This document shows, piece after piece, positions 1 through 64,000 of a stretch of 64,000 nucleotides of DNA. The notes beneath the pieces were generated by a model. That model was not told the DNA's origin and made no database searches. It saw only the letters and a program-made list of their open reading frames with translations. The stretch comes from Nonlabens antarcticus (GTDB lineage Bacteria; Bacteroidota; Bacteroidia; Flavobacteriales; Flavobacteriaceae): NCBI RefSeq assembly GCF_015356755.1, contig NZ_JADFCO010000064.1, positions 1-64,000 on the forward strand, written 5' to 3'. Position 1 is the first letter of the stretch. Each line of letters starts with the position of its first letter. The position numbers and the translations under genes are program-made.

Positions 1-96
1 ATACAACAATTTTAGACCACACCTATCCAATCACATGCTCACACCACAACAGATGCATAAACAGAATAAACTCAAAAGAAAACAGTACAAATCAAA

Positions 97-128
97 AAAG
101 CTCAACGATGCTAGCATCGTTCAGCTTT
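97..128. terminator. Hairpin, likely terminator of an off-window gene
   Basis: A perfect 18-bp palindrome (104-121) is flanked by AAAGCT (97-102) and AGCTTT (123-128), with one C/C mismatch between. A-rich sequence on the left makes it a plausible terminator for a gene lying to the left or for minus-strand transcription. The rest of 1-214 shows no gene. Confidence 0.5.
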
Positions 129-214
129 AAGTAATAAATTTAATCCTTCAATAATCTGTATCGGTTATTTAGGACGAGACATTGTATATTTAATTGCCCC
201 TAAAAATATCCCCC

Positions 215-1915
215 ATGAAACAAATTATACTTTTTGTGCTTCTATTTGCAAGTTTTGCAGGTTTTGCACAAGTTACTAATGAGTTTGAACCCAGAAGCTG
301 GTCGATGATTGAAAAGTCATCCGTACAGATGACTCCCGTGATCCTGCCAGCTGTGGATGTCGATGCATTAATTGAAGAAGACCAGGAAATCGCAAAAACA
401 AAGTTTAATAAAGCATTGCGGGTAGGGGAAGATATTGAGGTAGATCTTGATCTATATAACTCTGGATCATGGACTACATTAAAGAATGGCGATCGTTTAT
501 GGCGTTTGAATGTAGTTGCCAAAGGCGCAAAGTTCACTAGAGCTATTTTTGATCTCTACAGTCTTCCGGAAGGAGCTGAAATGTACTTGTATAATAATGA
601 TAAATCAGACCGTATAGGTCCTTATACGTCAAATGAGAATCAAGAAGATGGTATATTAGGTTCCTGGATCATCGAAGGAGATAATTTGTGGATTGAATAT
701 TACGAGCCTGCAAGAGTAAAAGGATTGGGCCGCTTGAGTGTTTCTTCAATCACTTATGGATATATAGATTTATTTAAAAAAAATGATGGGTTTGCCAAGC
801 TGAATGAATCTGGGTCTTGTAATGTGGATGTTTTGTGTAATCCTAACACGGGTTCTCCTGGGATTAAGGACTGGAGTACAGCTAGAGACAACCACATTAA
901 CTCAGTAGCGAGGATTTTAATCCCTAGGGGGAATCAAGCATTTTTATGCACTGGTTCTATCATCAATAGTACCGCCCAAAATGCAACTCCCTATTTTTTA
1001 ACTGCAAATCACTGCCTCGATACTTTTGAAGGCGCAGGAAGTAGTTTTAACGCAAATAACTGGACTTTTGGCTTTCAGTGGTATGCAAACGATTCTGATA
1101 AAAGATGTGCCAGTTTTCAAGCAACAGGCGCGAGTAACCCTGTGCCAGTTAGGATTTTAACTGGTGCTCAATTGAAAGCTAACAATGACGATAGTGATGT
1201 CGCTTTATTTCTTTTAAACCAAAACCCTCCTCGAGCTTGGAATTTATACTACGCAGGTTGGGATAGAAGTGGTGCAATTCCAACGCAACAATTAGGAGTA
1301 CACCATCCGAGAGGAGATATTATGAAAATATCTAGAAATGACCAAGCTGCTGATCTTACAACGATAGTCTTTAATGGTCAAAATCAAACACTGACATGGA
1401 AGGTTGCAGACTGGGATTACGGAGTTACTGAAGGAGGTTCTTCAGGAAGTTTTTTGTTAAACCAGGATGATCAGATAATTGGTCAATTAGCAGGAGGAGG
1501 TGCAGAATGTCTAGGTACTACTGATAATGGAGATCCAGATTTCTACGGCAGGTTCGATGTAAGCTGGAATAGCGGGTTGAATGCGTCTACTAGACTACGT
1601 GATTGGCTTGACCCAAGTGCTACCGGAGCAATAACTCAAAAAGGAGCATATTATCAAACGTTAAGCAGCGATGAAATCATTAAACCATCATTGGAAATAA
1701 AAATCTATCCTAATCCGTCTACTGGTTTATATATTATTGAAAGTGAACTACCTACGACCTACCAAGTATACAATTTGAATGGACAGTTAATGATCAATGG
1801 TTCTACAAGTGTGACCAGCGATCAACTAGACTTAACGCCAGTAGCAACCGGCTTATATTTTATAAAAATTACCGCTGGGAATCAAACTATTACCAGAAAG
1901 TTGGTAAAACAATAA
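215..1915 (+). CDS. Secreted trypsin-like serine protease with T9SS sorting domain
   Basis: 566 aa. I chose ATG 215 because it opens directly into a signal peptide (MKQIILFVLLFASFAGFAQ); an ATG 21 nt upstream would only add a polar leader. The chymotrypsin-fold triad is visible: His266 in TANHC, Asp328 in DSDVALF and Ser410 in GGSSGS, the arrangement of lysyl endopeptidase-like proteases. The last 70 residues or so (YPNPSTG start, GLYFIKI, then a basic end RKLVKQ) form a type A C-terminal domain, the address for secretion through the type IX system and for attachment to or release from the cell surface. Substrate specificity cannot be read from sequence. A terminator follows at once. Confidence 0.88.
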   Translation: MKQIILFVLLFASFAGFAQVTNEFEPRSWSMIEKSSVQMTPVILPAVDVDALIEEDQEIAKTKFNKALRVGEDIEVDLDLYNSGSWTTLKNGDRLWRLNVVAKGAKFTRAIFDLYSLPEGAEMYLYNNDKSDRIGPYTSNENQEDGILGSWIIEGDNLWIEYYEPARVKGLGRLSVSSITYGYIDLFKKNDGFAKLNESGSCNVDVLCNPNTGSPGIKDWSTARDNHINSVARILIPRGNQAFLCTGSIINSTAQNATPYFLTANHCLDTFEGAGSSFNANNWTFGFQWYANDSDKRCASFQATGASNPVPVRILTGAQLKANNDDSDVALFLLNQNPPRAWNLYYAGWDRSGAIPTQQLGVHHPRGDIMKISRNDQAADLTTIVFNGQNQTLTWKVADWDYGVTEGGSSGSFLLNQDDQIIGQLAGGGAECLGTTDNGDPDFYGRFDVSWNSGLNASTRLRDWLDPSATGAITQKGAYYQTLSSDEIIKPSLEIKIYPNPSTGLYIIESELPTTYQVYNLNGQLMINGSTSVTSDQLDLTPVATGLYFIKITAGNQTITRKLVKQ

Positions 1916-1934
1916 ACTACGGTTTAAACCTTAT

Positions 1935-1968
1935 ACGCGTCGCTAGATTCCTTAATTTTGCGACGCGT
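1935..1968 (+). terminator. Rho-independent terminator of the protease gene, abutting rlmN
   Basis: ACGCGTCGC (1935-1943) pairs perfectly with GCGACGCGT (1960-1968), with a 16-nt loop, and runs into TTTTT. The T-run ends directly at the ATG of rlmN (1973), so terminator and rlmN start are fused. Confidence 0.85.
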
Positions 1969-1972
1969 TTTT

Positions 1973-3028
1973 ATGGAAAATTTGAAGGATACTAGAAAAG
2001 ATATACGGTCATTAACTCTCGAGCATTTGCGCGACTATTTTGTCGAACAAGGGGAAAAAGCTTTTAGGGGCAACCAGATCTATGAATGGTTGTGGAAAAA
2101 GGGCGCGCACTCTTTTGATGATATGACAAACCTTTCCATGTCTACTCGTGAATTTCTGGAGGAGCATTTTGTTATCAATCATATACGTGTGGATGATATG
2201 CAGCGCAGTAGTGACGGAACGATTAAGAATGCTGTGAAATTACACGATGGATTGACAGTAGAATCTGTAATGATACCCACGCCTACAAGAACTACTGCTT
2301 GTGTTTCTTCTCAAGTGGGCTGTAGTTTGAATTGTGAGTTTTGTGCTACGGCACGATTAAAGCGCATGCGTAATTTAAACCCAGACGAGATTTATGATCA
2401 GGTAGTTGCTATTGATCAGCAAAGTAGGTCCTATTACAACAGACCACTTTCAAATGTGGTTTTTATGGGAATGGGAGAACCTCTTATGAATTACAATAAT
2501 GTAATTAAATCCATCGAAAAAATCACGGGTAATGACGGTCTGGGAATGTCTCCTAAAAGAATTACCCTTTCTACAAGCGGTGTTCCTAAAATGATTAAGA
2601 AACTTGCAGACGATGGACCTAAATTCAATCTGGCACTTTCCCTACACAGTGCGATTGATGAGAAGAGAACAAAAATAATGCCTTTCAATGAACAGTTTCC
2701 TTTGGCAGATATAAAGGAAGCGCTTAAATACTGGTACGATACCACAGGCACGCGTGTGACTTATGAATATGTGGTATGGAAAGGCATCAATGACCAGATG
2801 GAAGATGTAGATGCACTCGTTAAATTTTGCAAAGTGATTCCTTGTAAGGTGAATATTATCGAGTACAACAGCATCGACGACGCTAGGTTTGAGCAAGCAG
2901 ACCAGTCTGTCATTGATATGTATGAACACGAGCTTGAAAGAAATAGAATTGTTGTAAACATACGTCGCAGTCGTGGTAAGGATATTGATGCGGCTTGTGG
3001 GCAACTGGCAAATAAGTCTTCTCAATAA
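1973..3028 (+). CDS. rlmN: Dual-specificity 23S rRNA/tRNA adenine-C2 methyltransferase RlmN
   Basis: 351 aa. A radical-SAM enzyme that methylates C2 of A2503 in 23S rRNA and of A37 in some tRNAs. The CxxxCxxC iron-sulfur motif is at Cys117, Cys121 and Cys124; the methyl-carrying Cys342 is in AACGQL. The N-terminal KAFRGNQIYEWLW segment is typical of the family, and the length is normal. A TTG 15 nt upstream is in frame but lies in the preceding terminator hairpin, so ATG 1973 is preferred. There is no room for a conventional leader downstream of that hairpin. Confidence 0.95.
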   Translation: MENLKDTRKDIRSLTLEHLRDYFVEQGEKAFRGNQIYEWLWKKGAHSFDDMTNLSMSTREFLEEHFVINHIRVDDMQRSSDGTIKNAVKLHDGLTVESVMIPTPTRTTACVSSQVGCSLNCEFCATARLKRMRNLNPDEIYDQVVAIDQQSRSYYNRPLSNVVFMGMGEPLMNYNNVIKSIEKITGNDGLGMSPKRITLSTSGVPKMIKKLADDGPKFNLALSLHSAIDEKRTKIMPFNEQFPLADIKEALKYWYDTTGTRVTYEYVVWKGINDQMEDVDALVKFCKVIPCKVNIIEYNSIDDARFEQADQSVIDMYEHELERNRIVVNIRRSRGKDIDAACGQLANKSSQ

Positions 3029-3038
3029 TTATTTTCCG

Positions 3039-3052
3039 CTTACGCGAAAAGG
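3039..3052. repeat. Degenerate copy of the GCTTTCGCGAAAGC palindrome
   Basis: GCTTACGCGAAAAG differs from the window-wide palindrome at two positions. It lies just after the rlmN stop. It may be a decayed copy or chance. Confidence 0.4.
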
Positions 3053-3194
3053 ATCTTACTCTTCATTAATTAAACTACTCTTGACCTTGTTATAATATTC
3101 AAGATGAAATAAAGATTGCTTTGAAGCGTTTTACCAACGCTCTAAAAATTCAGTCTAACCGGTATCGTATCGTGATACATTGAGCGCTTACTCT

Positions 3195-3202
3195 TATCTT
3201 TG
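3195..3202 (+). promoter_or_regulatory. -7 promoter element of the polyprenyl synthase gene
   Basis: TATCTTTG matches the Bacteroidota -7 consensus TAnnTTTG and ends 4 nt before ATG 3207, which predicts a leaderless or nearly leaderless mRNA. No well-spaced -33 TTG is evident. Confidence 0.55.
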
Positions 3203-3206
3203 AGAT

Positions 3207-4184
3207 ATGAAGATTGTAGAGCAGATCAAGCAGCCTATAGGATATGAAATGGAACTTTTTGAAGAGAAGTTTCGTTTATCGATGGCATCTCGCATTCCGC
3301 TGCTTAACAGAATCACCTATTTTATTGTCAACCGCAAAGGGAAGCAAATGCGCCCCATGTTTGTGTTTCTCGTTGCAAAAATGATAGGTAATGGTCAAGT
3401 GAATGATCGCACCTATCGCGGTGCTGCCGTTATTGAATTGATACACACTGCAACTTTAGTTCATGATGATGTTGTGGATGAAAGCTTCAAAAGACGTGGT
3501 TTCTTTTCGGTAAATTCCTTGTGGAAGAATAAGATCGCCGTTTTAGTAGGTGATTATTTATTGTCAAAAGGATTGTTACTCTCTATAGATAATAAGGATT
3601 TTGATCTCTTACAAATTATCAGTGTAGCAGTTCGCGAGATGAGTGAAGGGGAACTGCTACAAATTGAAAAGGCAAGACGTTTAGATATTACAGAAGAGGT
3701 CTATTATGACATTATTACAAAGAAAACTGCTACTCTAATTGCTGCTTGCTGCAGCTTAGGTGCTTGTGCGGTATCTCCTGAAAGTCCAGATGTGGAAAAG
3801 ATGCTCAAATTCGGTGAGCTTATCGGTATTGCATTTCAGATCAAGGATGACTTATTTGATTATGGTAATCAAAGAATCGGCAAGCCGACTGGAATTGATA
3901 TTAAAGAGCAAAAAATGACACTCCCTTTGATCTACACGCTTAATAATGTTTCAAATAAAGAGAAGCGGTGGGTAATTAATAGTGTAAAACGCCACAATCG
4001 TGATAAAAAAAGGGTTCGAGAAGTGATACAATTCGTCAAGGATAATGGAGGTCTTGATTATGCGGTAGCTGCGATGTATGATTACAAAAACAGGGCGTTA
4101 GAAATTTTAAATACTTATCCAGAATCAGAATATAAAAGGTCACTTCTAATGATGGTTGATTATGTAATCGATCGTGAGAAGTAA
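3207..4184 (+). CDS. Polyprenyl diphosphate synthase (trans-isoprenyl, IspB-like)
   Basis: 325 aa. It extends isoprenoid diphosphates with isopentenyl diphosphate, probably to make the menaquinone side chain. Both Asp-rich motifs are present: the first as HDDVVDE followed by RRG, the second as KDDLFDYG. GKQMRP near residue 50 is the usual substrate-binding Lys/Arg motif. Length is typical. Chain length cannot be told from the sequence alone. The gene is monocistronic as far as seen and is followed by a 20-bp copy of the palindrome. Confidence 0.9.
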   Translation: MKIVEQIKQPIGYEMELFEEKFRLSMASRIPLLNRITYFIVNRKGKQMRPMFVFLVAKMIGNGQVNDRTYRGAAVIELIHTATLVHDDVVDESFKRRGFFSVNSLWKNKIAVLVGDYLLSKGLLLSIDNKDFDLLQIISVAVREMSEGELLQIEKARRLDITEEVYYDIITKKTATLIAACCSLGACAVSPESPDVEKMLKFGELIGIAFQIKDDLFDYGNQRIGKPTGIDIKEQKMTLPLIYTLNNVSNKEKRWVINSVKRHNRDKKRVREVIQFVKDNGGLDYAVAAMYDYKNRALEILNTYPESEYKRSLLMMVDYVIDREK

Positions 4185-4200
4185 ATATGCTTTGTAGAAT

Positions 4201-4220
4201 TTCGCTTTCGCGAAAGCGAA
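4201..4220. repeat. Palindrome copy 1 (20 bp perfect, intergenic)
   Basis: TTCGCTTTCGCGAAAGCGAA, 16 nt after the stop of the polyprenyl synthase gene. Core GCTTTCGCGAAAGC at 4204-4217. Confidence 0.95.
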
Positions 4221-4354
4221 TGTTTCATCATAATTAAGACAAGAATTGTCAATCATTCAAGAGCAAAAAACTGACCTCTTTTGCACGTCGTAAGCCCTAT
4301 TTTACCGATTATAACTCTGCTGAAATTAACGTCTTCTTGCGAGCCTAAAAAAAG

Positions 4355-4362
4355 TACCTTTG
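4355..4362 (+). promoter_or_regulatory. -7 promoter element of der
   Basis: TACCTTTG matches TAnnTTTG; a TTG at 4337-4339 could be the -33 element, though the 15-nt gap is short. The start codon is 19 nt downstream. Confidence 0.55.
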
Positions 4363-4381
4363 CAGCTGCAAAAGCAGGATT

Positions 4382-5683
4382 ATGAGTATAGTAGCTATAG
4401 TAGGTCGTCCCAACACGGGAAAAAGCACCCTTTTTAACCGTTTAATCAGACGCCGTGAGGCGATAACCGACGCTAGGAGCGGTGTGACAAGAGATAGACA
4501 TTATGGAAAAAGCGACTGGAATGGTCGTGAATTTTCAGTCATTGATACTGGTGGTTATGCTATAGGTAGTGATGATGTTTTTGAGGAAGAGATCGATAAG
4601 CAGGTAGAACTTGCCATCGATGAGGCTGACGTTATCTTATTCCTAGTCGATGCAGCAGATGGGATTACCCGGGAAGATGAGGATGTTGCAAATCTATTGC
4701 GCAAGATCAAAAAAACTGTTTTACTCGTTGTTAATAAGGTTGATAATCCTACAAGAGAGCAAGCAGCATATGAATTCTATAATTTAGGATTGGGCGATTA
4801 TTATTCCATTTCCAGTATTAGCGGTAGTGGAACTGGTGACTTGCTAGATGCCGTGGTAGAAGCTTTGCCAGAACATGTGGAGGTTGAAGAAGAGGATCTA
4901 CCTCGATTTGCTGTAGTAGGACGTCCTAATGCAGGAAAGTCTTCTTTCATCAATGCACTTATCGGACAAGAACGCTATATCGTTACTGACATTGCTGGAA
5001 CGACAAGGGATTCTATGGATACCAAATACAGTCGTTTTGGTTTTGAATTCAATTTAGTTGATACCGCAGGAATTCGCCGTAAGAAAAAGGTAAAAGAAGA
5101 CTTGGAGTTTTATAGCGTGATGCGCAGTGTACGTGCCATAGAACATTGTGATGTATGTCTTGTCGTGATGGATGCCACTCGTGGCTTTGATGGTCAGGTG
5201 CAGAACATATTCTGGCTGGCAGAGCGCAACCGTAAGGGAATTGTGATACTCGTAAATAAATGGGATCTTGTGGAAAAAGATACCAACTCCGCTCGAGATT
5301 ATGAGGCAGAAATCCGTCGTGAGATGGAACCATTTACAGATGTTCCCATTGTATTTATATCGGTTTTGAACAAGCAACGTATTTTCAAAGCTATTGAGAC
5401 GGCTGTAGAAGTTTACAAAAACCGAAGCAAGAAAATTAAGACCAGTAAATTAAATGAGATCATGTTGCCTATTATTGAGCACACGCCACCGCCATCGCTT
5501 AAAGGTAAGTTTGTCAAGATCAAGTTTATTACACAGTTGCCTACATCACAGCCACAGTTTGCTTTTTTCTGTAATTTGCCACAATATGTACGTGATCCTT
5601 ACAAGCGCTTTTTAGAAAATAAATTACGAGAGAATTTTGACTTTAACGGAGTTCCCGTGAGCGTTTACATGAGGAAAAAGTAA
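4382..5683 (+). CDS. der: Ribosome biogenesis GTPase Der (EngA)
   Basis: 433 aa with two tandem GTPase domains, the hallmark of Der. Domain 1 has GRPNTGKST at residues 8-16, DTGG and NKVD; domain 2 has GRPNAGKSS near 180, DTAG and NKWD; a KH-like domain follows and ends in [13 protein letters not shown]. Der acts in assembly of the 50S subunit. Length matches the family. It is preceded by its own promoter. Confidence 0.97.
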
Positions 5684-5725
5684 TAGATCAATATTTTAAA
5701 CGTTTTTATTATAGACTAAAAGATT

Positions 5726-8488
5726 ATGAAAAGGATTTTATTCATGGGTATGCTTTTTTTAACGAGCACTACCGTTTTTGCACAACAATTCAACATTACA
5801 GGAACCGTGGTGGACTCCTTAACTAAGCAAAAACTACTGAGTACGACTGTTTTCTTAGAATCTGCTCAGGACTCGACTTTAGTCACCTATTCAATCACAG
5901 ATATTGAAGGTAATTTTACATTAACGGGAAATACTAATTATGAGATTCTGAATTTCTTTACGTCGTTTCAAGGATATAAAGAAATTACTCAAACCATTGA
6001 TCTTTCAAAGGAGCGCAACTTTGACATGGGTACCATTTTACTGAGTAGTGATATTGAATCATTAGGGGATGTTGTGGTCAAAGCTCGAAAAGCACCGATC
6101 ACGGTCAAAAAAGACACCCTTGAATTTAATGCAAAATCTTTTAATACTCAGGCAGATGCAACGCTAGAAGATGTTATCAAACAGCTACCAGGAGTTGAAC
6201 TGGACAAGGAAGGTAAGATAACCGTGAATGGTAAAGAGGTCACTAAAATTCTAGTAAACGGGAAAGAATTCTTTGGTGATGATCCACAAATTGCTTTAAA
6301 AAATCTTCCTAAAGATATAATTGACAAAATTCAGGTAACCGAATCAAAAACCGAAGAGCAAAAGCAATCTGGAGATTCTGGAGATGATAATGCGAGTGAG
6401 ATTAATATCACTATTGATAAAGATAAGAACAAAGGAATTTTCTCTAGACTTACCGCTGGTGGTGGTACGGACGATCGATATTCTTTAAGCGGTATCGTGA
6501 ACTACTTTAATGAAGAGTTTAGAGTTAGTGTTTTGGGAAGTAGCAATAACATTAACAGTCCTGGTTTTTCTTTTGATGAGATCTACGATGCAATGGGAAG
6601 AAGTGCGTACTCCGTGAGCCGCAGTTCCGGTGGAAGTTTTGGAATTAACGGTCTCAACTTTGGTGGCGGTGGTGGAATCACGAGCAGTAGATCAGCTGGA
6701 CTTAATGTGACTAATGAATTTAGTGAAAAGCTGGAAACTGATGGAAATTACTTCTACGGTAAATCTGATAATATCTCAGAAAGTAATTCAAGAAGAACCA
6801 CTTTTCTACCAGACCGTACCTTTACTACAGAAAGTGCTAACCGCAGTAATAGCCTGGGTGATAATCATAGATTTGGAGCTAGGATAACTATCAAGCCAGA
6901 TACTTTAACTACTATTTATTTTAGACCTAGTGGTACGATCTCAGATAATACTGGATTTAGCGACCGATTTTCTGAATCTTCAGATGAGCAGGGAAATGTT
7001 ATCAACGATGTTACTACATCAAACCAGAATACGTCAGACAATCGAAGTTTATCTGCTAACCTATATGTGAGTCGCAGGTTAAAGACAAAAGGAAGTTATC
7101 TAAGTATTTCTGCGGAGGTTTCTGATAATAAGAGTGACTCTGAAAATTTGTTTAACTCGGTTAGAAACACGTTTGGGAACAATAATACTAGTGAGGTACA
7201 AGACCAACTTATTGAGCAAAATACCCAGAATACAGAGTATAGCTTGAATCCAACTTACCGTCAAGCTTTTAGTGAAGCCTGGCGTGCAAAAATTGAATAT
7301 AATTATATCAACAGGGACCAAACCAGCAACCGTAGTGTTTTTGATCTGAACGTAGGTGGTGGTCAGAATGCTTTTGATCCTTCTTTGAGCAACGATTTTA
7401 ATGTATTAAGTGAGCAACACCGTCCAGAATTAGGAGTGGAATATGAAAAAAACGATCTACGGGTAGAATTAGGAACCGGTTATATCTATCAAACTCTCGA
7501 GAGCAAGGATGTTTTGCAACAATCTAGTTTTGATAAGGATTTTAATAATATCTATTTGCGTGCAAACATTCGTCAGAAATTAGGAAAATTTGGTCGTATG
7601 TCCTTAAGTTACCGCAATGGTGTTGATGTTCCTAGCGTTCGACAATTGCAACCAGTAGCAGACCGTACAGACCCTACAAATATTGTCGTGGGTAATCCAG
7701 ACCTTAACGCCACAGTAAACCACAATATTTCTGTGAACCTGAGCAACTATAATTGGGAAACAAATCAAGGTTTTTTTATGGGTGGTAGACTAACCTTCAA
7801 TCAAGATGATGTTACCGCTATAACAACGACCGATGAGAATTTGATACGTACCACTAGCTATACAAACGTTGATGGCAATAGAAATGGTTATGTGTATGCA
7901 GATTATAACAAATCCTGGAAAAAAGACAACCGTGAAATAGGTGGTGGACTTTCCTTGAACGGGAACTACAACCGTAATTTTGGTTTTACTAATGGGGCAA
8001 TGTTTGAAAGTGTGGCGACCACCATCACTCCAGGAGCAGAGTTTGAATATTCCATAGTGGACCTATTTGATATAGATATAGAATACAGTCTCAACCTGAA
8101 TAACACGGCTTATGATATTTCTTCCATCGAGGATCAAGAATTTGTAAATCACAATCTTTCCATTGACCTCACGTCCTACTGGCCTAAGAACATTACTACC
8201 GGTTTGCGTGGAGAGTATAACCGTTATGGCAATGTATCTCCAGAATTTGACAACGATAGTTTTGTGCTCATCGGTAGTCTGGGGTATAAATTTGCAGGAG
8301 ATAAAGCGATCGTTAAAGTAACGGCCTATGATATTCTTGACCAGGTGATTAGCACGAGGCGTGTGGCTACACAAGATTACGTTCTTGATACCAGTAGCTT
8401 AGTTTTACAACAATATTTCATGGCTAGTTTTACCTATAAGTTTTCAAGATTCGGTGGTAAGGATCCTAATAATAATAGAAGAGGCTAA
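5726..8488 (+). CDS. Outer-membrane beta-barrel protein with carboxypeptidase-regulatory-like domain
   Basis: 920 aa. Signal peptide (MKRILFMGMLFLTSTTVFA), then a carboxypeptidase-regulatory-like beta-sandwich at about 22-110 (ITGTVVDSLTKQKLL), a plug-like segment (EDVIKQLPGVELDKEGKITV, 145-215) and a long beta-strand barrel rich in Asn, Ser and Tyr ending in Phe-rich strands. This is the architecture of TonB-dependent-receptor relatives (OMP_b-brl_3 type) common in Flavobacteriaceae. No partner SusD gene is adjacent, so the substrate is unknown. A Gly/Ser-rich loop near 295-320 is unusually simple in composition. Confidence 0.8.
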   Translation: MKRILFMGMLFLTSTTVFAQQFNITGTVVDSLTKQKLLSTTVFLESAQDSTLVTYSITDIEGNFTLTGNTNYEILNFFTSFQGYKEITQTIDLSKERNFDMGTILLSSDIESLGDVVVKARKAPITVKKDTLEFNAKSFNTQADATLEDVIKQLPGVELDKEGKITVNGKEVTKILVNGKEFFGDDPQIALKNLPKDIIDKIQVTESKTEEQKQSGDSGDDNASEINITIDKDKNKGIFSRLTAGGGTDDRYSLSGIVNYFNEEFRVSVLGSSNNINSPGFSFDEIYDAMGRSAYSVSRSSGGSFGINGLNFGGGGGITSSRSAGLNVTNEFSEKLETDGNYFYGKSDNISESNSRRTTFLPDRTFTTESANRSNSLGDNHRFGARITIKPDTLTTIYFRPSGTISDNTGFSDRFSESSDEQGNVINDVTTSNQNTSDNRSLSANLYVSRRLKTKGSYLSISAEVSDNKSDSENLFNSVRNTFGNNNTSEVQDQLIEQNTQNTEYSLNPTYRQAFSEAWRAKIEYNYINRDQTSNRSVFDLNVGGGQNAFDPSLSNDFNVLSEQHRPELGVEYEKNDLRVELGTGYIYQTLESKDVLQQSSFDKDFNNIYLRANIRQKLGKFGRMSLSYRNGVDVPSVRQLQPVADRTDPTNIVVGNPDLNATVNHNISVNLSNYNWETNQGFFMGGRLTFNQDDVTAITTTDENLIRTTSYTNVDGNRNGYVYADYNKSWKKDNREIGGGLSLNGNYNRNFGFTNGAMFESVATTITPGAEFEYSIVDLFDIDIEYSLNLNNTAYDISSIEDQEFVNHNLSIDLTSYWPKNITTGLRGEYNRYGNVSPEFDNDSFVLIGSLGYKFAGDKAIVKVTAYDILDQVISTRRVATQDYVLDTSSLVLQQYFMASFTYKFSRFGGKDPNNNRRG

Positions 8489-8498
8489 GATCTTTATG

Positions 8499-8528
8499 AC
8501 GAGTTAGCTTTCGCGAAAGCGAACTCGT
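8499..8528. repeat. Palindrome copy 2 within a longer hairpin
   Basis: Core GCTTTCGCGAAAGC at 8507-8520, extended by ACGAGTT/AACTCGT arms with one A/G mismatch, followed by TTT. It begins 11 nt after the beta-barrel gene stop and may serve as its terminator. Confidence 0.9.
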
Positions 8529-8754
8529 TTAAACTCTTTTAGGAACGATAATTTTAGCAACGACCATTTTAATTCACACATTTTACTAAAATCAGTCATA
8601 GAAAACTCTAGGTAGGATTCCATCGTATATCTTATCATAACTGACTTATTTATATTCTTCCCAACTATTTTGTCGACTTGTTTTGACTTACTATACTTGT
8701 AAGCTTAGGACATTGTAAAATGAATATGCAATTGTCCTTTAAATCTTTCTTCCC

Positions 8755-9456
8755 TTGATTAATAGTCCTGTCATCAAAGTAATTATTCCAGCCTTTAATG
8801 AGGCAGACTCTATAGGTTTAGTAATTAATGATCTTCCTGATATTGTGACTGAAGTTATTGTTATAAGCAATAACTCTACTGATGACACCGTAAAAAATGC
8901 TACAGCCTCTGGTGCAACCGTTTTAGAAGAGCCTAGACGTGGCTATGGATTTGCTTGTCTTAAGGGATTAAGATATATAGCAGACAGTAAAGCAAAGCCA
9001 GATATTGTAGTATTTGTTGATGGAGATTATAGTGATTATCCAGAACAACTCACAGATATTATTAAACCGATTATAAACGATAACATCGACTTGGTCATAG
9101 GTGCAAGAGATAAGAGGCTCAGGGAAACTGGGTCCATGACCGGACCACAGATATTTGGGAACTGGCTTGCTACATCACTGATGTCATTATTTTTCAGCTC
9201 GCGGTTTACAGATTTAGGGCCTTTTAGAGCCATTAAGTATGAAAAGTTACTAGCGCTTCACATGGAAGATCAAACCTATGGATGGACAGTAGAAATGCAA
9301 CTTAAAGCACTTAAGAAAAATTACTCTTATGTAGAGGTGCCCGTCAAATACCGTAATAGAATAGGCGTATCCAAGGTTTCTGGAACTTTGAAAGGGGCTA
9401 TATTTGCAGGTGTAAAAATCTTAACATGGATCTTCAAATACGGGCTTAAAAAATGA
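8755..9456 (+). CDS. Glycosyltransferase family 2 (dolichol-phosphate-mannose-synthase-like)
   Basis: 233 aa. GT2 fold with VIIPAFNEADS at the start, NNSTDDT, and the metal-binding DGDYSDYP. It probably transfers a sugar from a nucleotide donor to a polyprenyl phosphate. The start appears to be TTG: no in-frame ATG lies upstream, and the N-terminus fits the family there. The stop overlaps the next gene by 4 nt (ATGA), so it is the first gene of a three-gene operon whose last member resembles polyprenyl-phosphate-sugar-dependent transferases. That is consistent with this enzyme making the lipid-linked donor (inference). Confidence 0.85.
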   Translation: MINSPVIKVIIPAFNEADSIGLVINDLPDIVTEVIVISNNSTDDTVKNATASGATVLEEPRRGYGFACLKGLRYIADSKAKPDIVVFVDGDYSDYPEQLTDIIKPIINDNIDLVIGARDKRLRETGSMTGPQIFGNWLATSLMSLFFSSRFTDLGPFRAIKYEKLLALHMEDQTYGWTVEMQLKALKKNYSYVEVPVKYRNRIGVSKVSGTLKGAIFAGVKILTWIFKYGLKK

Positions 9457-10943
9457 TTCTCGAGTGGATTTGTATTATTATATACTCAGCATCATTAGTA
9501 ATGATTTTGTTTTATGCATTATCACAGCTCAACTTGCTGGTTAATTACCTGAAGGCTCATAAGGAAACCGCCGTAGAAATTGACCCTGTTTTCTTAAACC
9601 CTGATCAACTACCCTTTGTTACTATACAACTTCCTGTGTATAATGAATTGTACGTCATGAAGCGGCTATTGCAAAATATTGCGTTGATTGACTACCCTAA
9701 AAATAAATTAGAAATTCAGGTTCTGGATGATAGCACAGACGAATCTCTCGAAATCACCTCTAACGAGATTGATAAATTACAGATTTTGGGATTTGATATT
9801 GAGCATATTATGCGTGTGGACCGTGACGGTTATAAAGCTGGAGCGCTCAAAGAAGGATTGAAAACTGCCAAAGGGGAGTTCATAGCCATATTTGATGCTG
9901 ACTTTCTTCCTGATCCAGACTGGCTTCATAAAACCGTAGGGTATTTTCAGGATCCTGAAATAGGAGTGGTTCAAACACGATGGTCACACCTTAATCGTGA
10001 TTACAGTATTCTAACACAAGTCCAAGCGTTTGCACTAGACGCTCACTTTACACTGGAGCAGGTAGGTCGCAATTCTAAAGGACATTTTATCAACTTCAAT
10101 GGCACTGCTGGAATCTGGCGCAAACAAACCATTTACGATGCTGGTAACTGGCAAGGCGACACCTTGACGGAAGATCTAGATTTGAGTTATCGTGCCCAGC
10201 TTAAAAACTGGAAATTCAAATATCTAGAAAACGTTACCACACCTGCAGAACTCCCTATCGTTATCAGCGCCGCCCGCACACAGCAATTTCGATGGAATAA
10301 AGGCGGTGCAGAGAATTTTCAGAAAATGTTCAAGCGTGTTTTGAGCAGCGATCATTTGTCTTTCAAAACTAAATTTCACGGGATATTACACCTATTGAAT
10401 AGCACCATGTTTTTAAATGTACTCATAGTGGCCGTATTAAGTATCCCTATGCTTTATATTAAAAATGAGTACGAACACCTAAAGGTCTACTTCATTGTCA
10501 TGAGTTTTTTTGTGATTAGCACCGTGATATTTTTCATCTGTTATTGGTTTATGTACCGTAATATTTATGGTGGTGGTTTTAAGAAGTTTATTAGATACAT
10601 AGGAATGTTTTTCGCATTTTTTTCCATCGCTATGGGTTTTTCCTTACATAATTCCATTGCTGTAATAGAAGGTCATTTTGGGAAACGTAGCGAGTTTGTT
10701 CGCACGCCTAAATTTAATCTCTCAACCATCGGTAGCAATTGGAAAACAAATATCTATCTCAGAAAAAACATGAGTCCACATGTGATAGTTGAAGGATTAC
10801 TCACCTTATACTTTATTTTCGGCATGTACTCTGCATTTATAGTGGGCAATCAGGGTGGCGATTTTGGACTATTTCCGTTTCATTTAATGCTTGCATTAGG
10901 GTTCGGTTTTGTATTCATCCGTAGTTTAACCGACAAGCAGTAG
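9453..10943 (+). CDS. Membrane glycosyltransferase family 2 (cellulose-synthase-like, processive type)
   Basis: 496 aa. One N-terminal membrane helix, a GT2 domain (QLPVYNE, DDSTD, DADF near 150, TEDLDLS near 247, and QQFRW near 280, the processive-enzyme signature), then four or so membrane helices. Such proteins polymerise or add sugars at the inner face of the cytoplasmic membrane. It overlaps the upstream GT2 by 4 nt and touches the next gene, so the three are surely cotranscribed. The product is unknown. Confidence 0.85.
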   Translation: MILEWICIIIYSASLVMILFYALSQLNLLVNYLKAHKETAVEIDPVFLNPDQLPFVTIQLPVYNELYVMKRLLQNIALIDYPKNKLEIQVLDDSTDESLEITSNEIDKLQILGFDIEHIMRVDRDGYKAGALKEGLKTAKGEFIAIFDADFLPDPDWLHKTVGYFQDPEIGVVQTRWSHLNRDYSILTQVQAFALDAHFTLEQVGRNSKGHFINFNGTAGIWRKQTIYDAGNWQGDTLTEDLDLSYRAQLKNWKFKYLENVTTPAELPIVISAARTQQFRWNKGGAENFQKMFKRVLSSDHLSFKTKFHGILHLLNSTMFLNVLIVAVLSIPMLYIKNEYEHLKVYFIVMSFFVISTVIFFICYWFMYRNIYGGGFKKFIRYIGMFFAFFSIAMGFSLHNSIAVIEGHFGKRSEFVRTPKFNLSTIGSNWKTNIYLRKNMSPHVIVEGLLTLYFIFGMYSAFIVGNQGGDFGLFPFHLMLALGFGFVFIRSLTDKQ

Positions 10944-12344
10944 ATGAAGTCGCGTTTACAGAATGGCTTTGGAATATTATTGATTCTTAGTTTTTTTTGT
11001 TACGCTATATTTAGTTCGCTTTCGCGAAAGCAGTTTTCTGATAGCCTTATTTGCTATGCAGGATTATTTGTGCTCTTTTTTGGATTTTACTGGATCTCAA
11101 AAAAAGCCGAAGCTAAAAACCTCTCCTTATTTCCAGCTTATCTAGGAAAATGGTTGCGGCAACCCTCGTATATAATAGCCTGGTTTTTTGCAGGAATCGC
11201 GCTGCGGCTCGTATTTTTATGGGATACTCCTAATTTGTCTCAGGATTTCTTTAGGTTCATTTGGGATGGGCATCTACTTCTCAATGGCTTGAATCCGTAT
11301 CTCTATTTACCTGATGATATCATCAAATCAACTGCCGACTTCATTCCAAATGCTACATTTTTACATGCATCAATGGGCGAGCTATCTAGCGGTCATTACA
11401 CGAATTACCCACCTCTCAACCAACTTTTCTTTGCTGTTGCGGCTTATTTAGGTGGTGAAAGCATGCTTGCTAGTGTTATCTGGATGCGGTTGTTTATAAT
11501 ATGTTTTGATATTCTAATATTCATATATGGACTTAAGTTATTGGGATTATTAGGAAAACCAGATTACTTGATGCTTTTATACTTTTTGAATCCTTTTATT
11601 ATTATTGAATTAACCGGAAACCTACACTGGGAAGGCGTGATGGCTTGCTTGATGCTGATGGGAGTTTACTATTTCATAAGCTATGACCGCATCAAAAGTC
11701 CCATCTTTTTGGGTTTTGGAATCTTGTTAAAACTGCTTCCTTTGATGATTTTACCATTGTTAATCAAAGGAATGCGCTGGAAAAAGGCCGTATGGTATTT
11801 TTTAATATTGACAGCAACGGTCTCTTTGGGTTTTGCACCTTTTATATCGCAACAGCTGATCTCAAATTACAGTTCTTCCGTAGGACTATGGTTTGGAACT
11901 TTTGAATTTAATGCCAGTATTTACTACCTGATTCGATATATCGGTTTTGAGATTACTGGTTACAATATCATAGGCATTGTTGGCAAGATCCTACCGTTAG
12001 TAACGTTTATGGTTATTTTATTGTTCGCCGCCATTAGAAAAAACCAATTTCCAGAAATTCTGCTGGGAAGTATTCTGTTTTCGTTCACGGTATATATAAT
12101 GCTTTCCACCACCGTCCATCCCTGGTATTTGACCATTCCATTATTGTTTTCCATATTCACCAGATATAGATATATGGTGCTATGGAGTGCCTTAGTATTT
12201 TTGAGTTATTCTGCTTATTCAAATCTAGATTTTCAAGAAAATTTGTGGTTGATAGGTATAGAATATGCTTTAGTTTTAGGGTTCCTCATTTATGAACTCA
12301 CAAAAAATTCTAATTATCTAGTACAACCACCACACGCAGATTAG
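10944..12344 (+). CDS. Multi-pass membrane glycosyltransferase (GT87/mannosyltransferase-like)
   Basis: 466 aa with about ten or more hydrophobic segments. A loop with SQDFFRFIWDGHLLLNGLNP resembles the acidic first loop of polyprenol-phosphate-sugar-dependent GT-C enzymes. The start follows the previous stop without a gap. It would take sugar from the lipid carrier made by the first gene (inference). The palindrome at 11018-11031 is read in this gene as Ser-Leu-Ser-Arg-Lys in the loop after the first helix. Confidence 0.75.
   Translation: MKSRLQNGFGILLILSFFCYAIFSSLSRKQFSDSLICYAGLFVLFFGFYWISKKAEAKNLSLFPAYLGKWLRQPSYIIAWFFAGIALRLVFLWDTPNLSQDFFRFIWDGHLLLNGLNPYLYLPDDIIKSTADFIPNATFLHASMGELSSGHYTNYPPLNQLFFAVAAYLGGESMLASVIWMRLFIICFDILIFIYGLKLLGLLGKPDYLMLLYFLNPFIIIELTGNLHWEGVMACLMLMGVYYFISYDRIKSPIFLGFGILLKLLPLMILPLLIKGMRWKKAVWYFLILTATVSLGFAPFISQQLISNYSSSVGLWFGTFEFNASIYYLIRYIGFEITGYNIIGIVGKILPLVTFMVILLFAAIRKNQFPEILLGSILFSFTVYIMLSTTVHPWYLTIPLLFSIFTRYRYMVLWSALVFLSYSAYSNLDFQENLWLIGIEYALVLGFLIYELTKNSNYLVQPPHAD
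11018..11031. repeat. Palindrome copy 3 (inside the GT-C gene)
   Basis: Exact 14-bp core. Read in frame as TCG CTT TCG CGA AAG, Leu-Ser-Arg-Lys. Confidence 0.95.
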
Positions 12345-12471
12345 TTTTTATGTAGCTGAAAATTAGTAGATTGTCACGATTGTCCTATAAGTGTCGCATA
12401 TAAGTCGATCTGATTATTGATATTTAAGGATTGGCTCCAGCTACATTTGGACTAACAAATAATTCAAGATC

Positions 12472-13047
12472 ATGGAATCCATAGCCGCCAAAATAAAGCA
12501 AGCTCGCATCAAGAAGGGAATGTCTCAAGAAGAGCTCGCAGAAGGTTCCCAGATAAGTCTGCGCACCGTTCAACGCATCGAGAGCGGTCAAAATGAACCA
12601 CGAGGCAAAACATTACAGCTCATTTGCGAAACCTTGCAAATCAATATTGAGGATTTGTTGGATTATGGAAAGCATGAAGACCGGCAGTTCTTAATGTTCT
12701 TTCATTTGTCGGTTATTACGGGTGCTTTTATTCCCGTCGGAAACATCATTTTGCCATTGGTATTATGGATGACTAAGAAAGATAAAATTGTTGGGTTACA
12801 TAGAATTGGAGCAAAACTTTTAAACTTTCAATTGGTGTGGACATTTTTTGCATATGCAACACCAATTTTATTTAGCATTTTTATCTCAGGACCTCTAATT
12901 AATATTGACTTTGACCCTGTTACCGTAACTCTACTTCAAATATTTGGGCTGAGTACAATCAATTACTTGTTTGCTATCCTTTTTGGGATCCAAAACTATC
13001 GCGGTAAACAAATAACCTATCCCAGTATTATTCCTATGATCAGATAA
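12472..13047 (+). CDS. XRE-family regulator fused to a DUF4870-like membrane domain
   Basis: 191 aa. Residues 5-60 form an HTH of the Cro/C1 type (KIKQARIKKGMSQEELAEGSQISLRTVQRIESG). Residues 70-191 carry about four hydrophobic helices with a VLWMTKKDKIVGLH loop, which resembles DUF4870. A membrane-tethered DNA-binding protein is therefore likely; target and signal are unknown. It ends at a terminator shared with the converging lipoprotein gene. Confidence 0.82.
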   Translation: MESIAAKIKQARIKKGMSQEELAEGSQISLRTVQRIESGQNEPRGKTLQLICETLQINIEDLLDYGKHEDRQFLMFFHLSVITGAFIPVGNIILPLVLWMTKKDKIVGLHRIGAKLLNFQLVWTFFAYATPILFSIFISGPLINIDFDPVTVTLLQIFGLSTINYLFAILFGIQNYRGKQITYPSIIPMIR

Positions 13048-13073
13048 CTCTTCTGGGTTATGAGAAATTAAAA

Positions 13074-13106
13074 AAACTGCTTTAAGATTATTACTCAAAG
13101 CAGTTT
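13074..13106. terminator. Bidirectional terminator between convergent genes
   Basis: AAACTGCTTT (13074-13083) pairs perfectly with AAAGCAGTTT (13097-13106). A T-run follows on the minus strand and a T-rich stretch on the plus strand. It separates the XRE gene from the convergent lipoprotein gene. Confidence 0.85.
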
Positions 13107-13129
13107 GATAATTTTTGGCCTCACTTAAA

Positions 13130-13582
13130 TTACAAAGGTTCTACCGATTCTATCAATTCAAACTCTAATTCACCACTATCACTCAGTTGGTATTTATATA
13201 GACTTCTACCTAATATATGTCCATCTTCATAGTCAGCGATCAGCCATTCTGCTCCCAATAGCTGAACACGAACGAAATGCATCTTACCACCAAGAACTGC
13301 TTCTAATGGGATCAACTCTGGTCTGGAACGAAGTGTTTTCTCAATAAATTCTTCTGGACTATCAATGTTGTGTTTCTCGAATTGCTTACCATGAAATGCC
13401 TTGTTAAACCAGTAATTTGACTCTGGAGTTTGCGTGCTCAATACATTTAATAATGAATCGTATCGTACCTCCAAGGCTTGTTGTTGAAATACCTGGTTAT
13501 TCTCTTCCGATTTATCTTTTGGGGTTTCCGTGCAACTAGAGATGAAAAATAAAATTGAAATTAACACTATTGCTTTGTTCAT
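13130..13582 (-). CDS. Small lipoprotein of unknown function
   Basis: 150 aa. I chose the ATG at 13582 because it gives a lipoprotein signal (MNKAIVLISILFFISSC). The mature part has an LNVLSTQTP region, a 'HFVRVQLLGAEWLIADYEDGH' like beta segment and an acidic end. I do not recognise the family. It sits between two terminators, so it is transcribed alone. Confidence 0.7.
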   Translation of the reverse strand: MNKAIVLISILFFISSCTETPKDKSEENNQVFQQQALEVRYDSLLNVLSTQTPESNYWFNKAFHGKQFEKHNIDSPEEFIEKTLRSRPELIPLEAVLGGKMHFVRVQLLGAEWLIADYEDGHILGRSLYKYQLSDSGELEFELIESVEPL

Positions 13583-13602
13583 CTGAATAGAAATTATGTA
13601 AA

Positions 13603-13628
13603 GCTGCCGCAAGATCTCTTGAGGCAGC
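13603..13628 (-). terminator. Terminator of the GNAT-nitrilase gene
   Basis: GCTGCC (13603-13608) pairs with GGCAGC (13623-13628), and CAAGA pairs with TCTTG inside, with one G/A mismatch. A short T-run follows on the minus strand. Confidence 0.7.
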
Positions 13629-13659
13629 CTTTGAATTTTGTGAGTTGATAAACCCTTAA

Positions 13660-15210
13660 TTATTTAAGTTTTTTCTTTTTAACACTATACAAGTCGGTAC
13701 GACGATCTTTAATGTTTTTAACCGCACCATAATTATGCAGTTCTTTTAATAAATCAAGATCCACATCTGCCACCAGGATCATCTCAGTATTAGGCGTTGC
13801 TTCTGCTTTGACTCCGTTTGCTGGGAAAGCAAAATCACAAGGTGTAAACACGGCACTCTGGGCATAAGAAATGTCCATATTTTCCACGGCAGGTAAATTT
13901 CCAACGCTACCAGCAATAGCTACATAACATTCATTCTCGACCGCTCGAGCCTGACAACACAAGCGAACTCGTGCATATGCATTCTGTGTGTCTGTTAAGA
14001 AGGGAACAAATAGAATTTGCATTCCATCTTCCATCATAATTCGACTAAGTTCAGGGAACTCGCTGTCATAACAAATCAGGATGCCTATTTTCCCGCAATC
14101 GGTGTCAAAAGTTTGAATTTTGTTTCCACCCTTTAGTCCCCAGACTTTCTCCTCGTCAGGTGTAACATGGATTTTTTCATAGCGTTCTATAGTTCCATCA
14201 CGCCTGCAAAGGTTTCCAATATTATATAGCTGCCCATCAATAATTTCAGGCATAGAACCCGTAATAATATTGATGTTGTACTTTATGCTCAACTCAGAAA
14301 ACCGCTCGCGTATCATCACGGTATATTTAGCAAGCTCTCGTATGGCATCACTGACGCTGTGGTCATTATATGCCGCCATTAAAGGCGCATTAAAGTATTC
14401 TGGAAAGAGGGCAAAATCAGATCTATAGGCGGCTAGTGCATCAACAAAGTATTCTACTTGTTGCATGAGTTCCTCAAAACCAGAATAGGGACGCATTTGC
14501 CACTGGATCAAGCCTAATCTTACCGTACTCTTTACCGTTTTTGTGTCGTCAGCCTTAAGCGGTGCGGTATAATAGATATTATCCCATTCTAATAAAACGG
14601 CATACTGTTTAGAAGCAGCATCTTCTTCAAGATAATTTTTAAGTACTCGTGAGACGTGGAAATCATTGCTCAGTTGAAAGTTCAAGACAGGGTCATTGAT
14701 CTCTTTCATGCGTACTTTCTCAATGTACTGTTTAGGAGTTAAATCCTTTGAGTGGTTGTGATATCCAGGAATTCTACCGCCAAAAGCGATTCCTCTTAAA
14801 TTGAGGTTCTCGCACAATTCCTTACGATAGTCGTACAAACGCCTTCCTAATCGCATCCCTCGATACTGTGGTTTTATAAAGACCTCAATTCCATAGAGAA
14901 CATCACCATCTGCATCGTGTGTTCCAAATTCATAACTACCAGTTACTTGTTCATAGGTGTATTGTCCTCTAAAATCATCGTAATTCACGATAATAGTAAG
15001 CGCACAAGCCACGATTTCTTCATTGACTTTGAGTACTACTTGCCCTTCAGGAAATTTCTTTACTAAGGTTTTTATTTGTTCTTTATCCCATATAGAATCA
15101 GGTAGGTTTGAATAGGAATCGATCATGGCATGTCTCAGCTCATTATAATCGCTTACCTGTAAAAATTCCAGATTTAAATTATCAATTTTATCCATCGGTA
15201 CCGTACTCAT
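13660..15210 (-). CDS. Bifunctional GNAT acetyltransferase / carbon-nitrogen hydrolase fusion
   Basis: 516 aa. Residues 15-215 are a GNAT domain (KPQYRGMRLGRRLYDYRKEL is the acetyl-CoA-binding turn). Residues 230-510 are a nitrilase-family amidohydrolase with the catalytic triad Glu271 (LFPEYFN), Lys346 (YEKIHVTPDE) and Cys380 (ILICYDSEFPE). This fusion is a known, widely distributed architecture; its substrate is not established to my knowledge. An ATG 15 nt downstream is an alternative start. It is bounded by terminators on both sides. Confidence 0.9.
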   Translation of the reverse strand: MSTVPMDKIDNLNLEFLQVSDYNELRHAMIDSYSNLPDSIWDKEQIKTLVKKFPEGQVVLKVNEEIVACALTIIVNYDDFRGQYTYEQVTGSYEFGTHDADGDVLYGIEVFIKPQYRGMRLGRRLYDYRKELCENLNLRGIAFGGRIPGYHNHSKDLTPKQYIEKVRMKEINDPVLNFQLSNDFHVSRVLKNYLEEDAASKQYAVLLEWDNIYYTAPLKADDTKTVKSTVRLGLIQWQMRPYSGFEELMQQVEYFVDALAAYRSDFALFPEYFNAPLMAAYNDHSVSDAIRELAKYTVMIRERFSELSIKYNINIITGSMPEIIDGQLYNIGNLCRRDGTIERYEKIHVTPDEEKVWGLKGGNKIQTFDTDCGKIGILICYDSEFPELSRIMMEDGMQILFVPFLTDTQNAYARVRLCCQARAVENECYVAIAGSVGNLPAVENMDISYAQSAVFTPCDFAFPANGVKAEATPNTEMILVADVDLDLLKELHNYGAVKNIKDRRTDLYSVKKKKLK

Positions 15211-15304
15211 ATTCTAGTGTTGTCTTGTTATTGTCGTTGAACCTAATATAGGATAAGAGGTCTTCATGTTTTATTGTAATGCTGTTAATTTTAGCACTTA
15301 AAAA

Positions 15305-15336
15305 ACCTGTAATCCACTTTGAAGTGGCTTACAGGT
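15305..15336 (-). terminator. Terminator of the 15.4-kb lipoprotein gene
   Basis: ACCTGTAA (15305-15312) pairs with TTACAGGT (15329-15336), with an inner CCACTT/AAGTGG stem and one mismatch. On the minus strand the stem runs into TTTTTT. Confidence 0.85.
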
Positions 15337-15408
15337 AATTGTTATGATATTTAATATGATGCTGGTACTCTTAAATAACAGCTTTGCGTCGCAATACTGC
15401 TCTCAAGT

Positions 15409-15831
15409 TTATCGCCTTGAATCAGATCGATTATGTGTAGTTATGCCTTTGAAGTCAACATAATGATTACAATCGCTTGTGCATGAAAAAGAAAGTGTTT
15501 TCCACGCAGTACCGTACAAACTCTCTAACGTCGCACCATTGTCCGTAGGAACGATTCTGAATTTGAATTCCGGCAAATCGTCGCTCAGATTGATTTCTTC
15601 GTTAGACTCGTCAGCCATACCATAAGCATTGATAACCTGAGATCGATTGTTGTTTTTAGTCCAAGATAGCTCTGTCCAGGCACATCCTTCTGTACATTCC
15701 AGTTTTACAGTACCATTATTTACTTCTAGGATGCTAATTTTAAAATTCTCAGATACTTTATCTTTTCCTTTGGTAGAGCCACAGGAAGCAAGAACAACTC
15801 CCATCAATAATGTCAAAAATATATTTCTCAT
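15409..15831 (-). CDS. Small lipoprotein of unknown function
   Basis: 140 aa. Lipoprotein signal MRNIFLTLLMGVVLASC. The mature region has four further Cys residues in two pairs (CTEGCAW and CTSDCNH), which suggests two disulfides and a compact periplasmic or surface domain. I do not recognise a named family. It is transcribed alone and ends at a strong terminator. Confidence 0.75.
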   Translation of the reverse strand: MRNIFLTLLMGVVLASCGSTKGKDKVSENFKISILEVNNGTVKLECTEGCAWTELSWTKNNNRSQVINAYGMADESNEEINLSDDLPEFKFRIVPTDNGATLESLYGTAWKTLSFSCTSDCNHYVDFKGITTHNRSDSRR

Positions 15832-15976
15832 AATAGATGTTTTATAAATAGTTTGGATAATACCGATATGCTTTAAAGTTAATCATTTCGCTCGATGACT
15901 TAATGCTTGTCGTTTTTACTAGATATACTTATACAGCATAAAGACCATTACCTTTTTTATCAGGTGCTAGCCTAGT

Positions 15977-16945
15977 TTACATTTCCAGTAAGTAAGCAAA
16001 GATCAATGGAGCAACAATTGTCGCATCACTTTCTACAATAAATTTAGGGGTGTCAATATCTAATTTACCCCAAGTAATTTTCTCATTAGGTACAGCTCCC
16101 GAGTAACTCCCATAACTGGTCGTAGAATCAGAAATCTGACAGAAATAACTCCAGAATGGCGTGTCAGTGCGTTCCATATCTTGATACAACATAGGTACAA
16201 CACAGATGGGGAAATCTCCCGCAATTCCTCCACCTATTTGGAAGAACCCTATACCGTTCTTGCTGTTGTCTGTGTACCAGTCTGCGAGATAAGTCATGTA
16301 TTCGATCCCACTTTTTACGGTGCTCGCTTTGAGCTCGCCTTTCAAGACATAGCTGGCAAAAATATTTCCCATCGTACTGTCTTCCCATCCAGGAACAACC
16401 ATCGGCAAGTTTGCTTTGGCAGCGGCATACATCCACGAGTTCTCAATCGGGATCTCATAGTGCTCTTCCAGGACGCCACTCAATAATAATTTATACATGT
16501 ATTCATGCGGGAAATAACGCTCGCCTTTCGCTTCTGCATCTTTCCATATTTTTACGATATGCTCTTGTATTCTTCTAAAAGCTTCCTCTTCTGGAATACA
16601 CGTGTCCGTCACCCGGTTCAGTCCTTTTTCCAGTAATGCATATTCATCTTGCGGCGTCAGATCACGATAGTTAGGAACTCTTTTATAATGAGAATGCGCC
16701 ACAAGGTTCATGACATCTTCCTCTAGGTTTGCACCGGTACAGGAAATGATCTGTAATTTATCTTTACGAATCATTTCGGCAAAAATCTTACCGATTTCTG
16801 CGGTACTCATAGCTCCAGCTAGGGAAACCAGCATTTTGGAACCTTTATTCAATTGATCCTCGTACCCTTTGGCGGCATCCACTAGGGCAGCGCTGTTAAA
16901 GTGTAGGAAGTATTTTTCTATAAATTCTGTAATCGGCTTACTCAT
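15977..16945 (-). CDS. Deoxyhypusine-synthase-like enzyme, probable homospermidine-forming
   Basis: 322 aa. Deoxyhypusine synthase family (NAD-dependent aminobutyl transfer from spermidine). The catalytic Lys is present as Lys294 in ITWGKLD, matching the SWGKI site of the eukaryotic enzyme. Bacteria lack eIF5A, so the acceptor must be something else. The gene is third in an operon after arginine decarboxylase and agmatinase, which make putrescine, and flavobacteria are known for homospermidine as main polyamine. Use of putrescine as acceptor to give homospermidine is therefore my inference. Confidence 0.82.
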   Translation of the reverse strand: MSKPITEFIEKYFLHFNSAALVDAAKGYEDQLNKGSKMLVSLAGAMSTAEIGKIFAEMIRKDKLQIISCTGANLEEDVMNLVAHSHYKRVPNYRDLTPQDEYALLEKGLNRVTDTCIPEEEAFRRIQEHIVKIWKDAEAKGERYFPHEYMYKLLLSGVLEEHYEIPIENSWMYAAAKANLPMVVPGWEDSTMGNIFASYVLKGELKASTVKSGIEYMTYLADWYTDNSKNGIGFFQIGGGIAGDFPICVVPMLYQDMERTDTPFWSYFCQISDSTTSYGSYSGAVPNEKITWGKLDIDTPKFIVESDATIVAPLIFAYLLEM

Positions 16946-16963
16946 AGTTTTGATTTAAAAGGA

Positions 16964-17902
16964 CTAATCCTCATTTATGTTCTTCATTTTCTTCAATCCC
17001 GCTTTCGCGAAAGCGTTTTCAGCATCATATCCAGCCTCACCTTCCAGGGCAATATCTTTAAACTTGTAGCTCAACATTTTATAATACAATTTTGCCGCAA
17101 GGAAATCAGACGCCTTCTCATTAGGGTTGGGGCACAATTCAACAATGTCAAATCCTACCACATTCTTCTCTTCAAAAACACCTTTTAGAAATTCTAATGT
17201 CTCATACCAGAATAAACCTCCTGGCTCCGGAGTCCCAGTAGATGGACAAATTGAAGGGTCAAAACCGTCCAAGTCTATGGTGATAAACACGTTGTCCGTC
17301 AAGGCTTCTGTAGCTTTTTCCTGCCAGTAATCATCTTGCGCCATATCGTGCGCATAAAAAGTCTTTTCATCCTCATTGATTCCCAACTCTGCACTGTCCA
17401 TGCTACGAATACCTACCTGTATCAGATTTGTAGTTTGACTGGCCTCATAAACGGCACAGGCATGGTTACAGGAACTGCCGTCGTATTCTTTTCTCAAATC
17501 TGCATGCGCATCAATTTGCAGCACGCTCAAGTTTTCAAACATTTCATTAAAAGCACGTATGCTTCCTATAGAAATAGAATGTTCCCCCCCAAAAAGGGTT
17601 ACGAACTTATTCTTCTTGATATATTTTTTAGTGATTGCGTGAACAGCATCTACCATCGCTTCTGGCGAACTATTTTCTGTTACAGCATTTGCTAAAAATA
17701 CACCGTGTTGGTAAACTTCTGTATCGGTTTCAATATCGTATAATTCCATGTTGCGACTCGCGTCCAGGAATGCATCAGGACCTTTGTCTGCTCCTTTTTG
17801 CCAGGTGCTGGTTCCATCATAGGGAACCGGAATAAGAACAATGGAGGCTTTGTCTAATCCAGCATATTCATCTTCAATGCCGGCATAATTTTTAGTGCTC
17901 AT
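16964..17902 (-). CDS. speB: Agmatinase (ureohydrolase family)
   Basis: 312 aa. Arginase/agmatinase fold with the manganese ligand motifs GGEHS, DAHAD (QIDAHADLR) and the ITIDLDGFDPS signature. It would hydrolyse agmatine to putrescine and urea. It lies 50 nt after the arginine decarboxylase and 18 nt before the deoxyhypusine-synthase-like gene, so the three form an operon. The C-terminus carries a palindrome copy read as Ala-Phe-Ala-Lys-Ala (17001-17016). Confidence 0.92.
   Translation of the reverse strand: MSTKNYAGIEDEYAGLDKASIVLIPVPYDGTSTWQKGADKGPDAFLDASRNMELYDIETDTEVYQHGVFLANAVTENSSPEAMVDAVHAITKKYIKKNKFVTLFGGEHSISIGSIRAFNEMFENLSVLQIDAHADLRKEYDGSSCNHACAVYEASQTTNLIQVGIRSMDSAELGINEDEKTFYAHDMAQDDYWQEKATEALTDNVFITIDLDGFDPSICPSTGTPEPGGLFWYETLEFLKGVFEEKNVVGFDIVELCPNPNEKASDFLAAKLYYKMLSYKFKDIALEGEAGYDAENAFAKAGLKKMKNINED
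17001..17016. repeat. Palindrome copy 4 (inside speB)
   Basis: 16-bp perfect palindrome CGCTTTCGCGAAAGCG in the 3' part of speB, read as Ala-Phe-Ala-Lys-Ala. Confidence 0.95.
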
Positions 17903-17952
17903 GAGAAAATAGTTAAAATCAAGGAATAAATATAATTAATAATCTGGGCTCA

Positions 17953-19344
17953 TTAATAGCCTAAAATATCCAGCATTTGTTCTGATGTCTGTTGATCCCT
18001 AAAGATCCTGGATTGCAACTCGCCGTTATCGTCCCTATCAATAAGAATGTGTTTAGGAGTAGGGATCAAGCAGTGTTGTAAACCACCGTAACCACCTATT
18101 GATTCTTGATAAGCACCGGTATTGAAAAATCCTATGTATAAAGGTTTGTCTTTGTGATATTTAGGCAAGTAAATGGCATTCATGTTTTGCTCACTATTGT
18201 AGTAGTCATCGCTATCGCAGGTCAATCCACCTAATAGTACTCGCTCATATTCATCATTCCAGCGGTTGAGGGGCAACATGATAAACCTCTTACTGATCGC
18301 CCAGGAGTCTGGAAGTGTTGTAATAAATGAGCTATTAATCATGCTCCATTTCTCACGGTCATTCTGTTGCTTTTGATGCAAGATCTTATAAATCGCACCA
18401 CCGCTTTCACCTACGGTAAAGGAACCAAATTCTGTAAACAAATGTGGGACATCAACACCAGAATCATCACATACGATCTTGATCTGGCTCACGATTTCTT
18501 CTACCATGTATTGATAGTCAAATTCAAAGGCCAGGCTGTTTTTGATAGGAAAACCTCCACCTATATTTAAACTATCAAGTGACGGGCACATTTTCTTAAG
18601 TTGCACGTAAACTTGCAAACATTTATGCAGTTCATTCCAGTAATAAGCGGTATCGCGTATTCCCGTATTTATGAAAAAGTGGAGCATCTTAAGTTCCACC
18701 TGATCGTTGCCTTCAATCTGATTTTTATAAAAGCCTTGGATACTTTTGTAACCTATTCCTAACCTGCTGGTGTAGAATTCAAACTTAGGCTCCTCTTCAC
18801 TCGCAATGCGTATTCCTACTTTAAATTTCTTTTCCGTTGCTTGCTGTAAAAGCGGTAATTCTTCTAAATTGTCAATAACTGGAATACAGTTGTGTTGCCC
18901 ATCATTAATAAGACTGGCAATATTCTCGATATATAAATCACGCTTAAAACCGTTACAGATTACATATGTATCCTTGTCGATTTTCCCGTTTGCCTTCAGA
19001 CTTTTTACAATATTGATATCAAATGCACTGCTGGTCTCGATATGGATATCGTTCTTTAATGCCTCATCTAGGACATGTTTGAAATGCGAGCTTTTAGTGC
19101 AATAGCAATAGGTGTAGGATGCTTTGTAGTCCGCTTTCGCGAAAGCAGCACTGAACCATCCTTTTGCACGGTTTATATTTTCTGAAATCTTAGGTAAATA
19201 CGTAAATTTCAAGGGGCTACCATATTCCTGAACCAGCTGCATCAAATCGATGCCGTGGAATTGCAGTTGGCGTTCTGTTAGCTCAAATTCCTCTGTCGGA
19301 AAATGGTACGTTTGATCTATAAGATCTATGTATTTGGTATTCAA
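17953..19344 (-). CDS. speA: Arginine decarboxylase (fold III, short form)
   Basis: 463 aa. PLP-dependent decarboxylase of the alanine-racemase fold: the PLP Lys is Lys84 in CTKSSH, GGGFP (near 268) binds phosphate, and the C-terminal domain has VLLGGLTCDSDDY with the conserved Cys-Asp. It is much shorter than the 630-660-aa enterobacterial SpeA, as is usual for the Bacteroidota form. Its place before speB supports arginine as substrate. A palindrome copy at 19133-19146 is read as Ala-Phe-Ala-Lys-Ala. Confidence 0.88.
   Translation of the reverse strand: MNTKYIDLIDQTYHFPTEEFELTERQLQFHGIDLMQLVQEYGSPLKFTYLPKISENINRAKGWFSAAFAKADYKASYTYCYCTKSSHFKHVLDEALKNDIHIETSSAFDINIVKSLKANGKIDKDTYVICNGFKRDLYIENIASLINDGQHNCIPVIDNLEELPLLQQATEKKFKVGIRIASEEEPKFEFYTSRLGIGYKSIQGFYKNQIEGNDQVELKMLHFFINTGIRDTAYYWNELHKCLQVYVQLKKMCPSLDSLNIGGGFPIKNSLAFEFDYQYMVEEIVSQIKIVCDDSGVDVPHLFTEFGSFTVGESGGAIYKILHQKQQNDREKWSMINSSFITTLPDSWAISKRFIMLPLNRWNDEYERVLLGGLTCDSDDYYNSEQNMNAIYLPKYHKDKPLYIGFFNTGAYQESIGGYGGLQHCLIPTPKHILIDRDDNGELQSRIFRDQQTSEQMLDILGY
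19133..19146. repeat. Palindrome copy 5 (inside speA)
   Basis: Exact 14-bp core, read as Ala-Phe-Ala-Lys-Ala shortly before the PLP lysine. Confidence 0.95.
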
Positions 19345-19421
19345 TACGTTGATTTAAATATAATAATGAATTTACTAAGTTCTATATTGTAGACAACATC
19401 TATGTTAGACAAATTATAAAA

Positions 19422-20402
19422 TTATGCCTTCATTTTTAGGTTGATGATCTCTTGTTGATTCAATAAACGGTAATTCCCACGCGGTAGGTCTTTTTTAGTC
19501 AATCCACCTATAACTACACGGTCTAAAACTACTACTTCATAACCTACATTATCAAAAATGCGCTGTACAATATTGTCTTTATTGCTGTGTATTTCAATTC
19601 CTACCTCATTATTCTTTCCACCTTCTACATAGTTCACATCTTCCACATTGATCTCATCGCCTTCAATGGAAACACCGTTACGTATTTTCATTAAATCTTC
19701 ATGCTTGAAACTGCGATCTAAAGCAACATGATAAATCTGTCGTACTTTTTTAGTAGGATTATTCATAGAATTAGCTAGGTCCAGATCATTGGTAAAAATC
19801 ATTAGACCAATTGATTTTCTTCCCAACCTGCCTATATAATGTAGTTTACTTTCACTGGCGTTAGCCATCAGGTCCATAACCGTTTTTGAAGCTTTCTCTC
19901 CTGAGCGAGGTGTGATGAATCCCTTAGGCTTATTAAGTAGGAAATATTCTTTTTTCTTAGGTTCAATAGAGCGACCGTCAAACTTTACATCGTCAGACAG
20001 CTGCACGCGGTAGCCCATTTCAATCACCGGTTTATCATTCACGGTCACACTACCTGCAGCAATATAAATATCTGCATCGCGACGGCTACAAATACCACTA
20101 TTTGAAATATACTTATTCAAGCGTATTCCCTTAGCGTCAGACTTTCCAGCAACACTAGTTTCTTTTTTCTTTCTAGAAACATACTCTTTTTTTGTCACTG
20201 GGTTTCCAGATCTGGAAGTTCCTATGACTTGATTTTTCCCACCACGTGTATTACTGGTAGACGCGCTGCCACGTCCTGAATTGTTACTTTTATGATCTTC
20301 AGATCCAGCATTTCTTCTATTTCCACCCTTTCCAGTTGATTTGCCGCTACCACCTTGACGGCTACCGCTTTTTCTTCCAGATCCTTCGTTGCCTCTGCTC
20401 AT
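19422..20402 (-). CDS. RsuA/RluB-family pseudouridine-synthase-like protein lacking the catalytic Asp
   Basis: 326 aa. ATG 20402 is preferred over an in-frame TTG 18 nt upstream. Residues 1-85 are a basic Gly/Ser/Arg-rich tail; an S4 RNA-binding domain follows (LNKYISNSGICSRRDAD), then the synthase domain. The motif that is normally GRLD, whose Asp is catalytic, reads GRLG here (GRLGRKSIGLMIFTND), encoded by GGA. The rest of the fold looks intact. It may bind rRNA without catalysis, or use another residue; I cannot tell. Confidence 0.8.
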   Translation of the reverse strand: MSRGNEGSGRKSGSRQGGSGKSTGKGGNRRNAGSEDHKSNNSGRGSASTSNTRGGKNQVIGTSRSGNPVTKKEYVSRKKKETSVAGKSDAKGIRLNKYISNSGICSRRDADIYIAAGSVTVNDKPVIEMGYRVQLSDDVKFDGRSIEPKKKEYFLLNKPKGFITPRSGEKASKTVMDLMANASESKLHYIGRLGRKSIGLMIFTNDLDLANSMNNPTKKVRQIYHVALDRSFKHEDLMKIRNGVSIEGDEINVEDVNYVEGGKNNEVGIEIHSNKDNIVQRIFDNVGYEVVVLDRVVIGGLTKKDLPRGNYRLLNQQEIINLKMKA

Positions 20403-20417
20403 CGCTTTAATTTTTTG

Positions 20418-20425
20418 CAAAGATA
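20418..20425 (-). promoter_or_regulatory. -7 promoter element of the pseudouridine-synthase-like gene
   Basis: TATCTTTG on the minus strand, 15 nt before the ATG at 20402. Confidence 0.5.
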
Positions 20426-20507
20426 ACTTTTTGATATATGCTATACGAAAATGAAAATGAAATTGAATAAGAATTTGGAAAATAAGAGGTTAGAATCCTC
20501 ATAATAA

Positions 20508-20715
20508 TTAAAACAGCAAGATATGATAGGGTTTAACTATTGAAATATCATCATCCATTTTAAAAATAGGGCACTTCTTAAACCCAGTATCACTAATCTT
20601 AGATGAATTAATAATAAGACTGTCTCTCAAAACAATGTCAGAATATTCTAAGAAATAGAAATCAATGCTTTACTATAAACCTAGTAATAGCATGGTGTTT
20701 TTCTAATTCCATCAT
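20508..20715 (-). pseudogene. Probable decayed gene remnant
   Basis: The 410-nt gap 20421-20830 holds no intact gene. On the minus strand an open frame 20669-20508 encodes 53 protein-like residues (IDFYFLEYSDIVLRDS... ...KMDDDISIVKPYHILLF, stop TAA) with no good start. Just upstream, in another frame, ATG 20715 opens MMELEKHHAITRFIVKH and then stops at 20662. The two read as one chain if a frameshift is assumed near 20665. Family not recognised; it could also be chance in AT-rich DNA. Confidence 0.35.
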
Positions 20716-20830
20716 ACGGTCTATGATTTATTCAAGGCTTTTTAATTATAGATCATTAGTAGTTCTTCACATTCTATGATATCGCACTATCTAACATTAC
20801 TTTAAATTCGTTATTAACTGCTGTCAATAA

Positions 20831-21769
20831 TTAAATCATAGTGTTTATCCTATTGAAGATTCCGGGTAAGTCAATTAACAGAATGGAGAATACACCAGCC
20901 ACTATTATGATTTTGAGAATAAAATGAATGAGAAGGTATTCGCGCTTTCTTCTTGAAGACCATAATAGCGGTAAGCATACCAGTAATGCACCTGTGATGA
21001 ATGCAAAATAGTAGTTCATGTATCCTGTCTCAAAATAAACCATTAGAGAAACTACGGGAATAATTGATATCACCGTGAGTACCGTGTAGAATTTTTTAGT
21101 CATTTTCTCTCCTAGAACTACTGGAAGTGTGTTGTAATTCTGGGCGAGGTCACCTCTCAGATTTTCTAGATCTTTTATCAATTCCCTCATCCCTATGATA
21201 AGAAATAGGAAGGAACCATGTACTAAAATGACAAGATAAAAATTCTTGTAATACATGAAGAGTACAAAAAACGGCAAGACCGCGAGAGCAGCAGCCACGA
21301 GGTTTCCAACGAAAAGGACTTTTTTGAGTTTATGGGAATAAAACCACATGGCAGTAATATATACAGCATAAAATAAACCGGCCCGCCAGGAAACAATCAT
21401 TCCTAATACAAATGCCATCCCATTGAGAAAAAAGTAAACTGACCATAAAGTAGATCGCTTCACCTGGTTCTCTAACATTGTTTTTTGCGGTCGATTGATT
21501 AGATCTTTCTCACGATCGTAAAAATTATTTATGATATAACCTCCTGCAATCGTAGCAGCAGATGCTATGATGATGAACCATAATCGATAATCGGTTATAG
21601 TACTGAGAATAGGTTTATTGGGAGCAATGATAAAAATGACAGCCATCAATTGGGCCAGTGCTACTATGGCTACATTATACAACCGTACAGTGGAAAAAAG
21701 ACTCAACACTTTTATAGCGAGAACCCTAATACTACGTTTTTTTAGATTCAAATCGGTTGGGATTGCCAT
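20831..21769 (-). CDS. UbiA-family membrane prenyltransferase
   Basis: 312 aa, eight or nine hydrophobic helices. The first Asp-rich motif is NNFYDREKDLINRP (near 85-98), the second IKDLENLRGD (near 200). Relatives in Bacteroidota are often labelled geranylgeranylglycerol-phosphate geranylgeranyltransferase; the acceptor cannot be fixed from sequence. It stands alone, with a decayed stretch downstream. Confidence 0.85.
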   Translation of the reverse strand: MAIPTDLNLKKRSIRVLAIKVLSLFSTVRLYNVAIVALAQLMAVIFIIAPNKPILSTITDYRLWFIIIASAATIAGGYIINNFYDREKDLINRPQKTMLENQVKRSTLWSVYFFLNGMAFVLGMIVSWRAGLFYAVYITAMWFYSHKLKKVLFVGNLVAAALAVLPFFVLFMYYKNFYLVILVHGSFLFLIIGMRELIKDLENLRGDLAQNYNTLPVVLGEKMTKKFYTVLTVISIIPVVSLMVYFETGYMNYYFAFITGALLVCLPLLWSSRRKREYLLIHFILKIIIVAGVFSILLIDLPGIFNRINTMI

Positions 21770-21923
21770 ACTACGAAGTTAGCAATTAATAGAACGTAGA
21801 TTGTGAAGTAGGATATTGATTTATACCTAATAAATCAAAGTCAAATTGCTGACAGGTAAGCATTAATGATAGCTTTTATGAGATATTAGAGACTAATGAA
21901 CTATTAAAAATAAGTCCATAAAA

Positions 21924-21951
21924 AAAGCCCGAAACCTAAGTTTTGGGCTTT
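21924..21951 (-). terminator. Terminator of the fasciclin gene
   Basis: AAAGCCC (21924-21930) pairs with GGGCTTT (21945-21951), extended by AAAC/GTTTT with one mismatch. On the minus strand the stem ends in a run of seven T. Confidence 0.85.
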
Positions 21952-21971
21952 CAAAATAAGTGATTAACTTA

Positions 21972-22625
21972 TTATTTTGCTGGCATCAATACCGCGTCAA
22001 TTGCGTGTACTACACCGTTAGATTGCTTAACATCTGCAATGATCACAGTTGCTTTACCACCTTTAGCGTCTGTTAGAACTACTTCACCATCAACTACCTC
22101 AGCAGTTAATTTTCCACCGTTTACGGTATCAAGTGTTGCTTTACCATTGTTTTCTTCGATCATTTTGATCAATGAAGCTGCATCTACATTTCCACTAACT
22201 ACGTGGTAAGTAAGAAGACCTGAAAGTTGTTCTTTCATTTCTGGCTTCAAAAGACCATCTACAGTTCCATCAGGAAGAGCTGCAAAAGCGTCATCTGTAG
22301 GAGCAAATACTGTGAAAGGTCCTTCACTGTTTAAAGTTTCTACTAGACCTGCTTGTTTAACAGCAGCAACTAAAGTAGTAAGGTTGTCCGCTTGTGATGC
22401 ATTTTCAACGATAGTCATGTCTGGGTACATTTTTGCACCACCTACAGTAACCGCCATTGCGTCACGTTCCATCATTTTGTCTTCTTCCATTTTAAGAGAA
22501 TCAGCAGTACGCTGTTCCATCTCCATTTGGTCAGCTTCCATTTGTTCTTTGTCTCCATCCTTACAAGAAACTAGTGATAAAGTTCCTGCTAAAAGAGCAA
22601 AAGTAAATACTTGAGTAAATTTCAT
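21972..22625 (-). CDS. Fasciclin-domain lipoprotein
   Basis: 217 aa. Lipoprotein signal MKFTQVFTFALLAGTLSLVSC, an acidic Glu/Met/Asp-rich spacer (24-55), then one FAS1 domain (FTVFAPTDDAFAALP; TYHVVSG; NGVVHAIDAVLMP). FAS1 domains mediate adhesion or protein contacts at the surface. Transcribed alone; terminator downstream. Confidence 0.92.
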   Translation of the reverse strand: MKFTQVFTFALLAGTLSLVSCKDGDKEQMEADQMEMEQRTADSLKMEEDKMMERDAMAVTVGGAKMYPDMTIVENASQADNLTTLVAAVKQAGLVETLNSEGPFTVFAPTDDAFAALPDGTVDGLLKPEMKEQLSGLLTYHVVSGNVDAASLIKMIEENNGKATLDTVNGGKLTAEVVDGEVVLTDAKGGKATVIIADVKQSNGVVHAIDAVLMPAK

Positions 22626-22770
22626 AATTGTTGATTTAATTGAGGTGTAAATATATTGTTAGAATTCGCTATCTCTACAATGTCTAACGTATGTTTATCG
22701 TTTGATTAGCTAATATTTAACAATACCGCTGTTTTTTAATGTGTAACCAACTGATAAACAGTAAAATGAA

Positions 22771-22800
22771 AAATCGCTTGATCGAGAAATCAAGCGATTT
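22771..22800 (-). terminator. Terminator of the OmpA-like gene
   Basis: AAATCGCTTGA (22771-22781) pairs perfectly with TCAAGCGATTT (22790-22800), 8-nt loop, T-run on the minus strand. It lies 20 nt past the stop of the OmpA-like gene. Confidence 0.88.
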
Positions 22801-22820
22801 AATTTAAATATTTTTACGTT

Positions 22821-23690
22821 TTATAGGTCTGAATCACCTAAAACAGCTACTTCACTGTCTAACATTGCAAAGAATTTGTCGAGATTAGGCATAATGACGA
22901 TTTGAGTTCGTCTGTTTTTTGCCATATTCTGCTTAGAATCATTAGCAACTATAGGATCAAAACTCGATCTCCCAGCAACAATGAGTTGCTCCTGTGGAAC
23001 ATTGAATTTAGAACTTAATCTACGAGCTATTGCCGCAGCACGTTCTGTACTTAGATCCCAATTGTCTTTCACATAACTACCTTCTTTAACGGTGCGGTTG
23101 TCCGTATGTCCTTCTACTAAAATCTCAAGGGAAGGTTCTGAATTTACCACATCTGCAATTTTAGATAGAATATCATCTGCTTTGTTGCCTACTCGGTAAC
23201 TGCTATCGTTAAATAATAGATCATCAGCAATCTGGATCATAACCACGGTATTCTCGATTTTCATATCGACATTTTTACCATCGTTAGCTCCTTTTAATCG
23301 CTGCGACATTTTATAACTGATCGCAAGATTTAAACTGTCCTTTAAAGTAACCGCTGTTGCAAGTTGCTCCTGCGATACATTCTTTAAGGTACGACGCATT
23401 GATTTTTTGTTCTTTTCAGAAACGGCAAATTCACCATTGTTAGAGGTTACTAACATTCCTTCTTTGTCAGACTGTAAGGAGGCAATCTTGTCATTATATC
23501 GATCCACTCTGGTCTCAATTGCTGCAAATTTTGCTTCCAGATCTTCTTTTTCTACTCTAGTTCTGAGCAGTTCTGATCTTGTGTCGTTGTAATTTGTTTC
23601 CAGTTCTGTGTATTTCTTTTTAGAAACACAACTTACTAGTAAGGCTGCGATGGTTAGGGTACCAACTACCTTATTTAACTTGTTATTCAT
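22821..23690 (-). CDS. OmpA-family peptidoglycan-binding lipoprotein
   Basis: 289 aa. I chose ATG 23690, which gives the lipoprotein signal MNNKLNKVVGTLTIAALLVSC; a start 45 nt upstream would bury it. Residues 20-75 look like a coiled coil (ELETNYNDTRSELLRTRVEK). Residues 155-275 are an OmpA domain with LVEGHTDNR and NRRTQIVI, which binds diaminopimelate in peptidoglycan. It would anchor the outer membrane to the wall. Confidence 0.9.
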   Translation of the reverse strand: MNNKLNKVVGTLTIAALLVSCVSKKKYTELETNYNDTRSELLRTRVEKEDLEAKFAAIETRVDRYNDKIASLQSDKEGMLVTSNNGEFAVSEKNKKSMRRTLKNVSQEQLATAVTLKDSLNLAISYKMSQRLKGANDGKNVDMKIENTVVMIQIADDLLFNDSSYRVGNKADDILSKIADVVNSEPSLEILVEGHTDNRTVKEGSYVKDNWDLSTERAAAIARRLSSKFNVPQEQLIVAGRSSFDPIVANDSKQNMAKNRRTQIVIMPNLDKFFAMLDSEVAVLGDSDL

Positions 23691-23824
23691 AATTAGGGTT
23701 TTTAGGTTGCATACAAAACCCTCAAATTGTGTCATTCGTATGTTGAGTGTATTAGAGTTTTGTTAAACTATGTCAAGAAGATCCCAACCTTGATTTCTTA
23801 AAAGCAGATAATGTGAGGCTTATA

Positions 23825-23842
23825 TCGCTTTCGCGAAAGCGA
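23825..23842. repeat. Palindrome copy 6 (18 bp, intergenic)
   Basis: TCGCTTTCGCGAAAGCGA, between the mscS-like gene end and the OmpA gene start, just beyond the mscS terminator. Confidence 0.95.
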
Positions 23843-23856
23843 ACTCCTTCACAAAA

Positions 23857-23887
23857 AAAGTTCCGAAAAGAGAATTTTCGGAACTTT
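23857..23887 (-). terminator. Terminator of the mscS-like gene
   Basis: AAAGTTCCGAAAA (23857-23869) pairs perfectly with TTTTCGGAACTTT (23875-23887), 5-nt loop, T-run on the minus strand. Confidence 0.9.
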
Positions 23888-23909
23888 GTTAAATATAAAT
23901 AGCAATTTT

Positions 23910-24851
23910 CTACTCTTCTTCTTTGCGAGCAGTGCCATCCATTTGCAGCTTATTATTAAATTCCAGTGTTCGTATTGGGAACGGCACATTAATATCGTTT
24001 GCGTCATATATTTTCTTCATAGCAAGTATAGCATCGCTTTGTGCTTGTAAATTTTGCTTATTCTTCACAGCATCTACCCAGAAACGCACAATAAAATTGA
24101 TGCTGCTATCACCGAATTCCTGATAGAAAAACTCAATTTCCTCACCGTCATTTTGCTTGAATTTTTCTGATAGCGTGTCAATGGTTAGTTTCTTCACAAA
24201 TTCAAGATCCATTTTATATCCTACACCACATGATATTACCACTCTCATACGAGGCGTTAAAGAAAAATTCTTCAGCGGGTTATCAATAATTGTCTTATTG
24301 GGAAGGATGACCATATTGTTATCTGCCTGTTTGATAATGAACTTATCCAGTTGGATTTGGATCACTTCACCAGAAAAATCAGTCGTTTCAATCCAATCGC
24401 CCACCTTAACCTGTTTGCGGAAGGAAAGGATGATACCACTAATTATATTAGACATGGAGCCCTGCAAGGCCAGACCTATTACCAGACCAGATATACCAGC
24501 ACCCGCAATAATCCCTTGAACTGCATCATCTAATTGTAAGACGCTCATGGCAATAAAAATACCGGTCAACACCACTACTATTGCAACAGCTTTACCAGCA
24601 AGATGTCTTACACTAGCCTGGGAAACTTTATTATGAAGCAAGCTTTGAACGCCTCTACTCACCCATTTTGCTAGAAAATAGGAAATTACCAAAACCAGTA
24701 TGGCAATCCCGATATTAGGCAAATGGGAAATAAAGGAATTGTACCATCCCGCCAGTTGATCTAAAATCAATGTCCCGCTATCTTTTAATTCTGTACTTGT
24801 ATTAGCAGCATTGTCTGTTTGAGTTGCTGCATCTTGTAAAAATATCATCAT
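23910..24851 (-). CDS. Small-conductance mechanosensitive channel (MscS family)
   Basis: 313 aa. An N-terminal polar segment, then three membrane helices (30-150), the pore-lining helix being Gly/Ala-rich (GIIAGAGISGLVIGLALQG). The MscS beta domain follows (VKVGDWIETTDFSGEVIQIQL, VILPNKTIIDNPLKNFS). It protects against hypo-osmotic shock. The promoter lies 4 nt before the ATG. Confidence 0.92.
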   Translation of the reverse strand: MMIFLQDAATQTDNAANTSTELKDSGTLILDQLAGWYNSFISHLPNIGIAILVLVISYFLAKWVSRGVQSLLHNKVSQASVRHLAGKAVAIVVVLTGIFIAMSVLQLDDAVQGIIAGAGISGLVIGLALQGSMSNIISGIILSFRKQVKVGDWIETTDFSGEVIQIQLDKFIIKQADNNMVILPNKTIIDNPLKNFSLTPRMRVVISCGVGYKMDLEFVKKLTIDTLSEKFKQNDGEEIEFFYQEFGDSSINFIVRFWVDAVKNKQNLQAQSDAILAMKKIYDANDINVPFPIRTLEFNNKLQMDGTARKEEE

Positions 24852-24855
24852 GTTC

Positions 24856-24863
24856 CAAATTTA
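24856..24863 (-). promoter_or_regulatory. -7 promoter element of the mscS-like gene
   Basis: TAAATTTG on the minus strand, ending 4 nt before ATG 24851; predicts a leaderless mRNA. Confidence 0.5.
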
Positions 24864-25025
24864 ATTTTTTGATGCTATTATTATTAACGCTTAACAGCTT
24901 TTAACGTTAAATTACACCAGAAAAATTGGTAATAGGTCTAATAAGTAGCGAATTCACTATAAAACCATCAGTAATAGATTTTAATCCTTCCTGTGGTTTT
25001 AAGGCAATGAGCTGTAAAATGACCC

Positions 25026-25033
25026 TATCTTTG
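25026..25033 (+). promoter_or_regulatory. -7 promoter element of era
   Basis: TATCTTTG ending 4 nt before ATG 25038; predicts a leaderless mRNA. Confidence 0.55.
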
Positions 25034-25037
25034 CAGC

Positions 25038-25928
25038 ATGGAACATAAGGCAGGATTTGTAAATATCGTTGGAAACCCTAATGTAGGGAAAAGCACACTC
25101 ATGAATGCACTGGTAGGCGAGCGTCTATCGATCATTACCAGTAAAGCACAAACCACACGTCACCGTATTTTAGGAATTGTGAACGGCGAGGATTTCCAAA
25201 TGGTTCTAAGCGACACACCTGGAATTATTAAACCTGCATACAAGCTGCAGGAAAGCATGATGGAATTCGTAAAGAATGCCTTTGAAGATGCAGATTGTAT
25301 CCTTTATATGGTAGAACTGGGTGAAAGAGAGTTAAAAAATGAAGCCTTTGAAAACCGACTGACATTTGCAGAAGTTCCGGTAATTGTGCTGATTAATAAA
25401 ATTGATTTAGGGAATGAAACACAACTTACGGAGGCCTTAGACCACTGGAAAGTACGTTTGCCTAAAGCGGAGATATTTGCCATCAGTGCACTAGAAAACT
25501 TCGGAGTGCCACAGTTACTGGATCGTATTGTTGAAATTCTACCCGTTTCTCCAGCCTATTACCCTAAAGATGCCTTGACAGATAAGCCAGAGCGCTTTTT
25601 TGTGAACGAGAGCATCCGGGAGAAAATATTGATTCATTATAAGAAGGAGATTCCATATTCTGTAGAAATAGATACTGAGGAATTTTTTGAGGATGAAAAA
25701 ATAATCCGCATTAGATCAGTTATTATGGTCGAGCGGGAAACTCAAAAAGGAATAATTATAGGTCATAAAGGGACTGCTCTTAAAAGAGTAGGCGTAGAAT
25801 CACGTCGGGATTTGGAAAAATTCTTTGGCAAGCAAGTGCATTTGGAACTCTACGTGAAAGTGAATAAAAACTGGCGTAGTGATGAGAAGCAACTCAAGCG
25901 TTTTGGGTACAAAGGCGAGAACAAATAG
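25038..25928 (+). CDS. era: GTPase Era
   Basis: 296 aa. N-terminal GTPase domain with GNPNVGKST, DTPG and NKID; C-terminal KH domain with the IIGHKGTALKRVG turn that binds the 3' end of 16S rRNA. Era assists maturation of the 30S subunit. Length is standard. Confidence 0.97.
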   Translation: MEHKAGFVNIVGNPNVGKSTLMNALVGERLSIITSKAQTTRHRILGIVNGEDFQMVLSDTPGIIKPAYKLQESMMEFVKNAFEDADCILYMVELGERELKNEAFENRLTFAEVPVIVLINKIDLGNETQLTEALDHWKVRLPKAEIFAISALENFGVPQLLDRIVEILPVSPAYYPKDALTDKPERFFVNESIREKILIHYKKEIPYSVEIDTEEFFEDEKIIRIRSVIMVERETQKGIIIGHKGTALKRVGVESRRDLEKFFGKQVHLELYVKVNKNWRSDEKQLKRFGYKGENK

Positions 25929-26153
25929 TTTCTTAAACTAAAGCTTAAACCTAAACCTAAATCAAAAGGTGACTCGAATTCGAACTTAAAGTTCAAATCG
26001 ATGCTTGATTTGAGTTCAAAACTATAATTGCGGCTCGTATCGAATTAAGAGATGATGCCGAAATTGAAGCCGAAATCGAGTTCTAAATCCTTAACAGAAG
26101 TTAGACTGAAACAAAACCCTCTTTAATCCGCGATTCTATTTCATGTCCAGTTA
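25929..26153. other. Low-complexity spacer after era
   Basis: No gene seen. The first 170 nt are made of short similar pieces (CCTAAA twice, GAATTCGAACTTAAAGTTC, then CCGAAATTGAAG and CCGAAATCGAG), giving a loosely repetitive, palindrome-rich composition unlike the neighbours. Confidence 0.4.
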
Positions 26154-26270
26154 CCACAAATGATTTCCCATTGAGATTTTAAATTCAATTGGTTCAGGCG
26201 ATTGACCTGTAATCCATGCAGTAAGGTCAAAAGTATCTCTACATCCATTTCCATCAGCTCTACGGGTGAT

Positions 26271-26801
26271 TTAATCGGCACTAGGAGGTTTAATGTTATA
26301 GCCCAGATTTGATAGAATTAGTAATTCGTCCAGATAGGCCTCTTCCATAATTGCTAGTCCTTCATCATTGTAGGTTGTGATTGTAAAACCATCTGACGAG
26401 GTCATATTATTGGTAGCTTCTTGACCTTTAAAAATACCTGTGTTTGTTCCAGACGCCGTCCACTTTGTAAATGTTTTATTACCTGATATTGCAACCATCT
26501 CGTATGCAAAATTTATATCTGCAAATGCGGTACGGTATTGTTCAATTAATGCTACATATCCATCCTTTCCTTCAAACTGGAGCTGCCCGTTAGAGTATCT
26601 TTTAAAGTCGTCGCTCAAGGTAGAGAGCATTAAATCTGTATCACCGGTATTCCACGCCTTAAACCTATTCTTGCTGCTTTCCCTCATTTTGGTCTCCATC
26701 ATGTCGCTGTTTGAATCGGTGGATTCCTGTGGTTTTTGATTGCAAGAAGTGACGAGTAACGCTAGAAATAGTACGGCTGTAATGTTCATTGCTGCTTTCA
26801 T
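26271..26801 (-). CDS. NTF2-like (SnoaL/DUF4440-type) lipoprotein
   Basis: 176 aa. Lipoprotein signal MKAAMNITAVLFLALLVTSC, then an NTF2-like fold (SKNRFKAWNTGDTDLMLSTL, typical of a stress-adapted nuclear-transport-factor-2 cone). Such domains bind small ligands or are enzymes; no catalytic claim is possible. After the stop TAA the same frame stays open for 39 more codons. Confidence 0.75.
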   Translation of the reverse strand: MKAAMNITAVLFLALLVTSCNQKPQESTDSNSDMMETKMRESSKNRFKAWNTGDTDLMLSTLSDDFKRYSNGQLQFEGKDGYVALIEQYRTAFADINFAYEMVAISGNKTFTKWTASGTNTGIFKGQEATNNMTSSDGFTITTYNDEGLAIMEEAYLDELLILSNLGYNIKPPSAD

Positions 26802-26876
26802 GATATTTCCATTTTGGAGTTATCTCCCTAAGGTAATAATTGTTTTGCTCTGATTATCAGAAAAGTATAGTTATTT

Positions 26877-26892
26877 CGCTTTCGCGAAAGCG
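26877..26892. repeat. Palindrome copy 7 (16 bp, intergenic)
   Basis: CGCTTTCGCGAAAGCG between the divergent NTF2-like gene and the ECF sigma gene. Confidence 0.95.
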
Positions 26893-27044
26893 TGATGCCA
26901 CCTGCTTTAAACCTCTTTTCTAACAATACTGTTTTCCATAGGATTCTGCTATTTTAGCATGGAGATTAAAAAATAATATTTTTCAAATTTTCAGGCAACC
27001 ATTTAAAAATAGCGGTGTCTATATAAATAGAAAGCACCTAAAAC

Positions 27045-27611
27045 GTGAAAGTGATCCAACTTTATACCAACGAGAAAAAGCTGATTGAGAAAGCCGCGCA
27101 TGGGGACCGTAAGGCACAGCGCAGGCTTTACGATAAGCACGCTGGTAAAATGCTGAGTGTTTGCCGGCAGTACATCTCGCCATTGGAAACGGCTGAAGAA
27201 ATTATGTTGAATGGTTTTTTCAAAGTCTTTTCAAAGTTGGAAAGTTTCCAACATGAAGGGAGTTTTGAAGGCTGGGTGCGACGCATCATGATCCGGGAAT
27301 GTTTGAACGCGCTGCGTATAAAAGATCCCTTTAAATGGAGTAGCGAGATCGATGAGGAACGTCTTGAGGATCAGGATGAAGAAGAATGTGATGACTTACC
27401 ACTGGATCAGATCCAGCAATGTATCGACGGTTTGCCAGATGGTTACAAAAGTGTTTTTATAATGTTTGCGATTGATGGATTGAAACATCGGGAAATTGCA
27501 ATGATGCTGGATATAAGTGAGAGCACGAGTAAGACACAATTCCGCAAGGCAAGATTGTTATTGCAGGAACAGTTAATGATTTTAAAAAAGAAGCACTATG
27601 AAGCTCAATAA
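27045..27611 (+). CDS. ECF-type RNA polymerase sigma factor
   Basis: 188 aa, GTG start. Region 2 (residues 15-85: DRKAQRRLYDKHAGKMLSVCRQY) and region 4 (130-180: LPDGYKSVFIMFAIDGLKHREIAMMLDISESTSKTQFRKAR) are both clear. The stop overlaps the next gene by 14 nt. That gene has one membrane helix and could act as anti-sigma factor. Confidence 0.92.
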   Translation: MKVIQLYTNEKKLIEKAAHGDRKAQRRLYDKHAGKMLSVCRQYISPLETAEEIMLNGFFKVFSKLESFQHEGSFEGWVRRIMIRECLNALRIKDPFKWSSEIDEERLEDQDEEECDDLPLDQIQQCIDGLPDGYKSVFIMFAIDGLKHREIAMMLDISESTSKTQFRKARLLLQEQLMILKKKHYEAQ

Positions 27612-28359
27612 TATAAAGAACAAATTTGAAGGTCGGGAGATCCAGCCCAGTGCAGATTCTTGGGAGAAGTTGTCCCAGCGATTGGACTCTGAAAAGACCA
27701 AAAGTAAAAAGCCCATCATCTTTTGGTTGGGAGCTATTGCGGCTGTGTTGGTTTTGGGATTGACCATGGTTCCTTCCTTATTTGTAGCTGACTCTGAAAC
27801 GCAAGCGGATCAAAAGATAGTTATAGAGGAACCAGCGATTGAAAATTCAGATACGGAAACTAAATTACAGAAACCAATTCCAGTGATCCAAGATCAAAAC
27901 AACAGCGTAGCGGCAAGTGAAGGTAAAGAACCGCAGCCTGCAACAAATGAAGCAAAGCCTAAAGCACCTAAAGCAAGGGTTGTTCAAGATCCATTCTTAA
28001 ATCAGAAAAATGAAATCGCTTTTGAAGAAGTTAAGGAACAGGAATCCAAGTCGGCTATTTCAAAACCGAACATCATCATCGAGGACGTGGCCGCTGTTGC
28101 TCAGAATAATAATGCAAATCCCATCTCTGAATCTGACGCCTTGCTCAACAAAGCACTTGAAAACATTGCCATAAAGAATAAAGGTCAAACAACGGGCATC
28201 GCAGCTAACAAAACAAGGTCTATAAACCCGCAAAAATTGTTACGGGAAACGGAATGGGACCTGGAAGCCCAACGCCGCAATAGATTAGAAAACACGTTGC
28301 TCAATGGACTGGGCAGACTCAAACGAGAAGCCGTCGCGTTGATCGACAGAAACCAGTAA
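27598..28359 (+). CDS. Single-pass membrane protein, possible anti-sigma factor
   Basis: 253 aa. Residues 1-40 are a charged cytoplasmic segment containing SADSWEKLSQRLD, a short motif seen at the start of many Bacteroidota anti-sigma-like proteins; one helix follows at about 42-62 (IIFWLGAIAAVLVLGL). The rest is Lys/Glu/Pro-rich and probably periplasmic. No zinc-binding anti-sigma motif is present. The role rests on its translational overlap with the sigma gene. Confidence 0.65.
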   Translation: MKLNNIKNKFEGREIQPSADSWEKLSQRLDSEKTKSKKPIIFWLGAIAAVLVLGLTMVPSLFVADSETQADQKIVIEEPAIENSDTETKLQKPIPVIQDQNNSVAASEGKEPQPATNEAKPKAPKARVVQDPFLNQKNEIAFEEVKEQESKSAISKPNIIIEDVAAVAQNNNANPISESDALLNKALENIAIKNKGQTTGIAANKTRSINPQKLLRETEWDLEAQRRNRLENTLLNGLGRLKREAVALIDRNQ

Positions 28360-28439
28360 ATCAAAATAAACACCAACTTAATAAGAGTCAGCTATTTAGA
28401 GATAGCAGACAGGAATTACTCACTTTAAATTCAAAACAA

Positions 28440-29570
28440 ATGAAAAAGCAACTCTACTTCGTAACTATCATTTTATTGCTCGCTGGCACTTTTGCTGGTT
28501 GGGCTCAAGAAAAGGATAAAGACAAATCGTATACCGTGATTGACACACTAAACGGCGAGGTCAGAACTAATATTTATGAATCAGAAAAAGCATATTTAGA
28601 AATTCTCGAAAAGAAAAAGAGACGTATTTCCTACCTGAAGGTGTGGCGCAGGACTTATGAGGCTACGCAGCGCAAGGAGCTCGCTCAGAACGTTGGAACG
28701 ATCAATGCTCGAGTAGAATCGTCTGACGATTACACGATAGAAATGGCTCAAATAGATAAGGAAACTATCGCTGCAGTCTACGCTGACAAAATCATGAAGC
28801 ATAACATAATGATTGATTCTGAAATTGCATTTGTCGAAGTAAGCGATTCTCAATATGATAGTAATAAATCTGGTACAACGTTAAAATTATTAGGAACTCC
28901 GGGAATAACGTCGGTAGGTTCTGATAAGTATCGCAAAACTGTCTCTACCACATCGGGACTTACATTAGGATTAGGTTATAATTTTATTAATGGCGACAAT
29001 CTAGGTATTGATGATTTTAGCTACGGGAATAATAATTATTTTTCTGTAGGAATAAACTGGAAAACAACACTCAATAAAAACCAAACCTTGAGATTTAAGT
29101 ATGGTATCGAATACCAAACTCAAGGAACAGAATTGAATGGCAACAGAGCATTTACCATTACAAATCCAGAAAACACTCAGATTGAACGGTTAGGCTTCAA
29201 TGCCAGAAAAGCAAAATTCCGTCAGGACCAGTTGGTTTTTCCACTTCATTTTGAAATAGGTGGAACAGAACGCAGAGAATATGAGGATGGTCGCGTAAGG
29301 TATAGTGAAGGCAACCAGTTTAAATTTGGTGTTGGTGGTTATGCAGGTTTAAATATGAGGTCTCAATTGAAATACAAATATGAGCTAGAAGGTGAAGACA
29401 TTAAACAGACTACTATAAATTCTTTCGACAACAATATTTTCGTTTATGGTGTGGATGCCTATGTAGGCTTTGATAGTTGGACGCTTTTTGGTCGTATGGG
29501 ATTAAATGACATCTTCAAATCGGGATCAGTGGACGGTCAGTATGTCGCCTTTGGGGTTAGGTTGCAGTAA
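28440..29570 (+). CDS. Outer-membrane beta-barrel-like protein, paralogue 1
   Basis: 376 aa. Signal peptide MKKQLYFVTIILLLAGTFAGWAQ, a charged helical region (about 30-110) and a C-terminal domain (170-376) of alternating hydrophobic strands ending in YVAFGVRLQ, as in beta-barrels. The C-terminal 200 residues match the next gene's product in order (PLHFEIG/PLHLEIG, ERREYEDG/KREFDNG, FVYGVDAYVG/FVYGLSIYGG, GLNDIFKSGSVDGQY/GLNSIFKDSPVDQQY). Family unknown to me. Confidence 0.7.
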   Translation: MKKQLYFVTIILLLAGTFAGWAQEKDKDKSYTVIDTLNGEVRTNIYESEKAYLEILEKKKRRISYLKVWRRTYEATQRKELAQNVGTINARVESSDDYTIEMAQIDKETIAAVYADKIMKHNIMIDSEIAFVEVSDSQYDSNKSGTTLKLLGTPGITSVGSDKYRKTVSTTSGLTLGLGYNFINGDNLGIDDFSYGNNNYFSVGINWKTTLNKNQTLRFKYGIEYQTQGTELNGNRAFTITNPENTQIERLGFNARKAKFRQDQLVFPLHFEIGGTERREYEDGRVRYSEGNQFKFGVGGYAGLNMRSQLKYKYELEGEDIKQTTINSFDNNIFVYGVDAYVGFDSWTLFGRMGLNDIFKSGSVDGQYVAFGVRLQ

Positions 29571-29648
29571 ACGATTTTTTAAATTGACCCTGAACAACCC
29601 TTGCAAAACTTTGCACAGGTTGTTCTATATTTAGATCAAACTAACAAG

Positions 29649-30431
29649 ATGAAAATGAGATTATTATTACCACTTTTCTTACTAACACTAGCGGCAACTA
29701 AAGCGCAAGAGTCCGAGAAGGATGCAGATAAAGAAACTTTAAAGCAGGCCCCTAATGATTTTTTAGATCTTTTTGACTCCTCAAGAAGGGATCGGGATGT
29801 TCAGACTAAAACTAACTTATTTTTTGCTTTTGGTTGGAATCAAGCACTGGGAAATGGTAATGGTATAGGAGATGACTACACATTCTGGGGTTCAGGAATT
29901 TTTGAAGTTGGCCTCGATTTTTCTACAAAATTGTCAAGTGAGAATGATTTAATGCGTTTTAACTATGGACTTTCCGGTCAATGGCAAACGCTGCGAATCA
30001 GAGGAAACCGCGAGTTTCAAACACTAAATGACATTACAAGCTTAGAGGCTTTGAATTTTAATGTTGATAAATCTAAGTTTGAGCAGTTTACATTAATAGC
30101 TCCTTTACATCTAGAAATAGGACAAAGGGAAAAGCGCGAGTTTGATAATGGAATATCAAGATATGAAGACGACGACAGCATTGTTGTCGGCATCGGTGGT
30201 TACTTGGGATTGAGTCTTACCACCAGCCAGTTTTTAGAATTCGAGCGTAACGGTAGGGATATTTCAAACAGGCTTTACAACGATTTTGAGATGGAGGATT
30301 TTGTCTATGGATTGAGTATTTACGGCGGTTATGGAAGCGCACAGATATTTATGAAATATGGACTCAACAGTATTTTCAAGGATTCACCGGTAGACCAGCA
30401 GTACGCCAGCATAGGTTTTAGATTTAGATAA
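29649..30431 (+). CDS. Outer-membrane beta-barrel-like protein, paralogue 2
   Basis: 260 aa from ATG 29649, which opens a signal peptide (MKMRLLLPLFLLTLAATKAQ); the frame is open further upstream but without signal character. It is a shorter paralogue of the preceding protein, lacking most of its N-terminal helical region. The sigma gene, the membrane protein and the two paralogues run in the same direction with gaps under 90 nt and are likely one regulon. Confidence 0.7.
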   Translation: MKMRLLLPLFLLTLAATKAQESEKDADKETLKQAPNDFLDLFDSSRRDRDVQTKTNLFFAFGWNQALGNGNGIGDDYTFWGSGIFEVGLDFSTKLSSENDLMRFNYGLSGQWQTLRIRGNREFQTLNDITSLEALNFNVDKSKFEQFTLIAPLHLEIGQREKREFDNGISRYEDDDSIVVGIGGYLGLSLTTSQFLEFERNGRDISNRLYNDFEMEDFVYGLSIYGGYGSAQIFMKYGLNSIFKDSPVDQQYASIGFRFR

Positions 30432-30439
30432 TTTTTTTC

Positions 30440-30465
30440 ATGTCAAGCCATCGCAGGATGGCTCC
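30440..30465 (-). repeat. REP-like hairpin, copy 1
   Basis: AGCCATC (30446-30452) pairs with GATGGCT (30457-30463) around a 4-nt loop. Read on the minus strand it starts GGAG, has loop CTGC and ends TTGACAT. It matches 51409-51434 at 21 of 26 positions; four of the five differences are two compensatory stem changes. Confidence 0.65.
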
Positions 30466-30495
30466 GTTAGCTCGTTTCATTGAAATCTTGTGTGT

Positions 30496-30515
30496 TTCGC
30501 TTTCGCGAAAGCGAA
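30496..30515. repeat. Palindrome copy 8 (20 bp, intergenic)
   Basis: TTCGCTTTCGCGAAAGCGAA, identical to copy 1, just upstream of the dnaG promoter. Confidence 0.95.
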
Positions 30516-30535
30516 CTCCTCACAAACCTTTTCCC

Positions 30536-30543
30536 TATTTTTG
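30536..30543 (+). promoter_or_regulatory. -7 promoter element of dnaG
   Basis: TATTTTTG, 48 nt before the dnaG start. Palindrome copy 8 covers the stretch about 20-40 nt upstream of it, where regulators could bind. Confidence 0.4.
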
Positions 30544-30591
30544 AACTTTAGTTTTAAAGGAAATTTAAGCTGAAATTCTCAATAGAAATCC

Positions 30592-32553
30592 ATGATCTCA
30601 CGTTCCACAGTTGATGCTGTTTTTGACGCTTCTCGAGTAGAAGAGGTTATAGGCGATTTTGTGCAGCTTAAAAAGTCTGGTTCTAACTTTAAAGGACTGA
30701 GTCCTTTTACGGACGAGCGCTCTCCCAGTTTTATGGTAAGTCCTGTCAAACAAATTTGGAAAGATTTTTCTTCGGGAAAAGGAGGGAACGCCGTGACTTT
30801 CATCATGGAACACGAGCATTTCACATTCCCGGAAGCCATAAAATACCTCGCAAAAAAATATGGAATAGAGGTAGAGGAAACGGAGCAGTCTGATGAACAA
30901 AAGCAAATCCAGGACGAGAAGGAATCTATGTTCCTAGTCTCGAAATTTGCTGCAGAATGGTTTGCTGGCCAGCTCAAAACCGGTGAAGGAAAAACCATAG
31001 GTTACAGCTATTTCAACGAACGAGGATTTACAGATGAAACAATTGAGTTTTTCCAACTGGGATATTCTCCAGATCAATGGAGTGCATTTACAGATGCAGC
31101 CATAAAGGCTGGTTATAAGTTAGAATTTCTGGAAAAAACCGGAGTTTCTATCGTTAAGCAGGACAAGCAATTTGACCGCTTTAAAGGTCGCGTGATGTTT
31201 CCCATACGCAGTATGTCGGGAAGGACTCTAGGTTTTGGTGGTAGAATCCTGAAAACCGATAAAAAAGCTGCAAAATACCTGAATTCCCCCCAAAGCGAGA
31301 TTTACGATAAATCAAAAGTTCTTTACGGAATCTATGAGGCCAAACAAGAAATGGCCAAAGAAGATTTGTGTTACCTAGTTGAAGGTTACACAGACGTGAT
31401 CCAGCTGTATCAAGCGGGAATTAAAAATGTGGTTTCCAGTTCTGGAACAGCGTTGACCGCAGAGCAAATAAGATTGATCAGCAGGTTGACTAAAAATATT
31501 ACCGTATTATATGACGGTGATGCTGCTGGATTGAGAGCGGCAATACGCGGTATCGATTTGATATTAGAAGCTGGAATGAATGTGCGAGTCTGTACATTTC
31601 CAGAAGGTGAGGATCCAGACAGTTTTGCAAAATCCCATACAGAGTCAGAAATAAAGGAGTTTCTTGAGGACAATTCCATAGATTTTATAAGATTCAAATC
31701 TGGATTGTTAAAAGACGAGGCAGCTGGCGATCCCATAAAGAAAGCAGGAATGATTCGAGAGATCGTTCAAAGTATTGCTAAGATTCCAGATGATATATCG
31801 AGAGAAATATATGTAAGGGAAAGTGCTGCAATACTTGACATAGGGGAAGAAGTCCTTTTTTCCACACTGGCTCAAATGCGCAATTCAGAACTAACGGAAG
31901 AACGTAAAAAACAAAGTCGCGATCAGGAGTCCAGACGTTTGCAAAAAGTTCCAGAAGCCACGGCATCAAAACCGGTTGACAGGCGTGAAATTTTAGAACG
32001 CAGTCTTATTAAGATTCTATTGCTTTATGGAGACAGGGAAGAAATATTTGATGAGGAATATATCCAGGAGTCTGGGGATGGTGAGCTGGTAATGGAAAAG
32101 AAAAAGGATACCATGCTGGTCTATGAAAAAATTTACCTGGATCTACAAAATGACGAAGTTGAGTTTTCCAATGACTCATTCAAAAATCTGTACCCTAAAC
32201 TTATAGACGTATTGCTCTTACAAGGAAGAATTGATGTGAATACGGTAATGACAGAATTAAAAGATGAAGAAGCTCAATTAGTGGCAGATCTCATTATGGA
32301 TGAGGATCGCTATCAGTTAAGCAGGTGGGACGAAAAACAAATTTTTGTAAAACAGAAGGATGACACTGTTGCCATTTATTTGATGGATACCATTTTAAAC
32401 TTTAGAAGATTAATGCTTGATGAAAAAATCAAGTCGTTGATGAGTGGAATGGGCAAGGATGATGACGATCAACGCTTAGAAATAATGTCACAGATTAAGG
32501 ACAACTTAGGATTGCACCGTCATCTAGGAAAAAGGTTGAATAGGGTAATTTAA
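30592..32553 (+). CDS. dnaG: DNA primase DnaG with a zinc-less N-terminal domain
   Basis: 653 aa. Primase for chromosomal replication. The N-terminal zinc-ribbon fold is recognisable (GLSPFTDERSPSF... KQIWKDFSSGKGGNAVTF), but the four ligand positions that are Cys-His-Cys-Cys in the E. coli enzyme are Ser37, Thr40, Asp58 and Ser61. The catalytic TOPRIM domain is intact (LVEGYTDVIQLYQAGI; VLYDGDAAG). The C-terminal helicase-binding region is divergent. I believe other Flavobacteriaceae show the same loss. It overlaps the converging response-regulator gene by 4 nt. Confidence 0.94.
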   Translation: MISRSTVDAVFDASRVEEVIGDFVQLKKSGSNFKGLSPFTDERSPSFMVSPVKQIWKDFSSGKGGNAVTFIMEHEHFTFPEAIKYLAKKYGIEVEETEQSDEQKQIQDEKESMFLVSKFAAEWFAGQLKTGEGKTIGYSYFNERGFTDETIEFFQLGYSPDQWSAFTDAAIKAGYKLEFLEKTGVSIVKQDKQFDRFKGRVMFPIRSMSGRTLGFGGRILKTDKKAAKYLNSPQSEIYDKSKVLYGIYEAKQEMAKEDLCYLVEGYTDVIQLYQAGIKNVVSSSGTALTAEQIRLISRLTKNITVLYDGDAAGLRAAIRGIDLILEAGMNVRVCTFPEGEDPDSFAKSHTESEIKEFLEDNSIDFIRFKSGLLKDEAAGDPIKKAGMIREIVQSIAKIPDDISREIYVRESAAILDIGEEVLFSTLAQMRNSELTEERKKQSRDQESRRLQKVPEATASKPVDRREILERSLIKILLLYGDREEIFDEEYIQESGDGELVMEKKKDTMLVYEKIYLDLQNDEVEFSNDSFKNLYPKLIDVLLLQGRIDVNTVMTELKDEEAQLVADLIMDEDRYQLSRWDEKQIFVKQKDDTVAIYLMDTILNFRRLMLDEKIKSLMSGMGKDDDDQRLEIMSQIKDNLGLHRHLGKRLNRVI

Positions 32554-33176
32554 CTTGTGATCTGTAATAACCTAGATTGATGAATCAACTCTGCGATATT
32601 GTCCACGTTCAGTTTTTTCAATAACCTCGTTTTGTAGGTACTGACAGTTTTCTCATTAATTGCAAGATCTTGTGCAATCTCTTTATTGCGTTTTCCTCTA
32701 GACAGTAGATTAAGTACTTCTATCTCTCTGGTAGAGAGAGTTTTGAATTTAAGTATCTCAGATTTACGAGCATCTGTACTTTCTCTTTTTTTAATATTTT
32801 CAGAAAGGAACGTCTCATTGTTACAAACAGTCAATAGTGCCGCAGTAATTTCTTTGACAGATCTGGTCTTTGCAATAAAACCATCCGCACCTGCTTTTAT
32901 AGAAGAAATGGCATAAATTTCTTCAGGATGACAGCTTACAACGAGAACTTTTAAATCAGGAAAATTATTGCGCAATTGTCGTAATGTTCCCACGCCGTTT
33001 GAATTGGGAAGATCGATTTCTAGAATCAAAACATCAGGTTGATGTTTCTGTATCTCTTGTATTAAAAAACGACCATCTTCAACTTTCCCTTTGAAATTGA
33101 ATTTTTTGTCGCCTTTCAACATGCATTTTAGTCCACGACGGAAAACGGGATGGTGATCTGCTAAAAGAATCTTCAT
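32550..33176 (-). CDS. NarL/FixJ-type response regulator with altered phosphorylation site
   Basis: 208 aa. Receiver domain (1-120) and LuxR-type HTH (145-200: LSTREIEVLNLLSRGKRNKEIAQDL). The phospho-acceptor position is Glu53 (LILEIDLP) instead of Asp, and the acidic pair is Asp7-His8 (LLADHHP) instead of Asp-Asp. The switch Ser and the conserved Lys (FIAKTRS) are kept. No kinase gene is adjacent. It may be constitutively active or controlled without phosphorylation. Confidence 0.88.
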   Translation of the reverse strand: MKILLADHHPVFRRGLKCMLKGDKKFNFKGKVEDGRFLIQEIQKHQPDVLILEIDLPNSNGVGTLRQLRNNFPDLKVLVVSCHPEEIYAISSIKAGADGFIAKTRSVKEITAALLTVCNNETFLSENIKKRESTDARKSEILKFKTLSTREIEVLNLLSRGKRNKEIAQDLAINEKTVSTYKTRLLKKLNVDNIAELIHQSRLLQITS

Positions 33177-33284
33177 TTTTCGGGTTATGCTATAAACTTG
33201 GTTGACAAATATAAAAGTATCATTTTTATAAAAATGATAATGTTCGTAGGTAATTACTTACTGAGCAGTAGGCTATCGTTGCAA

Positions 33285-34073
33285 TCACCTCAAGCGTTCT
33301 GGAAAATTCCAGATGGGAATAGGATTCATTTTGTGTTGATTGCGAGCATTGAGTTTTAAATAAATCTTTAAAACATCTTTTTGTCTACCACTGAATGATT
33401 CAACAGGATTTCCTTCAGATAGTTGTTTCATTGCCCATTCAAGTTCGTCATAACTCGCTCCTATTTGATCTTCATCGGTTTTTTCTGCGCCATATAATCC
33501 ATCACTAGGAGCGGCATTCATAATATCTTCTGGTACAGATAGGTGTTTTCCCAATTGATAAACTTCGCTCTTCATTAAATCTGCAATAGGACTGATGTCA
33601 ACGCCACCATCCCCATATTTAGTATAAAATCCTACACCAAAATCTTCCACCTTGTTACCTGTCCCAGCAACTAGAAGGTTATTCATGCCTCCATGATAAT
33701 AAAGCGTTGTCATGCGCAAGCGTGCCCGTGTATTTCCTTCCGTTAAGCTTTTCAGAGCATTTGATTCACTTTTGGGCATGGATTTGATAAATTCATCAAA
33801 TACAGGAGTTAAATCAGATCTGACGTCACGAACATTTTCAAATGTAGATTTCAGATAAGAAATATGGCCCTGCGCTCTAGTTACATGGTCTTCATGCTGA
33901 TGGATAGGCATTTCCACACAAAGTACATCCATTCCTGTGCGAGCACATAAAATAGAAGTTACAGCGCTATCAATGCCACCACTTACTCCCACAACAAAAC
34001 CTTTCATGTGGGCGTTTTCTGCGTAATCCTTCAGCCATTTTGTAATCGAATCAGCTACTCGTTCTACTTGCAT
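33285..34073 (-). CDS. nadE: Ammonia-dependent NAD+ synthetase
   Basis: 262 aa. ATP-pyrophosphatase loop SGGIDSA, the TGNKVEDFGVGFYTKYGDGGVD stretch and SDGLYG are typical. It makes NAD from deamido-NAD without a glutaminase domain. It diverges from gldB, the arrangement known from gliding flavobacteria. Confidence 0.95.
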   Translation of the reverse strand: MQVERVADSITKWLKDYAENAHMKGFVVGVSGGIDSAVTSILCARTGMDVLCVEMPIHQHEDHVTRAQGHISYLKSTFENVRDVRSDLTPVFDEFIKSMPKSESNALKSLTEGNTRARLRMTTLYYHGGMNNLLVAGTGNKVEDFGVGFYTKYGDGGVDISPIADLMKSEVYQLGKHLSVPEDIMNAAPSDGLYGAEKTDEDQIGASYDELEWAMKQLSEGNPVESFSGRQKDVLKIYLKLNARNQHKMNPIPIWNFPERLR

Positions 34074-34092
34074 AATCGTATTTTTACCATCT

Positions 34093-34100
34093 CAAAAATA
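34093..34100 (-). promoter_or_regulatory. -7 promoter element of nadE
   Basis: TATTTTTG on the minus strand, 19 nt before the nadE start. Confidence 0.45.
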
Positions 34101-34124
34101 TCCAAAGCAATGGATAGTTACTAC

Positions 34125-35102
34125 ATGATTAACAAGATAACAAGGATTTTAATCGTTCTCGCTTTCGCGAAAGCGTTAACCTCATGCACTCAGGAGTCTA
34201 AACTGGAGGAGCAAATACAAGCGATGCCCTTGCAAGTAGAATTTGTGAAGTTTCATGAAGAATTTGCTAATGCGCAAGTAGCTGATTTATCGACTTTAAA
34301 GAGAGAATTCCCGCAGTTCTTTCCGGTATATATAAAGGACAGTATATGGGAAGCAAAAATCAACGGGAAAGACACTATTCAAAACATACTGGAACAAGCT
34401 ACTGAGAACGCACAATTTGATTATCTGAGGATGAAGGAGGAAATTGAGCTGGTTATGAAACATGTGGAATATTACTTCCCTGAGTTTGAGCCTACACCTA
34501 TTATTACGGTTTTAAGTGAAGTGGATGATGAATTGAAAGTTGTGCCTACTCCTGAATCGTTGATTATAGGAATCGATAATTACCTGGGGCCAGATCATGA
34601 ATTGTACACCGGTATCAATAAATACAAATCTGTAGCGCTGGACAGAGCCCAACTTCCAGCAGATGTTGCTCTAGCTTATGCTAAATTATTTGTGCCACCC
34701 AGTAACGAACGCAAGTTTATGGGGCAAATGATTTATTACGGTAAATTACATTATGTTCAACAATTGTTTGCACCTGCCGCACCGCTGTCAAAATTGATGG
34801 GTTACCCAGAAGAAAAAATGCAATTTACTATAGAGAATGAAGAATATATTTATCGATATTTTATAGATAAAGAAATACTCTTTAAATCTGACAGAGAACT
34901 CATTAACAGATTCTTGATGCCTGCACCATTTTCTAAATTTTATCTAGAAATTGATCAACAAACTCCTGGTGGTGTCGCTCAATATATAGGTTATCAGATT
35001 GTTGCCAGTTATGCAGCAAACAATAATGCAACAATTGAAGATGTTATCAGGACATCTGCAATTGATATTTTTAATAAATCCAGATATAAACCCAGATCAT
35101 AA
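34125..35102 (+). CDS. gldB: Gliding motility lipoprotein GldB
   Basis: 325 aa from ATG 34125; ATG 34110 is an alternative. The signal peptide ends in a lipobox-like ALTSC. Family features: LKREFPQFFPVYIKDSIW, YYFPEF, IGIDNYLGPDHELY, APFSKFYLEIDQQTPG and the SRYKP C-terminus. GldB is needed for gliding in Flavobacterium and is linked to T9SS function. The palindrome at 34160-34175 is embedded in its signal peptide, coding LAFAKAL, which puts a Lys into the hydrophobic core. Confidence 0.93.
   Translation: MINKITRILIVLAFAKALTSCTQESKLEEQIQAMPLQVEFVKFHEEFANAQVADLSTLKREFPQFFPVYIKDSIWEAKINGKDTIQNILEQATENAQFDYLRMKEEIELVMKHVEYYFPEFEPTPIITVLSEVDDELKVVPTPESLIIGIDNYLGPDHELYTGINKYKSVALDRAQLPADVALAYAKLFVPPSNERKFMGQMIYYGKLHYVQQLFAPAAPLSKLMGYPEEKMQFTIENEEYIYRYFIDKEILFKSDRELINRFLMPAPFSKFYLEIDQQTPGGVAQYIGYQIVASYAANNNATIEDVIRTSAIDIFNKSRYKPRS
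34160..34175. repeat. Palindrome copy 9 (inside gldB signal peptide)
   Basis: CGCTTTCGCGAAAGCG, read as Leu-Ala-Phe-Ala-Lys-Ala in the hydrophobic core of the GldB lipoprotein signal. Confidence 0.95.
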
Positions 35103-35450
35103 ATGGCTGATAAGAAACGCTCAGAAATCCGAATAGGAATAGAATTAGATGAAAATCGTGTTCCAGAGAATATAGTCTGGAGCGCTCCAGATGGAGGTGT
35201 GGAAAGCGCCGTATCAAAAGCGATGATGGTTTCCATGTGGGATAGTGTAGAAAAGGAAAGTTTCCGTATCGATCTATGGACTAAGGACATGCCGGTAGAT
35301 GAAATGCGGGTATTCTTTCACCAGACACTAGTTAGCATGGCAGACACTTATCATCGAGCTACCAATGATGATAAGATGCGAGACACCATGATTGATTTCT
35401 GCGATTATTTTGCGGAGAAATTGGAGCTTAAAAAGGACGAGGAAAAATAG
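35103..35450 (+). CDS. gldC: Gliding motility protein GldC
   Basis: 115 aa. Starts directly after the gldB stop. IRIGIELDENRVPENIVWSA and DLWTKDMPVDEMRVFFHQTL are typical. A soluble cytoplasmic protein without signal peptide; it enhances gliding in Flavobacterium although its biochemical role is unclear. Confidence 0.93.
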   Translation: MADKKRSEIRIGIELDENRVPENIVWSAPDGGVESAVSKAMMVSMWDSVEKESFRIDLWTKDMPVDEMRVFFHQTLVSMADTYHRATNDDKMRDTMIDFCDYFAEKLELKKDEEK

Positions 35451-35711
35451 ATATCATCGCAAATCCCATGATAATGATAAGAGTTATGGATATAATAGGT
35501 GATAAAGAACCATGTTATCAATGAAAATGAGATGCTCCATTGTATGACATTGTCTCTCTTGATTTTTGCTGTTTTGTTTTTCATGACTATTCTTTGTTTG
35601 TTATCTATACGTAGTTAGAAATCAGGATATGTTACAATCTGATAGCATTCAAAAATTCTGGAATACATCGATCAAGAAAGTAACTTTAAATTTTGAAGTA
35701 TAAACTCACAC

Positions 35712-35954
35712 ATGACAGACCTCCCATTTAATCATAAAGAACTCATCGAGCTGGCATGGTATAAGATGCCTTTTGGTGCGCACAAGGGGAAGTTTTTAAG
35801 TGAGTTGCCTGAGTCCTACTATATTTGGTTCCGCAGACAAGGATTTCCTCCAGGAAAATTAGGGAATTATATGCAAACTGTTTGCGACATGAAAGTCAAT
35901 GGTATTGATTCATTATTATATGATATAAGACGCAATACAGTAAATGATCACTGA
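35712..35954 (+). CDS. DUF3820 family small protein
   Basis: 80 aa. The pattern MPFGAHKGKFLSELPESYYIWF with FPPGKLG is the DUF3820 signature. Function unknown; the fold is related to small nuclease-associated modules. Free-standing. Confidence 0.82.
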   Translation: MTDLPFNHKELIELAWYKMPFGAHKGKFLSELPESYYIWFRRQGFPPGKLGNYMQTVCDMKVNGIDSLLYDIRRNTVNDH

Positions 35955-36116
35955 TTAATAGTTAGTTGAGGGAATTTTCCTGCGCTATATTTCTAGGTAA
36001 ACTCAATTGAAAGAGGCAAAATAAACCTTCCTAAAACTCACCTAAAATGAATGTAATTTTAAAAGTAGACTTCTATTCTATAGCTTGGAAACTCTTTCCT
36101 ACTAGTGCTGAGGTCT

Positions 36117-36731
36117 TTATTTGAAATCGTTATTCATCGACTGGTTGATTCCATCGATGTATGCCAGTAATTCATCTCTACCCATTTTATTGGAAGAACT
36201 CGTAACAAAATAGGGCGGGACCTCTTCCCAGATACCATTCAATAAGACTTGTTTATAGAGATCTATATTTCTGTCCAATGCGTTAGGCTTGAGTTTATCC
36301 GCTTTTGTAAAGATGATGCTAAACGGTATCCCGCTTTCACCTAGATATTCCATGAATTCCAAGTCAATTTTTTGAGGCTCATGACGCACGTCTACTAGTA
36401 CAAAACCACAAACGAGCTGTTCTCGTTGCTCGAAATATTTAGTAATAAATTTTTGAAACTTGGCTTTGCTGCTTTTGGAAACTCTAGCATAACCGTAACC
36501 GGGAAGATCCACTAGATACCAGTTCTTATTAATTAAAAAATGGTTGATTAGTTGCGTTTTTCCGGGACGGCCAGAAGTTTTTGCCAGGTTTTTATAATCT
36601 GTGATCATGTTGATCAGTGAGGACTTGCCCACATTTGAACGTCCTATAAAGGCGTATTCTGGCAACCTATTGGTAGGACATTTAGATACATCCTGATTTG
36701 AAATAACAAATTCAGCGCTATTGATTTTCAT
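36117..36731 (-). CDS. engB: Ribosome biogenesis GTP-binding protein EngB/YsxC
   Basis: 204 aa. [12 protein letters not shown] (P-loop), TSGRPGKTQ (switch I), [11 protein letters not shown] (switch II), TKADKL. Single-domain GTPase in 50S assembly. It lies 14 nt downstream of the hydrolase gene and is probably cotranscribed. Confidence 0.96.
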
Positions 36732-36745
36732 GCGTAACGGTTTTT

Positions 36746-37510
36746 CTAGAACTGGCGTTCTTTAAGCCATTTGAAAAGAATCTCATTGAACTGATCTGGA
36801 TGCTCCATCATTGCAGCATGACCACATTTATCAATCCAGTATAGATCGCTATCTGGAAGTTTTTCGTGAAATTCTTCGGCTACATTTGGTGGGGTCACCC
36901 CATCTTGTTTTCCCCAAATGATACAAATGGGCGTGGACATTTTAGGAAGATCCTTAGACATATTATGGCGAATCGCGCTTTTTGCAATGGCTAGTGTTTT
37001 AATCAGTTTTCTCCGATCATTAACCACTCCAAAAACCTCATCTACAATTTCTTTAGTCGCTACCGCTGGATCGTAAAATACATCTTCTGCCTTTTTCTTG
37101 ATATACTCGTAGTCACCACGTTTAGGATAGCTTTCTCCCATGGCACTTTCATAAAGACCAGAGCTTCCAGTAATTATGAGGGCTTTAATTTTTTCAGGAT
37201 ATAACTTAGTCGTTACAAGACCTATATGACCACCTAGAGAATTTCCTAAAAGGATAACTTCCTTCCAGCCCATATGATCAATAAAGCTGCGAATGTGCTT
37301 TGCAAAGGTTCCCACGCTCGTTTTAATTAGCGGCATGGTATAAAGCGGTAGTGATGGCACTACAATCTGATAACCTTCTTTTGGGAAATAATCAATAACG
37401 CCCTGAAAGTTGCTCAGGCCGCCCATCAATCCATGCAAAATGAGGATAGGTGTTCCTTCGCCTGATGTAAAGTATTCAAACTTGCCATCCTTAATTAAGT
37501 CTTGCGTCAT
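36746..37510 (-). CDS. Alpha/beta hydrolase
   Basis: 254 aa from ATG 37510 ([14 protein letters not shown]), which matches the usual start of the fold; an open frame upstream has no signal character. Oxyanion region LHGLMGG, nucleophile elbow GNSLGG (Ser), acid in [10 protein letters not shown] and His in [15 protein letters not shown]. Cytoplasmic; substrate unknown. Confidence 0.9.
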
Positions 37511-37690
37511 AATTTGATAAGTGTCCTTAGGGCAAATATAGTTGATTTGCTTTAAGAAAATCAACGATTACACGAGCCAATATTTGAAAAATCTTCTTCA
37601 ATTGCTCTTGAAAATGGCAGCAAATAACGCAAAATTTAAATTGTTGATAAGTGCCGTACTTATTCAGAAAAGGCCGCTTTTATCAACAAT

Positions 37691-37720
37691 GTGGTAAATT
37701 GTGGTAAAAAGTGGGTCAGA
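37691..37720 (+). promoter_or_regulatory. Three MraZ-box-like direct repeats
   Basis: GTGGTAAATT, GTGGTAAAAA and GTGGGTCAGA stand head to tail with exact 10-bp period, just upstream of the mraZ promoter. In other bacteria MraZ binds three 10-bp-spaced repeats with a GTG or TGGG core in front of its own operon. Autoregulation of the dcw cluster is the obvious reading. Confidence 0.8.
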
Positions 37721-37726
37721 GTTTTC

Positions 37727-37734
37727 TATATTTG
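37727..37734 (+). promoter_or_regulatory. -7 promoter element of mraZ / dcw cluster
   Basis: TATATTTG, 29 nt before ATG 37764. A TTG at 37699-37701 inside the MraZ boxes could be the -33 element, with a slightly long gap, so a bound MraZ would cover it. Confidence 0.55.
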
Positions 37735-37763
37735 ACTATAACAGTCTATTAGACCCGTTTTTA

Positions 37764-38231
37764 ATGAACCATTTCATAGGAACATACGAGTGTAAAGCAG
37801 ATTCAAAAGGTCGCTTTATGATGCCTGCCTCCATAAAGAAGCAATTGCTTCCTATGCTGGAGGAGGGTTTTGTGATCAGGCGGTCCGTTTTCCAGCCTTG
37901 TCTAGAACTATATCCTATGAAAGAGTGGAATATCGTGATGGAAAAAATGGGAAAATTGAATCGCTTTAAAAAAAAGCATAACGATTTCATACGAATGTTT
38001 ACCGCCGGTGCAAAAACGGTAGAGGTAGATACAAATGGAAGATTGTTGATACCGCGTGACCTGATTAATGTCGCGGGAATCTCAAAAGAAATTACGGTTG
38101 CCAGCGCTATCAATATTATAGAAATCTGGGATAAAGATAAATATGAGGAGGTTATTGACGCTAGCAGCGTTGATTTTGCAGACCTCGCACAAGAAGTAAT
38201 GGGAAATGACACAGCAGACCTCTTATCATAA
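37764..38231 (+). CDS. mraZ: Transcriptional regulator / division protein MraZ
   Basis: 155 aa from ATG 37764 (MNHFIGTYECKADSKGRF), the family's normal start; an upstream in-frame GTG lies within the MraZ boxes. Two AbrB-like half-domains, each with a D-x-K/N-G-R motif (DSKGRFMMP and DTNGRLLIP). First gene of the dcw cluster; it probably represses its own operon. Confidence 0.95.
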   Translation: MNHFIGTYECKADSKGRFMMPASIKKQLLPMLEEGFVIRRSVFQPCLELYPMKEWNIVMEKMGKLNRFKKKHNDFIRMFTAGAKTVEVDTNGRLLIPRDLINVAGISKEITVASAINIIEIWDKDKYEEVIDASSVDFADLAQEVMGNDTADLLS

Positions 38232-39123
38232 TCCAGTCCTTTTAAAGGAATCTGTAGATGGACTTGATATAAACCCTTCAGGGATTTATGTTGACGTTAC
38301 CTATGGCGGTGGTGGGCATTCCCGCGAGATCCTAAGTAGACTGGATCAACACGGAAAGTTATATGCATTTGATCAGGATCCTGATGCGCAACGGAATGTC
38401 ATCGATGATGATCGATTTGAGTTGATTCCAGAGAATTTCAGGTATATCAAAAGGTTTTTACGTTTACACGGTGTCAAACAAGTGGATGGGATTTTAGCAG
38501 ATTTAGGCGTGAGTTCCCACCAGTTCAACGAGCCATCTCGTGGTTTTTCCACAAGATTTGAATCGAGACTGGACATGAGGATGAATCAAAAATCAGATCT
38601 AGACGCAGTCAAGATTCTCAATCAATACGATGAATCTGAATTGCACCGCATTTTGAAAGAATATGGTGAACTGCGTAATGCACCACGTCTCGCGAAAGAA
38701 ATCGCTAGCAGTCGTCAAGTTCAACCTATTAAAACTGTGGACGACCTGAAGAAAATTTGTGCACCATTAGTTCCCGCCCGAATAGAAAATAAACAAATGG
38801 CTCAGGTTTTTCAAGCTATCCGTATTGAGGTAAATAGAGAGATGGAAGCTTTGAATGAGTTTCTGGTCCAAAGTAAAGAATTATTAAAAGTAGGAGGTAG
38901 ACTAAGTGTGATCTCTTATCATTCCTTAGAAGATCGTCCTGTAAAAAGATATATACGTAGTGGCTTATTTGAAGGGGAGCCAGAAAAAGATATGTTCGGT
39001 AAAACGAGTGTTCCATTTAAAAAGGTAGGTGGTTTAATCGTACCCTCAAAAGCAGAGTTGAAAGAAAATAGCCGTTCCCGCAGTGCAAAATTGCGCATTG
39101 CAGTAAGACTTGATCAAGAATAA
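38206..39123 (+). CDS. rsmH: 16S rRNA C1402 N4-methyltransferase RsmH
   Basis: 305 aa, overlapping mraZ by 26 nt. SAM-binding VDVTYGGGGHS, DLGVSSHQF, RGFSTRFESRLDMRM and the SYHSLEDRPVKRY motif. Order within the dcw cluster is standard. Confidence 0.97.
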   Translation: MTQQTSYHNPVLLKESVDGLDINPSGIYVDVTYGGGGHSREILSRLDQHGKLYAFDQDPDAQRNVIDDDRFELIPENFRYIKRFLRLHGVKQVDGILADLGVSSHQFNEPSRGFSTRFESRLDMRMNQKSDLDAVKILNQYDESELHRILKEYGELRNAPRLAKEIASSRQVQPIKTVDDLKKICAPLVPARIENKQMAQVFQAIRIEVNREMEALNEFLVQSKELLKVGGRLSVISYHSLEDRPVKRYIRSGLFEGEPEKDMFGKTSVPFKKVGGLIVPSKAELKENSRSRSAKLRIAVRLDQE

Positions 39124-39124
39124 T

Positions 39125-39454
39125 ATGGCAGCAAAAGTCTATGACATTTTAAGAGGTGGCTTTTTGACCAATCAGGATGCTTTCAAAAACTGGAAGTTCA
39201 TGCTGTTTGCCACCGGTCTTGCGTTATTTATGATCTGGACAGGACACAGATTTGAAAGTAAAGTTCATTATATAGGTCAGCTTAGTGATGAGGTTAATGA
39301 ATTGCGCAGCCATTATGTAGATGGTCAGCGCGAGTTGATGTATTTGCAAATGGAAAGTACCGTCGCAAGCCGGTTAAAACACACGGGAATTGCTCCGCCT
39401 AAGGATCCACCCTATAAAATTATAGTATCAAAAAACGCTAATGGCAATAACTGA
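39125..39454 (+). CDS. ftsL: FtsL-like division protein
   Basis: 109 aa, one membrane helix (about 24-42, FMLFATGLALFMIW) and a short periplasmic coil ending in the HTGIAPPKDPPYKI motif found in Bacteroidota FtsL. Named by position between rsmH and ftsI and by topology rather than strong sequence identity. It overlaps the ftsI gene by 14 nt. Confidence 0.8.
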   Translation: MAAKVYDILRGGFLTNQDAFKNWKFMLFATGLALFMIWTGHRFESKVHYIGQLSDEVNELRSHYVDGQRELMYLQMESTVASRLKHTGIAPPKDPPYKIIVSKNANGNN

Positions 39455-41420
39455 TAGAAACATACTGCACCGCATTTATGCTGTGAGCATATTGTTTGTG
39501 ATCGTGGCAATTGCCATTGTTGCACAGACAGTCTACATCCAATTTTGGGAAGGTCCAGAATACCGTGCCAAAGCAGGCAAGCGCATCTTCCGCAATCAAA
39601 TTGTTGATGCAAACCGTGGGAATCTTTACGATTCTAACGGTCAGTTGTTAGCTACTTCTATTACTAAATATGACATACGTTTTGATGCAGTTGCTCCCAA
39701 CCAGAAAGATTTCAATAGTGATATTGATGCTCTCGCAAGTTCGCTTTCGCGAAAGCTGAACAAACCTAAATCAGAGCTGCTTCAAAAGTTCCGAAAGGCG
39801 AGAGCTAACAATTCAAGATATCTTGAAATTGCTAAAAATCTAAGCTTTACAGATCTACAGGAAATTAAGAAATATTCATTGTTCAATCGCGGTGCCTATC
39901 GTGGAGGATTGATCGTTGAGCCTCATGTAGAGCGGGAATATCCACTGGGAAAAATGGCAGAGCGCCTGGTAGGTTATGATGAGCCGGGAAAGCCTAGTGT
40001 AGGTTTAGAAGGCGCTTATCGTACCTTTTTGAAAGGTGAAAATGGTTCCCGACTAGAACAGAAAATATCTGGAAATGAGTGGAAACCTATCAATAATGTC
40101 AACGAGACGGAGCCCAGAGATGGTCTTGATGTTTACACAACTATAGATGTAAATATGCAGGATGTCGCGCATCACGCATTATTGGAACAATTAGAATATT
40201 ACGAGGCTCATCATGGAACCGCTGTAGTAATGGAAGTAGCAACTGGCGAAATCAAAGCGTTATCAAATCTGGGACGTGCCAGTGACGGCACTTACTTTGA
40301 GAAGCGAAACTATGCCCTTTGGGAGTCGCATGAACCAGGGTCTACTTTCAAATTAATGAGTGTTGTCGCTGCTTTAGAAGATAAAGTAGTGGATACCAGT
40401 ACCATTTTTGACACTCAAAATGGAAAAATTTCTTATTACGGTAGAAATGTGCGTGATTCAAAATATGGTGGCTACGGTAAAATCAGCGTGGCTCGTGCCT
40501 TTGAACTTAGTTCAAACACTGCTCTAGTTCAAATGGTGCAAGACAGTTATGGAGATGATCCAGAACGTTATGTTGACCGGCTTTATAGTATGAATATCCA
40601 GACTAAATTAGGTCTTCCTATAATAGGTGAAGGGAAACCTTTGATCCCTCATCCAGACGACCCTAACTGGAGTGGTCTTTCCTTACCGTGGATGGGCTTC
40701 GGTTATGGGGTTCAAATGACACCGCTTCAAGTTTTGACCTTTTATAATGCCATCGCAAATAATGGTGTGATGGTAAAACCTAGATTGATAAAAGAAGTTC
40801 GATCTAAAAATAAATTGATCGAAAAATACGAGCGCCAGATCATTAACCCTTCCATTTGCAGTCAGGAAACGATTGATAAGGTAAAAGTGATGATGGAAAA
40901 TGTAGTACGTCGTGGTACTGCTCAAAACTTATACAGTAAAAACTTCTCTATGGCTGGAAAAACGGGAACCTGCCAAACAGAATACTGGAAAAGCGCCGGG
41001 AATTACATAGCCTCCTTTGCAGGATATTTTCCAGCAGACAACCCTAAATACAGTTGTATTGTAGTTATACATAAACCTAATACTGCTAAAGGTTATTACG
41101 GAAACATAGTTGCCGGTCCAGTTTTTAAAAAAATCGCTCAAAAAATTTATGCCAGCAATCCGCAGGCAGATGAAGTAAAAATGCCGACCACCGTTCCAGC
41201 TGAGATTCAGAAAAGTATGGATCGCTATTACACGAAGGCTCAAAAGACAAGTAAAAACCTACCAGACCTGCGCGGGATGGACGCTATGGACGCCATTGCC
41301 ATTATTGAAAATATGGGCGCCAATGTAAAAATTGTGGGGTCTGGTAAGGTTGCCAGTCAAAGTATCAAACCAGGCACAACCTTAACGAAGTCACAACAAG
41401 TAATTCTAACCCTTTCATGA
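39441..41420 (+). CDS. ftsI: Division transpeptidase FtsI (PBP3) with PASTA domain
   Basis: 659 aa. One N-terminal helix, dimerisation domain, then the transpeptidase with Ser301-x-x-Lys304 (GSTFK), SSN (ELSSNTALVQ) and Lys507-Thr-Gly-Thr. One PASTA domain at the C-terminus (610-659: LPDLRGMDAMDAIAIIENMG). Cross-links septal peptidoglycan. The palindrome copy 39743-39756 is read as Leu-Ser-Arg-Lys in the linker. Confidence 0.95.
   Translation: MAITDRNILHRIYAVSILFVIVAIAIVAQTVYIQFWEGPEYRAKAGKRIFRNQIVDANRGNLYDSNGQLLATSITKYDIRFDAVAPNQKDFNSDIDALASSLSRKLNKPKSELLQKFRKARANNSRYLEIAKNLSFTDLQEIKKYSLFNRGAYRGGLIVEPHVEREYPLGKMAERLVGYDEPGKPSVGLEGAYRTFLKGENGSRLEQKISGNEWKPINNVNETEPRDGLDVYTTIDVNMQDVAHHALLEQLEYYEAHHGTAVVMEVATGEIKALSNLGRASDGTYFEKRNYALWESHEPGSTFKLMSVVAALEDKVVDTSTIFDTQNGKISYYGRNVRDSKYGGYGKISVARAFELSSNTALVQMVQDSYGDDPERYVDRLYSMNIQTKLGLPIIGEGKPLIPHPDDPNWSGLSLPWMGFGYGVQMTPLQVLTFYNAIANNGVMVKPRLIKEVRSKNKLIEKYERQIINPSICSQETIDKVKVMMENVVRRGTAQNLYSKNFSMAGKTGTCQTEYWKSAGNYIASFAGYFPADNPKYSCIVVIHKPNTAKGYYGNIVAGPVFKKIAQKIYASNPQADEVKMPTTVPAEIQKSMDRYYTKAQKTSKNLPDLRGMDAMDAIAIIENMGANVKIVGSGKVASQSIKPGTTLTKSQQVILTLS
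39743..39756. repeat. Palindrome copy 10 (inside ftsI)
   Basis: Exact 14-bp core, read as Ser-Leu-Ser-Arg-Lys-Leu. Confidence 0.95.
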
Positions 41421-42883
41421 AGAACTTAAAAGACATATTATACAAGGTCAGAATTGATACGGTTATAGGTTCTACAGACATAAAAATTAATGAGATTCAT
41501 TTTGATTCTCGTGAAATTACAACTGCTGATGTTTTTGTCGCGATTAATGGAACTGCTAGTGATGGGCACGATTATATCAATAACGCAATACAATCAGGCG
41601 CAACAGCTGTAATTGTGGAAAAACTTCCCGATGACCAAAATGAAAAAGTAACCTACGTGGTTGTTGAAAACTCTCATGAAGCGCTGGCATTGATAGCTGC
41701 TAATTTCTTTGAGAACCCTTCAAGAGATATGAAACTAGTAGGAGTTACTGGAACAAACGGCAAGACAACTACAACAAGTTTGTTATATCAGTTGTTTAAG
41801 AATCTGGGGTATAAATCTGGTCTTATTTCTACGGTTGAAATTTTAATCGATGGAAAATCAATAGCTACAAAACACACCACACCGGATCCATTAACAACCA
41901 ATGCTCATCTAGCAACGATGCGCGATGCTGGTGTGGATTACTGTTTTATGGAAGTGAGCAGTCATGGCATTGCTCAGGAGCGAGTGACAGGATTGCAATT
42001 TGCTGGCGGGATTTTCACAAATCTCTCTCACGACCATTTAGACTATCACGCAAGTTTTGCCGAATATCGGGATGTAAAAAAGCGATTTTTCGACATGTTA
42101 CCTGCAACAGCTTTTGCAATTTATAATAAGGACGACAAGAATGGACCCATCATGGTTCAGAACACCAAAGCAAGAAAACTGGGCTACGCCTTAAAAACCT
42201 ATACAGACTATCAAGCGCAGATTTTAGAAAATCAGTTCGGTGGACTTTTGTTAAAAGTCAATGGTCATGAGCTATGGACTAAAATGATAGGCGAGTTCAA
42301 TGCTTATAATGTGCTTGCTATTTATGCCTGTGCAATTGAATTAGGCCTCAAAGAGCGGGAAGTTTTAGAAACAATTTCAAAACTGGATGGTGTTGCTGGT
42401 AGGTTTCAATATTTCACAACTGTCAAAAAGAAAATAACAGCCATCGTTGATTATGCTCATACTCCAGATGCACTAAAAAATGTACTGGAAACTATCAACA
42501 GTATTCGCACTAAAAATGAACGATTGATTACAGTGGTAGGTTGTGGTGGCGATAGAGATCATACAAAACGTCCCATCATGGCACATATCGCAACAGAGCT
42601 TAGCGACACTGTAATCTTAACCAGCGACAACCCACGTACAGAAGATCCATTGCTCATCCTTAAAGAAATGGAAGCTGGCGTGGAACCACAAAATTTTAAA
42701 AAATCAATCACAATTGCAGATCGCGAGCAAGCCATAAAGACGGCTGCAAACATGGCTACTGAAAACGACATCATTCTAATTGCTGGAAAAGGTCACGAGA
42801 CCTATCAAGAGATTCATGGAATCCGTCATGATTTTGACGATAGATTAAAAATTACAGGCATTCTAAACCAACTAGAAAAATAA
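41417..42883 (+). CDS. murE: UDP-MurNAc-tripeptide synthetase MurE (meso-DAP adding)
   Basis: 488 aa. ATP loop [12 protein letters not shown], and the DNPR motif (SDNPRTEDP) that marks the meso-diaminopimelate-adding enzyme. It overlaps ftsI by 4 nt. No murF follows, as is common in this phylum. Confidence 0.96.
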
Positions 42884-42884
42884 T

Positions 42885-44117
42885 ATGCTCTATTACCTGT
42901 TTCAATATTTGGAAAGCGAGTTTCAAATGCCTGGTGCATCCTTGTTTGGATTCATCACATTTAGATCTGCGATAGCATTTGTGTTTTCGCTAGGCTTTTC
43001 TACGATTTACGGTAAGCGTATTATCAACTATTTACAGCGCAAACAAGTAGGGGAAAGTGTGCGCGATTTAGGGCTGGAAGGTCAAGCGCAGAAGGCGGGA
43101 ACGCCTACCATGGGTGGAATCATTATTATTCTAGCAACGCTCATTCCTACTTTATTAATAGCGCAACTAGATAATATTTATGTTATCATGTTAATCGTTA
43201 CCACTATATGGATGGGACTGATAGGGTTTACTGACGATTATATCAAGATTTTCAAAAAGGATAAAGGCGGTCTTAAGGGCTGGTTCAAGATTATAGGTCA
43301 GGTCGTTTTGGGTTGCATTATAGGAGCCACAATGTTTTTCCATCCAGATATCACAATCAAGGAAGAGATCATAAATCCAAAGAATTCCCAGGAGCTGATT
43401 ACACAAAATTCCTATGCAGAATTTGGCCCAGCAGAGCAATCCACAAAGACGACGATACCTTTTGTGAAGGAAAATGAGTTTGATTACACGTCCTTAGTGA
43501 CTTGGATCAGTCCAAGTCTTGCAAAATATGCCTGGTTGATATTTATTCCTATCGTGATTTTTATTGTTACGGCAGTTTCTAACGGCGCAAATCTTACTGA
43601 TGGAATTGATGGTCTGGCAGCTGGTACTAGTGCGATTGTAGTTATAACCCTTGCATTGTTTGCCTGGATATCGGGAAACATTGTTTTCTCAGATTATCTT
43701 AATGTGATGTACATCCCTAATTCTGGTGAGATGGTTGTCTTTGTCACTGCATTTGCTGGATCGCTGGTTGGTTTTTTATGGTATAACACCTATCCCGCGC
43801 AAGTATTTATGGGCGATACGGGAAGTCTGACCATAGGCGGCATCATTGCTGTACTTGCCATTGCGACTCGCAAAGAGTTATTGATTCCTATTCTTTGTGG
43901 TGTTTTTATCATGGAGAATTTATCCGTGGTGATGCAAGTAGGCTGGTTCAAGTATACCCGCAAAATGTCTGGAGAAGGGCGCCGCATATTTTTAATGTCG
44001 CCATTACACCATCACTATCAAAAACGAGGTTTTCATGAAAGTAAGATTGTAGTCCGCTTCTGGATCGTCGGGATTTTACTTGCTATTATATCCATTGTAA
44101 CACTAAAAGTGCGATAA
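42885..44117 (+). CDS. mraY: Phospho-MurNAc-pentapeptide transferase MraY
   Basis: 410 aa, ten or so membrane helices. KAGTPTMGG near 60, FTDDYIKI (catalytic Asp pair), [17 protein letters not shown] and HHHYQKRG near the end. The segment at about 145-205 is a long hydrophilic insertion compared with the 360-aa enterobacterial protein. Makes lipid I. It overlaps murD by 1 nt. Confidence 0.96.
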
Positions 44118-45478
44118 TGGTATCAGGAAAAAACATATATGATTTTTCAAGTGTCGTCATTTTAGGTGGCGGTATCAGCGGTATGGGCGCTGCCTTACTG
44201 GCTGCTGATCGTGGTTATAATGTTTTTCTGAGCAATAGAGATGAGCTTGATACCGCTTTCGCGAAAGCGTTACAAGACAACAAAATTCCTTACGAAACAG
44301 GAAGTCATACGGTTAATAAAATACTCTCAGCAAGTTTGATCGTGAAAAGTCCGGGAATACCGGACACTATCGAGATTATAATGCAAGCAAAAGAAGCTGG
44401 AATCCCAGTGATATCAGAAATCGAATTTGCAGCCGCGCATACCCAAGAAATTATAGTGGCAGTAACTGGAAGCAATGGTAAAACCACAACGACCAGCTTA
44501 CTAGGACACGTTTTTCAAGAAGCCGGACTCGATTATACAATGGGTGGGAACATAGGTAAAAGCTTTGCTCAACAAGTTCAGGAAGGTGCTGCAGAATACC
44601 GACTGCTCGAGGTGAGTAGTTTCCAACTGGACGGCATTGAAAACTTTAAGCCACACGTGGCGCTATTACTTAATGTAACTCCAGACCATCTGGATCGCTA
44701 CGATTATAAATTTGAGAACTATCTGGATTCTAAAATGCGTATTGCAATGAATCAAGATCAAGATGATTATCTCGTTTACAATGCAGATGATGAGGCTATA
44801 GTTGCCGCCTTAGAATCTAACAAACCAAAATCACAACTGGTTCCCTTCTCCTTGACAAGAGAGTTGGAATACGGTACATCACTAATAAACAACATCATAA
44901 AGGTCGCTATTGACCAAACACCATTTTCTATGTCAATTGAACAACTTTCCCTCAAGGGTCAACACAATACTGCTAATGCAATGGCAGCAGCAACTACTGC
45001 AAAACTTTTAAAAATCCGTAAGGAGACGATTCGTCAGAGCATGCAATCATTTCAAGGGGTGGAGCACCGTCTGGAGCAGGTTTTGAAGATTAATAAGGTG
45101 CAATATATCAACGATTCCAAGGCAACAAATATTAACGCAACTTTCTATGCATTAGATAGTATGGAGCATCCTACCGTATGGATTGTGGGTGGCGTTGATA
45201 AAGGAAATGATTACTCGCAGCTATTCCGTCTGGTGAATAAAAACGTGAAGGCAATTGTTTGTTTGGGAACAGACAACTCTAAAATCGTCAATGCTTTTAG
45301 TGGCTGTGTGGATCAAATGGTTGAAACAAATTCAATGGAAGATGCTGTGCGTGTTGCCTATAAATTAGCAGATGCTGGTGATAATGTTCTATTGAGTCCA
45401 GCTTGCGCAAGTTTTGACCTTTTTGAAAACTATGAGGATCGCGGACGCCAATTCAAAAATGCTGTAAGAGGACTATAA
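44117..45478 (+). CDS. murD: UDP-MurNAc-L-Ala D-Glu ligase MurD
   Basis: 453 aa. N-terminal Rossmann-like domain (VILGGGISGMG), ATP loop VTGSNGKTTTT, NDSKATN, ending SPACASFDLFENYEDRG. The palindrome copy at 44254-44269 is read as Ala-Phe-Ala-Lys-Ala in the N-terminal domain. Confidence 0.96.
   Translation: MVSGKNIYDFSSVVILGGGISGMGAALLAADRGYNVFLSNRDELDTAFAKALQDNKIPYETGSHTVNKILSASLIVKSPGIPDTIEIIMQAKEAGIPVISEIEFAAAHTQEIIVAVTGSNGKTTTTSLLGHVFQEAGLDYTMGGNIGKSFAQQVQEGAAEYRLLEVSSFQLDGIENFKPHVALLLNVTPDHLDRYDYKFENYLDSKMRIAMNQDQDDYLVYNADDEAIVAALESNKPKSQLVPFSLTRELEYGTSLINNIIKVAIDQTPFSMSIEQLSLKGQHNTANAMAAATTAKLLKIRKETIRQSMQSFQGVEHRLEQVLKINKVQYINDSKATNINATFYALDSMEHPTVWIVGGVDKGNDYSQLFRLVNKNVKAIVCLGTDNSKIVNAFSGCVDQMVETNSMEDAVRVAYKLADAGDNVLLSPACASFDLFENYEDRGRQFKNAVRGL
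44254..44269. repeat. Palindrome copy 11 (inside murD)
   Basis: CGCTTTCGCGAAAGCG, read as Ala-Phe-Ala-Lys-Ala. Confidence 0.95.
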
Positions 45479-45479
45479 A

Positions 45480-46679
45480 TTGAGAATCAAAGACTACATA
45501 TCAGGAGATTTATTTTTGTGGGCACTAGTGTTGATGCTTGCGATATTTTCCTTCTTACCCGTGTATAGTGCGAGTAGTAATCTTGCCTATCTAAACGGTG
45601 GCGAGGGCAATACCTTGAAATATGTAGCAAAGCATTTTGCCCATCTGGTCCTAGGATTGGGAATTGCATATGCTATCCATAAAATACCCTACAATTACTT
45701 TAAGGGATTGAGTTTAATCATGCTTCCTTTTGTCATCGTGTTATTAATATTCACGGCCTTTCAGGGAACTAAAATGGATGGAGCAAACGCAAGCCGCTGG
45801 ATAGAAATTCCCGTGGTAGGAGTTGGTTTCCAGACAAGCACGTTAGCGGCTGTTGTTTTAATGGTCTTTGTAGCTAGGTATCTCAATTCTATGAGAGAAA
45901 AAGTTATTGAGTTTAAAAAATCCATCGTGCCACTGTGGTTGCCTGTAGGCATTGTACTAGCGCTTATTTTGCCGTCTAACTTTTCTACCGCAGCCATCAT
46001 CTTTATGATGGTAATATTGGTTTGTTATATAGGCGGTTACCCATGGAAATACTTACTAGGAATTATAGGGACCGGACTTTTAGTCTTGTCATTATTTGTT
46101 CTTTTTGCTAAAGCATTTCCCGGTGTTTTTCCCAACCGTGTAGATACATGGGCAAGCCGTATTGAAAGTTTTGCCGGTGCAGGGGATTCCGATTCTGAGT
46201 ATCAAGTAGACAAAGCTAAAACGGCAATTGCAACTGGATATATAAGTGGAGTAGGACCTGGGAAAAGCCAGCAAAAGCATTTTTTACCGCAATCCAGTAG
46301 TGACTTTATTTATGCAATTATAATCGAGGAATTTGGTTTAATAGGTGGCGGTGTTGTGCTGCTATTATATATGCTGGTATTATTTAGAGTTGTTGTTATA
46401 GCAAACAAAGCAGATTCGGTTTTTGGGACCTTACTTGTTATAGGCGTTGGTTTTCCTATTGTATTACAAGCCTTAATCAACATGGCGGTCGCTGTAAATT
46501 TATTTCCAGTTACCGGACAGACATTACCGTTGATCTCCAGTGGAGGAACCTCCATATGGATGACGTGTATGGCAATAGGTATTGTCTTAAGTGTAAGTGC
46601 CAGAAGACAAGCGATAAAAGCTCAGGAAACTCCTGAAGAAGAGTTGAACCCTTTAGATATTCTAAGTGAAGCCTTATAA
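45480..46679 (+). CDS. ftsW: Septal peptidoglycan polymerase FtsW (SEDS)
   Basis: 399 aa, about ten helices. TTG start, 1 nt after the murD stop. [19 protein letters not shown] and [10 protein letters not shown] are SEDS motifs. Position in the dcw cluster argues for FtsW rather than RodA. Confidence 0.94.
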
Positions 46680-47763
46680 AATCATCATATCTGGCGGTGG
46701 CACTGGAGGTCACATCTATCCCGCGATCTCGATTGCAAACGAGTGCCGTCGCAGGTGGCCCGATTGTGAGCTTCTTTTTGTGGGAGCAAAGGATCGCATG
46801 GAAATGGAAAAAGTTCCAGCAGCTGGTTATGAAATTAAGGGATTGTGGATAAGCGGACTACAGCGCAGCCTTTCCTTAAAGAATCTGTCATTCCCATTAA
46901 AAGTGGCAAATAGTCTGATAGATGCACGTAAGATTATCAAAGAATTTCAACCGGATATTGCTATTGGTACAGGTGGATATGCCAGTGGCCCGTTATTGTA
47001 TATGGCTTATAGAAAGGGAGTTCCAACGCTTATTCAAGAGCAGAATTCCTATGCTGGAATAACGAATAAGTTACTGGCTAAAAAAGTAGATAAGGTCTGT
47101 GTGGCCAGTGACAACATGGATCGGTTTTTTCCAAAGAAAAGGATAGTTCTCACGGGAAACCCTATTCGTCAGGATCTGGTGGAGCAAAATGCTGATAGCA
47201 AAACAGCTTTAAAACATTTTAAGCTGGATGCTGCGTCAAATCATAAAAAGACATTGCTAGTATTAGGCGGTAGCCTGGGTTCTAGAAGAATTAATCAGCT
47301 AATTGAAGCAGAGTTGCCCACGCTGGAAAAAGACGTTCAGGTTTTATGGCAGTGTGGAAAACTATATTATGATCAATATAAACATCACGAGTCTGAACAA
47401 GTTAAAGTGATGGCGTTTGTAGATCGTATGGACCTGGCTTATGCAGCGGCAGATATTATCATATCACGGGCTGGTGCTGGAACGATTTCAGAACTTGCAC
47501 TGGTTGGAAAACCGGTACTATTTATTCCTTCACCTCATGTTGCTGAAGATCACCAGACTAAAAATGCGCTGGCCATCCAGAATCTGGATGCAGCATTAAT
47601 GATACGGGAGGAGGAACTATCAGAAAACTTCCCAATGATATGGAAGCAACTGATGGAGGACGAGCAATTGCAAGAAAAATTATCTGCTAATTTCTCAAAA
47701 ATTGCAAAACCAAACGCTACCAGAGACATTGTGAACCAAATTGAAAATTTACTTCATGCGTGA
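46666..47763 (+). CDS. murG: Lipid II synthase MurG
   Basis: 365 aa, GTG start overlapping ftsW by 14 nt. [31 protein letters not shown] and [11 protein letters not shown] are typical. Adds GlcNAc to lipid I. Confidence 0.96.
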
Positions 47764-49114
47764 GTTGAAAGACATAACCCATTTTTATTTCGTCGGTATA
47801 GGCGGCATAGGCATGAGTGCGCTTGCTCGGTATTTTAAATCGCAAGGCAAGCAGGTAGCGGGTTATGATCGTGTGGCAACAACGCTGACAAATAAATTAG
47901 TGGTGGAGGGAATTTCTTTGCACTACAACGACAACTACGATTACATACCTGACGGGTTTAAAGATCCTGAAAAAGCCTTAGTGGTTTATACACCTGCAGT
48001 TCAACAGGGATTTGGAGAAATGGTTCGCTTTCGCGAAAGCGGAATTCCCATCACTAAACGAGCACAATTGCTGGGTGAAATATCTAAAACTATGACCTGT
48101 CTAGCTATTGCTGGAACTCATGGTAAAACAACAACAAGTGCTATTTTGGCACATATATTATACGCCAGCGGTGTGAAAATGACTGCGTTTTTAGGTGGTA
48201 TTCTGGAGGGATATAATACAAATTACCTTCATTCTGGAAGTGATGTAATGGTGGTGGAGGCTGATGAATTCGATAGATCATTCCTACAGCTTGATCCTGA
48301 TTTTGCTGGAGTAACTGCTATGGATCCAGACCATCTCGATATTTATGGCAGCGCAGAAGCCTTTGAGGAAACGTTCAAGGAATTTGCAGTTCTCGTCCCT
48401 AATGATCAGCTTTTCATAAACGAAAATGTAGAACTAGATGGAAAAAGGGTAGGAGTGGATCATGGTGATTATTATGCTCAAGAACTATCAATCGTTGACG
48501 GCGCATATCATTTTGATTTTCTTACTCCGCAAGAGGTCATCAGCGATTTCTCTTTCAAGCTTCCCGGAAGACATAATTTAGCAAATGCTTTATTAGCTCT
48601 TTCCATAGCCCATAGCTATGGAGTTCAAGCTGAGAAATTGCGTTCAACAATAGCAAGTTTTGAAGGAGTCGAACGCCGGTTTAGTTACAGAATCGACTCT
48701 GAAGAATACGTGTTAATTGATGATTATGCGCACCACCCTACAGAAATAGATGCAGTTTATAATGCGGTCAAAGAAATGTATCCTGATGAAAAATACACCG
48801 TCATTTTTCAGCCTCATCTATATTCCAGAACTGCTGATTTTATGGAGGAGTTTGCAATAAGCTTGAGCCAGTTTGATAATGTCGGTCTTCTAGAGATATA
48901 TGCCGCTAGAGAAGAGCCAGTTCATGGCATTAGTTCAGGTGTTTTGAGCACACGTATTTATGCACAAGAAAATGCACCAATGGTTAGCTCTGTAGTTGAA
49001 AAAATAGATTTAGTAGAGTTTATAAAAGAAATGGGCAGCCGGATTGTCCTAATGTTGGGAGCTGGAGATATAGGTGTAGAAGTAACTAAAGTAAAAGAGC
49101 AATTAGGTTCATGA
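47756..49114 (+). CDS. murC: UDP-MurNAc L-alanine ligase MurC
   Basis: 452 aa from ATG 47756, overlapping murG by 8 nt; an in-frame start 15 nt further up is less likely. [16 protein letters not shown] loop [20 protein letters not shown]. The palindrome copy at 48027-48042 is read as Arg-Phe-Arg-Glu-Ser, a frame different from the murD copy. Confidence 0.96.
48027..48042. repeat. Palindrome copy 12 (inside murC)
   Basis: CGCTTTCGCGAAAGCG, read as Arg-Phe-Arg-Glu-Ser; the only copy in this frame. Confidence 0.95.
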
Positions 49115-49830
49115 GAGGTTTAAAAGACATATTAATTTTGTGCTTGGTTTCCCTCTCAATTTTGGGGTTGTATGCATTTGCGGGAAACCGTCACGATAGG
49201 CTAAGAGTTAACGATATAAACATCTCATTTACAGATTACAGCAACCCTTTAATCTCTGAGGGAAACGTTAATAAACTGTTGATACAAAAAGACGATACAT
49301 TAAAAAACTCGTACACAGAAAATCTAGATTTGAATAAGAGTGAAATGCGTCTGGATGCGAACCCAATGATCAGAGCTGCAGAGGTTTCTGTTGATTTGAA
49401 TGGTAAACTTAATGTGTTAGTGGAGCAGCGTACGCCCATTGCAAGGATTATAGGTAAAACTGATTCTTATCTGGATGTAGATAATAAGCTAATGCCTCTA
49501 TCAAGTGAGCATACCGTTTTAGTACCGATTGTCACTGGTTTTAAAGAAGCTTATCAGGAAGAATTGTACTCGTTTTTAATGTATTTAAAAGCAGACGATT
49601 TATTGGAAATGGGGATTACACAAATAGGATTTGATAAAAATGGCAGTGTAAGCTTAAGATTGCGAGCCCATAGTTTAAAAGTGCAAATGGGAGAATTGAA
49701 GGGTTACGAATGGAAAATGCCCAACTTTAAAGCGATGCTTGCCAAATTAGAAAAGGATAAAACTGTTGACTCAGTAGAAAAAATTGACTTGAGATTTGAT
49801 CATCAAGTGATTGTAGTTAAAAAGGATTAG
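49111..49830 (+). CDS. ftsQ: Division protein FtsQ/DivIB
   Basis: 239 aa, overlapping murC by 4 nt. One N-terminal helix (7-25), a POTRA-like region (LRVNDINISFTD) and a beta domain with VEQRTPIARI and YLDVDNKLMPL. No ddl gene precedes it, unlike in proteobacteria. Confidence 0.92.
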   Translation: MRGLKDILILCLVSLSILGLYAFAGNRHDRLRVNDINISFTDYSNPLISEGNVNKLLIQKDDTLKNSYTENLDLNKSEMRLDANPMIRAAEVSVDLNGKLNVLVEQRTPIARIIGKTDSYLDVDNKLMPLSSEHTVLVPIVTGFKEAYQEELYSFLMYLKADDLLEMGITQIGFDKNGSVSLRLRAHSLKVQMGELKGYEWKMPNFKAMLAKLEKDKTVDSVEKIDLRFDHQVIVVKKD

Positions 49831-49834
49831 AAGG

Positions 49835-51217
49835 ATGGAATCACAAGAATATGCAGTAGGACTAGACATCGGGACGACTAAGATCGTAGCGATGATAGGT
49901 CGTAAAAATGAGTACGGCAAGTTGGAGATTCTCGGTGTGGGACGATCTAAAAGTTTAGGTGTACACCGTGGAGTGGTAAATAATATTACCCAGACAATCA
50001 CCTCGATACAGCAAGCGGTTGCACAGGCCGAGGCTGTTAGCGGTATATCAATAAAACAAGTAACTGTGGGTATTGCCGGACAGCACATACGCAGCTTACA
50101 ACACAGCGATTATATCACTCGTAGCGATAGCGAGATGGTCATTAATCAAGAAGATATTACAAAACTATGTAATCAGGTTTTTAAACTGGTGATGCTTCCC
50201 GGTGAGGAAATTATTCACGTTCTACCTCAGGAATACAAGATTGATGGGCAATCAGAAATCAAGGAACCTATCGGAATGTATGGAGGGAGACTCGAGGCTA
50301 ACTTTCATGTTGTTGTGGGGCAAGTTGCTTCTATAAGAAATATTTACCGCTGTGTAAAAAGTGCAGATCTAGACTTAAGTGATATTACACTAGAACCATT
50401 AGCAAGTGCAGAGGCAGTTCTTAGTCAGGAAGAAAAAGAAGCTGGAGTAGCGCTTATTGATATAGGTGGCGGTACTACAGATCTCGCCATTTTTAAGGAC
50501 GGAATCATTCGTCACACGGCTGTAATCCCACAAGGAGGGAACATTATTACAACTGATATCAAGGAAGGCTGTTCCATTATTGAGAAGCAAGCAGAGCTGC
50601 TGAAAACAAAATTTGGTAGTGCATGGCCGGGAGAAAATAAAGAGAATGAGATTGTTTCCATTCCAGGTTTACGTGGAAGAGAACCTAAAGAAATTACGCT
50701 CAAAAACTTGAGTAAAATTATACATGCTCGTGTTATTGAGATATTAGAAACTGCATTTGTGGAAATCAAGAACTATGGTCATGACGAACCTAAAAAGCAG
50801 CTTATTGCTGGAGTGGTTTTAACAGGTGGTGGAGCACAATTGAAACACATCAAGCAGCTGGCAGAATACGTTACCGGTATGCCTAGTAGAATAGGTTATC
50901 CCAACGAACATCTAGCTGGTGATAGTGATACAGAAAGCACAAGCCCACTGTTTGCGACTGCTGTAGGATTGGTTTTGAAAGGATTACAAGCTCAGGAACT
51001 TGATGCGGCAGAAAAAAGATCCAGCACGCAACCGGTCTCTCCGCATAGTAAAACCGGAGCAAAACCCAGTCAAGTAGAAAACGAACAGGATGAAGTTGAG
51101 GAGGATGATGAAGATGATATTATTACTAAACCATCGGTAACCCAGCCGAAAAAGACGAAAGGCATTTTTGAAACCTGGGCGAATAAGTTTAAGGATTTTT
51201 TAGACAAAGCGGAGTAA
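49835..51217 (+). CDS. ftsA: Division protein FtsA
   Basis: 460 aa. Actin fold: VGLDIGTTKIVAMIG, ALIDIGGGTTDLAIF, VLTGGGAQLKHI. A linker with a run of Glu/Asp (415-430) precedes a C-terminal amphipathic helix (GIFETWANKFKDFLDKAE) for membrane attachment. It tethers FtsZ filaments. Confidence 0.97.
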   Translation: MESQEYAVGLDIGTTKIVAMIGRKNEYGKLEILGVGRSKSLGVHRGVVNNITQTITSIQQAVAQAEAVSGISIKQVTVGIAGQHIRSLQHSDYITRSDSEMVINQEDITKLCNQVFKLVMLPGEEIIHVLPQEYKIDGQSEIKEPIGMYGGRLEANFHVVVGQVASIRNIYRCVKSADLDLSDITLEPLASAEAVLSQEEKEAGVALIDIGGGTTDLAIFKDGIIRHTAVIPQGGNIITTDIKEGCSIIEKQAELLKTKFGSAWPGENKENEIVSIPGLRGREPKEITLKNLSKIIHARVIEILETAFVEIKNYGHDEPKKQLIAGVVLTGGGAQLKHIKQLAEYVTGMPSRIGYPNEHLAGDSDTESTSPLFATAVGLVLKGLQAQELDAAEKRSSTQPVSPHSKTGAKPSQVENEQDEVEEDDEDDIITKPSVTQPKKTKGIFETWANKFKDFLDKAE

Positions 51218-51408
51218 AAAATAAAATAAAACGAAGATCAAAAACAAGTTTTGGTTAAAGTGGTTTACAGTTAAAGACGATTGAAAGAAGAAAGTAGTTT
51301 CAATATCAGTTCGAGCGCAGTCGAGAACAGGTGTGTAGCAGAGAATAACTTTTGAAACAAGAATAGAGAGAAAGTGATTTTCTTACCGAATTACGGTAAT
51401 CGACAAGA

Positions 51409-51434
51409 GGAACCGTCCTGCGACGGTTTGACAG
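51409..51434 (+). repeat. REP-like hairpin, copy 2
   Basis: AACCGTC (51411-51417) pairs with GACGGTT (51422-51428) around CTGC; starts GGA and ends TTGACAG. It pairs with copy 1 (30440-30465, opposite strand); the stem differences are compensatory. Confidence 0.65.
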
Positions 51435-51510
51435 AATTTGAAAGATGAGCAATTAAGTTCTGATAAGTAGATGTTTGAACTAGTGAATTTTGAATTTATA
51501 TTTTTTTAGA

Positions 51511-51538
51511 ATTTGAGATTTGAGATTTGAGATTTGTG
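51511..51538. repeat. Tandem 7-bp repeat, four units
   Basis: ATTTGAG three times followed by ATTTGTG, upstream of ftsZ. Units this short can change copy number by slippage. Confidence 0.8.
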
Positions 51539-51655
51539 ATCTGATGAATTTTGAATTGAAAGAAGGTATAGAAACATAAAGGAGTAAATAAAATTTTAAA
51601 AAACGACGTGTTACCCGACCGTCTATAATATATTAAGTAGTTAAAGTAGCAGCAT

Positions 51656-53680
51656 ATGAGCAACGACGATTTCAACAGTATTTCATTTGACCTCCCTAAA
51701 AACCAGTCTAACGTGATTAAGGTTATAGGTGTAGGCGGTGGTGGCAGTAATGCCATCAAACACATGTTTCAGCAAGGAATTAAAGGTGTGGATTTTGTTA
51801 TCTGTAATACAGATGCACAAGCCCTAGAAAATAGTCCTGTCCCTAATAAAATCCAGTTGGGAGTATCTCTGACGGAAGGTTTAGGAGCGGGAGCAAATCC
51901 AGAAGTGGGTGAGAGGGCAGCTCAAGAAAGTATTGAGGAATTAAGAGCAATGCTCGACCCTCGCACTAAAATGGTATTTATTACCGCTGGAATGGGTGGT
52001 GGTACAGGAACTGGAGCGGCACCCGTGATTGCACAGGTGGCTCGCGACATGGAGATTTTAACCGTCGGGATCGTAACCACTCCTTTCCATTTTGAGGGTA
52101 AGGTTCGTAATGAACAGGCCCAAAAAGGGATTGAAAAATTCCGCCGTAATGTGGATTCACTAGTTATTATCAACAATAATAAACTGCGTGATGTTTATGG
52201 AAATCTAGGATTTAAAGCTGGGTTTAGCAAGGCAGACGAGGTTCTTGCTACGGCTTCCCGTGGTATTGCAGAGGTGATTACCAACCACTACACGCAAAAT
52301 ATTGACTTGCGCGATGCTAAAACCGTGCTTGCAAATTCTGGAACTGCCATTATGGGAAGTGCCCAGGCAACGGGATCTAACCGTGCCCAAGAAGGAATTT
52401 TGAAGGCGCTCGATAGCCCGCTGTTGAATGATAATAAAATCACAGGTGCTAAAAACGTATTGCTACTTATCGTTTCTGGGTCTGAAGAAATTACTATTGA
52501 CGAGATAGGAGAAATTAACGAGCATATTCAGAATGAGGCCGGCGGTGGTGCAAACATTATTATGGGAGTTGGCGAGGATGAATCTCTAGGTGATGCGATT
52601 GCTGTAACGGTGATTGCGACGGGATTTAATGCAGAGCAACAAAATGAGATCTCAAATACAGAGGGCACTAGAATTATCCACACTCTAGAGGAGGAGCAAC
52701 GTGCTACTCAAGTTTTAGATGATAAAAAGGACCGTGTCGTTGCGGGAACTTTGATCATGGATGACAATGATGTTGCTCAAGAGGATGCTCAAAATCAGAA
52801 CATATTAAACGATTCATTAGATGATAATGAGTCTGAGAATGAGTCCGCTTTCGCGAAAGCGGAAACTCCACAAAATCCTGCACCAGCACAAGCTCCATCA
52901 GAGCCAGTGATCATCGTACACGATTTAGGCGATGAGCATCCTGAAGAAATTATTACGCCTAAGAATCAGAACCCACTAATTCCTACTACAGAGTTTTTGA
53001 GAAACCTAAGTGTCGTTTTTGAAGAGGTACTTGATCAAGAGCCTAAACTAGTCGTTAGTCGATCAGCAGAAGCTCCAGCACAGAAAAAGGCGGAAACTAG
53101 AGAGGAAAAAGATCAGTTTTTATTTGACTTTGAAATGCCGGCAAGTAAAAATAAAGAGGCGGAACACGAAGCGCCACAAGAAAAAATCACTTATCAATTA
53201 GATGATATTGAAGTGAATGATCCAGTAGCTGTGATTCCAGTGACTGAGGTTTCTAATGAGGGCGTAAAGAAATATTCTCTTGATGATTACATGGAAGTTG
53301 AACGAAAATTGAATAGTGCTTCTTCATCCCCTAAAAAATCTTATGTAGAAGAAGTCCATATTACAACAATGGAAACGCCACAAGAAGATTTAAAAAAGGA
53401 GATTCCAGCAGATGTAGATCCTACAGATTTACCTATAAATGAAGTATTGAAATTGAGAGCGGAAGAACGTAAAACAAAGATGCATGCTCATAATTTCAAA
53501 TTCAAAAGCAGTCATAGACTGGACGAGATTGAAAAAAAACCGGCTTATTTGCGTCATGGTATTGAACTGGATAAAAATCCTTCAGAGGGAGAACGATCCA
53601 GAACAAGTCTTTCCACAGATGAGAATAACGATGTTCATCTAAGATCAAACAACTCCTTTCTTCACGATAACGTGGACTAG
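51656..53680 (+). CDS. ftsZ: Tubulin-like division GTPase FtsZ with long C-terminal tail
   Basis: 674 aa. GTPase domain (residues 20-335) with GVGGGGSNAI and GGGTGTGAAP. The tail of about 340 residues is acidic and low-complexity, rich in Glu, Asp, Gln and Pro; near residue 628 KPAYLRHGIELD may be the conserved peptide that binds FtsA. The total is far longer than the 383 aa of E. coli, which is usual for this family. A palindrome copy at 52854-52873 lies in the tail (Ala-Phe-Ala-Lys-Ala). Confidence 0.97.
   Translation: MSNDDFNSISFDLPKNQSNVIKVIGVGGGGSNAIKHMFQQGIKGVDFVICNTDAQALENSPVPNKIQLGVSLTEGLGAGANPEVGERAAQESIEELRAMLDPRTKMVFITAGMGGGTGTGAAPVIAQVARDMEILTVGIVTTPFHFEGKVRNEQAQKGIEKFRRNVDSLVIINNNKLRDVYGNLGFKAGFSKADEVLATASRGIAEVITNHYTQNIDLRDAKTVLANSGTAIMGSAQATGSNRAQEGILKALDSPLLNDNKITGAKNVLLLIVSGSEEITIDEIGEINEHIQNEAGGGANIIMGVGEDESLGDAIAVTVIATGFNAEQQNEISNTEGTRIIHTLEEEQRATQVLDDKKDRVVAGTLIMDDNDVAQEDAQNQNILNDSLDDNESENESAFAKAETPQNPAPAQAPSEPVIIVHDLGDEHPEEIITPKNQNPLIPTTEFLRNLSVVFEEVLDQEPKLVVSRSAEAPAQKKAETREEKDQFLFDFEMPASKNKEAEHEAPQEKITYQLDDIEVNDPVAVIPVTEVSNEGVKKYSLDDYMEVERKLNSASSSPKKSYVEEVHITTMETPQEDLKKEIPADVDPTDLPINEVLKLRAEERKTKMHAHNFKFKSSHRLDEIEKKPAYLRHGIELDKNPSEGERSRTSLSTDENNDVHLRSNNSFLHDNVD
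52854..52873. repeat. Palindrome copy 13 (inside ftsZ tail)
   Basis: 20-bp perfect palindrome TCCGCTTTCGCGAAAGCGGA in the disordered tail of FtsZ, read as Ser-Ala-Phe-Ala-Lys-Ala-Glu. Confidence 0.95.
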
Positions 53681-53704
53681 AAAAGAACTTTAACTGATAT
53701 GTAG

Positions 53705-53729
53705 ACCCGAAATCATTATGGTTTCGGGT
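53705..53729 (+). terminator. Terminator of ftsZ / dcw cluster
   Basis: ACCCGAAA (53705-53712) pairs with TTTCGGGT (53722-53729) and runs into a six-T tract. Confidence 0.92.
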
Positions 53730-53794
53730 TTTTTATGAACTTATTTTAAGGTGTAGTTATAGTATTGAACAAGCGGTTTTGGCATTCAAATCAT

Positions 53795-53802
53795 TATTTT
53801 TG
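53795..53802 (+). promoter_or_regulatory. -7 promoter element of the yqeY-like gene
   Basis: TATTTTTG, 19 nt before the ATG at 53822. Confidence 0.5.
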
Positions 53803-53821
53803 TAATTAAAACTAGAGAATT

Positions 53822-54268
53822 ATGAGTCTTGAAAAAGAAGTGATGACAGCCTTGAAAGATGCTATGAAAGCTAAAGATCAAACGGCTCTAGCGGCATTAA
53901 GAGCAGTTAAAAGTGAATTGTTACTAGCAAGAACTTCTGGAGATAGTGATGGAATGAATGAAGAGGAAGAGGTGAAACTAGTGCAGAAACTAGTAAAACA
54001 ACGTAAAGATAGCGCTCGAATCTATTCAGAACAAAACAGAGAAGATCTTGCGGAACCAGAACTGGCTCAAGCTGCGATTTTAGAACAATTCCTGCCAGTC
54101 CAATTAAGTGAAGAAGAGATTGCTGCTGTGATAGGAGAAATAATCGTTAGAACAGAAGCTAGCGGAATGAAAGATATGGGTAAAGTGATGGGAATGGCAA
54201 ATACCCAACTCGCAGGAAAGGCAGATGGTAGAACAATTAGTACTATAGTTAAGGCAAAATTGTCTTAA
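53822..54268 (+). CDS. YqeY (GatB/Yqey domain) family protein
   Basis: 148 aa, all helical, with KDAMKAKDQTALAALRAVKSEL and LVKQRKDSARIYSEQNREDLAEPE. The domain resembles the tRNA-binding tail of GatB (amidotransferase). Biochemical role is unproven. It precedes tRNA-Arg by 28 nt and may be cotranscribed with it. Confidence 0.9.
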   Translation: MSLEKEVMTALKDAMKAKDQTALAALRAVKSELLLARTSGDSDGMNEEEEVKLVQKLVKQRKDSARIYSEQNREDLAEPELAQAAILEQFLPVQLSEEEIAAVIGEIIVRTEASGMKDMGKVMGMANTQLAGKADGRTISTIVKAKLS

Positions 54269-54296
54269 GTTTGCGCTTGATAAAAAACGATTAATT

Positions 54297-54370
54297 GGCC
54301 TCGTGGCGCAACTGAATAGCGCATCAGATTTCGGCTCTGAGGGTTGGGGGTTTGAATCCCTTCGAGGTCA
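54297..54370 (+). tRNA. tRNA-Arg (anticodon UCG)
   Basis: 74 nt. Acceptor GGCCTCG pairs with CGAGGTC (one G-U); D-arm GCGC/GCGC; anticodon stem TCAGA/TCTGA with loop TTTCGGC, anticodon TCG; T-stem GGGGG/CCCTT with loop TTTGAAT. Discriminator A. CCA is not encoded (CGA follows), so it is added after transcription. Confidence 0.95.
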
Positions 54371-54375
54371 CGAAT

Positions 54376-54435
54376 AAATGAAAACACCTGAAAAATGTCT
54401 GAGCTTGCTCAAGCATTTTTCAGGTGTTTTCATTT
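54376..54435 (+). terminator. Long hairpin directly after tRNA-Arg
   Basis: A 22-bp perfect inverted repeat (54376-54397 with 54414-54435) whose loop holds a further TGAGC/GCTCA stem. It starts 5 nt after the tRNA and is the probable terminator, though it is longer than usual. Confidence 0.8.
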
Positions 54436-54912
54436 TCAGAGCGTAGCTCTGTAGGGAAAGCCGTGAGGCAATCCCTTCGTTTTGATTTCCAAAACGGAGC
54501 TCTGTAGGGAAAGACCGTGAGGCAATCCCTTTATTTTCATTTCCAGAACGGATTTCTTTAGCGTTAACTGCAAGTATTTTTTCATTTTCAGAGCGTAGCT
54601 CTGTAGGGAGAGCCGTGAGGCAATCCCTTCGATTTCATTTTCAGAGCGGATTTCCTTAGCGTTAACTGCAAGTATTTTTTCATTTCCAGAGCGGAGCTCT
54701 GTAGGGAAGGCCGTGAGGCAATATCTTTATTTTCATTTCTAGAGAAAGATTCTTTTGTATAAGCTGAAAGTATTTTTTCATTTTCAAAACGGAGCTTTCT
54801 AGAATAAGCCGTGAGGCAATCACTGTTATTACTTTAAAAGCAGATTTCTAAAGGAAGCCTTCAGAAATTGCGCTTTTACTTGGCAAACGCTTGAAATTTT
54901 AAGCAAGATTTT
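54431..54912. repeat. Tandem array of two alternating repeat units
   Basis: Units begin with a CATTTTC/CATTTCC-like box at 54431, 54484, 54538, 54583, 54636, 54681, 54734 and 54779. Type 1 (53-54 bp) contains GGAGCTCTGTAGGGAAAGCC then GTGAGGCAATC; type 2 (45 bp) contains GGATTTCTTTAGCG and AACTGCAAGTATTTTTTC. Order 1-1-2-1-2-1-2-1, then a degenerate type 2 from 54832. Type 1 can fold as GGG-GCC-loop-GGC-CCC. Divergence rises to the right. No gene lies in 54371-55158. Confidence 0.85.
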
Positions 54913-55158
54913 TCATTTCCAAAGCGGATTTCTACCCTAATACAGAAAGGCATCTCCATTTCTTATACAGATTTTAAATAATGGAACTTCCAAAGATTCT
55001 ATTTACAAGACAGAACAGTGTAAATTCATGACGCTCGTTGTTTTTCAACATTTGACTCTCATTGTCGGATAGATTTAAGATCCGTTAGAAACTATAGAGA
55101 TACAAGGTTAGACAACCAGCTTTTCGCTCTTGCATTATCTTTAACTTTGGACAACCTT

Positions 55159-56091
55159 TTAAGATTTTTGATATTCTTTTATCCAGCCAAAACTCTCTTG
55201 AATGATCAGTTCCTTTTTATCATTTAAGAATTTTAAATAAGCCTCAGCAGTTGGAGAAAGCTTTTTAGCCTTAAGCCATATCAGACACCACTGTGTGCTC
55301 ATAGGCAATCCTTTGGTAGTAATAATTTGTAAATCTTTATTTTGAATCTCGTTCTTGATTCCTATGAGTGGCATGATAGAATATCCTAAACCTGCAACGA
55401 CTGCCTGTTTAACTGCTTCATTAGAGGTGAGCTCTATCTTTTTACGTACTGGGTGATGGTGTTTTGTAATAAATGTTTCCATAGCGTCGCGTGTGGCAGA
55501 TCCATCTTCCCGATAGATAAAAGATAAGTTCTCAAAATCCTCTTTTTTAATAGTCTTTCCTTCAAATTTCCTCTCATTATTTCCAACTAAAAAAAGCTGG
55601 TTTTTCATAAGTTCAACGTGATGAATATTTAGTTTTCTAGGCAAAACAGAAACGAGTGCGAAATCCACCTCATTTCGTTCCATACTTCGCACCACTTTAG
55701 ACTTGTTGGTCACATCCATTATTAATTCTACTCCCTTATGTTCCTTAATAAATTCAGATAAGAAATAGGGCATTACATATTTACCGGTAGACGCTACAGA
55801 TATTTTAAGTTTTCCGGACAATTCTCCCTTAAAGGCTAGAGTCTTATAATTAATAGCATCAACCTCGTGGATAATTTTCTGCGCTGCCTCTGCTATTTCC
55901 ATTCCAAATTCCGTCACGTACAATTTTCTACCTACTACTTCTGTCAACGGAATTGAAAATTGGTTTTGAAAATTTTTAAGTTGGATCGATACAGCAGGCT
56001 GAGTAAGAAATAATTCTTCTGCTGTTCGTGTAATACTCTGATTATTTGAGATTCTCAGAAATATGTTAAGCTGGTGAAGTGTGTAGTTCAT
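55159..56091 (-). CDS. LysR-family transcriptional regulator, probable regulator of dab genes
   Basis: 310 aa. N-terminal winged HTH (LHQLNIFLRISNNQSITRTAEELFLTQPAVSIQLKNFQ) and a type 2 periplasmic-binding-like effector domain. It diverges from the dab operon with a 93-nt gap, the usual LysR arrangement, and resembles CbbR-type regulators of carbon fixation. Regulation by inorganic carbon is inference. Confidence 0.9.
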   Translation of the reverse strand: MNYTLHQLNIFLRISNNQSITRTAEELFLTQPAVSIQLKNFQNQFSIPLTEVVGRKLYVTEFGMEIAEAAQKIIHEVDAINYKTLAFKGELSGKLKISVASTGKYVMPYFLSEFIKEHKGVELIMDVTNKSKVVRSMERNEVDFALVSVLPRKLNIHHVELMKNQLFLVGNNERKFEGKTIKKEDFENLSFIYREDGSATRDAMETFITKHHHPVRKKIELTSNEAVKQAVVAGLGYSIMPLIGIKNEIQNKDLQIITTKGLPMSTQWCLIWLKAKKLSPTAEAYLKFLNDKKELIIQESFGWIKEYQKS

Positions 56092-56184
56092 AAAAACTAT
56101 TTATGCATAGCATTGCAAATATAAATAATAACTAATGGATTAATTGGGTAACCTTTGCCACGATAAATCCCATAAAATCGAACC

Positions 56185-56490
56185 ATGGAAAACTCTAAAG
56201 CAGTAGAAAACAAATCCGATCAAAAAATTCAACTTGTAAAAGGAGAGTTTACTCCATCACAAGCCTCTGAAGTTATCAATGCACTGATCGATCAGAAGAT
56301 CAACTATCACAAGATTGAAAACATACAGATGTGGGAGAAAGATCACAGTACTGATCAAGAGCCTCTAAAAAAACGCATTAAGGAATTGGAAAACGAAAAA
56401 GAAGTCGCAAGAAAGTTTATTGCAGACTTGAAAGCTAAAGGTAAAAAGCTCACAATGGACGGAACGATCATCTTGAAAGCAATCGATTAA
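56185..56490 (+). CDS. Small coiled-coil protein in the dab operon
   Basis: 101 aa, soluble, Lys/Glu-rich. Residues 25-45 form one helix (PSQASEVINALIDQKINYHK), 58-90 a probable coiled coil (LKKRIKELENEKEVARKFIADLK). Not recognised. It is 55 nt before dabB and divergent from the LysR gene, so it is likely cotranscribed and might be a regulatory or assembly partner. Confidence 0.75.
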   Translation: MENSKAVENKSDQKIQLVKGEFTPSQASEVINALIDQKINYHKIENIQMWEKDHSTDQEPLKKRIKELENEKEVARKFIADLKAKGKKLTMDGTIILKAID

Positions 56491-56544
56491 TTCTGTTTCA
56501 TAAATTAAATTCAGTTTTCATTCTACAATTTCAAAACAAACAAA

Positions 56545-58029
56545 ATGGCATTGACCCAGACGGCAAACCATCATACTCAAGGTAGCATTGTAAATCACAA
56601 GGAACATCAGATCCCATTCATCTCTAAAATCGCTGCTCCCCTATTATGGTTGTTCTTTTTTACTTCCATTGCACTTTTAACCTATTATCTTATTGAGAAA
56701 CCATTCTGGAATATTCAAAATATATTTTCTATAAACAGTTTTACCCTTCTTATCTGGACTACGGTAACTTTCTTTAGCGCCATCGTCAGTACTTACTCTA
56801 AAAGCTACCTGAACGGCTTTACCTACCAAGCAAAATTCACTGCATTGTGTTTAGGTTTCACCCTTTCCGTAATGCTGTTTGTAATGTCCAGCCATATTGC
56901 ACCGTTCTTAATCTGCTGGTTGGCAATGGGGTTCTTCATGGCTCAACTTATAGGTGTGGACTCTAAATGGGGTGAGGCGAGAGAAGCTTCTAATTTTGCT
57001 CAGAAATTCTTTTTGACGGGAACGATTTGTTTAGGTATAGGCGTAATCCTTTTAGCCTATACCACCCAGCAATACACCATTTTAGGAATTATGGACAATT
57101 TGAGTATGGTTTCAGATTACACCTTAATAGTAGCTGCCTTATTCATAATTCTGGCGGCCATTATTCAGTCGGCTATTTATCCGTTCCATCGCTGGTTGCT
57201 ATCTGCAATGACGTCGCCTACACCGGCATCTGCGTTGATGCACGCGGGATTTGTCAACGGTGCGGGAATTTTACTCGCACTATTTGCTTCAGTTATGGTA
57301 AGTTCAAACACGTTGACCTTACTCTTTATTATAGGCGGTCTTACCGCAATTATTGCACAGTTTACAAAACTCTTACAGGTTAACGTTAAGCAAAAACTGG
57401 CTTGTTCCACCATCGCACAGATGGGATTCATGATTATGCAGTGTGGACTAGGGTTTTTTAATGCTGCGGTCGCTCACTTGATCCTACACGGATTTTATAA
57501 AGCTTATCTATTTCTTTCCTCTGGGGAAGAGATCGCTCAAGGTACGCCGCATAAGCCGCATAAAATTAGCATCAAACCGCTAGAAGCTGTGGTAGTTTTA
57601 GTTTTCGGAATAGCGGGAGCGTATTTATTCTCTATCCTCACCGGAAAAACAGATATGACAGATAGCAGCATTTTTCTAACCCTGATCGTTGCCATAACAG
57701 TAGGTCAAACAACCTATAATATTGTAAAACAGGAAAGTTTTTCCTTAGTTCAGAAAGTGTTCGTCCCGATCGCGTTATTCGTTACTGGAATTGTATTGTA
57801 CGCTCTTCTGTATAACGGAGTTACCATCGCGATGGCAGACTTACCTATGATTGAACAACCCCAGCCGTTGTCTATAATTCAAATAGTATTCGGGATTATA
57901 TTTTTAATTGGATTCTTTATAATGAAACTAGGAGTGTATCGCAAAGTGCCATGGCTTTATGTAAAACTCATGAACATTTCACAGCCTAACGCACAAACTG
58001 TTTTAAAATATAAAACTTTACAAAAATGA
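56545..58029 (+). CDS. dabB: DabB, proton-channel subunit of inorganic-carbon transporter
   Basis: 494 aa, about 13 helices, of the proton-conducting NuoL/MrpA family (HRWLLSAMTSPTPASALMHAGFVNGAG is the signature). It is short, without the NuoL lateral helix. Its stop overlaps the following DUF2309 gene by 4 nt, which identifies it as the DabB partner, not a complex I subunit. It would couple proton motive force to bicarbonate uptake. Confidence 0.88.
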   Translation: MALTQTANHHTQGSIVNHKEHQIPFISKIAAPLLWLFFFTSIALLTYYLIEKPFWNIQNIFSINSFTLLIWTTVTFFSAIVSTYSKSYLNGFTYQAKFTALCLGFTLSVMLFVMSSHIAPFLICWLAMGFFMAQLIGVDSKWGEAREASNFAQKFFLTGTICLGIGVILLAYTTQQYTILGIMDNLSMVSDYTLIVAALFIILAAIIQSAIYPFHRWLLSAMTSPTPASALMHAGFVNGAGILLALFASVMVSSNTLTLLFIIGGLTAIIAQFTKLLQVNVKQKLACSTIAQMGFMIMQCGLGFFNAAVAHLILHGFYKAYLFLSSGEEIAQGTPHKPHKISIKPLEAVVVLVFGIAGAYLFSILTGKTDMTDSSIFLTLIVAITVGQTTYNIVKQESFSLVQKVFVPIALFVTGIVLYALLYNGVTIAMADLPMIEQPQPLSIIQIVFGIIFLIGFFIMKLGVYRKVPWLYVKLMNISQPNAQTVLKYKTLQK

Positions 58030-60380
58030 TCAATCAAAGCTTTTTAAACAGCATAGAACAAGCCAGTAATGTAGTTGGAAAAACCTGGCCTTTGTACTCA
58101 TTTGTAACCTCAAATCCGCTTGTTGGGTATGAAAACATGCATTTTGCAGAGGCAATTAAATCAGTGGAGCAATTATTAGGGGCAACCACACTGCCTTCTG
58201 CCTCTGCTTTTAGACAGGCTTTTGAACAAGGAGAAATAGATCAAGATATAATTTATAAGTTACTGGTTGAAGGTGGCTTTAATGAAACGATCGAATTTTA
58301 TATCAATCAACTTAATTCTGAAGTAACAACCAAGGCATTTAATGAAAACCATAAACTGGATAGAATTATGGTTAAATGGCTTTCTGCGTTTATGGACGAA
58401 GGTCTAGCGGAATGGGAAATGCCTCATAAAGAAGAAGGATTTTTTAAATCGTGGCGCAGTCTGGCAATCTATGATAATGAAATAGGGTTTAAATCATTAG
58501 GTGCCATTCCTAAGACGAGTTCTAGCGCATTGCAGGAAGTTTTGGGCAAACACTCTGCAGAGGAAAGACAACGTATTTTTGAATATCATCTGGGCGCATT
58601 ACCAGGCTGGACGGGATACATAAAATTCAGAGAAAAGGACAACACGCTCTGGCAACAAGCTTACCGCATAACATTAGAAGAATATCTCGCGGTACGATTA
58701 ACGGTTGCTGACGTTATCAAGGCGCAAATTCTTCCTGAAAAACAAGCCCTAACTGGAGAAAATCCCATCAGGAATTTACAACACATCTTTTTGAAAGCCT
58801 GGGAGAAAACCTGGCAAGCATCCATGCTGACAAAGTTAAAGCAACAAGGAATTGATGCAGGATCAAAAAACGCTGTCGATAAGTATGATGCGCAACTTGT
58901 ATTTTGTATTGATACCAGATCTGAATTGATTCGTAGACATGTTGAAAAAGTTGGGAATTATGAAACTTTTGGGTATGCTGGATTCTTTGGTATTGCAATG
59001 GATTATACAAATTTTGAAGATGGATTATCTAGAAAATCCTGTCCTCCTATAGTAGGGTCTGCATACCAAGTTTCTGAATCTGTTTTAAAGGGAAAAACGG
59101 GAGAAGTTGAAAAGGTCATAAAACGAAATGAGCGTAAAACCTTTGTCAATTACTTTCTTACTCGTATGAAAAACATGCTTCCTTCTGCATTTGGGTATGT
59201 GGAAGGAGCTGGTGTCTTTTATGGATTTTCACTACTCTCGCGCACTCTTTTACCTGCAAAAACTTATAGTCCTGAACGTAGAAACCAATTAGATTATGAG
59301 AATGTTTGTAGTCCAGAAATGAATTCGACTAGTACCGATATCAATCACAGCAGCATCCCATTAGAAGAAAAAATCGGTATTGTGAAATCTGCTTTTGATC
59401 TCACGGGATGGACACAATTTTCTCCTTTAGTTCTATTTGTAGGGCATGGTAGTCATTCTGCAAACAATCCTTTCGGTTCTAGTCTTGATTGTGGTGCTTG
59501 CGCTGCAAGTCCAGGTAGACATAATGCAAGAATGCTGGCAAAGCTGGCAAATCTGCCTGAGGTAAGAAATGCCTTAAGAAATAGATATCAACTCGATATT
59601 CCGGCAGATACTATTTTTATAGGAGCAGAACACAATACCACTACAGATGAAATAGTAATTTTTGATTCTGAGGTTCCAGATTCTCATGCGACTAAACTTG
59701 ATGCACTTATACAAAATTTGAAAAAGGTACAGGAAATGGCTACCCAAGAACGTTTAGGTACTAGATCAAGCGGAGTTCCTGCAGCACACAAAAAAACAAA
59801 TAATTGGGCCGAAACGAGACCAGAATGGGGACTAGCTAAAAACGCAGGATTTATAGTAGGTCCTCGTTCACTTACTAAACAAATTAACTTAGAAGGAAAT
59901 TGCTTTCTTCAATCCTATAACTGGGAACTTGATACGGAAGGAAAGGCATTGGAAGGAATCATGCAGGGTCCCATGGTTGTTACACAATGGATCAACAACC
60001 ATTACTATTTTGCAACTGTAGATAATGAGAAATTTGGTGGAGGTTCAAAAATCACCCACAATGTTACTGGAAGGTTTGGCGTGGTACAGGGAAATGGAGG
60101 TGATTTAAAAATAGGTTTGCCTCTGCAGTCGGTTAACAGTTCTGATGATCGATTGTACCATAAACCGCTCAGGCTTTCCGTTATGATTCAGGCACCTAAA
60201 GATCGTATTCAAGATATATTAGTAAGAAATGAAAACCTCAAATCGCTTTTAGATAATGAATGGATCTACTTATTGGTTATGGATCCTACCCAAGAAAATG
60301 AAGTCGTAATCTATAAGAAGGGTTTGAACTGGATCAACACTCTTTCTAAGAGCGATACTATGGAAACGATTAATAGCTAA
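58026..60380 (+). CDS. dabA: DabA, zinc subunit of inorganic-carbon transporter (DUF2309)
   Basis: 784 aa. The beta-carbonic-anhydrase-like zinc site is present: Cys294 and Asp296 in FCIDTRSE, His474 in VGHGSHSANNPFG and Cys489 in LDCGACAAS. The 15-residue His-to-Cys spacing equals that of the characterised DabA. Probably hydrates CO2 to bicarbonate in one direction, driven by DabB. Cytoplasmic membrane face. Its function in this organism could be to supply anaplerotic carboxylations, since no carbon-fixation gene is in the window. Confidence 0.9.
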   Translation: MINQSFLNSIEQASNVVGKTWPLYSFVTSNPLVGYENMHFAEAIKSVEQLLGATTLPSASAFRQAFEQGEIDQDIIYKLLVEGGFNETIEFYINQLNSEVTTKAFNENHKLDRIMVKWLSAFMDEGLAEWEMPHKEEGFFKSWRSLAIYDNEIGFKSLGAIPKTSSSALQEVLGKHSAEERQRIFEYHLGALPGWTGYIKFREKDNTLWQQAYRITLEEYLAVRLTVADVIKAQILPEKQALTGENPIRNLQHIFLKAWEKTWQASMLTKLKQQGIDAGSKNAVDKYDAQLVFCIDTRSELIRRHVEKVGNYETFGYAGFFGIAMDYTNFEDGLSRKSCPPIVGSAYQVSESVLKGKTGEVEKVIKRNERKTFVNYFLTRMKNMLPSAFGYVEGAGVFYGFSLLSRTLLPAKTYSPERRNQLDYENVCSPEMNSTSTDINHSSIPLEEKIGIVKSAFDLTGWTQFSPLVLFVGHGSHSANNPFGSSLDCGACAASPGRHNARMLAKLANLPEVRNALRNRYQLDIPADTIFIGAEHNTTTDEIVIFDSEVPDSHATKLDALIQNLKKVQEMATQERLGTRSSGVPAAHKKTNNWAETRPEWGLAKNAGFIVGPRSLTKQINLEGNCFLQSYNWELDTEGKALEGIMQGPMVVTQWINNHYYFATVDNEKFGGGSKITHNVTGRFGVVQGNGGDLKIGLPLQSVNSSDDRLYHKPLRLSVMIQAPKDRIQDILVRNENLKSLLDNEWIYLLVMDPTQENEVVIYKKGLNWINTLSKSDTMETINS

Positions 60381-60459
60381 TCTAGATCGTTAAGAATGTC
60401 ACGATTGTTGATGGTTCTAATTGTAATATAAATACTTGACGTTAGTTGAGATGTTGATG

Positions 60460-60489
60460 AAAGTTCCGCTTTCGCGAAAGCGGAACTTT
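60460..60489. repeat. Palindrome copy 14 (30 bp perfect), terminator between convergent genes
   Basis: A perfect 30-bp inverted repeat: the core at 60468-60481 is flanked by AAAGTTCC and GGAACTTT and followed by T-rich DNA. It lies between dabA and the convergent penicillin-binding-protein gene and would terminate both. Confidence 0.92.
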
Positions 60490-60508
60490 TATAATTGATA
60501 TCAGAAAC

Positions 60509-62860
60509 TTACTGTTCTTCTTGAACAGCACTGGGAGGAATGATGGATAAACTATCCACCATAACGCTATCCACAACCACCGGAGGATTTCTAAATAGGG
60601 AATCCTTAATCCTCATGGTTTCTAAATAAGTGCTATCGCTTTTGAAATAATTTGTGGCGTCAGATGCACCTTGCTCATCAAAGGCCGGACAGGGAAAGTA
60701 TGGTAAATCGTATTCAAAATTAGTCAACATAGGACGGTTCCAACTGCTCAGGCTTTTGAACATGGAAGCCACCATAGGCATGGCAGTATTAGCACCACTT
60801 CCCATATAGGTACTTTCAAAATGAACCCGTTTGTCACGCGCTCCTACCCAAGAACCGATCACGACTTGCGGCGAAGCTGCGATGAACCACCCATCACCAT
60901 TGTTCTGTGTGGTGCCCGTTTTTCCAATGATATTAAAAGGAATATTCCATCTGCTGAATCCAGCGCCAGTACCTTCTGTCAAAACCTCTCCCATCATTTG
61001 CTGTAGTTTCTTAACACTGCTAGCTGATGCTACACCGCCATCATACTTAGGTTTTGCCTGATACAAAATAGTTCCCTCTGTATCTGTAATTTGCTGGATC
61101 ATGTAGGGATTAACCTTATTGCCGCCGTTGGAAATACTAGCGTATGCCGTCACCATCTCCATCAAACTAATATTTGCGGTTCCTAATACAATAGATGGAA
61201 CTTCTGGAATATCTGAAGTAATCCCCATTTTACGCGCTTTATCTATAGTATTAGAAACTCCTACCTGCAATTGCAATGCAGCAGATATCGTGTTGACTGA
61301 ATTTGCTAATGCACCGTGGAGACTATAGCTACCGCCATAAGATCCGTTACTGTTTTTAGGTTGCCAGTCTTCATATTTGCTATAAGTACGTAGTGAGTTG
61401 TCATAATAGGTACAAGGATCGATTCCTTGATCTAATGCTGTGAGATACGTTATAGGTTTAAAGGTGGAACCTACTTGGTTTTTCCCCTTGATATTATCAA
61501 TCTGGGAAAACCCATAATCGATTCCACCTAAATATCCTAAAATCGCACCATTCCTAGAGTTCATGGCTAGAATACCAGTATGCAAACGAACCATGGAACT
61601 GATGATACTGTCTTCAACAGATTGCTGTCTGGGTTCAAAGCCTTTACCTATTTCCCAATATTTTCTGCTTTTCGTGGTATTTAGATACTGCTGTATTTGA
61701 GCTTCACTCTTGCCAGCTTCCATCATGTTTTTAATCACGGGTTGGATGGCCATTAAATTCTCAATGAAAGCTTCCTTACCACCTTCTGTGGTTTTACTGG
61801 TCCAGTGTTTGTCCATCAAATTCTGTAAACGCACCATATTGCGCTCCATAGTTTGTTCTGCATATTTCTGGATATTAGGTTGTAGTGTGGTGTAAATCTG
61901 AAGCCCATCTAATTCTAAATCATAAACCTCACCATCAGGCCCTGGATTTTCCTTTGCCCATTCATTAAATTCTTCACGCACATATTCTTTATAGTATCCC
62001 GTAAGTGTAGAGTTTTTTTCTGCTGGACTGTATTTCAATACAAGTTCTGTTTTTGCAGCATCTGCTTCTTCTTGAGTGATGACCTCATTTTTTACCATTT
62101 GTTGTAAAACGACATTACGCCGGTTGGTTGAATTCTCAGGATTATTTCTGGGATTATAATAAGAAGGTGCCTTCAAAACTCCTACTAAAGTTGCCGCTTC
62201 TGTAAGAGTTAGGTTTTCAGGAGTCTTGCTAAAAAACCGCTGAGCAGCCTTTTCGATACCGTAAAGATTTTCACCGAATGAAACGGTATTGAAATAAAGT
62301 AGTAGCAATTCTTCTTTTGAATATACTGCTTCTAATCGTTTTGCAATGATTACTTCGCGCATCTTATTAATGGGTGTACTCAAAAACCACAGGTCTTTCC
62401 TTCCAAAAACATTTTTGGCGATCTGTTGTGTGATTGTACTGCCGCCACCTTTACCTTGTTGCATAAGGATAGATTTGACAAAAACGCGACCATAACTTCT
62501 ATAATCAACGCCTGAATGTTCATAAAACCGGACGTCTTCAGTAGCAACTAATGCTTTTATCAAATAAGGATTTAATTGGGTAGAATCGATGTTACTGCGG
62601 TTTTGTAGATAGAAATAAGCAATGGGCTTTTTGTCACTCCCATACACGGTTGAGGTAACCGGGTTTTCTAATTTGGCCAGCTCTTTACCGCTAGGCACAT
62701 GACCGAACAGTCCTGCATAAGTGCCCAAGAATAAAAAACCAACAAACGCGATCCCACATAAAACTAAATACCCAGCAAATTTGAACGGGTGATGTTTTAC
62801 GAAATTTAAAAATCCTTTAAATCTTGAGTTTCTCTTTTGAGAGTCGGTTGACGGGATCAT
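60509..62860 (-). CDS. Bifunctional penicillin-binding protein 1A (class A)
   Basis: 783 aa. Signal-anchor helix at 28-52, GT51 transglycosylase (VATEDVRFYEHSGVDYRS with the catalytic Glu; GGGSTITQQIAKN), then transpeptidase with GSTFKP, SVN and KTGTTQNNGDGW. Polymerises and cross-links peptidoglycan outside dcw. Confidence 0.95.
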   Translation of the reverse strand: MIPSTDSQKRNSRFKGFLNFVKHHPFKFAGYLVLCGIAFVGFLFLGTYAGLFGHVPSGKELAKLENPVTSTVYGSDKKPIAYFYLQNRSNIDSTQLNPYLIKALVATEDVRFYEHSGVDYRSYGRVFVKSILMQQGKGGGSTITQQIAKNVFGRKDLWFLSTPINKMREVIIAKRLEAVYSKEELLLLYFNTVSFGENLYGIEKAAQRFFSKTPENLTLTEAATLVGVLKAPSYYNPRNNPENSTNRRNVVLQQMVKNEVITQEEADAAKTELVLKYSPAEKNSTLTGYYKEYVREEFNEWAKENPGPDGEVYDLELDGLQIYTTLQPNIQKYAEQTMERNMVRLQNLMDKHWTSKTTEGGKEAFIENLMAIQPVIKNMMEAGKSEAQIQQYLNTTKSRKYWEIGKGFEPRQQSVEDSIISSMVRLHTGILAMNSRNGAILGYLGGIDYGFSQIDNIKGKNQVGSTFKPITYLTALDQGIDPCTYYDNSLRTYSKYEDWQPKNSNGSYGGSYSLHGALANSVNTISAALQLQVGVSNTIDKARKMGITSDIPEVPSIVLGTANISLMEMVTAYASISNGGNKVNPYMIQQITDTEGTILYQAKPKYDGGVASASSVKKLQQMMGEVLTEGTGAGFSRWNIPFNIIGKTGTTQNNGDGWFIAASPQVVIGSWVGARDKRVHFESTYMGSGANTAMPMVASMFKSLSSWNRPMLTNFEYDLPYFPCPAFDEQGASDATNYFKSDSTYLETMRIKDSLFRNPPVVVDSVMVDSLSIIPPSAVQEEQ

Positions 62861-63008
62861 ACTTGTTAATTGTGGCTATCGGTGGTTATATCATCAAAAT
62901 TGAACAAAATGCTTTAGGGTTGTCACTTAAATTAGGCAGCATTTTTTAAGCAATTATTTTGATCTTCTTAGTAATATTAAAATACTGGTTTGAATTGCCT
63001 GAATTTAC

Positions 63009-63022
63009 GCTTTCGCGAAAGC
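63009..63022. repeat. Palindrome copy 15 (intergenic)
   Basis: Exact 14-bp core between divergently transcribed genes. Confidence 0.95.
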
Positions 63023-63319
63023 AACATAAACTAGTATATCAATAAATTTCTTTAATTATGTAAATATAACGCCGCACTGTGTAAAGTTTATATAAAATGA
63101 AAGCATGTTGTGTAAACCTCTTTCGATCAGTATTTTATACAGGTTTTATTTTTTAGTAGAGTGTGAAATGTTTTAAAACTTAAAGGAATCGTACTATTTA
63201 GAAGCGGGTTTAGAGGATTGAATTATTGGTAAATAGGATTATTATTCAAAACGAAAAATAAGCCCTAAATAACACTTCAACAACAAAAGTTAAATCGCGA
63301 TTTCGTCTGGCCATAATAG

Positions 63320-63327
63320 TATCTTTG
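63320..63327 (+). promoter_or_regulatory. -7 promoter element of the marC-like gene
   Basis: TATCTTTG, 27 nt before the ATG at 63355. Confidence 0.5.
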
Positions 63328-63354
63328 CGCCGCTTTTAAATAAAGAAAAAAGCT

Positions 63355-63972
63355 ATGGAGGAATACTGGACTTTTGGATTTAGTGTGTTTACCGGACTTT
63401 TTGCGATTACTAATCCTATCGCAAATGTTCCCGTGTTCTTGGGATTAACCGATGGCGCGGGAAAAATAGAAAAGCATAGGATTAATTCTAAAGCCACGAT
63501 GACGGCTTTTATAATCATAGCACTTTTCACGTTATTGGGTAAATTTATTTTTGACTTTTTCGGGATTACCATACCAGCATTTAAAATCACTGGTGGATTG
63601 TTGATTTTCTACGCAGGTTTCCGCATGTTGCAATCTAAAAAGTCTAATATGAGACATTTAGATGAAGTTGCAGTTGATGAGAATATTGCGATTTCCCCAC
63701 TTGCCATACCGTTAATCGCTGGTCCTGGAACAATCGTAACGACTATGAATTATGTTACGGATGCCTCTTACCTATATATTGCGATTGTAGTTGCGGTTGC
63801 AGGATTGATCTGTTGGATGAATTATCTAGCATTCAGATACAGCAACTTAATTGTGGAAAAGATCGGGAACAATGTAATCACGGTTATCGGTAAGATTATG
63901 GGTTTGATCATTTCTATTATCGGAACAACTATGGTTATTGATGGAATCAAACTAACTATCGCACTAGGATAA
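63355..63972 (+). CDS. MarC-family integral membrane protein
   Basis: 205 aa, six helices. FAITNPIANVPVFLGLT at the start and PLAIPLIAGPGTI near 120 are the two MarC repeats' signatures. Proposed transporter, substrate unknown; despite the name not linked to multidrug resistance. Complete within the window. Confidence 0.9.
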   Translation: MEEYWTFGFSVFTGLFAITNPIANVPVFLGLTDGAGKIEKHRINSKATMTAFIIIALFTLLGKFIFDFFGITIPAFKITGGLLIFYAGFRMLQSKKSNMRHLDEVAVDENIAISPLAIPLIAGPGTIVTTMNYVTDASYLYIAIVVAVAGLICWMNYLAFRYSNLIVEKIGNNVITVIGKIMGLIISIIGTTMVIDGIKLTIALG

Positions 63973-64000
63973 CTTCCGCCGATTTTCTTTATAGATTAAA

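Follow-up and report, generated by a model that had tools for sequence, protein, structure and literature searches.

The DNA analyzed here is a 64-kb stretch of the Nonlabens antarcticus genome (hereafter the window), which contains 15 exact copies of the palindromic 14-mer GCTTTCGCGAAAGC, from 4204 to 63009, compared with none in 100 shuffles. The recount upholds the original prediction of 15 occurrences far beyond chance. Every copy forms the core of a longer symmetric element, about 52 bp in length, to which no strand is assigned. Element 1 (4185–4236; core 4204–4217) is intergenic, with 2/34 excluded bases in its flanks, and element 2 (8488–8539; core 8507–8520) lies in a spacer, 18 nt past a stop codon. 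Element 3 (10999–11050; core 11018–11031) is close to the 5' end of an ORF (10944–12344) with weak glycosyltransferase matches below the cut-off. On the minus strand, the 3' end of an agmatinase ORF (16964–17902) harbors element 4 (16982–17033; core 17001–17014), and the 5' part of an arginine-decarboxylase-like ORF (17953–19344; match below the cut-off) harbors element 5 (19114–19165; core 19133–19146). Three intergenic copies follow: element 6 (23808–23859; core 23827–23840), element 7 (26859–26910; core 26878–26891), which has divergent ORFs on either side, and element 8 (30480–30531; core 30499–30512), upstream of dnaG. Element 9 (34142–34193; core 34161–34174) is at the start of gldB within the listed ORF 34008–35102; since the GldB match starts only at residue 56, this copy probably belongs to the 5' leader rather than to the coding sequence. 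Element 10 (39724–39775; core 39743–39756) is located within a penicillin-binding-protein ORF (39441–41420), element 11 (44236–44287; core 44255–44268) within murD (44117–45478; read as AFAKA), element 12 (48008–48059; core 48027–48040) within murC (47741–49114; read as FRES) and element 13 (52828–52879; core 52847–52860) in the C-terminal part of ftsZ (51656–53680). Finally, element 14 (60449–60500; core 60468–60481) is intergenic between convergent ORFs and passes into a longer inverted repeat, after which T follows, and element 15 (62990–63041; core 63009–63022) is intergenic between divergent ORFs.

The whole 3.27-Mb genome holds 611 exact copies, compared with none of the reversed control, and 791 copies with up to two mismatches versus 25 for the reversed pattern; the abundance is thus far from a near-chance count. 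In the window, near-copies amount to none with one or two mismatches and one with three. The gaps in the window span 2132–7621 bp, with a mean of 4200 bp, a standard deviation of 1507 bp and a coefficient of variation (CV) of 0.36, in line with the earlier estimates made by hand. In 384 kb of N. antarcticus sequence, 55 gaps have a CV of 0.50 and a minimum of 1913 bp, whereas random placement of the same 55 gaps gave a mean CV of 0.90 and a lowest value of 0.65 in 500 sets; the gap lengths therefore do not follow an exponential distribution. Random placement had been argued to produce some gaps below 1 kb, and it indeed gave 11.6, 18.0 and 13.0 of them in three genomes, against 0/55, 4/86 and 2/65 observed. 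Among the places listed for contigs C55–C58 of N. antarcticus, 42 gaps have a CV of 1.38, owing to short gaps (including 1147 and 1394 bp) and a single 53-kb gap; in contig C4 of the congener G296, the first 94 places listed (93 gaps) give a CV of 0.92, with 5 gaps below 1 kb. The N. antarcticus genome has site-free stretches of 53 kb (C58) and 20 kb (C63), the former of which houses a BREX-like island. The density in the measured stretches is 1 per 4.4–5.4 kb, and five 80-kb blocks of genome G298 carry 14, 17, 18, 23 and 19 copies, with no visible trend from origin to terminus.

Analysis of the flanks revealed a C bordering the core (0.87), a scarcity of C on its 5' side in either strand, and T-peaks. 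The strand 5' of the core is enriched in G and T; in viral contigs T alone rises. Half-sites alone are not enriched in four genomes, where they number 4, 4, 7 and 4 versus means of 9.1, 7.7, 6.3 and 5.1 for 60 letter-permuted 8-mers, the first two means being inflated by permutations inside the element. Flank positions −i and +i show no co-variation beyond position 2 (z 3.9 at position 2; 2.2 at position 15), which rules out an extended hairpin or RNA element. Given that half-sites are not enriched, the element fits a dimeric protein that recognizes double-stranded DNA sequence-specifically at a symmetric site; a target for a DNA-binding protein was also part of the original prediction. The methylation motif suggested as its alternative appears unlikely in pure form, because the constrained element spans about 52 bp.

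Copies had been predicted to sit in spacers and genes alike. Both are indeed occupied, but spacers are over-represented: with coding regions assigned by a simple ORF script, 32/71 copies (45%) of N. antarcticus are intergenic, although such regions make up 86% of the sequence. The in-gene share is 55% here, 62% in G298 and Dokdonia, and 90% in G488, where 3/30 copies are intergenic. The in-gene copies of N. antarcticus occupy all three frames. At orthologous positions, a comparison proposed earlier, the murD and murC copies are each kept in 11/11 Nonlabens or Nonlabens-like loci, and the ftsZ copy in 9/11, one with a single mismatch; downstream of ftsZ, few copies have an alignable counterpart in another species. 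In gap-free alignments with closer relatives, YKxVL of MurD is replaced by AFAKA and the corresponding MurC residues by FRES. As these replacements involve no gap, the alignments indicate that the element in murC and murD arose through in-place substitution and not insertion; this was judged on the two genes, the FtsZ copy falling in a length-variable region.

All 23 Nonlabens genomes searched are rich in the element (288–857 copies), as are Dokdonia sinensis (857 copies) and the genus of G488 (408 copies), whereas the remaining 391 members of a 397-genome Flavobacteriaceae sample hold 0–19 copies. In a three-gene tree built with FastTree, Nonlabens did not group with Dokdonia and G488; given the midpoint rooting, the long Nonlabens branch and many rows represented by ftsZ only, this tree is compatible with one origin, two origins or transfer. 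A search for palindromic dialects (ungapped, 10, 12 or 14 nt, at least 3 copies) in 1.05 Mb of sequence (54 motif-poor loci, each 12 kb or longer) found none apart from A/T-only palindromes in four loci and an N-run in one. The open-access literature searched contains no match to the core 14-mer and, by topic, nothing on the element; the inner 10-mer matches 10 papers that, by title, deal with other topics.

Few short gaps in three genomes, spacer enrichment, origin by substitution, few mismatched copies and tagged viral contigs, which encode capsid, portal, tail and integrase genes, lead us to favor, tentatively and at less than even confidence, a genome-wide self-DNA tag working like a DNA uptake sequence. 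The uptake sequences of Pasteurellaceae (USS) and Neisseriaceae (DUS) similarly occur in hundreds of near-identical, relatively even and clade-limited copies, are gained by point mutation and enriched in spacers, combine a core with T-rich flanks (T-tracts in the Haemophilus signal), and are carried by a temperate phage, Haemophilus HP1, with 17 uptake cores in 32 kb. Their counts drop steeply from zero to one mismatch, according to the literature; the 14-mer is likewise over-represented, with a steep fall at one to two mismatches. In H. influenzae, 65% lie within ORFs (PMC1939737). In our putative model, a dimeric receptor would bind the palindromic core CGCTTTCGCGAAAGCG and sense about 19 bp of flank per side, where the strand 5' of the core is rich in T and poor in C. 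A fragment with one tag would be preferentially accepted and recombined in DNA exchange, and one tag per several-kb fragment would suffice. Molecular drive, rather than a benefit to the cell, would then keep isolated tags while redundant neighbors decay, resulting in an even spacing of 4–5 kb; a relatively even distribution is described as one expected outcome of such drive (PMC7811141). Drive would also account for the build-up of tags in genes and spacers through point substitution and for carriage by resident phages and islands. A toy model that accepts only fragments with at least one tag (nine settings, one run each) agrees with this reading at 6-kb fragments, giving means of 4.5–5.2 kb, CVs of 0.39–0.44 and 1–3% of gaps below 1 kb; 3-kb fragments gave means of 2.4–3.0 kb and 10-kb fragments 6.2–7.6 kb. 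The observed means are 4.2–4.5 kb with CVs of 0.50–0.69, which makes the modeled spacing slightly more regular than the real one.

Against the uptake tag stand its palindromy, its low density and the rarity of a pilus ATPase. Uptake-sequence systems use type IV pili, but 7/8 rich genomes lack an above-cut-off match to the ATPase of type IV pili and type II secretion (PF00437); such a match occurred in 1/8 rich (G296) and 1/14 poor genomes. ComEC is present in 20/20 genomes, rich and poor alike, and thus says nothing on this reading. Unlike the element, described uptake sequences are non-palindromic (PMC1939737) and shorter, and at about 1 per kb in Haemophilus (PMC7811141) they are several-fold denser, whereas the element shows few gaps below 1 kb. 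Recently acquired DNA holds fewer uptake sequences than expected (PMC7811141); here the picture is mixed: the BREX-like island falls in the site-free 53-kb gap, but some mobile DNA does carry the element. No report on transformation in Nonlabens was found in the open-access literature. In favor of the tag, self-preference during transformation is reported, without a known motif, for the related Riemerella columbina (PMC7965970).

It is somewhat less likely that the element forms a chromosome-architecture grid, in which a dimeric nucleoid-associated protein would organize or bridge the chromosome through one element per 4–5 kb. Ordinary selection might then keep the sites, with resident phages and islands adapting to the host chromosome. 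The distance between neighboring sites would itself be a selected trait, a possibility we hold at low confidence, with a dimer reading a symmetric element of at least 52 bp every ~4.5 kb across the whole chromosome; selection on this distance would lead even resident phages to carry the element. Even spacing with rare short gaps, genome-wide spread and the need for the whole palindrome agree with such a grid, and it has been argued that chromosome compaction would call for sites more evenly placed than uptake sequences are (PMC1939737). The 11/11 stability of the two orthologous sites, where gene order is kept, suits plain functional selection too. However, no candidate protein was found, the N. 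antarcticus genome tolerates its two long site-free stretches, most genera of the family live without the element, and fully tagged phage contigs are no obvious prediction of a grid.

A bidirectional recombination hot spot, that is, a palindromic Chi, or a self-protection mark is unlikely. A helicase-nuclease arriving from either side might be stopped or re-programmed there, the T/G-rich, C-poor strand easing RecA loading, which we likewise consider improbable. The density is near that of E. coli Chi, the strand that such a stop would spare is enriched in G and T (T alone in viral contigs), and 21/21 genomes tested encode one or more AddB-type nuclease domains (PF12705). But this nuclease is equally frequent in motif-poor genera, and its gain as the cause is therefore rejected; moreover, a Chi is read on one strand and should leave half-sites enriched by themselves, whereas here the whole palindrome is needed. 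More improbable still is a highly iterated palindrome connected with a DNA methyltransferase or with biased mutation or repair, after the model of cyanobacterial HIP1 (GCGATCGC), which is also abundant in some lineages only (PMC4390886). Unlike the 8-bp HIP1, the element has a 14-bp core, biased flanks within about 52 constrained bp, and regular gaps, and to our knowledge no methylase has a 14-bp target. The TTTC..GAAA half-sites of the palindrome resemble those of parS and Noc sites. A ParB- or Noc-like binding site for nucleoid occlusion or segregation is nevertheless very improbable: hundreds of copies are far beyond the known cases, only one ParB-domain match is present in 6/8 rich genomes, the additional long copies of the other two (G000 and G312) occur in poor genomes too, and chromosomal ParB has much the same putative recognition helix in 7 rich as in 7 poor genomes. 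A comparison of 8 rich with 14 poor genomes revealed no ParB/Noc-like paralogue confined to the rich ones, and ParB retargeting was rejected; canonical parS (up to two mismatches) is absent from 5-kb stretches around parB in 14 genomes, rich or poor, and thus is uninformative on this point. The same lack of a paralogue, together with the genome-wide spread of 14–23 copies per 80-kb block, leaves the originally proposed link to division without support. A transcription terminator or mobile REP-like insertion can practically be dismissed, despite the many spacer copies and the inverted repeat at 60468, since residues are replaced gap-free in murC and murD, in-gene copies take all three frames, only 4/30 intergenic copies lie between convergent ORFs, and flanks without a co-varying stem beyond position 2 reject an intrinsic terminator.

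Should the element prove to be an uptake tag, we know of no earlier one in Bacteroidota and of no other palindromic one; its host lineage mostly lacks the usual pilus motor, and self-preference in Flavobacteriaceae transformation, as in R. columbina, would become testable. As a nucleoid grid, the element would offer a tractable example of regular chromosome spacing written into the sequence, and the first known bacterial architecture or self-recognition system based on regularly spaced, sequence-identical palindromes. On either reading, the element marks DNA once resident in these genera and so traces gene flow into other Flavobacteriaceae. Two Nonlabens phages have 0 copies. Sorted contig by contig, single-copy viral occurrences lack host-type flanks, which are present in viral contigs with several copies and in islands of other genera.

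All 15 originally reported copies of the palindromic 14-mer were recovered from the window, none arose in 100 shuffles, and the gaps of 2132–7621 bp (mean 4200, s.d. 1507) agree with the early hand estimate. No copy with 1 or 2 mismatches was found in the window scan. Counted genome-wide, the 14-mer occurs in 611 exact copies (66 contigs) and its reversed pattern in 0; with up to 2 mismatches, the whole genome holds 791 copies versus 25 for the reversed control. The window FtsZ is nearest to loci named Nonlabens, once 'Flavobacteria bacterium BBFL7', at 66%–78% identity, and all 23 genomes of the genus searched are rich, with 288–857 copies. Beyond the genus, matches were counted in three samples of overlapping membership. 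In the family sample of 397 genomes, 80 match the 14-mer, and only G503, which we take to be Dokdonia sinensis (857 copies), and G488 (408) are rich besides four of the own genus, the remaining 391 holding 0–19 copies. The order sample (296 genomes) gave 20 with a match, 19 of them apart from the own genome and with 1–6 copies, and the phylum sample (395 genomes) gave 22, of which 8 outside the family carry a single copy each. In genus g224, placed beside Dokdonia in a small tree, genomes G450 and G622 hold 9 and 6 exact copies; allowing up to 2 mismatches raises the counts to 86 and 74, versus 20 and 10 in controls, and these near-matches are possibly remnants of a lost system.

The even spacing originally proposed extends beyond the window. 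Across the window plus 16 stretches of the own genome (384 kb, 71 copies), the 55 gaps have a coefficient of variation (CV) of 0.50 versus 0.90 for random placement; the shortest is 1913 bp, and none is below 1 kb versus 11.6 expected. Five 80-kb blocks of genome G298 (91 copies) gave a CV of 0.53 versus 0.97, with 4 of 86 gaps below 1 kb versus 18.0 expected (shortest 109 bp), and 300 kb of Dokdonia (66 copies) gave 0.69 versus 0.99, with 2 of 65 versus 13.0. Evenness is weaker in 160 kb of G488 (30 copies), since its CV of 0.85 lies near the random 0.97; none of 29 gaps is below 1 kb versus 4.9 expected. Two sets run counter to this pattern. Among the listed places, 93 gaps of genome G296 have a CV of 0.92, only 5 being below 1 kb, and 42 gaps of own contigs C55–C58, including 1147 and 1394 bp, reach 1.38 because of a single 53-kb gap. 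This site-free stretch (G000:C58:45586-98869) holds a BREX-like defence island, the two proteins scanned being PglZ and an Eco57I-type/PglX-like methylase.

Flank statistics from 258 copies of four genomes, both sides pooled, revealed that C adjoins the core in 0.87 of flanks and is scarce 5' of it, at 0.087 from −3 to −19 versus 0.153 from −21 to −44, with a minimum of 0.03–0.05 at −4 to −6. The depletion holds in coding copies (0.104, n = 163) as well as in intergenic ones (0.059, n = 95). As C rises at −20 and dips again near −24 (0.09) and −27 (0.10), the outer edge is blurred. Disfavoured bases have a median of 2.5/34 per copy versus 5 in the outer control zone. In intergenic copies, T peaks at −3/−4 (0.76, 0.66), −7 (0.54), −10 (0.61) and −13 (0.62), which would suit either a period of about one helical turn or a 3-nt rhythm. 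Co-variation across the axis was absent among flank positions of 160 copies except position 2, and half-sites alone are not enriched. We infer a dimeric protein that recognizes some 52 bp of duplex DNA. The open-access literature searched contained neither the 14-mer nor anything on the element. From uptake sequences and HIP1, the element differs by its palindromic symmetry, its flanked 52-bp architecture and its few short gaps.

The element lies inside four genes of the stretch 39441-53680, which encodes a penicillin-binding protein, MurD, MurC and FtsZ. Comparison of positions among relatives, as suggested originally, found the MurD and MurC copies in 11/11 Nonlabens or Nonlabens-like loci and the FtsZ copy in 9/11, once with one mismatch. 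In gap-free alignments, all 11 loci read AFAKA in MurD, where closer motif-poor relatives mostly read YKxVL, and FRES in MurC. Coding copies of the own genome use all three frames, AFAKA being encoded in 30/39. The DNA element overrides protein sequence in these genes. Dokdonia MurC has a one-mismatch copy at the same codons; convergence with Nonlabens is possible, since FRE already occurs in some motif-poor relatives. At one element, two strains named Nonlabens ulvanivorans differ by an exact copy versus one mismatch (L007 18782, L028 18782).

A scan of viral contigs for the 14-mer matched at least 120 stretches, which were sorted contig by contig. Among the matches listed, flanks of the host type occur on multi-copy contigs (24 stretches, 15 contigs, 37 copies used), with C at 0.78 at −1 and 0.102 at −3 to −19, and 23/37 copies with at most 3/34 disfavoured bases; they are lacking on single-copy contigs (96 stretches, 95 copies used), the values being 0.25, 0.276 and 2/95. 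Mean GC differs between these listed sets (0.39 and 0.55), and the contrast persists among listed matches with GC below 0.45 (0.76 and 0.086 in 33 multi-copy-set copies; 0.19 and 0.186 in 21 single-copy ones). Two higher-GC multi-copy stretches (4 copies) among those listed, noted for viral contigs L180, L198 and L141 (GC 0.47 in L180 and L198), have two copies at a distance of 1760 bp, with C adjoining the core without flank depletion (0.235). The flank-extended pattern matched 17 viral stretches, and eleven viral contigs examined carry 2–4 perfect copies each in the parts available. Ten proteins scanned from three tagged contigs included head protease, portal, capsid, tape-measure and integrase-like matches. 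No copy, even with 2 mismatches, occurs in the lytic Nonlabens phages P12024S and P12024L (about 35.7 kb each), where host density would predict about 7 per phage.

Islands in motif-poor genera (23 copies, 8 stretches) also show host-type flanks (0.80, 0.09). One of them, G102:C1:300001-340000, encodes metal-efflux pumps (RND, P-type ATPase), and two copies separated by 933 bp recur in G102, G512, G412, G398 and G390; therefore, this metal-efflux island DNA, in which the element keeps a fixed spacing, seems mobile between several genera of Flavobacteriaceae. On ORF sizes alone, locus L223 of the own genome may have a related gene order without the tag.

The two leading readings are an uptake-type self-DNA tag and a chromosome grid. 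Because a nuclease, a nucleoid protein or a defence system could also act as the gate that reads a tag, we favour the tag only tentatively and regard the grid as somewhat less likely. For the tag, the uptake-sequence literature describes a similar set of traits (PMC1939737, PMC7811141). HP1, a temperate phage of an uptake-sequence host, has 17 tags in 32 kb. Were a gate to accept any fragment with at least one tag, redundant neighbours would be worthless and even spacing would follow. A toy simulation with 6-kb fragments, a plausibility check only (parameters of our choosing, nine settings, one run each), gave means of 4.5–5.2 kb, near the observed 4.2–4.5 kb, and CVs of 0.39–0.44, under the observed 0.50–0.69; fragments of 3 and 10 kb missed the observed mean. 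Among the candidate readers tested, neither the ParB family, ParB sequence, ComEC nor an AddB-type nuclease domain follows the element. Nor does the type IV pilus/type II secretion ATPase, whose absence from 7/8 rich genomes tested weakens the classical uptake-sequence reading. The remaining rich genome has a strong PilB/GspE-type ATPase match at G296:C4:336408-337520.
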